Source of the DNA: Perkinsus olseni
Taxonomy: Eukaryota; Perkinsozoa; Perkinsida; Perkinsidae
Length of the DNA stretch: 42,634 nt
Direction of reading: 5' to 3'
Assembly: GCA_013115135.1 (NCBI GenBank)
Contig: JABANP010000455.1
Location: 1-42,634 of the forward strand
Part shown: piece after piece, positions 1-42,634 of the stretch
How positions within the stretch are numbered: the first letter of the stretch is position 1
Layout: every line of letters begins with the position of its first letter
Position numbers and translations under genes: made by a program
Notes under the pieces: generated by a model
What the model was told of the DNA's origin: nothing
Database searches by the model: none
Seen by the model: the letters and a program-made list of their open reading frames with translations, nothing else

Positions 1-401
1 CACGGCAGCATCGCCTCTCCTGCGGAACTCGTCACACATACCATCGTACGAACCGTAGGTGTATTTCAGACTGCCTTGAACCATCAGGCATGCATCTATC
101 ATTTTTGGTTTCGCTTCTCCGTTCCTAACCTGGGGCTGACCAAAATGGGTGTTCGCCCCTGTGGAGACGGAAGGAGAACTCTTTCCCGGATATGTGACCG
201 GCGGTAAAGTGACACTTCCCGCCGAAATCCAAAGGATCGAGGTCTGCCGAAAGCACCCATGGGAAGCCCTGAAAGTCGCGGAGGGCAGCCTCATCACAGC
301 AAGAGCACGGGTCATCATCAACTTACGTCATCTTCCATGGTACTCGAAGACGCCTTGGCCAGCGAAATCAACGCAATAGTGGCAACGATGGACTTGGTCA
401 T
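1..401 (-). CDS. 5' part of a secreted-protein gene (3' end outside window)
   Basis: Unrecognised gene reading off the left edge. The ATG at 401 opens a signal peptide (MTKSIVATIALISLAKASS) with a short basic start, a hydrophobic core and small residues at the probable cleavage site. Exon 1 is 401-327. A perfect GTAAGT donor starts a 37-nt intron (326-290). Exon 2 is 289-130 and encodes a segment containing ADLDPLDFGGKCHF and GKEFSFRLHRGEHPFW. A 55-nt intron (129-75) follows, and exon 3 (74-1) contains LKYTYGSYDGMCDEFRRR. Phases agree across both introns, which is the main evidence for the model. The product is probably exported. A small beta-rich secreted protein of a multigene family would fit, but I cannot name it. 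Confidence 0.72.
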
Positions 402-1207
402 AGGACGATGAATTTCATCAGATGAACTACTTCAAGTATGATGATGACTCAATACTGCCAATCCTCACAATGTGAGCGGCGGAAAATCCCATCGATCGAT
501 CTGATTGGGAAAGGTAATCCGCGCCTCGAACGGGGGCGGGCCACACGAATGCTGTAACGCAGCGACAACCCTCGTTGCAGTATCATCGCAGCCACAAGTG
601 GTATAGTGCCTCCTCGAGCTCCTTAGAGCCGATAGGAGGTCAATGAATCCTCACCAAATCTGAGGAGAGTTCAGGCATCCAACCTCTGTGGCATATCTCG
701 TTTATCTGGCAGAGACCGAACACGCTGAACAGCATGGTGTCGCGCACAGGAGTTGCGTGAAATTTGGTATCGATAATCAGTAGAGACCATATTAGACTGT
801 CCAAACCTTCGCTCATTTGTAGCGCATTCCGAAACAACAACGGCAGCAACGAAGACCGACGGCAGAGGCTCTGCCGCGAAGCAACAATCCCGCAAGTGCT
901 GCATGTCCATAACCGATCATCTACACCTTCGCCAAGTTGAAGAGCCGCACTCCTGAGAATAATAAAAGAAAATATAAGTTAATATTATGACTATCATCAC
1001 TAGCATGATGATGATGATGATCTCCACCACCACGGCGACTCAGCCAATACTAACCAAGCCCTACAACGAAGCCCTCCACTCGTATTACTTCCTCCACCTG
1101 CTGTGCCCTCTTCTTTCGGTGTACTGCGGGCAACTGCAACAATGAGAAGAACGGTGATGATGATGAATCGACTGCAATGGTTGGCGCCTGTGTCGCTGTC
1201 GTTCTCT
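402..1207. other. No gene recognised
   Basis: Open frames here are short and lack convincing splice partners. A minus-strand frame at 910-671 is open for 79 codons but shows no domain. A single-centre palindrome lies near 863-879. The stretch holds short GAT/ATG simple-sequence runs at about 1,000-1,020. It is probably the 5' flank of the secreted-protein gene followed by decayed repeats. Confidence 0.4.
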
Positions 1208-1385
1208 GTCTATGTAGTAGTGGAGGTCATTAGACCTCCGTTTAATAAAAAGAGCTTCCGGGCTGCCATTATTACAACGACATAATCAACAGACAAATCA
1301 CAGGCATGCGCGTGCTGGAGGATGGATACTGGTTTCTTCGCAAAAGCAGAGATCGCGGGTCCGATTCCCGCGCCCGACACTGAGC
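1208..1385 (+). repeat. Dispersed tRNA-derived repeat R1, copy a (5' part)
   Basis: This matches 36,412-36,585: a shared GTAGTAGTGGAGGTCATTA start, CGACATAATCAACA in the middle and a tRNA-like 3' half. The T-arm at about 1,358-1,374 is a perfect 5-bp stem (GCGGG/CCCGC) around a TCCGATT loop. No matching acceptor stem or anticodon arm is present, so it is a tRNA-derived SINE-type repeat rather than a tRNA gene. About 440 bp of other sequence separates it from the next homologous block at 1,828. Confidence 0.55.
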
Positions 1386-1689
1386 CTTCGGTGCGAAAGG
1401 GCAAGAGCTCGCTGGCGTTTATGACTCGGACCGTATACAGTATGGTCGGAAACAATCTCGCAACAAAAAAGAAGGACGGAAAAATATCATTGGTGAGAGT
1501 CGAACCTGGGCGGTTGCGATGGAAGACTCGAATCTTAACCTACTGGACTACGTCTCATAGGAGGTTGCGCAATCAGTTATCCTCCCTGGTAAGTGGGCGA
1601 GTGAAGAATTTAAGGCCCGCTATATTTTTAGTGTGATCAGAATAGCAGGACGCGGTCGTTCATGCCTTGCTTGCTGCCAAACACCGTCG

Positions 1690-1815
1690 AGTTGTGCAGA
1701 AATTTGTGCTCACGCACGGACGGACGTACGGACGCACGCCGCACACGAGTGACCGTGAAGTTCACGGCGTGAACTGTATGTAATATAAGCTCCGCTCGCT
1801 TCGCTCGCTCCGCAA
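1690..1815. repeat. Dispersed repeat R3, copy a
   Basis: It shares ACGCACGxACG-rich sequence, GTGACCxTGAAGT and a CGCTCCGCAA end with 3,700-3,800. This copy has gained a 14-bp footprint (1,753-1,774) that the other copy lacks. Confidence 0.5.
1753..1774. repeat. 22-bp footprint, target CCGTGAAC
   Basis: Exact 7+8+7 structure (w1-w7, reverse complement of w1-w8, w2-w8). The related repeat copy has the unexpanded site CCATGAAG at 3,754-3,761. Confidence 0.85.
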
Positions 1816-1944
1816 ATTTTCGAAAAAAATGACACTTGAGCGTCATACTCCTCAAGATGAGCAAGCCTTCGAAGGCCCAGTCGCTAGGCGGTCCTTGACG
1901 CGATCACAATAGCAGCCAACTCTACGCTACAGCAAAGGGGAGCA

Positions 1945-1983
1945 CTGAAGCCCAGCTGAAGCCCAGCTGAAGCCCAGCTGAAG
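1945..1983. repeat. 11-bp tandem array (CTGAAGCCCAG, about 3.5 units)
   Basis: Three perfect units plus a partial unit inside repeat R1a. The array is absent from the R1b copy at about 8,055. Confidence 0.9.
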
Positions 1984-1987
1984 GTTA

Positions 1988-2009
1988 GCTTGGTGACCAA
2001 GCCTTGGTC
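1988..2009. repeat. 22-bp footprint, target GCTTGGTC
   Basis: Exact 7+8+7 structure. The 8-kb copy of the same repeat has plain ACTTGGTC at 8,060-8,067. Confidence 0.88.
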
Positions 2010-2028
2010 TGCGTCGCAGACTCTGCGA
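2007..2028. repeat. 22-bp footprint, target GTCTGCGA
   Basis: Exact 7+8+7 structure overlapping the previous footprint by three bases, so two events are nested at one place. The 8-kb copy reads straight through with neither. Confidence 0.88.
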
Positions 2029-2167
2029 TCACGTGCGAATGTTGATGAGAATGAGTATCTTCGATGCCACCGCGCAGACCGCTGTCGGCTTAATGTCCTG
2101 CAGAGCCCCTGCACGTACTCGGCGCACATCAAGCTCGAAGGATGCACTTAGATTCAGCCAACGCAAA

Positions 2168-2189
2168 ACCACAAGTTGTGGTCCACAAC
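2168..2189. repeat. 22-bp footprint, target ACCACAAC
   Basis: Exact 7+8+7 structure. The homologous repeat at 8,200-8,207 has the intact, unexpanded ACCACAAC. Confidence 0.9.
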
Positions 2190-2307
2190 TGCGTGCTCGC
2201 TTCAATGGTAATATAAATTCATTATGCATAACATCATGTTGATCACCATTCAATGTAACCGGCAGGGCCCGGCGAATCTCCAATGTTGATGCATGAAATC
2301 TCCCAAT

Positions 2308-2354
2308 CAAGATTGAATGCTGTACAGATGGCATCTATACAGCATTCAATCTTG
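2308..2354. repeat. Long single-centre palindrome, arms 23 nt
   Basis: Arms 2,308-2,330 and 2,332-2,354 are reverse complements with one mismatch around a single G. It lies at the edge of R1a, where similarity to the other copy ends. Confidence 0.85.
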
Positions 2355-2582
2355 GTCTGTCAGACGCACACACCAACGTATCATGAACTGACGTGCCGCT
2401 ATATAACGTGCCAGAACCCGAGTCTGCTAATTGACTGCCACTCAAGTTGAGAGCCTCAAATCCATCTGGAACCAGCTGAAATGCTTCTTGTTGACGACTA
2501 GACTCATGGCGCGAGACAAGATAGAGAAACCTTAGTTAAACAAAAAAAGATCCCCTCGGTAGTCTGACAGTTCAAAAGGCAT

Positions 2583-2849
2583 TCACCCAACATTGTAGTT
2601 GAGCACCATCGAGCTAGGTTGAGGATCTTTGAGCGTAGAATACTCAAGCTTAGAATCATAAAATTGCGACTCACCCAAGATAACGCTAACAAATATTTTC
2701 GACCGGTTATTTTCTTCTGTAAGGTCACTAAGGACATCAAGCTGATTACAGCCGTTCCCCAGGACCATCGCAGCGACATCAAAGCGGCTCTGGACGCCAG
2801 CGTGGCTACCAATGCATCGTTTAAGCCGCCGACTCTCTCGTGGCTCCAC
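2583..2849 (-). CDS. Possible exon of an unrecognised gene
   Basis: A minus-strand frame open for 88 codons contains a protein-like run (SDLTEENNRSKIFVSVIL and YSTLKDPQPSS). It ends near a GTGAATG donor-like site with a pyrimidine-rich stretch and AG downstream at about 2,530. No domain is recognised and no start or partner exon is clear. The opposite strand is also open here, so this may not be a gene. Confidence 0.25.
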   Translation of the reverse strand: MEPRESRRLKRCIGSHAGVQSRFDVAAMVLGNGCNQLDVLSDLTEENNRSKIFVSVILGESQFYDSKLEYSTLKDPQPSSMVLNYNVG

Positions 2850-2859
2850 AGAGTGTGAT

Positions 2860-3275
2860 GCTCTGATGAGATCGCAACTAGGCAGCAGCTGCCTGGCAGA
2901 TCAACTTAGGCAGGACAAACCTGGCCGCCAGCATGTTGCGTAGGCTCCCAACAGAACAGCTGCATGACGAGAACGCATATAGATCACAGGTATACTTCGA
3001 TGCTGTAGAGCCACTAATCCCATTCTTCATTCTTCAAGTAAGGTACTTACTTTTCTTAATAGACGCCTGAGGCGTCCATCTTAGCACAAAGATAGACTCA
3101 CTACTTCCAATTGATGATACCGTCGTAGCAATCGGCCACCCGTGGCTTTATTAATGGTGACACTCCTGCCCATTTATATCCAAACACTGCGAAACCGTAG
3201 ACTCAGGTCCGGAGTTCGCCTCAGCAACTCAAGACATGCGACGGAAGGCGCAAAGCAATCTCGGAACACAAGTCT
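2860..3275. other. No gene recognised
   Basis: AT-richer flanking sequence with small palindromes, for example around 3,062-3,076, and no supported exon. Confidence 0.4.
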
Positions 3276-3656
3276 TTACTTCATAATGCGGTGATATCTT
3301 GACTTCAGCGCAGATAAAGTCCTCCCTTTCAAGGCCCTGATGAAGGAAAAACTCCACCCTTGGTTAACGCCATTTCGCGAATAAGTTAGTCTGTTAAGCG
3401 GATTAACAGGTGCATCTTCAACGGCTCCACAATGGCTGGCACGGTCCGTGGCATTCCGAGAGCTGCCACTAGGCCTGCGCTTGCGCTTGCAAAATGCCGA
3501 TGAAGGTGAGTTTTTCGGGTTCTCACTGATGCCATCTTCAGCGCCATTGTTATTTACAGCGGTTTTCGCGCAGTAACTGCTGAGTTGGTCGAGTGTTTCG
3601 GGATTTCGAATTTGCGAGATCTCCTGGAGATCTGCTTGTGATCTGGACCAGACCAC
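3276..3656 (-). CDS. Hypothetical open frame, 126 codons
   Basis: Minus-strand frame with a basic central patch (CKRKRRPSGSSRNATDRASH) and a basic C-terminus. I recognise no domain. A single-centre palindrome (8+1+8 around 3,639) lies inside it. The frame may be a remnant of a mobile element or simply chance; it has no neighbour or regulatory context to support it. Confidence 0.3.
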   Translation of the reverse strand: MVWSRSQADLQEISQIRNPETLDQLSSYCAKTAVNNNGAEDGISENPKNSPSSAFCKRKRRPSGSSRNATDRASHCGAVEDAPVNPLNRLTYSRNGVNQGWSFSFIRALKGRTLSALKSRYHRIMK

Positions 3657-3699
3657 AAGCGTTCTAATGGTTGGCTATTCGCTTCCATAGCTGTTGCGG

Positions 3700-3800
3700 A
3701 TCGGGCTGGTCAATGGCATACGATCGCACGCACGCACTCTACGCACTAAGTGACCATGAAGTGAGGGAATACGCTCGGCTCGTTTCCCGCGCTCCGCAAC
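3700..3800. repeat. Dispersed repeat R3, copy b
   Basis: Homologous to 1,690-1,815, but with the single unexpanded site CCATGAAG at 3,754-3,761. Confidence 0.5.
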
Positions 3801-4669
3801 TAATGTTCCAAGAGACCTACCTGTAGTCTCCATCGCATATGTGGGCATGTATAATACCAAAGTGCGTCCCATGTTCCTTGACTGCTTTGGTTTGCTCTAT
3901 CTGAAACAGAAACATCGAAACTGTCCACTAGGAAATTCCAAGTCGGAATGTGCCACCCACGTTGAAACCACCAACAACACACGCGTTACGACTCGCAACG
4001 CGCGCGTCGTTGGTGCGTTCTTGACTTTGCCGAAGCTGCAGAGGATGGCAACTCGCTAAAAGCGAGTCGCTATTGGCTAGCTTAGAACGCAAAATGCTGG
4101 ATCATGATGATTCATTGGATCAGTGCGTGTTCAATTTCCCCTTCCTTCTTTTTCTATACGGTCTGTACGATTCCTATCGTCTATCAACTGTTTCTTCGCC
4201 ACTTAGCACTTACCTCAACCTGCGTTTTCTGAGGTCTTTGAACCAAGCCTTTCAAGTTTTCTACTAATGCGAGGTTTTCACAGCAAAATTAATGATTGGG
4301 AACTCTAAATGAGAGCTAGCTAGGTACCGAGAACTCGCACGACGCCCTCTACTCACGGTCCACGACCCATCGTCTTTGCTCACTGTCGTCGAACTCTCTG
4401 CGGCCCCGTCACTAGTGCTGGCCGGAGGGATGGTGGATAAGGACCTGAAGAGACGCAGACGCTCGAAGCGCTAATCGGTTCCTCCCCAGTTCCCTAGCGC
4501 TCAAGCCTTCACAAGTCCTGCGAGCATTGTATGTCCGCGTCAGCTCGCAGCACCAATTTCTATAGTATGGACTCTATACCGATGATGCGCAGGGTAGTAG
4601 TACCACCGTGGTAAAGCATAAGGAACGTACTTTAAATAATTTTCCGCATTAAGCGACTGTGACTGAGAG

Positions 4670-4691
4670 CCTCAGTGACTGAGGCTCAGTC
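4670..4691. repeat. 22-bp footprint, target CCTCAGTC
   Basis: Exact 7+8+7 structure; no paralogous empty site in the window. Confidence 0.82.
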
Positions 4692-4712
4692 TGAGGGCCT
4701 TCGGGGTAGGAG

Positions 4713-4734
4713 ATCCTGAATCAGGATTCCTGAT
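4713..4734. repeat. 22-bp footprint, target ATCCTGAT
   Basis: Exact 7+8+7 structure, 22 bp after the previous footprint. Confidence 0.82.
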
Positions 4735-5406
4735 GACGGGAATTTCGCCCCGAAATCTGTGGAGGTCACCTGTTTCTAGCGAACGATTTTGAAGGATCGA
4801 AGAAGCGAAGTTCTTAGCGCTGCGCTTGAGCGCTACGTCTGTTGATCGCTCGCGGCCGACATAATTGTCGGCAATGGCGCCAGTGGAGCCACGTTGGGGC
4901 TAGTATCAGCACAAATTTATGCTCTACGAAACGTTTGTCTCACCATTATTGGGAGTCGGAAAGGACAATAGAGCCTCTATTCTAGAGGGTCCCGGACAAA
5001 TGAAAGCTCGTATAATACCGCATTATATGTACGAGTCTATTACGAGGCTCGTAGGTTTTAGGTCACGAAGTTTCGCGAGTGACTTGGGTTCAGAGTGCGA
5101 CCTGTTTGTCGCAGGTTGTCGAGCATCTACCCGACAGTGTACCGCTGTCTCTTAGAGCCTCTCCAGTGGAGAACCAAGAAGAGCAAGATTGCAGCCGACC
5201 AAAGCAACCAGAATCAAAGCTAATGAGTCGTCTAGCGCAAGTGTCAGCAGAGTGAGAGTTGCGAACGTCCGGCGCGACTATATTTCTAACTTTCCTTCAC
5301 TTCCTATTTACTTCAATTCGAGGAAGAGTCAGACTTTCTTTCCGTGGCCGACGACCACTATGCCCTAGTGCGACTCTGCATAATGACGAGCATATTCCAA
5401 GAGGCT

Positions 5407-5435
5407 CTTCCGTATAGTGTCACACTATGCGGAAG
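5407..5435. repeat. Single-centre palindrome, arms 14 nt
   Basis: Arms match 13 of 14 around a single C. No repeat of the target follows the second arm, so it belongs to the long-arm class. Confidence 0.75.
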
Positions 5436-5861
5436 AATCTTATGGCAATACGGGCTGCTACTTTTCGACGCGTTCCCCACCCGTTACCCTTGAGCGAAGG
5501 CCCAGTGAGCGAGACCTGCCGCAGTTAACACCTTCGGTTCCAACTCAGGGAACGCTTCCGAGGCCTCGCTTAGGAAGTCTTGTAAGAAGTCACGGAAGTC
5601 CTCCATGTTGGAACCTGATAAGGCTGTCAACCCTCCCCATCGAGCTGGAGGAGTTTTCCGCAAAACTATCAAATCAGCCCGAGATATGATACACGAATAT
5701 CGTCGTGTATCAATACGACGCAAAGCCGGTAATCTCAGCCCCCGAGACTCGACAGACGGAACCTACCTTGTCCAGAAGCTGCCATGATACAGGTTAGCAA
5801 ACAATTAAACCCTGCGACCGAGTGATTGGTCCACTTGCACGAATTGCGGAATTCCAGAATG

Positions 5862-5883
5862 TTCCCAGACTGGGAATCCCAGT
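5862..5883. repeat. 22-bp footprint, target TTCCCAGT
   Basis: Exact 7+8+7 structure. Confidence 0.82.
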
Positions 5884-6317
5884 GATCACTACGTGAGTTA
5901 AACACTCGACAAGACCGAAGACAGATAAATCGACCATTGACGAGACAAGTACGCGATTCGGCAAGGATTGTTCATTAACAGGAAAGGTGACAATGGGATC
6001 AACTTCCAAATCACTTACCGAGTGGACGCTCTCCTTGAAAGTTTCAAGGAGTTTCAAGTTGAAACTCCTGCTAACTTATCAGGTGATTCACCGACGACCA
6101 TCAGGACCTTCATCACGTGCCGGTCTACAAACAGCATGATCCATGGCAGCAGTGGCGTGTCACAGACCTTGGAAGCAGTATGAGCTTCCAAGGCAAGGGC
6201 CGCCAATAGCACTGCCGTCGTTCAGTTCTGCCCCCCCCCCTACCAGTAGCCCGCCGCCGTCGAGGCATCTTTCAGCAAAAGCGAGCGCAGCGACTGCCAT
6301 TCCGTAGGCTAGGACAA

Positions 6318-6339
6318 CTCCCGACTCGGGAGTCCCGAG
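6318..6339. repeat. 22-bp footprint, target CTCCCGAG
   Basis: Exact 7+8+7 structure. Confidence 0.82.
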
Positions 6340-6437
6340 GGCAAGTCAGGCAAGGTAAAGATGTTACGAGCAAGCTCACTGGCCGTTTCTCGGCCCTGAT
6401 GATGATAAAGCCGTATTGCCCTGAGAGCCCTGGGAAA

Positions 6438-7206
6438 GCGGGATGTTCACGACTCGTACACCGAAAACTCGTACATTTTCGACTCATGTCTCGAAAACTC
6501 GTACATCTTCGACTCGTACACCAAATACCCGTACAATGAGGACTCGTGCACGGAAAACTCATACACAGAAAACTCGTACATGTAAAACTCGTACGCAAAA
6601 TACTCGTACACATAATACCCGTACACAAAACACTCGTACACATAATGCTCGTACACCGTCATTTCATACACACACCCACTTTCAACTCGTACACCGTCAT
6701 TTCGTACACCCTGCGAAAATTTTTAGGCAAGTCGCGGAGCCGCTCCGCGCGCACTGCCGCCTCTACTTGACTATTTACCTCCTCCCTGTCGTGCCGAGCC
6801 TGTACATAGGATCGAACCCGCAACCTTTGGATTGGTAACCCGTTACCTTAACCTCCATACCACTCACACTATTGGATATTTACTAACAGAGTGGCGCAAA
6901 CAATTCGCTCTCTATAGACAATTTTACTTCCTTCGCTCCGCCATTGCTCTCAGCGCGCGGCCCAAAAATGCGACTCAAGCAGCATAGTGTACGAAACGTG
7001 CTCGTGTACGAGCTAACGATGTACGAGTTTTATGCGTATGGGTTTTACGTGTATGAGTTTTATGTGTACGAGTATTATGTGTACGAGTTTTAAGTGTACG
7101 AAACGACGGTGTACGGATCCAAGGGGTGAACGAGCATTCAGTATACGAGTCGTGTACGAAATGAAAGTGTACGAGTTTTCGGTGTACGAGTCGTGATACA
7201 CCCGGG
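6438..7206. mobile_element. Foldback element with inverted CTCGTACAC arrays
   Basis: The left end (GCGGGATGTTCACGACTCG...) and the reverse complement of the right end (CCCGGGTGTATCACGACTCG...) match for about 40 nt. Inside the left end, 6,450-6,715 is an array of imperfect 15-16-bp units built on CTCGTACAC followed by an A-rich spacer. Inside the right end, 6,993-7,195 carries the same units inverted (GTGTACGAG). A central 275 bp lies between and includes a tRNA-like fragment. No transposase is encoded and no target duplication is obvious. Long terminal inverted repeats made of tandem units are typical of foldback elements. A single end of the same family lies at 17,600-17,645. Confidence 0.72.
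6796..6869 (-). repeat. tRNA-like fragment inside foldback element
   Basis: Read on the minus strand it has a box-A-like TGGTATGGAGG and a good box B (GGTTGCGGGTTCGATCC). The arms do not pair into a normal cloverleaf, so it is more likely a SINE or pseudo-tRNA than a working tRNA gene. Confidence 0.35.
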
Positions 7207-7690
7207 AAAGCAGTTCTTCCACCAGGAGATACGGCGGCGGCAGCGGATGGGACCCGAAAGTATCGGGCTGCTCCAGAGGACCGCGACGGCCCCGCTGACC
7301 CTCGTTGTCCGGCCGACATCCACACGCATAAGATACGCAGTGAAATCTGTTTGTGTGGCAGTAGGGCAGCATCGCGTCACCGCCCGGACAACACGACCGC
7401 ACCTGAGGACGCCGTGGAGCACGATTAATACTTCTACTACTGGGAACCTCAGGCATCGATCCACTATCATTGCTATCACTGTCGGTCTCCGACCGACCCA
7501 CATGGACACGGACGACTCTGCACTCTATTTTCGGACAGCGGTCGCCTTACTCCCGATACTCTGGAAACCAGAACCTTCCATCGTTACCGCAACTACAACG
7601 TCACCGAATCCTACCACCAACACCAAATAATAGTCATCTGAATCAGACAAAATAGCAACAACGATGATGATAATGATCTATCGAATGTAA
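7207..7690. other. Open on several frames; no gene assigned
   Basis: GC-rich stretch where both strands stay open for 100-160 codons with low-complexity composition. No frame shows a recognisable domain or a consistent intron model, so I assign no gene. Confidence 0.35.
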
Positions 7691-7691
7691 T

Positions 7692-7713
7692 GGCCCGAAT
7701 CGGGCCGCCCGAT
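7692..7713. repeat. 22-bp footprint, target GGCCCGAT
   Basis: Exact 7+8+7 structure. Confidence 0.82.
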
Positions 7714-7869
7714 GCCAAAGTCTCTGTCCCTGTCGTCTCTATCATAATGAGAGGAAAAATCCTCGTGGATAATGTTATTGCCGCAACCACAGGACACAGA
7801 ACAGCCACAGAATGTTATTGTCACTGAACATCTCGTGCGCATGCTGGATGTGACCCTTCTCTCCCTGCT

Positions 7870-8320
7870 ATCCATGCGCATTAGAACGCAACAGTAGAGG
7901 TCGCAGGTTCGATTCTCACGGCCGACACTTCCAGAAAACCCTGCCAGCTGAGCTTCACACTACTCGAGATGGTGTAAAAGCCCTCCCCCAGACGGTCCTT
8001 GTCGAGGACTCCTTGAAGTGATCACAATAGCAGCCGACTCGACGCTACAGCAAAGGGGGACTTGGTCTGAGATCACGTGCGAATGATAATGACTATCCTC
8101 GATGCCACTGCGGTGGAGACCACTGCTAGTTTCGGAAACCTCACGGCCCCTCCGCGTCATCGTCGATCGAGGGATGCACTTAGATTCAACCAACACAAAA
8201 CCACAACTGCGTGCTCGCTTCAATGGTAATATGAATTCATTACGCATAACATCATGTTGATCAGTGATCACCATTCAATGTAACCGGCAGGGCCCTGCGC
8301 ATCTTCGAAGTTGAGGTCTC
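7870..8320 (+). repeat. Dispersed repeat R1, copy b
   Basis: It begins with the tRNA-like 3' half (AGAGGTCGCAGGTTCGATTC) and continues through GATCACAATAGCAGCC to GTAACCGGCAGGGCCC. It is colinear with R1a at about 1,890-2,290. The right end runs into the last codons of the DZIP1-like gene on the opposite strand. Confidence 0.65.
7995..8016. repeat. 22-bp footprint, target GTCCTTGA (one mismatch)
   Basis: 7+8+7 structure with one changed base in the inverted part. The sister repeat has the intact 8-mer GTCCTTGA once, at 1,891-1,898. Confidence 0.82.
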
Positions 8321-10920
8321 CTGGATGTGGCCTCGAAGGGCTGCCCGAATCATCCAACCTACGGCTGTCCGCCCCCGACAGATGTATGGACTCCAACGAG
8401 GTCTCAGCAGCAGAGCCTCTGCGGTGTAACGCCGGCTGTGGTATCTCTACAGAATTGAGGACACCCTCGACCTCGACAGCTTCCACCCTCCTGCTGCTAG
8501 TCCTCTCGGCAACCACTTGGTGGATCGGTAGGCCCTCGGACTCTTCCTCCGATCCTGGTGAGGTGACCGGCATGACCTCGATCACACTCTCACTACAGCT
8601 GGCACCACCCTCTACTCCCTCTTGCTCCCCTTCACTCTCCGCACCAATCTCCTCACCACCCTGGGGGGCAGCAGTCCCTTCTCCCTCCTGCTCTCCTTCA
8701 CTTCCCGTGCCGCTCTGTCCATCCTCCCGAGGCGGAGGAACAGCAGTCTCTTCTCCCTCCTGGTCGCCTCTTCTGCCTGCGATGAGTGCTGCCAGGCTTG
8801 CAGTGAAGAGCTCATCGACAACAGCCACCCTCGGGCTAGTAGTGGCATACCGAGGCGGCAGTCCAGCTCCGCTTCCCCTCACAACTCCCTCCAACGCCCC
8901 CTGTACGAGGGACCCAGCCCTCTGCCGAGTAGGAAGGGACTCCACCAAAGACCGGAGCTCAGCCGTAGGACGAAGTGCCGTCACCGCGGATTGAACCCTC
9001 GTGGATGTTACAGACTCCCCTGCCTCAGCGTTCTCTACCGAACCCTCCGGAGAGGCTCGTAGTCCGATGCTGCCCTCCTCAGAATTCCTCTGCAAAGACT
9101 CCTCCTCCCCACCCGCCTCCAATGGGGTCTCCACCAAGAACGAAGCGCCCGGCGGCCCTTCAGGCACCCCCCGGGGTATCGGGGTCTCCTCTACACGCTC
9201 TTCAAACTCTGCCATCGACGACAACGACTCTTCTGCCTCCTTCCTCTCGTTCCGAGCAACCAGTTCCACAGCCCGCAGCAGCTCCCCTTCGGTCACGGCC
9301 TTCGAGGCCTTCTCCTCTGCAATGCTGTCCTCGGGAGTAGTGCCCAACGCTGGTGATGGCTGTTGGCACGCAGCCTCCACCGTCAGCTTAGGAGTCGGGT
9401 TCTCCAACAGCATCTTGCCAAGGACCGAGTCAGTGACCACAGACTTGAACATGTCCTGCATCTCGGCGATGATGTTCTCCCTCCTCTCAGTGCTCATCCG
9501 GCGGGCCACCTCCTCATCCTCACGCTGCCGCCGTAGCTCAGCAATCTCGTTCTCGATTGGCCCCTCCCCACTCAACGCCACCTCCTCAGCGATCCTGCTA
9601 TCCCCCCTCTGCAAACTCGCATCGTCGTTGTCATCTTCCAAGTCACCAGCGTAGGTGGTGTGGACCTCCTCCCTCCGCCCTACCGGTGCCAGGCTGACCG
9701 CACGAGAGACGGCTCGCTGGAGGTTGGAGGCGATCCACTCCTCGTGCCGCTCAGTGGCCGTCTTCTGCCTGACAGGCGCCCCACGGAGGACAGATCGCGC
9801 ACAGCAAAGGATACTTGTCATCCAACATCCCTAGCCTTCGGTCGATCTCCTCCCCCAACTCGCCCAGGTTCAGCTGCATCTTCTGCGAGATCATCTAAAG
9901 GGCAATGGAATCACCCGATGACGACCCAGATCGGGCGAACGAGCACAGTAAGTGAAGCAAACTTCTCTCGTCTATACGCTCAACACACCATCTACCAACA
10001 CGCACCCTCGCAGGAGCATGCGATGATTTAGCATAAGCCAACAGAAGACTCAGTCTTGATTGAAGACGCTTGAAGACTGACCTCCTTGATGCATGCCTCG
10101 AGGTCCTGTCGAAGGGTAGCTGCCTGCCGACGCGATTCGGTGGTGAGACGATCAACCAGCGGCTCAGATGCCGATAATATCATTGGGGGTGCCTCGGCCG
10201 TCGTCTGTGGCAGTCACCACCATGGAGGAGCAGGAGAAGTAGCAGACCCCACCTGCGCCCCTGCCGGTGGCTCTTCGCATTTCAACGCCATCAACTGGTC
10301 GACCTTGGCATTGAGGTCGGTGTAGCACTGCAGCAACAGCTCCTCTCCTACACCATTCTGCTGTTGGACACTGGCAAGGCGACGAGGGTCCATCGGCAGT
10401 TCTGACGCCTCTGCCTTACATCACAGCGTTCTCCTTCTCAGCCTCAGCTTCCTCGTTAGTTGGAAGGGCCGCTGCTGCAGCGTGGCGCCTCTTGACGTGT
10501 TCCGTGAGGTAATGGGCGTCCTCGAACCTCTTCCCACAGTCACCGCAAGGGACCCCTCTCGGACGGTAGGCAGCCGCTGCGCCCCCCTCGCCCGCCACAG
10601 CGAGAAGTCTGCTCTTCAACCTCTTCTTGGTAGTAGTCAGCTCGGCCACCCTCCCCATGAGTTGCTCCGTGATCTGGTAGCTCTGACTGTACATCGAGAG
10701 GGTGAACTCGAGGCCGAGTTGGAGGAGGTGGATGAGTGTGAGTATCTGCTCATCTGCCACGGTTTGGAGGTCCTCTGGTGATACCTGATGGGATGTATTC
10801 TAAACCACGCTGGGGAAAGATGGCTCTCACGTTGGCGAATGCAACCTCTTCTAAGACCTCCTGCAGTCGGGCAACATCCCCCTTCGACACGATACTCTCA
10901 ACTAGCTCTGGCCGACAGAC
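8268..10920 (-). CDS. DZIP1-like (Iguana) C2H2 zinc-finger coiled-coil protein
   Basis: Exons that keep frame: 10,920-10,831; 10,784-10,420; 10,370-10,253; 10,204-10,082; 9,894-9,815; 9,768-8,268. Introns are 46, 49, 48, 187 and 46 nt. The N-terminal part resembles the DZIP1 N-terminal domain (LQEVLEEVAFAN, then ILTLIHLLQLGLEFTLSMYS). It is followed by a coiled coil and one C2H2 finger (CGDCGKRFEDAHYLTEHVKRRH). The long last exon is Glu/Ser-rich, with a helical first third and a low-complexity tail. In animals DZIP1 acts at the ciliary basal body and transition zone and in Hedgehog signalling; a ciliary role here is inference. The 187-nt intron holds a footprint-like palindrome. The last ~16 codons come from repeat R1b. 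The first exon and start were not resolved. Confidence 0.72.
10044..10079. repeat. Variant footprint in a DZIP1-like intron, target GAAGACTG
   Basis: GAAGACT, then the single C expected from the complement of w8, then AGTCTT. After 15 filler bases the complete GAAGACTG follows at 10,072-10,079. The intron (187 nt) is about four times longer than its neighbours. Confidence 0.55.
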
Positions 10921-11232
10921 CTGACAATATCATCGAACTCGATACGCATACACCGAGAGAGATGACGATGCCTATGGTTATGGCGTATTCTCATTATTAT
11001 AAATACACCGATGTCTGTGAATGTGGATGATACCCACGAGTACTCCACATTTTGATCATTGGCGCACGACGGTCGACATTAACAACATGCATATGGGTAC
11101 AGGAATGGACACCATGGCACACAGACTAGATAACGAGCAGCCACTGAGCAGCTCATCAACAACATCCTCTCCACCGTATTATGTAGATGACGACGATGCA
11201 CCTGCCGCCACTTCAGCTTTTTGTTCTTCTCC
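10921..11232 (-). promoter_or_regulatory. Region between PIH1 copy A and the DZIP1-like gene
   Basis: It probably contains the 5' end of the DZIP1-like gene (unresolved) and its promoter. A TATTTATAATAAT stretch lies at about 10,993-11,005 on the minus strand. The flank is related to 19,800-20,000, beside PIH1 copy B, so the duplication included this spacer. Confidence 0.4.
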
Positions 11233-11514
11233 TTGAAGGTGAATTTGAACTCCTCGGCAGATGAGCCGTCCACGCCTCCCCCTCCGCCTAGGGATGGTGG
11301 AGTGGCTAGAAGCGACAATGCGCTCATGCACGGAGGGGTGACGGTGAAATTGAGAACTGTGCGGATGATACCCCTCATCACCAGGATTCACGAAAAATAT
11401 GGTATAGAACTGCGTTGAACGCAACAATGATAGGATTGTTGGCAGAAAAATTGACTATGTAACCTTCATGGAGCTAGTCCAGCGAGACCACCCCAGTAAG
11501 GGCCTCCAGAGCAC

Positions 11515-11533
11515 CCTGTGGGTGCTCAGGAGG
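11515..11533. repeat. Palindromic in-frame insertion in PIH1-A exon 9
   Basis: Copy A has GAGCACCC-TGT-GGGTGCTC where copy B (about 20,330) reads straight through. The net difference is 15 bp (five codons), so the frame is kept. It resembles a degenerate footprint on GCACCCTC. Confidence 0.6.
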
Positions 11534-12877
11534 CTCCTCCTCTTCTGTATCGCATTCGAAGATGGTGTCCGGCTGAAGCTTATCAACGGCAATGTCAATC
11601 TGAGGAGCATGATCTCCTTCTGATGTATGTTATCCAGGGCGGAGGCGATGGCGAGCGACTTGACAGTACCGCCCTTCCCTCGCCATGAGGGAAGGGCCGA
11701 GGGGATGCTCTTGGCACAACAAAAGCCGGCCAATACCAATGAAATTATTGAATTCCGATTCGGTCGCTACTAAAATTTAAAGGACCAGCTTAACCCGATC
11801 TGCAGAGGGTGGTCGACGCTGATTTGGTAGGGTCCGGCCGACTATACAGCACTAGGCGGGATTCGACGATTATTGAAGTTACTTGTATGAAGCGTCGGAA
11901 AATTTCGATCGTTTACCTTCAACACTTTCCCATCGAATTCACACTTCTGGACGCCTCCCATAAAGCGTGTGGGGTACCAGAGGATCAGGGTACGATACTT
12001 CCGATGACCCGAGAAGGGAGGGTTGTGGCGGATGCGCACGCACTCATCAGAGGCCTCAACTTCGATATGAGACGCAGTGAGGACTCTCGTTAGTGTCACC
12101 TGAAAGGTGCCCACACCGAACAATAGGCTTCAACTTTGTAAATCTTGCCGAGGCAATATGAGACCGATCACTGAAGATACCAACGCTGAAGCGTCAAGCG
12201 ATTAACAGATCTCCCCAGGTATGCCGACCGCCGCTCACCCTGATCTCACAGATGAACCCTCGGAGGGGCTGCAAAGGGCCGTCCACGGGTACTGTCATTA
12301 AGGAGCCTCCGAGACTCCCCGTAAAACTGCTGGCATCCGAGTCTGCTACACCTCCCTCCAGCACGGACAAGGGAAACCTACACCAAAAGCTTCTTTGATC
12401 ATATCGCATGACGGCAGCGCTCCTCGGAGCGGCGGCGGCGGATGCTCACTCGTATGTATCCTTTTCATCATCCCCTCTCTTAAACAGCCTCCTTCTAAGA
12501 TTCTCTCTGACAGACTTCCGGCCAGAGCGGTATATGGACAAGTCAAAACCGTCAAAATAAACCCTGAGCATCGAGTAGCTCCCCAAGGCCAGCAGGGGTA
12601 CATTCAGACGTTCCGCATAGCTTCAACCCACCCGGTGTGTGTGTTGCGGTAGAAGATGGAGAATTGTGGCATGGGTAGCTGTTCGTCGAACTCCACCTTC
12701 GACCTTGGATACTCATCATGTGGCGATGCCGCCGCTTCAGAACCCGCAGTAGGGACCTCTGCTATGGCCGATTCCCGCTTAACTCTTATCCGTTGCTGGG
12801 GCATGGTACTGCCTGAGACCGGGGAGTTTGATGATAATTGTGAGAAGTGTTTCCAAGCTTCAACGAGGGCTAGGTGT

Positions 12878-12899
12878 AACTCACCGTGAGTTACTCACG
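12878..12899. repeat. 22-bp footprint, target AACTCACG
   Basis: Exact 7+8+7 structure in the intron between PIH1-A exons 4b and 5. Confidence 0.85.
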
Positions 12900-13302
12900 C
12901 CCACTCTCCTCTACAACAGATCAACACGGGTGTCAACGCTCGGACAACCGGCGCAGGAATGCAGGAGTCGACCTATCTTCCTTGATTACGCAACCTCCGC
13001 ACACCTTTATATCTCATCCTAGGCGTGACGAAGTTGTCTAGGTCCAAAGAGTCCATACCATACTTACGCCCAACACCAGACAAGGCCAGCTGGCATATAC
13101 TCCTGAACACACTAGCGCATGATGATCCGTCGAACGACAGCAGCCTACTTGTATTCTCCTACATCCGCGGCATCCATCGCTTTCGTCAGCACCTCTGGGT
13201 TGAACTTCAACCGTTGAAGACAACATCGATCCTAAAGTGTGACCGATCCTGTCGAGGACAGCTTGTCATCATCGTGAGCACAACCCACTTCAAACGACGG
13301 CA

Positions 13303-13324
13303 ACCGGTAGTACCGGTCCGATAC
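13303..13324. repeat. 22-bp footprint, target ACCGGTAC (one mismatch)
   Basis: 7+8+7 structure with one changed base in the last part, in a PIH1-A intron. Confidence 0.78.
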
Positions 13325-13862
13325 AATTCAAACCGATGCTACAACCGTTGTGGTACAACGTTCAATCAGTCGAGTTCTTCCCTACGCAGTGATTAGCTCG
13401 AGGCTGCGAGAAGTTCATCTCGGTATTTCAGTAAGAGCTCAGTGCTGCCGGAGATCGAGAGTATGCAGTAGAGCAGTAGCAAACAACCGATGATCTCCAT
13501 GAAGCCTATGGCAGACTTACACGGCACAGCTGCCGCCCTTCCTGCCAGCATCATCACGTTCCTCCCCGATACTCATTGGGACCCTTATCCCCTGTTGCTG
13601 CTCGGTGTTATCGAGGAAGGACTAGACATGGGGTGCCTCCACGTACCTAGACAACTGATCAATCTCAACAGCTTCACCTTTTGGTAAAGTACTTGAAGAA
13701 GTCAGCCGTGCATGCAGCGACTGTCTGTGTTATGAGTGAGAGTATCAACCATCAATCTTAGATGGCCCCCAGAGCCTAACCAGCCGCCGCGGTGGCTCCT
13801 GATGGCCGTCTGATTGGACTCCATGTCAACGCCACACAAAGCCGCTAACTAAGAACGTCTGC

Positions 13863-13929
13863 GAGAACCTAACTAAGCCAGAGGCGGCGTTGAATTATTC
13901 AACGCCGCCTCTGGCTTAGTTAGGTTCTC
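13863..13929. repeat. Perfect 67-bp palindrome, arms 33 nt, one-base centre
   Basis: Arms 13,863-13,895 and 13,897-13,929 are exact reverse complements around T. The left arm matches 14,945-14,977, where the sequence continues as GTTGAATA. The centre T is therefore the complement of the next original base, the same rule as in the 22-bp footprints. It sits at the junction of the tandem duplication of PIH1 exons 2-4. Confidence 0.95.
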
Positions 13930-14150
13930 ATGAAAGTTGTGGCCGCCACAGCGAGGTTTGACCGGCCTACTTTCATTATACAACTCCCTGGCCACTCCGA
14001 TCAATGGTCGAGGGTCGTCCATGTAGCGCACCGCCGCCCTCCTCACCTTTATACCTCATCCTGGGCGTCACGAAGTTGTCCACGTCCAGAGAGTCCATAC
14101 CGTATTTACGGCCAACACCAGACAAGGCCAGTTGGCACATACTCCTCCTG

Positions 14151-14172
14151 AGCACACAGTGTGCTGCACACT
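14151..14172. repeat. 22-bp footprint, target AGCACACT
   Basis: Exact 7+8+7 structure in the short intron between PIH1-A exons 3a and 4a. This intron is 49 nt in copy B. Confidence 0.85.
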
Positions 14173-14416
14173 ACTGCATGATGATGGCCTCTCGATGGGC
14201 AGCAGCCTACTTGTATTCCCCTCCATCCGCGGTATTCATCGCTTTCGTGAGGACCCCAGGATTGAAGACAACATCGATCCTGAAGCGTGACCGACCCTGC
14301 TGAGGACAGCTCATCGCTCTCGTCAGCATCATGGGCAGCTAGTGAAGAGCAGTCTACGCCTGCCGATCGATCGAGCTCACTGTCGATCCCGCAACGCTTA
14401 GGTGGTCATTTCTATA

Positions 14417-14438
14417 ATACCAACTTGGTATTACCAAG
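14417..14438. repeat. 22-bp footprint, target ATACCAAG
   Basis: Exact 7+8+7 structure. PIH1-B has the plain site ATACCAAG at 22,031-22,038 in otherwise matching sequence. Confidence 0.92.
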
Positions 14439-14862
14439 TGACCAACGGCTCATCCTTCGCTATGCACTGAATGACTTGAGGAAGCGAGAAAATCAGTATG
14501 AAAGTGCGCCGTTAGAGATAGAGGGTATACGGCAGACCAACAACAAACAGCTGATACTCCCTATGGAGCTTCTAACGCAGACTTACACAACGCAGCGGCC
14601 GCCCTTCCTGTCAGCATCATCACGCTTCTCTCCGATACTCATGGGGACTCTTATCCCCTGTTGCTGCTCAGTGTTATCGAGGAAGGACTTCACGTGGGGT
14701 GCCTCCACGTACCTAGACGACTCATCAATCCCTCCAGCTTCACCTTTTGGTAAGGTGCATAATGAAGTCAGCCGCGCATGCAGCGACTGTCTGTTTTACA
14801 AGTGAGAGAATCAACCATCTGTCTTAGATGGCCCCCAGAGGCTAAGCAGCCGCCGCGGTGGC

Positions 14863-14884
14863 CCCTGATCATCAGGGGCTGATG
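14863..14884. repeat. 22-bp footprint, target CCCTGATG (one mismatch)
   Basis: The tandem duplicate reads TCCTGATG once at 13,797-13,804, so the expansion postdates the tandem duplication. Confidence 0.85.
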
Positions 14885-15005
14885 GCCGTCTGATTGCGCT
14901 CCATGTCAACGCCACACAAGGCCGCTAACTAAAAATGTCTGTGAGAACCTAACTAAGCCAGAAGCGGCGTTGAATAGCAAACTGACTAACATGAGATTCT
15001 TGTGC

Positions 15006-15647
15006 CAGGGTGTCTGAGAATCTTTCCGCGGAAACTTTTCGCAGAAAGTTTCCAAAGAAAATTTCCTAATTTTTCCGGGCGCCAGATTTTTTCGTAAAGT
15101 TTCCTGAAGGGACTTTTTGAAAGTGAGGGAATCGACTCTGCATGTCACGTCAATACCTGTAAAGTGGGAGGAACATAGCTATCCGTTTGATCTGGTCTGA
15201 TCACTGGAGCTGGTGGATTCTCCACAATCCATAACCACGATCTGACGACATATGATATGTCACCTATCGCAATTTTAGAAATTTGCATTCCCGTGGGGCA
15301 CTTTTCCGCCCAAACCCGAATGTTCGCTAATCTGCAACCCTCGCCGAAGCCTTACGGAGTGTCTTCTTTGAAAGACTGAAAAGTCTCCTTTTCGCAAGAC
15401 CCCTGAATACCCAGAGCCCAGGCTTCACTCCTACTACTCCGAACGGAGCCTTCGGTCCCGGATTCCTATCGGTGTTCGCGAGAGGCTCTCACCGAGAGCC
15501 GAGAAAGCCTTGGACCTAGCTGGGAGCATCCGAAACGGCATAGATACCGTTTTTCGCAAATTTTAGAAACTTCTGAAAATTCGGAAATTTCTGGAAAGAC
15601 TCTTCGGAAACTTTCCGCGATTCCGGGAGTACTTTTCAGACACCCTG
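15006..15647. mobile_element. MITE-like element, CAGGGTGTCTGA terminal inverted repeats
   Basis: 642 bp, starting CAGGGTGTCTGA and ending TCAGACACCCTG, with further imperfect inverted similarity inside (CCGCGGAAAC... against GCGGAAAGTTTCC...). It lies in intron 1 of PIH1-A; PIH1-B lacks it at about 22,580. Flanks show only an imperfect direct repeat (TTGTGC/GTGTGC). The CAGGG end suggests a hAT-type non-autonomous element. No coding capacity is recognised. Confidence 0.7.
15247..15268. repeat. 22-bp footprint, target GACATATC (one mismatch)
   Basis: 7+8+7 structure with one changed base, inside the MITE-like element at 15,006. Confidence 0.72.
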
Positions 15648-15881
15648 GTGTGCGTTCCACCGGCGTAAGGGTCCTGTTGGAGATCGCGATAGTCACCTCC
15701 TTCGAGCCCGTTAGGTTCACAAACACATCGTCCCTCGTTTTAGTATCACGAGTTTTCACCACCAGGCCAGGTTCGGGCCGAACCATCACGCCCTGATCGT
15801 CCTTCCTCAACAACAGGTCATCCTCGCTCGTCTGGGATGGGCCGCCATAATGGAGGTCGACTTCATTGAGCACTGAGTGAC

Positions 15882-15903
15882 TCCAACAGTGTTGGACCAA
15901 CAC
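15882..15903. repeat. 22-bp footprint, target TCCAACAC
   Basis: Exact 7+8+7 structure just upstream of the lost PIH1-A start. PIH1-B has TTCAACAC once at 22,815-22,822. Confidence 0.88.
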
Positions 15904-16690
15904 ACTACGGTGGAAGAAGCCGCGAGGAGAGCAGGACAGCCCTGGACTGCAGCACCAGAGCGATTGATGGACGACTGAACGAAACTAACCCAATAGATGA
16001 TATGCGCTCCCGAGGAAAAGAGTAATATGGATGGAGGTATAGTAAACAGTACGTGATTCGGGACTTTCCTAGCCATGCATGAGCTTGCACTTAATGGCCA
16101 TAGTGCCTGAAAAACAGCCATCATCGCGAAATGCATCCATCTCCGATCCCGATCCAGTACCTCCAACTGAGTAGACGTCCTTTCCTTGGGTAGACGGCCT
16201 GACGGTTGGGGCAGCCACACCCGAGGAAGGAAGAGCCGCCACCAGCCACCGAATTTCGCCATTCACCTAAGGAAAATACCAACTTGCCCATAGACATCGC
16301 AACTTGCGGTGTTCAAGGTCCATGCAATTACGTTTCGTTCACTAAATATTCATACCCTTCGAGTTCGTACACTGGAACTTCCAGTCTGGAAGCCCGAACA
16401 CTCAGAGGACATACACTAAACTTTAGTTTGATATTGTACACCACAAAATCTCAGCAAGTCGCTGTATGTCGCGTCTACCATTGCGAGCGACTAGGGGGCG
16501 CTGTGCCATCGTACGCTAAGCCAACCCAAGAGTTAAAATTTGGCCTCCAGGGTCTGGAAAGGAGTCACTTCAAAACGTTTTTCTTCAGTCGCATCAGTTT
16601 TATCCACTCCCGGCAACTTTGACCTGAAGGTAGAAAATACTTTTTTCTTCCAGATCTGTCCAAGGAAAAAGTAAATTTTATTGTCAAACA
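15904..16690. other. PIH1-A upstream flank; no gene recognised
   Basis: The first ~100 bp match the flank of PIH1-B (AGGACAGC...GAGCGATTGATGGACG). The rest holds open frames on both strands without domain support. Confidence 0.35.
16371..16392. repeat. 22-bp footprint, target ACTGGAAG
   Basis: Exact 7+8+7 structure. Confidence 0.82.
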
Positions 16691-17270
16691 CTCATTTATC
16701 GCCGGCAGACACACGCTCGAAGATTTTCACCGCAGTGAAACACCCTTCACTAGGAGCACTCGACCTCTCCTCTGCTTGCCTTTCAGGCTTCCCCACTCCG
16801 CCAGAGCGAAAACCGTAATCGTCCGCTTCGGCATCATAGGGTGAAGCTGCTCTGCCTGGCGGGAGAACTGCTGTGAGAAGACAGTTGCTTTCTCGAATTC
16901 GTCAACTGAATGAGATAGACAAGAGGGAATCAACGACTCAATAATCAACAGCTAGAAGAGCTTGCTAATGATGAGCAAGCTATATAGCAAGAAATATATT
17001 ACTTGCATCGAGGGCAGGCACGCATCCATCTGTCATAGTGATTGATAAACTGCAGAAGAGACGACGCCTCTTTGGCGCCGATGCGCTCAACAATCTGAGT
17101 GACGAAGACAGTGATCATCAAGATGGCAATTTGACATGAATTGCGTAACATTATTATGTAACATAACCGGGTGCTCTGTGGGAGGAGAGGATTTCGGAGA
17201 CGTAAGTTTTGAGAGTAAATCCCTACTCTGTTCTGAGTGCAACTGTTCGACAATGTAATCCCCGTAATCC
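16690..17270 (-). repeat. Dispersed degenerate gene family R2, copy a (partial)
   Basis: It shares two blocks with other copies. Minus-strand 16,910-16,760 reads FSQQFSRQAEQLHPMMPKR and TITVFALAEW. Block 17,160-16,999 holds a hydrophobic, membrane-like segment (CQIAILMITVFVTQIV) and ends in CPRCK. Copies b, c and d lie at about 25,290, 30,130 and 38,640. Conserved peptide sense in one frame of the minus strand suggests descent from a coding gene, perhaps a membrane protein or element-encoded protein. All copies look frame-damaged. Confidence 0.5.
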
Positions 17271-17599
17271 CCACCCCTTACCCTCTTTCGAAAGCAAACT
17301 GAGTTAGTCCTGCTGTGGTCAATACCTCCAATTTCCGCGTAGGAAAGGCCCTGGAGGCTTCATGCAGGAAATTCGGCAGTAACTCAGCCACGTCCTCCAT
17401 GTTAGGACCTAATAAGGAAGATTCGTTCGGCTCGCCACTCCATTGCCGGTGCGTGGGCTACAACTCGCAGTGAAGCGGAACTCTGGTTGTTCACGAAGTT
17501 TGAGAAACTCCCTTGATACGTCAAATTCTTGAGCTCCTAGAATGATACGAGTAGTGCCATTAGTCTAGGATCGAATGTATGAGTATTGGAGGCATGAGT

Positions 17600-17645
17600 C
17601 CAAAGTGTACGACTATTTGGTGTACGAAGCGTGATCATCCCGCGC
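17600..17645. repeat. Solo end of the CTCGTACAC foldback family
   Basis: AAGTGTACGACTATTTGG, then TGTACGAAGCGTGATCATCCCGC. This matches the terminal sequence of the 6,438-7,206 element (GTACGAGTCGTGA-CATCCCGC) with no second end nearby. Confidence 0.6.
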
Positions 17646-18166
17646 TACTAACCTTATAGTTATCGTCGTCGTGGCGCTGGAGAAAGGACTTCACGTGGAT
17701 GCTTTCGTCCTCGATGCCAATCGCGTCGATTGCGGAATCGCAAACGAAACTGTCTTCGGTAGCCTTGGTCGAAACTTCCGATGCGTTGAGAACTCGGCCA
17801 GCTCCATGGTTGCGCTGAAAATCGCCATTGCGAGAGTCGAATTAATGGCGAGGATTGTTTAAAACAGTGACAACTCGTAGACACTACATTCGTACAAGCT
17901 TGATCCGTACGGTTTCCGTACGCTCACCCCGAATTAACGTCTGACTTACTTCCTCCGTCCTGCGTCGCATCATTCGCGCTCTAACTGAGCCCGAATGGCG
18001 CTGCTCGTCTGCGATGTCCGCGGACTCGATGTTGCGAGACATGCTTAAACAAAAAATATCGCTGAAGTTTTTAAACAACTATAATAGGATATTAACAGGG
18101 GGCAACTTGGTTTTGAACAAACCCTCGGATGGTGACCTGCTGACGGGGTGAGTAGCACATCGTATA

Positions 18167-18188
18167 GTGGAGAATCTCCACTGGAGAT
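18167..18188. repeat. 22-bp footprint, target GTGGAGAT
   Basis: Exact 7+8+7 structure. Confidence 0.82.
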
Positions 18189-18290
18189 GCACCAGGAAAA
18201 CGTGTAGAGCAATTTTACGTGTAGTGTTTCACGCGTAAAACGCGACGTGTTTGTAGTGATACGAGTTCGCAGTGTAACGCGAGCGTTTGA

Positions 18291-19080
18291 CGCCATGACG
18301 CGCAGATATCAGCACGCGTTATACATATCGCGTTGTTGAGAGACTCTGCGCAGTTTGATTATTAAGCGTCATTCCGTGGCGATGCTGAATATTGATCTGT
18401 GTCATTGTCTCTGAGTATCTTCTCTGTCTCCATATGTGTTAGCTGCGTAGCTAGACGCTGTGTAAGTCTGTATAAGACTGAGTATTAAGTAAGTAAAGAC
18501 GATTAAGTTATAATTCTTATTGGCAAGCCTTATCCTTGTGGTGTTCCCTGGGTCATTATCTGTGTATTCCTCTGAGGTATCTATAGCTCTCCGGATACGA
18601 TTGGGTCTACACTGTGTACATCATTCGGTTATTGGTAAGGATCATTGGTTACAAGAACTGATTATTGTGTTGATTAGTATGGTTGCTGATAATGGGCGTA
18701 ACTCTGGGTCACCCGCAGATGGGACTCGAACTGTCAACAACAACGCAGTGCGTGCTTCCGGCTCTCAACAATTGGTAGCAGCTCCTTGTTGGAAGCCTCC
18801 GCTTCTGGCTCAGTTGAAGCGTGATCAATGGGAGGGCATATGTTATCTAAGAGGGTTGTCTGTGCCTCTTCGTCGTGAAGATGTGTATGCGCTCCTTATG
18901 GGTAGTGAGCAGGGTATAACTGTCTACAGTGAAACTGAGTCTGCTTTATATCGTGAGGCCTACAAGAAGTTGTATGGTGAGGCCCTTCCTGCTGATTTCG
19001 CTGGCTCTATTGGTCAGCATGATGCACTGCAGTTATTTTTTCTGTGTCCAGTAATTCTACTCCTGGCAGTCTCCTGCTGA
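18291..19080 (+). mobile_element. Probable retrotransposon fragment: T-rich leader plus gag-like frame
   Basis: The ATG at 18,679 opens 133 codons to a stop at 19,080. The N-terminus is polar and Asn/Ser/Gly-rich. It is followed by a helical, aromatic and basic segment (LLAQLKRDQWEGICYLRG, EDVYALLMGSEQG, SALYREAYKKLYGEALPADF) that resembles a retrotransposon gag N-terminal half. The 390 bp upstream is T/G-rich and unlike its surroundings, as an LTR and leader would be. There is no protease, integrase or reverse transcriptase, and the sequence changes abruptly after 19,080. Assignment to gag is by character only; it could be an unrelated gene. Confidence 0.42.
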
Positions 19081-19153
19081 AACGACTCCGCGAGAGGAAG
19101 CTCCTAGCTAGGAATCGGAGGAAAATGAGGAGGAAGGTATTATTCAGGGTGGC

Positions 19154-19172
19154 GATTCACCACTGGTGAATC
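19154..19172. repeat. Single-centre palindrome, arms 9
   Basis: GATTCACCA-C-TGGTGAATC, exact. Confidence 0.9.
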
Positions 19173-19237
19173 TGTGCAGGATAAGGGCAAAGGGCTCCAG
19201 CGTGATACTATCCCGTCGGGATCACGGATCCACTGAG

Positions 19238-19278
19238 TGAGACTCAGGTTTCGGGATAATCCCGAAACCTGAGTCTCA
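19238..19278. repeat. Perfect single-centre palindrome, arms 20
   Basis: Arms 19,238-19,257 and 19,259-19,278 are exact reverse complements around one A. Confidence 0.95.
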
Positions 19279-19301
19279 ATCAGTTGATCTGACTTGGTTC
19301 C

Positions 19302-19320
19302 GTACAGTGTGACACTGTAC
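19302..19320. repeat. Single-centre palindrome, arms 9
   Basis: GTACAGTGT-G-ACACTGTAC, exact. Confidence 0.9.
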
Positions 19321-19329
19321 TGGTGGATA

Positions 19330-19366
19330 CTGTAAGATTCGACACTGTCAGTGTCGAATCTTACAG
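19330..19366. repeat. Perfect single-centre palindrome, arms 18
   Basis: Arms 19,330-19,347 and 19,349-19,366 are exact reverse complements around one T. Confidence 0.95.
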
Positions 19367-19876
19367 GCCCCCCGTCCGCGCGAACACTGTTAGATCCTAA
19401 TTGGGAAAACGCAAAAGCCCAACTAAGGTCTTGAACCAAGATGGCTACGGATTATATACGGAATAATACTTAGCATGCAACTCATCGCAACACTTTAAAT
19501 TCAGTCTCGTCAACTCGGACAGTTTCACAGCCAGCCCTTTCGGAACCGCCCCATAGGATATCTAGGGCGCCGGAGCTGCGCACGCGAAAGACCCTACCGG
19601 AGGATCAGTAACGGCGGGGACGTCGAACGCCAGCTGAGACACCAGTAGCGACAGCGATGCGCATCCCAACACGAGAAGGAAACGGATCATCTATGAGACA
19701 GTCTTCGGTCTCATCACGCCCCCCTTGCGAGGGCACGGCGTGCCCTCCGATCGTCAAATCCATCAGATCATCTGACAACATCATCAAAGTTAATGGGCAC
19801 ACGCCGACAATGATGATGCTGGTTATGGCATCTTAGTGTTATAAATACGCTTCACATTGTCGATGCATCGGCCGAC

Positions 19877-19960
19877 CTCATCAACATGCATGCAGGGACA
19901 GCGAGCTCATCAACATGCATGCAGGGACAGCGAGCTGATCAACATGCATGCAGGGATAGA
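19877..19960. repeat. 29-bp tandem array, about 2.9 units
   Basis: Unit CTCATCAACATGCATGCAGG plus GACAGCGAG, repeated at 19,877, 19,906 and 19,935. The equivalent spacer beside PIH1-A (about 11,085) has one related unit only. Confidence 0.88.
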
Positions 19961-20001
19961 CGCCATCACACTAGATAACGAGCAGTGTTCTCTACACTAG
20001 A

Positions 20002-22806
20002 TTATGCCAATGACGACGACGATGAGGCACCTGCCGCCAGCTTTTCGCTCTTTTCCTCGAAGGTGAATTTGAACTCCCCTGCGAAGGAGCCGTCCACACC
20101 TCCTCCCAGGGATGGTGGATTGGGTAGAAGCGACAACGCGCTCATGCACGGGGGGTGACGGTGGAATTGAGAACTGTGCGGATGATACCCTCATCACCAG
20201 GAACCACGAAAAATATGGTATCGAACTGCACTGAACGCAAAAATTAGGCAGTTGCAGACAAAACCATGGACTATGTAACCTTGATGGAGCTAATCCAGCG
20301 AGGCCGCCCCAGTGGGCACCTCCAGAGCACCCTCCTCCTCCTCTTCTGTATCGCACTCGAAGATGGTGTCCGGCTGAAGCTTATCAACGGCGATGTCAAT
20401 CTGAGGAACTGTTCTTCAGCCTTCATGTTCCTCAGGAGCATGATCTTCTTCTAGCGTAATGAAGTTACTCGTATGAAGCGTCGATTCCGCCCATTCACCT
20501 TCAACATTTCCCCATCGAATTCACACTTCTGGACGCCTCCCGCAAAGCGTGTAGGGAACCAGATGATCAGGGTACGATACTTTCGATGACCCGAGAAGGG
20601 AGGATTGTGGCGGATGCGCACACACTCGTCAGAGGCCTCAACCTCGATGTGAGACGCAGTGAGGACTCCCGTTAGTGTCACCTGAGGGGAGCGCACAGCG
20701 AAGAAGAGGCACCAACTGTCCGAGTCTTGGAGAAGACCGACTGCCAGAGACGGATTCAGATCGAGTGTTTCACAGTTCATTCGTCATCGGAGTATCGCTA
20801 AGCAGATCTCCACAGACGACGTCTGTCTACCGCAACTCACCCTGATCTCACAGACGGACCCTCGGAGGGGCTGTAAAGGGTCATCCACGGGGACCGTCAT
20901 CGAGGAGCCTCCGAGACTTCCCGTAAAACTGCTGGCATCCGAGTCAGCTACACCCCCCTCCAGCACGGACAAGGGAAGCCTGTACCAAAAGCTTCTTTGA
21001 GCATATCGCATGACGGCAGCGCTCCTCGGAGCGGCGGCGGCAGATGCTGAGCTCACTCGTATGTATCCTCCTCATCTTCTTTCCTGAACAGCCTCCTCCT
21101 CAGGTTCTCTCTGACAGACTTCCGGCCAGAGCGATATATGGACAAGTCAAAACCGTCAAAATAAACCCTGAGCATCGAGTAGCTCCCCAAGGCCAGCAGG
21201 GGTACATGTAGACGTTCCGCATAGCTTCAACTCACCCGGTGTATGTGTTGCGGTAGAAGATGGTGAATTGCGGCATGGGCAGCTGTTCGTCGAGGTCCAC
21301 CTTCGACCTTGGATACTCATCATGTGGCGATGCTGCCGCTACAGGACCCGCAGTAGGGACCTCTGCTATGGCCGACTCCCTCTTAACTCTTATCCGTTGC
21401 TGTGGTATGGTACTGCCTGAGACCGAGGAATTCAATAGCAACGGAATGGTGAAGAAGGTGACTGTAGGATCAAGTAACAGACCAATGCTCGGTCCTGAGG
21501 AAGTGCTCCCAAGCCATCGGGAGCCACTTTCCCCTACAGTAGATCATCGAGGGTTTTTATCGCGGATCGGCCACAGCGAGGTTTGACCGGCCTTCCTTCA
21601 TTATACAACTCCCTGGCCACTCCGATCAATGGTCGAGGGTCGTCCATGTAGCGCAACGCCGCCCGCCTCACCTTTATACCTCATCCTGGGCGTCACGAAG
21701 TTGTCCACGTCCAGAGAGTCCATACCATACTTACGGCCAACACCAGACAAGGCCAGCTGGCATATACTCCGTCTGAGTGCGCCACCGCATGATGATGGCC
21801 TCTCGATGGGCGGCAGCCTACTTGTATTCCCCTCCATCCGCGGTATCCATCGCTTTCGTGAGGACCCCGGGATTGAAGACAACATCGATCCTGAACCGAG
21901 ACCCATCCTGTCGAGGACAGCTCGTCGTTCCCATTATCAGCATCATGGGCAGCAAGTGAGATGAAGCCTACGCCTGCCGATCGATCGAGCTCACTGTCGA
22001 TGCCGCAACGCTTAGATGGTCATTTCTATAATACCAAGTGACCAACGGCTCATCCTTCGCTTCATTGCACTGGATTACTTGAGGAAGCGAGAAATTGAGT
22101 ATGGAAGTGCGCCGTTAGAGATATAGCGTAAACAAACAGCGAATAGCTGATACTCCCTATGAAGCCTCTGGTGCAGACTCACACGACGCAGCGGCCGCCC
22201 TTCCTGTCAGCATCTTCACGCTTCTCTCCGATACTCATTGGGACCCTTATCCCCTGTTGCTGCTCGGTGTTATCGAGGAAGGACTTCACGTGGGGTGCCT
22301 CCACGTACCTAGATGACTCATCAATCCCTTTGGTAGAGTCCATAATGAAGAGCACCGTGCACGCAGGAGCTGTCTACACTCTAAGTGAGAGAATCAATCA
22401 TCACTCTTAGATGGCTCCCAGAGCCCAGCCCCCGCCCTGGCCCCTGAGGAAAGTTTTTTGACGACCTATCTGATTTCCCTGCATGCTACCGCCACAGAGA
22501 CCCCCTGACTGAGCACACCGGCAAGAACCTAACTTAGCCGGGGCAGGCGTTGTACTATAAACTCACGAGAATGAGCCTTTTTATGAGTAACACCGGTGAC
22601 AGAGCCCTATTGAAGATCGCGCTAGTCACCTACTCTGAGCTCGTCAGGTTAACAAAGATCTTTTCCCTGGTCTTCGTATCCCGAGTTTTCACCACCAGGC
22701 CAGGTTCGGGCCGAACCGTCACTCCCTGGTCGTCCCTCCTCAACAGCAGGTCATTCTCTTTCGACTGGGATGAGCCGCCATAACGGAGGTCGACTCCACC
22801 GAGCAT
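20002..22806 (-). CDS. PIH1-domain protein gene, copy B (near-complete, with lesions)
   Basis: Frame-consistent exons: 22,806-22,630; 22,373-22,183; 21,920-21,822; 21,772-21,672; 21,416-21,236; 21,182-about 21,050; about 20,995-20,850. Then comes a CS-like exon near 20,690-20,490, an acidic exon (IDIAVDKLQPDTIFECD) and a C-terminal exon ending at 20,002. PIH1 signature: PEPGLVVKTRDTKTREKIFVNL, GIRVPMSIGE, FRIDVVFNPGVLTKAMDTADGGEYK, GRKYGMDSLDVDNFVTPRMRYKG. Intron 3 is exactly 49 nt. PIH1 proteins are HSP90/R2TP adaptors, some for axonemal dynein assembly. Lesions: an in-frame TAG replaces the last exon-1 codon (22,632-22,630), and one base is missing near 20,150 relative to copy A. It is therefore either a recent pseudogene or in need of alternative splice sites. 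The C-terminal exon boundaries are uncertain. Confidence 0.72.
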
Positions 22807-23350
22807 TGTGTGGCTTCAACACACTACTTCTGAAAGAGCATCGAGGGAGCAGGACAGCACTGCAATACTCGAGCGACTGATTGACAGCTGAACCTGACTG
22901 ACTCAACAGCTGTGTGGCTTCCCTATAGAAATCTAGTCGAGTGATGGTGTCGTGTCGGTAACCAAGGAAAGTGTTCGTTGCACCATCGGTGGGCACCGTC
23001 CACTGGACGGGATAGCCTCCATTATGTATGGGATGTCTGAAGCCACTGACGCACCAGCCGCGCCCTCTCTTCAATCGCAGCGATAGAAGCACGACTCTAG
23101 CTGCTGTTGCTGCCCTCTCGACGAACATTCTCGGATACGATAATACTCCAGGAGTATTACTCCTATATTCCTCCTCGTTCTAACCGATTGCAACCACCAC
23201 TCGGATGAATAACGAGACCCTGAGCTTGGTCCCGAGTGGATACGAGATGGTCTGATGATTCTCCTATAACTTCCGTTGGGAACTTTAACCCGGGCGTTCA
23301 GCAAAACCGTCGCTGAATTGGAATAAGCGTCATGCATCACAATGGGAGGA
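22807..23350. other. PIH1-B upstream flank; no gene recognised
   Basis: The first ~110 bp are shared with the PIH1-A flank and probably hold the promoter. Nothing coding is supported beyond it. Confidence 0.4.
23143..23164. repeat. 22-bp footprint, target ATACTCCT
   Basis: Exact 7+8+7 structure. Confidence 0.82.
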
Positions 23351-23357
23351 GACACGT

Positions 23358-23958
23358 GGGCTGTTCAGTAAATCGATCCCGGGACTCGGGATCAATCCCA
23401 GGATTGACCGACGCTTTTTTCTGTTCAGTGAATCGATCCTGGGAGCAATTCTAGGATCAATCCCTGGATCGATCCTGAACGCGTTCAGAGGAGCAAAGGA
23501 TCGATCCTAGGACCGGTCCTGGGACCAAATTTTTCAGGACTGGTGAACACCGATCCTGGGGGCTCCGTGGCGCGCGAAAACACCAAATTACACGAAGTCA
23601 CAGCGTACCTCGCCAGGATGATTCGTACGAACTGAGCGAATGACCCAGGTTCGATCCTCGCCAAGAGAACTCCGGCACTTACGTATACTTCTGCATAATT
23701 TGAGATGGCCGTGGATGGCAATGAGACATTTCAAGTTATCGAGTGTGTGCAAGTTATGCACCAAGGGGGGTCCCGGGATCAATCCCAGGATTAGGTTTCA
23801 AGATCGTGTTTTATGAACGGTGTTTGAGATCGATCCCGGGATCAGTTCTGAAAAGTTTCCGGACCGAGTTCCCTGAACACGTTTTCGGGATCGATCTTCG
23901 AAATCGATCCTCAGGATCGATCCTGGGACTGGTTTATTAGTCTTTTACTGAACAGCCC
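23358..23958. mobile_element. 601-bp element with 15-bp terminal inverted repeats
   Basis: It begins GGGCTGTTCAGTAAA and ends with the exact reverse complement. The subterminal regions are dense in GATCGATCCTGGGA-like motifs in both orientations. The centre (about 23,570-23,700) has a tRNA-like box B (GGTTCGATCC). No transposase is present and the flanks show no clear target duplication. It is a non-autonomous DNA element of unassigned superfamily. Confidence 0.72.
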
Positions 23959-24471
23959 GACGATGTCCCGAATATAACCCCGACGACACTCTCGGCCATT
24001 GGGGGCGAACGTGAAGAGAAGTTGTTGGAAGATGAGACGAGCGTATGAGTGCTGAGGCCTTGCCAAGGACCTATCTCTCCAGGAAACGAGAAACAACCGA
24101 TAACACTCCCCGGACAACAGTGTGAAAACGAGGAGAGGATGCTTGCCGTTTATTGACCGGAATACTTCGAGGAGACAGGGGGAATGGAAAAAGCTCGAAG
24201 GGGTCAACAACACTTGCGGCCGATGGCCAGTCGCCTCCAGTCTGAAGCGAAAATGGAAAAACGATGGATAGAGTGAAGCTAAGCATGGTGGGGCCTCGTT
24301 GGACCAGATAGAGATGATCGACTCGTCGGTGTAATACACCGGGTGTATGCACGGGACTCCCCTCAGCTATGGCCCACAGCAACCGTCGGGCGTTCCAGGT
24401 GGCGAGCGTGATGAGGAATGGCGTCTCCGGTGTCTCACAGTCTCGCTTGCCCTACGAGCACCATTGCCCGC
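23959..24471 (+). promoter_or_regulatory. 5' flank of secreted-family copy 1
   Basis: 24,215-24,471 is homologous to 28,055-28,319 upstream of the sister gene (GCCGATGGCCAGTCGCCTCC, then CACAGCAACCGTCGG). The regulatory region was therefore duplicated with the gene. It carries the footprint at 24,327, absent from the sister flank. Confidence 0.5.
24327..24348. repeat. 22-bp footprint, target CGGTGTAT
   Basis: Exact 7+8+7 structure. The sister flank has AGGTGTAT once at 28,167-28,174. Confidence 0.9.
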
Positions 24472-25116
24472 ATGATGACCAGCGGATTCTACGGTGTTAT
24501 CTTACTCCTTGGTCTGCCCAGGCCCACATCATCGCCTCCAGTCCCTGGCTATCGGGCGAACATGGAGGCTCCGCTGATAATGCCGGGCACGTACAGAATC
24601 ATCGATCTCGATAAGAGCAAGATAACCTCTCTGAAGGATTTGAAAATGGACGTTGAAGGAGGACACCGCCAGGCTTCACGTTACATCAACATGAGGGTCG
24701 AGCACGCTGATGGGAGCACCTACGATGTTCAAAACATGTCCCCGGTGATATCCCCGCGCTACGGCAAGCCGTTGAGCGGGGATCTAAGAAGGAGGTGTTG
24801 GAAGGTGAGACGGACTCCTCAGTTCTACCACCTGGCGAATCCTGTAGGGCAAATGAAGTCTATTAGTGAGGCTTTCCCCGAGGATCTATCCTATGCTACA
24901 CTAGGCACCACTGTGGTGTGCCAAGATGATGACAACACGATAAGCCTAGGGCTTTGCAAGGTGCTGGGCTTTCGCAAGGCAGAATATGAAGAATCCGACT
25001 ACATTTTCGTTACTTTAATGAGATGGAATGGTGGAAGTCGGAGCATCCCAGGACGACCCCTACAGAGCCCCACTGTCAGCTCTTCCGTTGACCGAGAAGA
25101 GCGGCCACTACATTAG
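24472..25116 (+). CDS. Secreted protein of a duplicated family, copy 1
   Basis: 214-codon uninterrupted frame. I choose the ATG at 24,472 because it opens a signal peptide (MMTSGFYGVILLLGLPRP) conserved in copy 2; the upstream ATG at 24,418 would bury it. The mature part contains YRIIDLDKSKITSLKDLKMD, YGKPLSGDLRRRCWKVRR, QFYHLANPVGQMKSISEAFP and FRKAEYEESDYIFVTLMRWN. I recognise no domain. The protein is probably exported or surface-exposed. It ends about 130 residues earlier than copy 2, soon after a Ser/Pro-rich segment. It has the plain site GAAGGTGA at 24,801-24,808, where copy 2 carries a MITE. Confidence 0.75.
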   Translation: MMTSGFYGVILLLGLPRPTSSPPVPGYRANMEAPLIMPGTYRIIDLDKSKITSLKDLKMDVEGGHRQASRYINMRVEHADGSTYDVQNMSPVISPRYGKPLSGDLRRRCWKVRRTPQFYHLANPVGQMKSISEAFPEDLSYATLGTTVVCQDDDNTISLGLCKVLGFRKAEYEESDYIFVTLMRWNGGSRSIPGRPLQSPTVSSSVDREERPLH

Positions 25117-25290
25117 CGCTACGATCGTCTAAGGCATGATTATCGGGTCGCTAGTCGATACATGGCGCGACTCCATCCCATAAGGCAGTAGTAGTTCTAA
25201 ATTGCAGGCGCTGCACAATTGCGTCACTGTAGTGACGAGCTTACATTGACTCAGCTCCCCTGGACACATCAGGCTACTCCTATTCCGCCG
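25117..25290. other. 3' flank of secreted copy 1
   Basis: Short spacer with a CGTCACT/AGTGACG palindrome at about 25,224. No exon is seen. Confidence 0.4.
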
Positions 25291-25348
25291 AAGCTGGATT
25301 ACTCAGTCGTATCTGAATAAATGACATGCATACGCTGCCGAACACTTG

Positions 25349-25370
25349 TAGCAACTGTTGCTGAGCAACA
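25349..25370. repeat. 22-bp footprint, target TAGCAACA (one mismatch)
   Basis: 7+8+7 structure. The R2 copy at 30,160-30,167 has TAGCAACA once. Confidence 0.85.
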
Positions 25371-25415
25371 TGATGTAGCACACGAGCGTTCATTTCTTCC
25401 GCGAACTGTCTGAGA

Positions 25416-25446
25416 GATCGAGCAACAAAAGTTTTGTCGCTCGATC
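25416..25446. repeat. Single-centre palindrome, arms 15
   Basis: 14 of 15 pairs match around one G; absent from the sister R2 copy. Confidence 0.8.
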
Positions 25447-25676
25447 CCTCTGGCGGTTTTGCTACCAAACTGTAATGAGATTGGGTGCTTTGGTAGTTAG
25501 CGAAATTTTAGGTATGAAGACGGGTATATATCGAAGAAATTCAATGAATACGTCTCCGACTATGAGCCGACGGAGCTCCACATTATCCAACTCTCGAGGA
25601 GACTCAGATTCAAGCGCGGATATTCCAACCGACAAGTTTTAGATGAGGTGACTAAGGAACAGGAATACAGAGGAGA

Positions 25677-25698
25677 GCTCCTACTAGGAGCCTCCTAG
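25677..25698. repeat. 22-bp footprint, target GCTCCTAG
   Basis: Exact 7+8+7 structure. The R2 copy at 38,831-38,838 has GCTCCTAG once. Confidence 0.9.
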
Positions 25699-26083
25699 TC
25701 TAGGAGAGCTCTCCTTGAAAACTCAACACAGTCAATGCATTAGACACGTCATGGTTGCAGCAGTCTTATATTTGCAGCGTATATGCCGTTGTAGAGTTCT
25801 AAAACTGGCGCATGTCGACTCCTTATAGATTGACATATGCGCTCTACAGGATACCACTGTAGTTCATTGACTCCTGCATTGATTGTTCGAGTTCAGAAGC
25901 TCAAGCAAACCTTCGTCAAAAGTTCTTCGTAGACCAACTCGGGCTATTCAACTCTTAGTGCCAAAGCGAAAGCCGCGATCGTCCGCTTCGGCATCCTCGG
26001 GTACTGCTTCTCAGCCTGGCGGGAAAACTGCTTTGAAACAACTGATGCTTCTTCGTATTCGTAGATAATAAATATTGAACGAA

Positions 26084-26284
26084 TCAATGAGCGCCCGGCT
26101 TCATATGATATCCGTCATTCGTAGCTACCGTATTTGGTCTCCGCACACCGCCGGCTACGAACAGCGGGAACCCGAGCCAGATGAGTTTGTAGGTGCAGTC
26201 GACGCACATAATGCTCGCCCCGCTGCTCGGTGTGAGAAGCCTCTTAGTGGTGAAGTATGCGTGGAAGTCGCCGCCTGTCCTCAA
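26084..26284 (-). pseudogene. MULE-type transposase fragment
   Basis: The minus-strand frame contains HAYFTTKRLLTPSSGASIM, then CVDCTYKLIWLGFPLFVAG. This matches the MULE transposase pattern in which a metal-binding Asp lies in a D(A/C)TYKL.W.G(F/Y)P segment. Upstream and downstream catalytic residues are missing and the frame degrades after about 70 codons. It is a decayed fragment, not a working gene. Confidence 0.5.
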
Positions 26285-26557
26285 AATCAGCCAGGTATCC
26301 CTGTCCCCTCATTCGACACACCTCTTAGTGAAGCTGGACTACGTATGCTGTGTCAAGAGTGGCCGACCCAGAGTAGATAGGGCTATAAGAAGCGTAAACT
26401 AACTACCAGTTTCTGTAATCTCGCGTATGGTTTATTGAAAACCATATGGTAAATCGAATCCACCTTCACGCCTTTTCGGCGCCTCGAGATCTAACTCAAT
26501 CTGCCTTCAGATCAGCAGTTAGCTGTCATCGTGACGCGGTGCCGGGCCGCTATCACC

Positions 26558-26579
26558 AGTTGAAGTTCAACTGTTGAAC
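26558..26579. repeat. 22-bp footprint, target AGTTGAAC
   Basis: Exact 7+8+7 structure. Confidence 0.82.
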
Positions 26580-26749
26580 AGGCCAAGTTCAGCACTCATG
26601 ATCACAGTCTGCGATTCGCAGATTCAATGACGAGTCTAATGCTTCCATCGATTGGAGAATCTCAGATCCTCCAAGTATGGTATCATTGAAAGATAACGGT
26701 TCTGGAGCTCTTCGCGAGCTCTGTCCCAGCAGCGTGGGACACGGTTTGC

Positions 26750-26771
26750 GGTTCGTGACGAACCGTTCGTC
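26750..26771. repeat. 22-bp footprint, target GGTTCGTC
   Basis: Exact 7+8+7 structure. Confidence 0.82.
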
Positions 26772-26844
26772 AGAAAGTAGCAGCATGTCTTCGAAGTAGT
26801 GGGAATCATTAGTTTCCACCATCTTCAAGCGACCAATAAATCTC

Positions 26845-26960
26845 CACAGGGATGCCGACCGCCGCTCACCCTGATCTACAGCCGCGAAGTGGATGTAAAG
26901 GGTCGCCCACGGAGACGGTCATCGAGGGGCCTCAGACACTCCCCGTAAGACTGCTGGAAC
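26845..26960 (-). pseudogene. PIH1 exon-7 fragment
   Basis: Nucleotide similarity to PIH1-A 12,211-12,335 (GATGCCGACCGCCGCTCACC, CCCCGTAA-ACTGCTGG), with deletions that break the frame. No other PIH1 exon lies beside it. The fragment abuts the 18-bp array. Confidence 0.75.
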
Positions 26961-26974
26961 CCGTTCAATAGTTC

Positions 26975-27134
26975 TATACAGTTTAATAATGCTATACAGT
27001 TTAATAATGCTATACAGTTTAATAATGCTATACAGTTTAATAATGCTATACAGTTTAATAATGCTATACAGTTTAATAATGCTATACAGTTTAATAATGC
27101 TATACAGTTTAATAATGCTATACAGTTTAATAAT
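26975..27134. repeat. 18-bp tandem array, about 9 units
   Basis: Unit TATACAGTTTAATAATGC, almost perfectly conserved. The unit is divisible by three and so leaves an artificial open frame. AT-rich, next to a PIH1 fragment. Confidence 0.95.
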
Positions 27135-27679
27135 GTTAGTTGTTGAATACTGTAATAAATTATTTGCTGTAATACGAATAAATTAGGTATAACCCAGTAA
27201 TAATCACATTATACAGCTACATATCGTTACAGTCATGACTCAGTGGTATTACCACCCAATTCACTCTAGTGTGGAGAGGAAGTAAAAGATCTACTGATCA
27301 TCACTGCCACTACGCCTGCTGTTGAACTTATCAACCTTTTTTACTATAATGGACAATTACGCAGGGGTCTAGCGATCAATGTATGCAGCAGTTGCTTGCT
27401 CTTCCATGCAATATACAGTATATATATCCAATACCACACCAATGCGAATGCATACAACTATTCCAGAACAGACTGCTTGTCCTACTCCCAGACTATATAA
27501 ATCCGTTCCCTCAAAATGGAAGTACCGAGTTCGTATCTTACCTTGTTCAACCTCGCTCTCCTTCTCAGACACCTAGCCAGTTGAAAATCAGGCTGTAGAC
27601 ACCTTGACAGAATGCAGTGCATTCTCGAGTGCAACTCCTTGACAGAACCCCGGCATGTTCCGACAGTCGAACGAGCCTG
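27135..27679. other. AT-rich stretch; no gene recognised
   Basis: Short overlapping frames at 27,369-27,598 lack support. A GAATGCA-G-TGCATTC palindrome lies at about 27,609-27,623. Confidence 0.4.
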
Positions 27680-27939
27680 TTACAGTCGATTAGCATTATC
27701 ATCACCATCAATCACCACCGAGCCCTCTACCTGCACTATGTCCGCCTGAATGCTGCCTAGGTCCTTTAGTGAGCCCAACAGCTCATCGAAATTACTCAAT
27801 TTCGCTGCCAGGTGAACCTGCCGGGTACAGTGAGAAAAGGAGAGGCCCCTCCCCATCCATACCTCAACAGTATCGAGCTGCTGGGCCAGTTGAGAGTTCA
27901 ACTCGTCCTTCTTCGTCATCAACGACCGCAAAGATCGAC
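27680..27939 (-). CDS. 3' exons of a coiled-coil protein, unrecognised
   Basis: Exon 27,939-27,863 (RSLRSLMTKKDELNSQLAQQ...) is joined by a 45-nt GT-AG intron (27,862-27,818) to exon 27,817-27,680 (VHLAAKLSNFDELLGSLKDL...), ending at a stop. Leu/Lys/Asp heptad-like spacing suggests a coiled coil. A CAG acceptor precedes 27,939, so at least one upstream exon exists but was not found. No family is recognised. Confidence 0.5.
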
Positions 27940-28319
27940 CTGAGCAAGCACTGAGTGAGAAGTCAGGGGATATTGAGAAACAGTAAGCGCGGTGGTGGCG
28001 TTTAAAGGTAACCACGTTCGACTTCTCATGATGCTCTCGAGTGGTCCAACTCTTGCGCCCGATGGCCAGTCGCCTCCAGTTCGAAGCGAAAATGTGATAA
28101 CGATGGGAAGAGCAAGGCGAAAGCATGGTGGAGTTCCGTTGGACCAGAGAGATATGAGCGAATCGCAGGTGTATGCCCGGGACTCGTCAGCCATGGCTCA
28201 CAGCAACCGTCGGTCGTTTGAACGGAGGGGGCGAGCGCGATGAGAGGTGGCGAGCGCGATGAGGAGTGGCGTCTCCCATGCTTCCCAGTCTCCCTTGCCC
28301 TACCTGCGCCGATATCCAC

Positions 28320-29683
28320 ATGATGGCAAACTCACTCTACGGTATTATTCTTCTTCTCGGTCTACCCAGGCCTACACTTTCGCCTCCTGTCCCTGGCCAT
28401 CGGGCGAAGAACATCGAGGCTCCGTCGATAGTCCCGGGCGAGTACAGAATCATCGATCTCGATAAATGCAACATTACATCGCTGGAGGACTTGAGAATGG
28501 ACGTTAGAGCAGGACAATAGTTGGATCCACTCTACTTTGGGTTAAGCTTCGAGCACGCGGACGGGAAATCTTATTATGTACAAAATATGTCCCCAATGAC
28601 ATGTCTGAACTACGGCAAGCCGTTGAGCGGGGATCTGCGGAGGAGGTGCTGGAAGGTGACAGGGTGGCCCAGCGGGGAAGAATGCTATTCTTTCTTACCG
28701 GGAATTCCGGAAATTCCCGGGAAGAAAGAATGCTCAATATTCCCTGGAAGAATGGTTGAGATTCTTCCCGGGTATTTAGGTGCTTCATTCCAATGGTTTG
28801 ACCTGAGAAAGCATCGAGTACGGGTGGATATGCGCGTGGAAGGCGCGCGAAAAAGAATTGGGGGGGCTTGTTTCAATGGGGAAGAATGCATTCTTTCTTC
28901 CCGGCTATATTCCCGGGAATTCCCGGAAGTTCCCGGGAATGGGAAGAATGATCCATTCTTCCCACTTTTGGGCCACCCTGGAAGGTGAGACGGACTCGTC
29001 AGTTCTACCACCTGGCGAATCCTGTAGGGCAAATGAAGACGGTGAGTGAGGCTTTCCCCAGGGATCTATCCTATGCTGCACTCGGCACCACTGTGGTGTG
29101 CCAAGTTGATGACAACACGATAAGCCTAGGGCTTTGTAGGGTGAGCGGCTTTCGCAAGGCAGAATATGAAGAATCCGACTACATTTTCGTGACTTTAACG
29201 CGATGGAATGGTGGGAGCCGGAGCATACCAGGACAGCCTTCCCAGAGCCCTACCATCAGTCCTCGTGTTGGGCGAAAAGAGCGGTTTTCCCAGGGATCTA
29301 CCGTCAGCGTATCTGCCAAACAACAAGGGCGGCTCCTACAGAGCCAAACCGGCAGTTTCTCTGATGGACGAAAAGAGTGGCTTTCCCCGAGACTTACTAT
29401 CAGCTCATCTGCTCAAAACCATGAAATCGCTCGAGCCGGTGGTTCCTCAGGACACGGGCACCCCTCAGTGGGCCAAAAGAGGAAAGCCGATGGCGACATA
29501 GCTCTCGAGTCTATCGTCCGACCAGATTCACGTGAGGCTGACTTTCCACTTGAAATGTTCTCCAAGACGGGCCAAGCTGATTCCATAACAAAGGAGGCCT
29601 CATACGCTCCCTGGGATGAAGGTGAACAAATTATCGTAGAGCGGATCGAAGATGGCGAGATCAGAACTTATCGTAAGCTTTAG
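28320..29683 (+). pseudogene. Secreted-family copy 2, with in-frame TAG and MITE insertion
   Basis: The ATG at 28,320 gives a signal peptide (MMANSLYGIILLLGLPRP) like copy 1. A TAG at 28,518-28,520 replaces a His-Arg stretch of copy 1. Coding similarity then continues (FEHADGKSYYVQNMSPM, YGKPLSGDLRRRCWK) to the MITE at 28,660 and resumes after it (RRTRQFYHLANPVGQMKTVS). The C-terminus is longer than in copy 1, with Ser/Gln-rich repeats (GRKERFSQGS, GRKEWLSPRL), a basic GQKRKADGD and an acidic end, stopping at 29,683. If the MITE is spliced (28,656-28,984) the frame is restored exactly; the TAG remains. Either a pseudogene or a gene with an unannotated intron over the TAG. Confidence 0.65.
28660..28980. 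mobile_element. hAT-type MITE that could act as an intron
   Basis: 321 bp. Termini are CAGGGTGGCCC and its exact complement GGGCCACCCTG; the wider arms (GGGAAGAATG) are also inverted. It is flanked by an exact 8-bp duplication GAAGGTGA (28,652-28,659 and 28,981-28,988), and copy 1 has GAAGGTGA once (24,801-24,808). The duplicated 8-mer contains AG|GT. Splicing with the GT of the left copy and the AG of the right copy (28,656-28,984, 329 nt) would rebuild the uninterrupted sequence. This is the arrangement described for introner elements. Confidence 0.9.
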
Positions 29684-29689
29684 TAGGCT

Positions 29690-30130
29690 TGATACTTCAT
29701 ACCTACCATGATGTTCATGGTGATGTTCATCATTTCCTTGTTGTTGCCGTTCAACAGTACCATCCAATTCCCAACGATAAGTGTATGACAACTCTGATAA
29801 TATATCACTTGCACGGGGAGCCCCGCTACACCTCTGTGAATGGCGTTTGCGGCTTTCGCGATCGTAAGAGACGATAGAAACAAGCTCATGTCAAAAGTTT
29901 TGACTCAAAACTCCAGTCGCCTTACCTGATGGATCTCTTCCAAGGCGAGCTTGATCTGTTGCAGCAAAATAGCAGACAGGTTGGCCCCTCCCTCCTCTAC
30001 ATATATGCGACACTCTTGCCCAGGCTGGAGAGTCCAGCTCCTCAGAGACATCATACTTTTCCCAGTCTGCCTGCTGTAACTGTTAAACAGCTGTTAATTT
30101 AAACAGCTGCTGTTTGGACACACCTGAATG
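29690..30130. other. 3' flank of secreted copy 2; no gene recognised
   Basis: No supported exon. It contains a 22-bp footprint at 29,890 and an AAACAGC-T-GCTGTTT palindrome near 30,102. Confidence 0.4.
29890..29911. repeat. 22-bp footprint, target GTCAAAAC
   Basis: Exact 7+8+7 structure. Confidence 0.85.
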
Positions 30131-31105
30131 AATAACATGCATACTCTACCGAACACTAGTAGCAACACGATTGTGAACACGAGCGTACATATCTTCGGAG
30201 AACCGCTAGAAAGATGGGGTACCGGAAGACTGACAGCATTGACAACGAAATTTCCGCTATGATGAGCCAGACGGAGATAGATCGGAGAAGCCGAAGAGAT
30301 GAGGCTCTGGTTATGGGCCGATGGAACTTCAGTGAAGTTACTTCACGTCCTCCAACTCTCCCAGAGACTCTCAAATTGACCGCAGATTTTCGGAACAGCT
30401 CAGAAATATTCAGGAGAGGTCCTGGCAAGAGCCTAGGAAAGCTCTCCTTCAAAACTCAACACAGTAAATATATTAGACACATAGAGAATCGTCTTAGCAG
30501 TCTCATAGCCGGGAAGGCAGTTCGGTACTTCACGTCTACGTTCGTGGCTTTGCCTAGGTCTTCGCCTCTTTTCCGGGAGAGTCAGGGAGGTCACGATTTC
30601 AGAATCCTTCCAGACTATATCCTTCGTGTCGGGACCCAAGTCAACCCTCGTTAAAAGTTCTTTGCTTACCAACGAGCTATTCCACTCGAATTGAGTGCCA
30701 TAGCGAGAGCCGTAATCGTTCGCTTCGGCGCCCTCCGACACTGCTTCTCTGACGGGAGAACTGCTGTGAGAAAGCTGATGCTTGTTCGTATTCGCTAAAT
30801 GAGGGAATTCGGAGGGAATTCTGGACGCGAATTCCCTTCAAGTGCACCTCGACGATCAGCCAGTTGAAGAAATATATTGCTTTCATCGAGAAAAGGCACG
30901 CGTTCTTCCGTCATGATGGTCATAACAGCATGCGTCTTATGACATAGGTGATAGTCCCAATCGTCATCTCAGGTTCAGCGACGGCTTGCATTGCAAGGAC
31001 TCGGTTCTCGAGACCAACACGATGGACAACTGGATGGTCATGACGGAGACGGACATGTGAATCAAGTTGCAAACGTTGAATAGCCAGTAAACCTCTCGAG
31101 GCAGC
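30130..31105 (-). repeat. Dispersed degenerate gene family R2, copy c (longest)
   Basis: It contains all R2 blocks. Minus-strand peptides include NVCNLIHMSVSVMTIQLSIV (membrane-like, about 31,060), EYEQASAFSQQFSRQ (about 30,795-30,750), KELLTRVDLGPDTKDIVWKD (about 30,650) and ESLGELEDVK (about 30,370). Stops and shifts separate them. Confidence 0.5.
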
Positions 31106-31549
31106 CAGTTGTCAAGTGACGACAACTCTTAATGAGAATCTTTGATGAACGATCAAGACTCCTTGCACGCGCAGCGGGGGTCGAGCCGCTCGGCCCGAGC
31201 GTAAGCCTTCACACTCTTCCGCTCACGTGACGAGCCTACGCTGCATGACATCTTGCTGATTTCTTCCCTTCCTTCTAGACCAACAGCTGGGATTGGTATT
31301 ATCCACAATATTGGCATTTCTCAGCCTTCATCGCGAGGCCTCCAACCGATGACGAGGCGGACTCCATAGGCCTCGAGTCGGAACTTGACGACGTCAAGTT
31401 GACGTCTTCGACTCGACGATTAAGTGACATACTCAATTGGAGGAGGTCCAAACTTCTGTCTACTCCACAGACAAACAGGAATACATTATATACACTGCGT
31501 ATAATACACACTCTCCGCAGGAGAAAGCATTCCGTCCAATCAGTGTGTC
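31106..31549. other. No gene recognised
   Basis: Contains the footprint at 31,384 and no supported exon. Confidence 0.4.
31384..31405. repeat. 22-bp footprint, target CTTGACGT
   Basis: Exact 7+8+7 structure. Confidence 0.85.
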
Positions 31550-32337
31550 GCCTTATTACTTAGCACGCACTGCCTGTGTCGGTCATGCAGCATGACAGAT
31601 GCGGCAGCTCTCTGGCCACGCGGATCAGCACCATCCTTTTTCCCCGACGACGCCACAATCGAATTATCATCTGAGCGAATCCTATCATGGCACCAGCTAC
31701 TTGAAACGATGCTCTTACCATCATCAGTTGTATAGTATTGAGTAAGCTGTTGATCCAACCACTGCAATCCTCGAGCTACTCCAACAGCAGGACCCATCAG
31801 CTCACTCCACAGGGTCAGCAGCTGCTCTGAATTCAACTGGCCCAGGGCCCTCTCCAGCCGCCCAGCGGTGGAGCGTCTGGGAGCGGCAGGCTCTGGGCAA
31901 CACAACTGCATATCACCCGACACCCGAAGACCGACGCCCGGTTACTCAAGTCTCCTGCCCCGTCTGTCGTCGTACCGCCTCCACCGCGGGCATCCTCAGA
32001 GCCCGGTAATGCAATTGCCATAGATTTACCTGAAACCCGAAGTAATGATCGAAATACATTATCGCCGCCCTGCCCTCCTGGATGAGGGTGGCTGAGCTTC
32101 GCGGCGCTACTTTCTTGACCAGCCGCCGTGCCCTCGTCAACAGCAGGTATGCAATTTACAGCCGAGGAAGGTGGGTTCCGAGAAGCGTGAAGTACTGAAA
32201 CTTTGCGTCGCCGCCTCGCCAAGACGCCGCCGGCTCACCTGTCCATCGATCCGAAATTCTCTTCCGAGCCTTGGCGATGGTGATGACCTTGGCGGAGTCC
32301 AACAGCGGCGGAGTCCGCTGCCGATAACCCGAGCCAT
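31550..32337 (-). CDS. Unrecognised multi-exon gene, Gly/Ser-rich
   Basis: The ATG at 32,337 opens an Arg-rich N-terminus (MARVIGSGLRRCWTPPRSSP) followed by a GTGAGC donor. A middle frame has SSAVNCIPAVDEGTAAGQES and GGGGTTTDGAGDL. A 53-nt GTAACC...CAG intron then joins in phase to PAAPRRSTAGRLERALGQLN, with QLLTLWSELMGPAVGVARGL following. A second 48-nt GTAAGA...CAG intron splits DDD|DN. The last exon ends at a stop near 31,550. The first junction was not resolved in phase. The N-terminus could be a mitochondrial presequence. No domain is recognised. Confidence 0.5.
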
Positions 32338-32840
32338 TCTAAGATACTAGTCGATCAAGTAATCGATTACTTCTACGGTAGGAGTCCTACCTCATTACTA
32401 TCATCCACAGACTCCCGTGTACTCCGCGCCGAGGCGATCCCACCTAGCTCATCTTGTAGTTGTCAACGGATTCAACGAGAGAATCACAGAAGAAGAATAA
32501 CTGCATGCACTGGTGACACTGAAAAAGATACCATCGGGGATATGAATAGTGCGGCGCACTGACAACACGTCGACAACGACTTCTCGGCGAGAAGTCGGGA
32601 GGAGCCGAGAGGAGAGACTCAGTGGTGTCAACTGAGTGATGATAGACGATATGCTCATCTCTCAGCAGCGACTCCGCACAGCATATTTCATCGCCTTCAC
32701 TCTGGAACTAGATGAGCTCGTCCCCGTGTCGAGTACCATAACGCTATAGAAGTATTCAGCTACTATCGTTAGAAAGAATTCATTACAGGAAAACGGCGCT
32801 CGCACGCTGACTTGAGCTTGGCAGGGGCGTGAACTATGAT
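32338..32840. other. No gene recognised
   Basis: Probable 5' flank of the preceding gene. Three small palindromes near 32,345, 32,373 and 32,578 (GACTTCTCG-G-CGAGAAGTC). Confidence 0.4.
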
Positions 32841-32849
32841 GCCATAAGA

Positions 32850-33230
32850 GCTACGACCTCTCTCCTCGATTGGCTACCTCCTCACCTCTATATCTCATCT
32901 CTTGAGACTCTCTGGGATTGCCAAATTGTCCAAGTCGAGGGAGTCCATATGACACTGGCGGTCCACACCGAACTGCGCTTAATGGACACACGCTTCCCTC
33001 AACTAGACATTACGGTCAGTAGAGGCGATCGTCACGGTAGCGTTTCATCACTAGTTGTAGCGTCTTCCGTCCGCAGCGCTCATCGTGTTAGTCAGTACTT
33101 CCGAATTAAAGAGGACATCGACCCAGCTGAGCCAGGCTCGGGTCCTACTGTCATCCCTGTGTGACACACACGGTGTGACTCACACCTTGGCTGTCCTTCC
33201 TCAGCGACAACGAGTCACCCCTAGTTCTCT
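32850..33230 (-). pseudogene. PIH1 relic with exon 1 fused to exons 3-4
   Basis: On the minus strand an exon-1 piece (GMTVGPEPG) runs directly into exon 3 (WVDVLFNSEVLTNTMSAADG, matching RIDVVFNPGVLTKAMDTADG). Exon 4 follows (HMDSLDLDN). Exon 2 is missing, the GT donor after exon 3 is mutated, and exon 4 has a TAA. It is clearly dead and more diverged than copies A and B. Two small palindromes (TGTGTG-A-CACACA and GGTGTGA-C-TCACACC) lie in the exon-1 piece. Confidence 0.75.
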
Positions 33231-33734
33231 GAGTTAACCTGCAGGAGTCAAGGCCGACATCGCCGATAACTGGGCTACCCTCAACTCACTTCTTCTCAGC
33301 AACACCAACTGCGATGATCGAACCTGTCAGCACTGCTGTTATAATGAAAAATCTTAGAACACATCTCCGTCACATGAAGTTATCGACCGCCGCTCAGCTG
33401 TGTACAGGGCTTTATCCAGGTTCATCTACACGAAGATGACAGGAAGGAAGGCAGCAATTTTATGGGCTATCGCTACTGCATCCACGAGAGGTTACGCAGT
33501 CAGCTCCTTTTCATCCCTCGCCCTGTGTGACAACTTAGATCGGTAAAGACTCCATCATCGAAATTAAAACATCGAGCTACTTCCAATGGTAGAGGATTAA
33601 TGCTACATCATCATCACTTCCTGCGGCAGCGGCGATTCGAAGAAAACAACAGTCTCTGTCAGAGTTGAAAACAACTAGTCCCCCTGCAGCAGGGGTGGCA
33701 GCAGGGGCGGCAGCGGGCGGTGTAGTGGAAGCAT
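33231..33734. other. No gene recognised
   Basis: Flank between the PIH1 relic and the next minus-strand gene. A Gly/Ala-coding GC-rich run at about 33,680-33,725 is low complexity. Confidence 0.35.
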
Positions 33735-34240
33735 CAGCCGATGTCTCTTCTTCGCTGCTGCTTCGTCGACTTAGGTCCATCCTCAGCCTGGTCCAACAGC
33801 TGCAATATATCGCCAGAAGGAGGTTCTCCGTCCTTCGGAGGAAGTATCCTGAGGTCAACAACCGTACCACAACTGAAGCACGACGATCTCATACCCTGTC
33901 GGTTATACTCAGCATCTCTTTCACACTAGCCTCCATTCGGGCTCTGATGTCTGCAATGGGGCGCAGCTTGACAAACCATCTGGCCCAGGTCCGCTAGGAA
34001 TGCTTCGTCCGCCAAGACTCACGCACACCGGCATCATCAACCTTTATCCTTCTCCTTCAACAGCCTGGCTTCAAAGCGTGAACCGAAATCGACAAAGACC
34101 CGAGAGAAAATAAGTTCCACACACTTAAGCGAGAGGGACTTCATCAGCACTTATGCATGCTGCTCACGTCGTTCACTATCTTCAGTATTGCTTCTTCGCG
34201 CCTGTCCCTCTGGCCGGCCCGACTGGCCTTCTGCCGAGCA
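33735..34240 (-). CDS. Unrecognised gene, helical charged protein (3' part)
   Basis: Exon with FVKLRPIADIRARMEASVKE, then MLSITD, joined by a 46-nt GTATGA...CAG intron to ILPPKDGEPPSGDILQLLDQ, then AEDGPKSTKQQRRRDIG and a stop near 33,740. Upstream exon pieces include FSRVFVDFGSRFEARLLKEK and KASRAGQRDRREEAILKIVN. Their junction phases were not fully resolved. Helical, charged, coiled-coil-like. It abuts the broken left edge of the RAP-gene duplicate, so its 5' end may have been lost or fused there. Confidence 0.45.
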
Positions 34241-34297
34241 GCCACTTTGTGCAATGATGGTCGAATCTTTTCTACCAAAATATCTCCGAGTTTCCGC

Positions 34298-35909
34298 ATA
34301 AGGACATCATACTGCAGGCATAGGCCGCATCTATTATATCCTCGAGATCCGCTGTCCCCTCCCTCGCACGCTTGACAACCTCATCAGCCAATTGGCCACG
34401 ATCCTGCAATATGATCAGCAACGAGTGGAAGTGAACCCGAAACGGCCGCTCCAACGGCGGTGATATTCCCACTGTTACTGCTGATTACCTGCTCTGGATA
34501 TGGTATCCTCAAGTAGCACAAAGTATGCCAAAGTGAGAAGATATCCTCACTATCGATCTCAGCAATCTCAGCAGCCACCCTTGTCAATATAATATCGAAG
34601 AAAGTATGCGGACGTGCCCTAAGGGAATCACCGATCGCCACACAATTCAGTAACCCAGCCAAGGCAAAGTCCGTTGCTATGTGGAGTAGAGAAGCTCCTC
34701 TTTCAGAGACCGAAAGAGATCGTATATGCTTCCCTGTGGGTAGGAAATTATCGGAACTAGTTTCAACGATTTGCCCCGCCTGAACGCGGATTCTACTGTT
34801 ATTACCTGTGCCGCGCCATATCCCGGGCAACTGCCGCTATGTCGGGCCAGCTCATTTGGGGAAGGAGTGGTATGACACTATTGGCGCACGCCAACGCCAG
34901 CGGCTCATTTATCGACCCCATGAAGGTGTAAAATCTCAGCAAGGACGTCGCCTCCTCCGCCGTCATCCTAGGATTGCCCGGCCGCAATAGAATTGCGGAA
35001 ATCCTGGCCAAATCCGGAAAACTTCGAACACGTTTAATCGCGCAAGCTTCGAGAATGGCGATAGCCGACGATGGTGTGACCGGCAGACCTGATGAGGATC
35101 ATGCAGAACCCACAGGCAGCGGGAGATCCGACAGGAGAAAGGGTAAGTGGCGAGCGACGAGGGCTCGTCAGAGAGAAGCGACACTGATGGTGGAACATGG
35201 ATCTATCAAACTTTCGTTTTATATTCCCCTATGGATGATGCATTGGGTCGGTTGTTGTACTTTTACCATCAGCATTGGCAGTAGTGAGGACTCGGAAGAG
35301 GTCATCATCCGTCTTCCCTTCTGCTGCTTCTGACAGCACCTAAACCACACTACGATATTACCACTGCGAAGAAGTCGAAGCACTACCTGTTTCAGTGTGG
35401 CTTCACTAACTGCCTCCGCCATCACCACTCCGATCTCCTTCGGGCTGCAGCTGCGACCACCAGTCGCAGTCCTACTATCCAGTTTACTGCCGTCTACAGC
35501 GTACTTGGGTACCGGAGGAGGGGCTGCGGGGCGGCTCTGAAATAATAACACCATCACCGATGGTGAATCAGCATAGAGGCCCACGGGCAGCTGTCGTGGG
35601 AGAAAGTAGCAGCTGGGAGCAGCCTCGGTGGAGGAAGTCGCGCCCTCACCAATATCATACGCAGTGGAAACGTATTATTCGGCAATCTCAAAGTAAACCG
35701 ATCGTCTACAGCCATACCATCTCGTTCGTTACTCATCATCACCACGTGAGGTCACCCAATACCATCCGAGTATTACAACAGCCTTCATTGGTACTGCCTC
35801 CTCCTCCTGTTGTTGTTGTCCTTCCTTCGCCTTCTTTCCCGAACCCTCTCGACTGTCCGAGTCTGCCGAGTCTGCCGATGATGGCGATATTATCGCCGGG
35901 CCTCATCAT
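34298..35909 (-). pseudogene. Helical-repeat/RAP gene, left copy (dead)
   Basis: Colinear with 40,550-42,182 at high identity, with the same 49-nt intron. Relative to the right copy it has a one-base insertion in exon 1 (near 35,840), which shifts GKKAKKGQQQ out of frame, and a one-base deletion at the start of exon 2 (near 35,695), which creates TTTGA. It ends after IIDAAYACSMMSL, so the C-terminal RAP exons are missing. A truncated, frameshifted duplicate. Confidence 0.78.
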
Positions 35910-36157
35910 TACTACAATACCGTAACTTCCGATAATCAGCCTCCATAGGTGCGCTATGACTCAGTCACCTATAAAGGTGATGACAAACTAAAACGCTGTA
36001 CCCCTATTGAGCTGACCGTAAAACTAAACAAGCGAATCATCAACATCAACATCATGGTCATTGGGGATGCCCTACCATCGTGAGAGAACGTACACAACAT
36101 ATCATAATTACGCCAGCAGTTCCGCAAGCCTTAACTGAGCCTGCAGAGCCGGGTTGA
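35910..36157. promoter_or_regulatory. Duplicated upstream region of the RAP gene
   Basis: Nearly identical to 42,295-42,520 (ACCGTAACTTCCGATAATCA, CTATGACTCAGTCACC, ATAAAGGTGATG). It includes the last codons (LAELLA, stop at 36,108-36,110) of the neighbouring upstream gene. The right copy has about 110 bp more between this block and the start codon. The duplication breaks at about 36,157. Confidence 0.6.
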
Positions 36158-36175
36158 TGAATCGATGATGATGAT

Positions 36176-36360
36176 CAGGGATCAATCCAGGCTTTCGGAA
36201 GTTTACGCCTCGGAGAATAGTTGATTAGGTTTCATACGCCCAATTCGCCCATTACACAGTGAAATTTTTACTTTCTGGCCTCGATTCATACGCCTTGAGG
36301 GAAAAATTTTCTTAAAATGTACGCCTAAGGCGTACATTTATACGCCTAGATTGATCCCTG
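36176..36360. mobile_element. hAT-type MITE, 185 bp, with 8-bp target duplication
   Basis: Begins CAGGGATCAATCCAGGC and ends with GCCTAGATTGATCCCTG (16 of 17 inverted). It is flanked on both sides by ATGATGAT (36,168-36,175 and 36,361-36,368). A perfect 11+1+11 palindrome lies inside at 36,316-36,338. It sits within 20 bp of the duplication breakpoint. Confidence 0.85.
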
Positions 36361-36411
36361 ATGATGATGGTGTATCGAATGTGTGAGCGCCGTCGTACTC
36401 CATATTCGTTT

Positions 36412-36655
36412 GTGTAGTAGTGGAGGTCATTAAGCATTTATTCAAGAGGCCTCCTAGCTGTTAATTTTACCACGACATAATCAACAAACGACTCACCCTG
36501 CACACGCATGCTGGACGATACTAGGCCCTATTTTCTTCGAAACAGTAGAGGTCGCGGGTTCAATTCCCACGCCTGACACTTTCAGGAAAACTCTGACACT
36601 TGAGCGTCGCACTCCTGAAGATGAGCAAGCCTTCGAAGGCCCAGTCGCCGGTAGA
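36412..36655 (+). repeat. Dispersed tRNA-derived repeat R1, copy c
   Basis: Same order as R1a: GTAGTAGTGGAGGTCATTA, CGACATAATCAACA, the tRNA-like GGTCGCGGGTTCAATTCC, then TGAGCAAGCCTTCGAAGG, with no 440-bp interruption. This defines the uninterrupted form of the repeat. Confidence 0.6.
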
Positions 36656-37720
36656 TTTTTTGGGCATTTCACAAGACGTAAGGGAGTGGAAATGTGTTTA
36701 TGTGAAAATTCGATGTTCAGAATTCTTGGGAATCGACGGTGGAAGCACACAAGATTCGAAAAAAGAAAAAATGCCAGTGGATTTTCGGGGAATTAGAAGA
36801 CGTTAAGGAGATGCAAGCCAGAGGACCTATCCCGAGAACCTCCTTTTCCTTCACCGCCTTCCGTTTCATCTCTTCCAGTCGCTTCGCTCGTATCAGATAC
36901 GACGTATCTTCTCCAACTCGTCATCAACACAATCGTCCACACTTTGCTGGATATCATTTCCGCTAGGATCCAGCGGGCGCGGGGCAAAATTACCCAGACG
37001 CACCTGAAGGAGCGAAACACCGTCACTTCCCGTAAAAATCCTCGGCGTGCGAAGATTCCCGTCCGTCCATCTTCTGAGCTTCACGTTCAGTAGCACCCAA
37101 CGAAGTGAATTCCGAGATACGGCGACTAAACCAGTAGTAGTAAATAACTTGTACTGAATGAAAAAATCAGGGTGGCCGGACGGCCTCCTGACCGCTGAAT
37201 AATAATAATCATCCCAGAGACCACGATCTCGTCCAGCTCACGAGAAGCTACTGGAGGATTGCAGATCTTGGACAAGCAAATTGCTTGAAGCAATTGTGAG
37301 CGGAGCGGCAATAATTTAGTGGCGCGTGACGGATACTCGATAGCCCCTGTTGCCTTGCCCCTCCAAGCTTACATGAATATCCTCCCACTCTGTCGTTCCC
37401 GGTACCAAAGCCATTATCAAACTAACCTATGACCATCACCCCATCAAAAGCCGGTCCGTATCGACACCTTGCTGAGTCGGAAACTCGACACCAATGATAC
37501 TTCAGAAACAACACGCAGCACATGCAAAGCACAAATCGATCATCACCACCACCAACCGTTTCATTACAGCGTAATTCGTGTTGGTAATTTTTGTAACTTC
37601 AATCCGGCCCCGGAGAGCATCCAAGCCTTGCTCGGTTTCTGCGCTTTGAAGAAGTTCTCCCCGATGTACTGGAATGAGTTGCTGTCGAGTGCGCACTCTC
37701 TAGCGTTGAACTAACATAAA
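36656..37720. other. No gene recognised
   Basis: Short frames only. A palindrome AATTGCTT-G-AAGCAATT lies at about 37,274. An isolated CAGGGTGGCC end occurs at 37,167 without a partner. Confidence 0.4.
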
Positions 37721-37734
37721 AAATACATCCTTCG

Positions 37735-37820
37735 GGGATCGAACCTGGGACCTCCGACCTTCGTAGGATCGGAGTATTGATCTGCGTCTCCCTGCGCCAT
37801 ATGCCGCTCCCTGAAGTCCC
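37735..37820 (-). repeat. tRNA-like fragment
   Basis: The minus strand has a box-A-like TGGCGCAGGGAGACG and box B GGTTCGATCC, about 45 nt apart. The T-stem and acceptor stem do not pair properly, so a pseudo-tRNA or SINE is more likely than a gene. Confidence 0.35.
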
Positions 37821-38030
37821 GCAAAGCAATGAATCTGAGATCGAAGCACGATATACACAAAATATATCCTGGCTATCCGGCCATACCTGCTCATTCGTAT
37901 CATATCGATTCTCCTAGACTTCAACGTCACTCGTCTCCAATGCCAGAACGGCACCTGAGCGGAGCGGAGAAAATTCAAAAGACTTCGACTGCTAAGCCGA
38001 TTGATCGGACACGCTTGTTAATATCCATTT

Positions 38031-38400
38031 CTAGAAGACCTCCTGAAGGACGCCATAATCCCCTCCCTCCCGTCCTACTACCTGCACTATCCTGTATCCC
38101 ATCGCTTTGAGTATACGCTCCTCCAAACGACGTGTGGCGAGCTTATCAAACGATGACCTGTGGATGATCGAGCCTTCCAGCATCACACAAGACGGAGTCC
38201 GTCTGTCGGGCCGCACACTGGGGAAGAAGAAGTCCCATTGAGCAACACCCCTCCACATGGAGCTAGCAGAACCCCCCTGGAGAGACGTGAAACGGGTGAT
38301 GGGTTATTCTATCGACCCCCTCGATGCTCTGCCACAACGAGTGTATCAACCCTAGCGCCTGTGGAAAGGCAGACCACGAGCAAAGACGAGGGGTAAATGG
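38031..38400 (-). CDS. C-terminal part of a second RAP-like protein
   Basis: The last segment has CVMLEGSIIHRSSFDKLATR, then RLEERILKAMGYRIVQV, ending at the stop at 38,031. The order of a hydrophobic strand, a short loop, a helix ending LEERILKAMGYR, and a strand IVQV resembles a RAP domain. An upstream frame (LGLIHSLWQSIEGVDRI) follows a pyrimidine-rich CAG acceptor near 38,365; the junction was not resolved. RAP proteins act on organellar RNA, and mitochondrial location is inference. It may be a partial or broken gene. Confidence 0.42.
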
Positions 38401-38639
38401 AGATACACCAGGAACCAACACCGCATTAATGAGAGGAAGCAACGAGCCACCCTGCTCCACCCCCTAGTACTACCCGTAGTATCGATCGAAGTTGTTGCAC
38501 TCCCAGATCAGCCTCCTATCTCTCTCTAGGATATCAAAAGTGAAGGGGCCTCGTCGGGCACGGACGAAATGAGCAACCTTCAATTTACCTGAGGCGGCCG
38601 TAGTCAACATCAACAGTGCGAGTCTATCAAAGCAATTTC

Positions 38640-39445
38640 TGGTATGAAAGGCCAGTCGGAGATATACCGGAGAAGTTGGGCAAATGAGTTTCCGGCTTGG
38701 GGCTGATTAGAGCTCCACTTCCTTCAACTCTCGCGGAGGCTCTCGAATTCAAGAGCGGATATAGTATATCCGAAATACACGTTTAGATGAGGTAGAGGGG
38801 CTAAGGAACGCCTCATGAATATTGAGGAGAGCTCCTAGCCTAGGAGAGCTCTCCTTTCAAACTCAACACAGATGATGAATAAGACACGTCCAAAATGAAG
38901 GAGACTCATTTATGAAATGCAGCATGGCCTTTGGAGTTCGAAAACTCGGACTTCTCGCGAGATGAGACCGAACCGAATCGGTTGCACATATGCAGAAGCT
39001 AGAGCTCCTGCATCCAGAAAGTGTTTACCATAATCATTGCAACCCACTAGCAGGAACCGCTAGCATCACTGTCACAATCGGCTACTTTGCCAGCTCGAGT
39101 GAGAGATCCTCCATGGACCTCGAACAACCATCCGGTTGTTTGGCGATGACAACGCCATGAAAGAGCTTGCATTGAACGATCTTCTGGCTCAAAAAGAGCC
39201 ATGATGACGAGATAAGGATTCTTCTCCGGATACTGTCATCGTAGTCTACAATTTGGGGTTCCGCCTCTTCCATTCTCGCACTTTTCCCCGCAGTCCTTCC
39301 TGGGACTGCCAGGAACCCCCAACTCCTTCCACATTTGCCCCTTTACGCTATTCCACTCCGCCATAGCGAAAGCCGTAATCGTCCTGTTCGGCATCAAAGG
39401 GGAAAGCTTCTGTGTCTGCCGTAAGAACTCTGGCGATGAGACGTC
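38640..39445 (-). repeat. Dispersed degenerate gene family R2, copy d
   Basis: Blocks shared with 25,290 and 30,130: the CAACTCTCGCGGAGGCTCTCG region, the GAGAGCTCCTAGCCTAGGAG region with CTCAACACAG, and the minus-strand peptide LSPLMPNRTITAFAMAEWNS at about 39,420-39,350. Confidence 0.5.
38757..38778. repeat. 22-bp footprint, target GGATATAC (one mismatch)
   Basis: The sister R2 copy has GGATATTC once at 25,618-25,625. Confidence 0.8.
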
Positions 39446-39912
39446 ATTTCCTTCAAAATAGGGCCGTGATCATCGACAGGTCGCTGAGCAGCAGTGCCCT
39501 CTCCAGTGGAGAGTCTCCACGGCCGTGCAGTTTCGGCGAGTGCGGGGACGGTAGGCCAGGGAATCAGTCTACTAGACATAGCATGCACCAACGGAAAATC
39601 CTAGGCAGTGCGATGCAGGAGGCAGCTACGAGAGACCTATCTCTTCCCCTCCTTCCCATCTCGATTCCTCTTTGATAGCTTAACTTTTCTGATGCCACAT
39701 GTTCTTTACTAATACTTAATACAATTGTAACTGGAAATTACAACAGTGAATTGTATGTACAATGTAATTAATTTATTTCTAATGTATCTTTTTGAATACA
39801 AAAACTTTCCCTGAGACCGAGTATTAGATTTTCTTCAGAATCACGGCGCCCGTGTAGCGAGTCGAACACCCGTGGAAGAGGCACTCCTGCCTCGCGTGTC
39901 AGAATGAGATTT
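39446..39912. other. 3' flank of the RAP gene; no gene recognised
   Basis: AT-rich from about 39,680 to 39,830. The footprint at 39,499 lies here. Confidence 0.4.
39499..39520. repeat. 22-bp footprint, target CTCTCCAC
   Basis: Exact 7+8+7 structure. Confidence 0.85.
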
Positions 39913-42182
39913 TCACCTTAATCGCCATCCTCGAGTATTACGTAGTATCAGACTTAGTTGTGTGATGGACTTCGGTAGGCGTAGAGGGTGGGCATCCTCG
40001 GGGTACTTCTCCACTGCCCTGTCCGCCTCCACATCTATGCGATGGACTCTGCGGAGTGCCATCTTGGCGTTATCCGACAGAGGGACGTATCTAAGGTCGA
40101 ACCGTGGTGAATACAAATATCGCCAGCCTAGCAGTCCGACCACCCACTTCCAAAAGAGAAAATGGGAAGGTTTCAACAACCCGATTAATCGGTGAACAGA
40201 ATTGATGATGAAGACGATAGGTGATAATTCCCGCCTATAACCAGAACTTGCGGTCCAGAAAGAGTATCGATCGAACGGCAAGGGTCTACCCTCCCCCATG
40301 TCCCTCCGCCACCCACACTACAGGTCCTCCCGTAGACAATATCTCAGGTGGGCCCTCACAAGGAGTAGTCGACGATGTGCCGCTCTGTGTTCGACAAACC
40401 AGCTATCACCAATCCCACCAGCTTCTAGGCAAGCGATGATCTGCTCGACCAAAGGGCGGAGGGTGCCTGCAAGCAAACTGTGAAGGTGCTGAGGGCGGAA
40501 GGGAACTCACGGTGTTGGTATCCCCCCTCCTTGAGGGCATGTAAGGACATCATACTGCAGGCATATGCCGCGTCTATTATATCCTCGAGATCCGCTGTCC
40601 TCTCCCTCGCACGCTTGACAACCTCATCAGCCAGTCGTCCACGATCCTGCAATATGATCAGCATGAAGTAAAATCAAGACGGCAGCTGAGGCGCCGCCCC
40701 TCCAACGGCGGTGATATTCCCACTGTTACTGCTGATTACCTCCTCTGGGTATGGTAGCCTCAAGTAGCACATAGTATGCCAGAGTGAGAAGATATCTTTA
40801 CTATCGATCTCAGCAATCTCAGCAGCCACCCTTGTCAATATAATATCGAAGAAAGTATGCGGACGTGCCCTAAGGGAATCACCGATCGCCACACAATTCA
40901 GTAACCCATCCAAGGCAAAGTCCGTTGCTATGTAGAGTCGAGAAGCTCCCCTTCCAGAGATCGAGAGAAATCGTATATGCCTCCCTGTGGGTAGGAAGTC
41001 ATAGGAACTAGTTCGAACGAGTTGGCCCGACTGAACGCGGGTTCCACTTTTACTACCTGTGCCGCGCCATATCCCGGGCAACTGCCGCTATGTCGTGCCA
41101 GCTCATCTGGGGAAGGAGTGGTATGACACTATTGGCGCACGCCAATGCCAGCGGCTCATTTATCGAGCCCATGAAGGTGTAGAGCCTCAGCAAGGACGTC
41201 GCCTCATCCACCGTCATCCTAGGGTTGCCCGGCCGCAGTAGAATTGCAGAAATTCGAGCCAAATCCGGAAAACTTCGAACACGTTTAATCGCGCAAGCTT
41301 CGAGAATGGCGATAGCCGTTGATGGTGTGACCGGTGACGACCTCAGACTCACAGGACCTGAAAAACAGTGCTGATGATGACGAACAGAAGATGTGCAGAA
41401 CACACCGACAGGATGAAGTGTGATTGTCGAGCGGCGAGGGCTAGTCGGAGAGAAGGGACACTGACGATAGAACATGGATCTATCAACGTTTCATTTTATA
41501 TTCCCCTATGTGGTCGGTTGTTGTACTATTACCATCAGCATTGGCAGTAGTGAGGGCTCGGAAGAGGTCATCATCCGTCTTCCCTTCTGCTGCTTCTGAC
41601 AGCACCTAAACCACACTCCGGTATTACCACTGCGAAGAAGTCGAAGCACTACCTGTTTCAGTGTGGCTTCACTAACTGCCTCCGCCATAACCACTCCGAT
41701 CTCCTTCGGGCTGCGGCTGCCACCACCAGTCGCAGTCCTACTATCCAGCTTACTGCCGTCTACAGCGTACTTGGGTACCGGAGGAGGGGCTGCGGGACGG
41801 CTCTGAAATGATAACACCATCACCGATGGTGAATCAGCATAGAGGCCCACGGGCAGCTGTCGTAGGGGGAAGTAGCAGCTGGGAGCAGCCTCGGTGGAGG
41901 AAGTCACGCCCTCACTCATATCATACGCAATGCATGGGAGCGTATTACTCGGCAATCTCAAAGGTAAACCAATCGTCTACAGCCATACCATGTTATTCGC
42001 TACTCATCACCACGAAGGGTGGGCCAATACGACCCGAGTATTACAATAGCCTTCATCGGTACCGCCTCTTCCTCCTGCTGTTGTTGTCCTTTCTTCGCCT
42101 TTTTCCCGAATGCCCTCGACTGTCCAGCCACGACTCTGCCAAGTCTGCCGATGATGGCGACATTACCGCCGGGCCTGATCAT
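39913..42182 (-). CDS. Helical-repeat protein with C-terminal RAP-like domain (probably mitochondrial), right copy
   Basis: Frame-consistent exons: 42,182-42,045; 41,976-41,628; 41,586-41,533; an exon ending 41,057; 41,007-40,740; 40,646-40,511; 40,466-40,322; 40,285-39,913. Introns include 68, 41, 49, 93, 44 and 36 nt. The N-terminus (MIRPGGNVAIIGRLGRVVAG) is basic without acidic residues, like a mitochondrial presequence. The middle has helical-repeat segments (ILEACAIKRVRSFPDLARIS; FALDGLLNCVAIGDSLRARP; FSLWHTMCYLRLPYPEE) like apicomplexan HPR/FASTK-type proteins. The last exon has SVHRLIGLLKPSHFLFWKWV and GLLGWRYLYSPRF, a diverged RAP pattern. Such proteins bind organellar RNA. The start of the fourth exon was not resolved. 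No lesion seen; this is the working copy of the pair. Confidence 0.7.
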
Positions 42183-42485
42183 TACTGTAAAGCTGAAACC
42201 GAGCCCATCCACAGCAACTATCATACTTAACAATATAATAGAGTCCCCCCTAGGGCCCCCTCTACCATCTCCACAGGGTATCATCGACACTACAATACCG
42301 TAACTTCCGATAATCAGCCTCTATAGGCGCGCTATGACTCAGTCACCTATAAAGGTGATGGCAAACTAAAACGCTGTACCCCTATTGAGCTGACCGTAAA
42401 ACTAAACAAGCGAATCATCAACATCAACATCATGGTCATTGGGGATGCCCTACCATCGTGAGAGAACGTACACAACATATCATAA
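42183..42485 (-). promoter_or_regulatory. Intergenic region upstream of the RAP gene
   Basis: About 300 bp between the stop of the upstream gene and the RAP start. It is strongly conserved in the dead duplicate. A CACCTATAAAGGTG-like inverted motif lies at about 42,342-42,360, giving a TTTATA box on the minus strand. Confidence 0.45.
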
Positions 42486-42634
42486 TTACGCCAGCAGTTC
42501 CGCGAGCCTTGACCGAGCCTGCAGAGCTCGCTCCCTATCCTTCTTCTCCTTATCGCTGAGACGCCGATACTTTGCACTTCCCTGATTCTCTTCATATTCG
42601 ATCCAGTCCCCGTTCTCAACAGCCTCGAGGACAG
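42486..42634 (-). CDS. C-terminus of an upstream gene (5' part outside window)
   Basis: Minus-strand frame open from the window edge to TAA at 42,488-42,486. It has charged, helical sequence (VLEAVENGDWIEYEENQGSA, then RRLSDKEKKDRERALQARSR, then LAELLA). The last codons are also present in the left duplicate at 36,157-36,108. No family is recognised. Confidence 0.55.
   Translation of the reverse strand, partial: VLEAVENGDWIEYEENQGSAKYRRLSDKEKKDRERALQARSRLAELLA

What the first reader, a model, noticed from the sequence alone, without database searches (positions are those of the whole stretch)
1753..39520. A uniform 22-bp scar: w1-w7 + reverse complement of w1-w8 + w2-w8, at 29 sites
Direct observation. 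Twenty-three sites fit exactly: starts 1753, 1988, 2007, 2168, 4670, 4713, 5862, 6318, 7692, 12878, 14151, 14417, 15882, 16371, 18167, 23143, 24327, 25677, 26558, 26750, 29890, 31384, 39499. Six fit with one mismatch: 7995, 13303, 14863, 15247, 25349, 38757. Each turns 8 bp into 22 bp (+14). The centre base of each hairpin is always the complement of the next target base. Fourteen bases of every exact string are dictated by the other eight, so chance predicts about 42,634 x 4^-14 = 0.00016 exact cases. The fixed length of 8 argues against generic template switching, which gives variable lengths. hAT transposases make 8-bp target duplications and leave flank hairpins offset by one base; opening such a hairpin at the far edge of the target copy and joining it to the other flank, minus one base, gives exactly this string. 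I know of no description of full-length footprints at this density.
Basis: partly seen in the sequence, partly recalled or inferred. Interest (0 to 1): 0.96.

Follow-up and report, generated by a model that had tools for sequence, protein, structure and literature searches.

The report
Uniform scars of departed jumping genes
This genome, likely that of a Perkinsus marine parasite, carries the same kind of 22-base scar again and again, an 8-base target followed by its inverted copy and then the target once more, and these are likely the marks left where hAT jumping genes were cut out and the two hairpin-capped DNA ends, once opened, would have paired through their own target copies.

Summary
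In 279,720 bases of the same genome there are 137 exact strings for 8-bp targets with one-base offset and no comparable excess at other lengths or offsets. Paralogues often show the plain 8-bp site, and all 28 14-bp gaps seen between paralogues lie at such strings. Positions 8 and 15 are complements of the bases that would have touched the element (154 of 172), the mark of hAT flank hairpins. Targets prefer T2 and A7, as do Hermes and, taken together, resident hAT elements, which have 8-bp duplications. Rare other products show hairpin tails that start abruptly at 8 nt from the tip; 16 show two tails, 13 one. I infer that hairpins are opened at or beyond the target's edge, so that both 3' tails carry the target in complementary form; annealing them gives exactly 22 bp. 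Not found: a paralogue still holding a hAT element at a scarred target. Another element family with 8-bp duplications, and one-sided opening, are not excluded. A new variant of hAT excision repair.

The parts
1753..1774 (.). scar, w=CCGTGAAC, exact
   Evidence: plain 8-bp site in 6 paralogues
1988..2009 (.). scar, w=GCTTGGTC, exact
2007..2028 (.). scar, w=GTCTGCGA, exact
   Evidence: plain in L026
2168..2189 (.). scar, w=ACCACAAC, exact
   Evidence: plain at window 8167-8294 and in L022, same scar in L026
2880..2901 (.). scar, 1 mismatch
4052..4073 (.). scar, 1 mismatch
4670..4691 (.). scar, w=CCTCAGTC, exact
4713..4734 (.). scar, w=ATCCTGAT, exact
4967..4988 (.). scar, 1 mismatch
   Evidence: plain in L028
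5862..5883 (.). scar, w=TTCCCAGT, exact
   Evidence: same scar in paralogue L022
6034..6065 (.). two-tail footprint, w=CTTGAAAC, tails 10 and 11 nt beyond the centre bases, +24 bp
   Evidence: 24-bp gap against paralogue L022
6318..6339 (.). scar, w=CTCCCGAG, exact
   Evidence: plain in L022
6440..7203 (.). 764-bp GGG-ended element between two copies of GGGAAAGC; Merlin-like ends; possible other source of 8-bp targets
   Evidence: absent from L022; many copies; 6 of 10 other copies share 8 or 9 bp across the element, one 7 at a contig end, three none
7692..7713 (.). scar, w=GGCCCGAT, exact
   Evidence: plain in L022
7995..8016 (.). scar, 1 mismatch
   Evidence: scar shared with L022
12878..12899 (.). 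scar, w=AACTCACG, exact
   Evidence: plain at window 14177-14311, 21788-21926 and in L022
13303..13324 (.). scar, 1 mismatch
13339..13360 (.). scar, 1 mismatch
13863..13929 (.). orphan odd-centred palindrome, arms of 33 nt around T
14151..14172 (.). scar, w=AGCACACT, exact
   Evidence: plain at window 13029-13189 and in L022
14417..14438 (.). scar, w=ATACCAAG, exact
   Evidence: plain at window 21951-22121 and in L022
14863..14884 (.). scar, 1 mismatch
   Evidence: plain at window 13717-13882
15247..15268 (.). scar, 1 mismatch
15478..15499 (.). scar, 1 mismatch
15882..15903 (.). scar, w=TCCAACAC, exact
   Evidence: plain in L022
16371..16392 (.). scar, w=ACTGGAAG, exact
18167..18188 (.). scar, w=GTGGAGAT, exact
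19209..19265 (.). two-tail footprint, w=TATCCCGA, tails 6 and 20 nt
19304..19355 (.). two-tail footprint, w=ACAGTGTC, tails 9 and 18 nt
23143..23164 (.). scar, w=ATACTCCT, exact
24327..24348 (.). scar, w=CGGTGTAT, exact
   Evidence: plain at window 28086-28252
25349..25370 (.). scar, 1 mismatch
   Evidence: plain at window 30124-30203
25677..25698 (.). scar, w=GCTCCTAG, exact
   Evidence: plain at window 38747-38890
26558..26579 (.). scar, w=AGTTGAAC, exact
26750..26771 (.). scar, w=GGTTCGTC, exact
28652..28988 (.). resident hAT MITE (28660-28980, 321 bp, ends CAGGGTGGCCCA) with both 8-bp target copies GAAGGTGA
   Evidence: absent from the paralogue near 24800
29890..29911 (.). scar, w=GTCAAAAC, exact
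30089..30115 (.). one-tail footprint, w=AGCTGTTT, tails 1 and 7 nt
   Evidence: plain at window 25501-25605 and 38634-38749
31384..31405 (.). scar, w=CTTGACGT, exact
31489..31510 (.). scar, 1 mismatch
36168..36368 (.). resident hAT MITE (36176-36360, 185 bp, ends CAGGGATCAATC) with target copies ATGATGAT
38757..38778 (.). scar, 1 mismatch
39499..39520 (.). scar, w=CTCTCCAC, exact

Best explanation
The 22-bp strings are likely excision scars of hAT transposons whose fixed length would come from the 8-bp target duplication itself. Model: a hAT element sits between two copies of its target w. On leaving, the transposase would cut one base into each flank and cap each flank as a hairpin (left: w1-7 joined to w8'...w1'; right the mirror). 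A host nuclease would nick each hairpin on the 5' strand at least 8 nt from the tip, giving 3' tails: left w8'...w1' (then flank), right, on the other strand, w1...w8 (then flank). These 8-nt tails are exact complements, so they would anneal, flaps would be trimmed and gaps sealed, leaving L + w1-7 + rc(w1-8) + w2-8 + R, +14 bp. Shown by sequence: the string, its length and offset, the plain sites in paralogues, the complement bases at positions 8 and 15, the target preference, the rare products with long tails. Inferred: that an element was there, that it was hAT, the annealing step, the host enzymes.
For: (8 bp, offset 1): 137 exact in 279,720 bases; at the same offset lengths 6, 7, 9, 10, 11, 12 give 4, 2, 0, 0, 0, 0. 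Bases 8 and 15 are the complements of w8 and w1 in 154 of 172 strings found without using them; both uncomplemented (5'-tail type) once, in a tandem repeat (some overlapping loci counted twice). Of 195 scars tested (up to one mismatch) 65 have a spanning paralogue: 42 of these at least one with the plain 8-bp site, 21 at least one with the same scar, 4 both, 6 neither. Gaps between paralogues: 28 of 28 14-bp gaps lie at scars (up to 2 mismatches); of all other lengths only one case, among the 4-bp gaps. In a repeat family, 20 of 22 scored copies have no +14 and two have one each, at different sites, one an exact scar and one with one mismatch. T at 2 in 60 and A at 7 in 57 of 138 targets (p 3e-6, 3e-5), like Hermes nTnnnnAn (PMC10368747, passages); 29 duplications of resident hAT elements score above genomic 8-mers on the scar matrix (z 3.1, p 0.0009). 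Resident hAT: 22 of 22 CAGGGTGGCCCA copies read (of 29 with both ends) have exact 8-bp duplications; hAT transposase domain at 21 places. Other products 8-60 bases wide: 28 of 366 candidate pairs have a tail of 7 or more beyond the centre base where chance gives about 0.05, while tails of 4-6 are near chance (6 against 2.8), so tails begin at the target edge; in 16 both hairpins have tails of 4 or more (17 up to 250 bases). Perfect palindromes with arms of 12 or more: 18 with one central base, none with 0 or 2, one with 4.
Against: No paralogue with a hAT element at a scarred target was found: none in the sequence held nor in genome searches with the flanks of 24 insertions, one insertion present twice, or 20 + 10 + 10 kb of sequence; score only the best 39-40 candidates. 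With the 21 duplications of one hAT family alone the link of target preference is not significant (z 1.45); it became so after eight more were added. A second element family with 8-bp duplications and GGG ends is present and was not excluded. The final string is the same if one hairpin alone is opened exactly at the far edge of the target, and 13 of the 29 rare products show one long tail only (7 of these 13 end exactly at the edge). 8 of 32 tails in the two-tail products are shorter than 7. Repair genes were only looked for as domains: DRMBL (Pso2/Artemis class) one match, DNA polymerase A family nine on four contigs, Ku one short match above its cut-off; this does not show which pathway acts.
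Confidence: 0.74

Rival explanations
1. Same hAT excision, but one hairpin only is opened, precisely at the far edge of the target copy, and is joined blunt to the other flank less one base.
For: Gives the same string. One-sided products exist: 13 of the 29 rare products have one tail of 7 or more and the other of 3 or less, and 7 of these 13 end exactly at the target edge. The odds of this rival were raised after that count.
Against: Tails in the rare products run from 7 to 20 nt, so the nick is not fixed at 8; yet tails longer than 8 joined straight to the other flank are almost absent (among distances 8-12 one clear case, L009 3893), beside 137 of exactly 8. Annealing makes the length of 8 automatic.
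Confidence: 0.16
2. The scars come from another element with 8-bp target duplications, such as the GGG-ended family (Merlin-like) at 6440-7203, if that family also leaves offset hairpins.
For: The family has many copies and mostly 8-bp duplications; six of them fit the scar matrix about as well as those of the first hAT family (z 1.27 and 1.45).
Against: I recall no report of flank hairpins for Merlin, and the word does not occur in the one Merlin paper looked at; the one-base offset and the T2/A7 preference are those of hAT; 29 hAT duplications fit. No transposase was sought in this family.
Confidence: 0.08
3. No element ever sat at most of these sites: the transposase cuts empty targets or reverses an insertion before gap repair, leaving the string directly.
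For: Exact scars outnumber the clear hAT elements about 27 to 1 in the sample (137 against 5; the element scan misses copies that are long, cut off or have other ends), two young scars are private to single copies of a repeat among the copies scored, and no occupied partner was found.
Against: The hairpin geometry needs flank DNA cut at element ends with both target copies present; a quick jump in and out explains the same facts. I recall no hAT reaction that gives it without an element.
Confidence: 0.05
4. Generic fold-back or template switching during replication or repair.
For: Produces inverted copies between direct copies.
Against: Sharp single length and offset, target preference, hardly any even-centred palindromes.
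Confidence: 0.02
5. Sequencing or assembly artefact.
For: Reads were not available, so it was not tested directly.
Against: 21 of 65 scars with a paralogue have a scarred paralogue, often with mutations, scars lie on many contigs, and they follow a target preference.
Confidence: 0.01

Closest known systems
Ac/Ds excision footprints in yeast, Arabidopsis and Candida (hAT)
   Same: Palindromic P-nucleotides centred on the complement of the base that bordered the element; hairpin opening and microhomology in repair (PMC5873905, passages).
   Different: There the footprints are many kinds: 28 kinds in 128 Candida revertants with P-nucleotide inserts of at most 3 nt; in yeast 47% have arms of 3 nt or more, longest 20 (same passages). 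Here 28 of 28 14-bp paralogue gaps are one form, full length over the target.
mPing (PIF/Harbinger) precise repair by target-duplication microhomology
   Same: The target duplication itself guides joining (PMC4561436, passages).
   Different: There staggered cuts in the target copies restore the original site; here hairpins make the copies complementary in inverted form and 14 bp are added.
V(D)J coding joints and Kat1 hairpins
   Same: Hairpin-capped host ends that the cell must open (Kat1: PMC4763223, passages; V(D)J recalled).
   Different: V(D)J joints are variable and their hairpins are opened near the tip (recalled); here likely 8 nt or more away.
TcBuster (hAT) footprints in human cells
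   Same: Short inserts complementary to the flank, put down to hairpins (PMC3499496, passages).
   Different: A few bases inserted and deletions up to 50 bp, ascribed to non-homologous end joining.

Membership tests
hAT excision footprints | 8-bp target duplication length | tested here: met
   strong excess at length 8 only; resident hAT copies 22 of 22 read exact, second family 6 of 7 fetched copies, the seventh lacking its left end
hAT excision footprints | Palindrome centred on the complement of the base next to the element | tested here: met
   154 of 172
hAT excision footprints | Target preference nTnnnnAn | tested here: met
   T2 60 and A7 57 of 138; resident hAT duplications 22 of 58 T2/A7 positions; not significant for one family alone
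hAT excision footprints | An element of the family known to have occupied the site | tested here: inconclusive
   none found; plain sites are common
hAT excision footprints | Heterogeneous footprints as in Ac/Ds | tested here: not met
   28 of 28 14-bp gaps are one form; none of the 51 gaps of 6-9 bp is scar-like and 28 of them lie in two tandem arrays (L013, L015), though classic short footprints among the rest were not ruled out one by one
hAT transposons in this genome | Transposase with hAT dimerisation domain | tested here: met
   PF05699 at 21 places; 668-aa frame with DUF4371 and Dimer_Tnp_hAT
hAT transposons in this genome | Transposase shown to mobilise the CAGGG-ended MITEs | not testable with these tools
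   no ends could be assigned to the 668-aa frame
Merlin | GG ends and 8-9-bp duplications on the 764-bp family | tested here: met
   (6 of 10 fetched copies with 8 or 9 bp, one with 7, three none); definition from PMC8101967 (passages)
Merlin | IS1595-type transposase in the 764-bp family | not tested
   family was not scanned for a transposase

The most novel reading that the evidence does not exclude
In this lineage hAT excision is repaired almost deterministically: hairpins are opened at or beyond the edge of the target copy and the inverted target copies anneal, so that nearly every visit of a hAT element is written into the genome as an 8-to-22-bp record, perhaps ten thousand or more of them, a natural log of transposon traffic and a repair outcome set by the element's own target duplication.
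Probability: 0.52. Interest if true: 0.78.

Novelty: new variant of a known kind. Interest (0 to 1): 0.65.

Why it matters
Transposon footprints are usually a mixture, so they say little about past activity. A single, fully predictable scar can be counted genome-wide with almost no false positives, dated against paralogues, and used to ask how often elements come and go, and how the host opens hairpins. It also gives a simple rule: offset-hairpin chemistry plus an n-bp target duplication yields complementary tails and a scar of 3n-2 bp. That rule can be looked for in other genomes with hAT elements.

Tried and rejected
Template switching of variable length: rejected by the length and offset grid. 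A second scar class of 10-bp targets with offset 3: rejected, these are ordinary scars whose neighbours happen to match. 5'-tail version (centre bases w8 and w1 uncomplemented): 1 of 172, in a tandem repeat. Occupied partner of a scar: one candidate, L028 4130-5643 against the L027 scar at 4679, turned out to be another kind of element without an 8-bp duplication; another, L018 4530 against L028 9448-9480, is a different footprint at the same target, but a 12-bp deletion between direct repeats could also relate the two. An insert of C620 near window position 146 was read and showed no clear target copies. Absence of Ku as the reason for uniform repair: left open, one short Ku match above the cut-off. 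The 18S rRNA search for the species gave no answer; the genus rests on the transposase frame being 93% identical over 76% to a Perkinsus olseni protein. Ends of an autonomous element around the 668-aa frame were not found. Literature: nine searches in the held library listed no paper whose title or abstract start describes a uniform full-length hAT scar or such scars in Perkinsus; only the papers named with 'passages' (and passages of PMC3706591, on other elements) were opened, and the library misses most subscription papers.

Full report
What was checked. The string w1-7 + rc(w1-8) + w2-8 was searched mechanically. Ten dinucleotide shuffles hold none. The window is contig C396 of a 61.48-Mb genome in 968 contigs.

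Length and offset. In 32 stretches from different places (279,720 bases, window included) there are 137 exact strings for 8-bp targets with one-base offset. At the same offset, lengths 5, 6, 7, 9, 10, 11, 12 give 15, 4, 2, 0, 0, 0, 0. Offset 0 gives 3 at length 5 and none from 6 to 12. A grid of lengths 6-20 and offsets 0-9, without cells where chance alone gives more than 3, flags besides (8,1) only (10,3) with 11, which are the same scars with matching neighbours, and (6,1) and (10,5) with 4 and 3 against 0.27 expected. Loci that repeat others, and L032, a near-identical paralogue of part of L042, were left out. An earlier count that kept most of them (289,803 bases) gave 154 exact and 62 one-mismatch strings. 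The three arbitrarily chosen contig starts (C1, C10, C20) hold 12 exact strings in 30 kb. If that is typical, the genome would hold some tens of thousands; this is a rough extrapolation from a small sample.

Complement bases. If positions 8 and 15 are left free, 172 strings fit; in 154 both are the complement of w8 and w1, and one has both uncomplemented. This is what a hairpin gives when one strand is cut one base into the flank and its 3' end is joined to the other strand at the element's edge, and when the hairpin is then opened so as to leave a 3' tail. Perfect palindromes with arms of 12 or more in 279,720 bases: 18 with one central base, none with 0 or 2, one with 4. Of the 18 and 14 found with 3 and 5 central bases, 15 and 11 are the same palindromes.

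Plain sites. For 195 scars (up to one mismatch) the flanks joined at the plain target were compared with the held sequence; 65 have a spanning paralogue. Forty-two of these have at least one paralogue with the plain 8-bp site, 21 at least one with the same scar, 4 both, and 6 neither. Examples in the window: 2168 is scarred, 8167-8294 has the plain ACCACAAC; 13198 is scarred, 14177-14311 and 21788-21926 are plain. The gap lengths between paralogues (alignments of at least 150 columns and 75% identity) were also tallied: 28 gaps of 14 bp, all 28 at scars (up to two mismatches); among all other lengths one scar-like case, of 4 bp. Of the 51 gaps of 6-9 bp none is scar-like; 28 lie in two tandem arrays, and I did not test the rest one by one for classic short footprints. 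So scars are insertions of 14 bp at 8-bp targets, and no other footprint size stands out.

Age. In a repeat family met by chance, 22 copies were scored; 20 have a net length within 2 bp of the query and two have +14, at different places (only the best 40 of 144 candidates were scored). Reading them showed CTGTGTG ACACACAG TGTGTGT in one and a one-mismatch scar in the other, while two copies read alongside are plain. Some scars are thus young; others are shared by diverged paralogues and carry mutations.

Targets. 138 scars unique by their flanks have T at position 2 in 60 and A at position 7 in 57 (p 3e-6 and 3e-5). Hermes, a hAT element, prefers nTnnnnAn (PMC10368747, passages seen).

Resident elements. 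The pattern CAGGGTGGCCCA occurs 48 times forward and 40 reverse in the genome against 3 and 2 for the reversed control. By my pairing of that list 29 copies have both ends exact; 22 of these were read (20 fetched, one in L025, one in the window at 28660-28980), and all 22 have exact 8-bp duplications. A 1,002-bp family with ends CAGGGTCGTTGG has exact 8-bp duplications in 6 of 7 fetched copies (two of the six are one duplicated locus; the seventh lacks its left end), while the copy in L028 has one mismatch. Other ends are CAGTGTGGCTGACA in L017 and CAGGGATCAATC at window 36176 (two weaker candidates in L026 were left aside). Scored on the matrix of scar targets, 21 duplications of the first family alone are not significantly high (z 1.45); 29 from all these hAT families are (z 3.13, p 0.0009). 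I report both looks. The hAT dimerisation domain PF05699 matches at 21 places. One frame of 668 codons on C941 has DUF4371 and this domain and is 93% identical over 76% of its length to a protein of Perkinsus olseni, on which I base the genus; ten frames of the window show no Pfam family above its cut-off.

Other products. If the tails do not pair over the full target, the product should show the two odd palindromes facing each other with extra sequence between. I took all pairs of places 8-60 bases apart with the same inner hexamer and both centre bases complementary that do not touch an ordinary scar: 366. The longest tail beyond the centre base is near chance up to 6 nt (4, 5, 6: 3, 2, 1 against 2.1, 0.5, 0.1), and then 28 pairs have a tail of 7 to 20 where chance gives about 0.05. 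Tails thus begin abruptly at the far edge of the target. In 16 pairs both tails are 4 or longer (24 of their 32 tails are 7 or more); in 13 one tail is 7 or longer and the other 3 or shorter, and 7 of these 13 end exactly at the edge. Up to 250 bases apart there are 17 two-tail events, chance 0.016. In the window two-tail products are at 6034-6065, 19209-19265 and 19304-19355, and a one-tail product at 30089-30115. The first is absent from paralogue L022 as a 24-bp gap.

Mechanism. With hairpins opened 8 nt or more away, the left end carries a 3' tail w8'...w1' and the right end, on the other strand, a 3' tail w1...w8. They are complementary over exactly the target length, whatever w is. Annealing, trimming and sealing give the observed string, and the fixed length needs no exact measuring at the join. 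The one-tail products show that opening of one hairpin only also occurs. If the ordinary scars were such one-sided joins, tails of 9, 10 or 11 joined straight to the other flank should be common, since the rare tails vary; among distances 8-12 I see one clear case (L009 3893). The sharp start of tails at 8 nt might mean that the transposase complex protects the target copy until the hairpin is nicked; that is a guess. The geometry is shown by the strings; that an element was there, that it was hAT, and that annealing rather than one-sided opening made the string are inferences. Candidates for host enzymes are present only as domain matches: one DRMBL (the Pso2/Artemis class), nine DNA polymerase A family matches on four contigs, and one Ku match of 43 of 190 positions, above its cut-off. 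They do not decide the pathway.

What is missing. I looked for a scarred target that is still occupied elsewhere: in held sequence, with the flanks of 24 resident insertions, with an insertion present in two copies, and with 40 kb of sequence from the window, L018 and L028. In one search, eight of the 24 insertions have a spanning partner, 88-99% identical: seven have partners of about the plain length, the partners of the L028 insertion are about 6 bp shorter than the joined flanks; the two +14 copies are scarred elsewhere. No scar had an occupied partner. score only the best 39-40 candidates. Exact scars outnumber clear hAT elements about 27 to 1 in the sample (137 to 5), so such pairs should be rare, yet this is the main gap.

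Against known work. Ac/Ds footprints in yeast, plants and Candida are palindromic around the same complement base but varied: 28 kinds in 128 Candida revertants with P-nucleotide inserts of at most 3 bases, and in yeast 47% with arms of 3 or more, up to 20 (PMC5873905, passages). Microhomology from target duplications is known to guide repair of mPing sites (PMC4561436, passages); those passages also cite microhomology under 6 bp for Ac in yeast, and the cited paper (Yu 2004) is not held. Merlin elements, the rival, have GG ends and 8-9-bp duplications, and Merlin-related frames are reported from Perkinsus marinus (PMC8101967, passages). So the chemistry is known; the uniform full-length outcome, its density and the annealing rule are what I did not find described in nine library searches (listed in Tried and rejected).

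Verdict. Observation confirmed and extended; interpretation right in kind, with a simpler source of the fixed length proposed; a new variant of a known kind.

Noticed in passing
window 6440-7203: 764-bp element with GGG ends, inner 15-bp CTCGTACAC-like repeats, 8-bp target copies; many copies genome-wide (72-98% identical), absent from the paralogous contig C360. Merlin-like by its ends only.
   Followed up: partly
window 13863-13929: Perfect palindrome with 33-nt arms around a single T; a related stretch at 14942-14976 has one arm only. Perhaps a hairpin opened far from its tip and joined to unrelated DNA.
   Followed up: partly
L028 8590-9166 (C736): A 577-bp segment inverted in place relative to C215, C216 and C576, and in part C242; breakpoints were read but not explained.
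   Followed up: partly
L028 4130-5643 and L027 4679: An element with ends TCTTCTGGAGG and AGAGGTTTCA and no clear target copies sits inside the very target that is scarred in the paralogue L027; chance or capture during repair is open.
   Followed up: partly
L018 4530 and L028 9448-9480: Same target, an ordinary scar in one paralogue and a 12-bp longer two-tail form in the other; C576 seems to share the longer form, C215 and C216 have neither.
   Followed up: partly
window 26963-27138: Tandem array of an 18-bp unit (GTTTAATAATGCTATACA).
   Followed up: no
window 34445-36149 and 40696-42527: Direct duplication about 6.3 kb apart, 94-97% identical in the parts shown.
   Followed up: no
L041 3880-5883 (C941): Open 668-codon hAT transposase frame (DUF4371 plus hAT dimerisation domain), 93% identical over 76% to a P. 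olseni protein; no ends assigned.
   Followed up: partly
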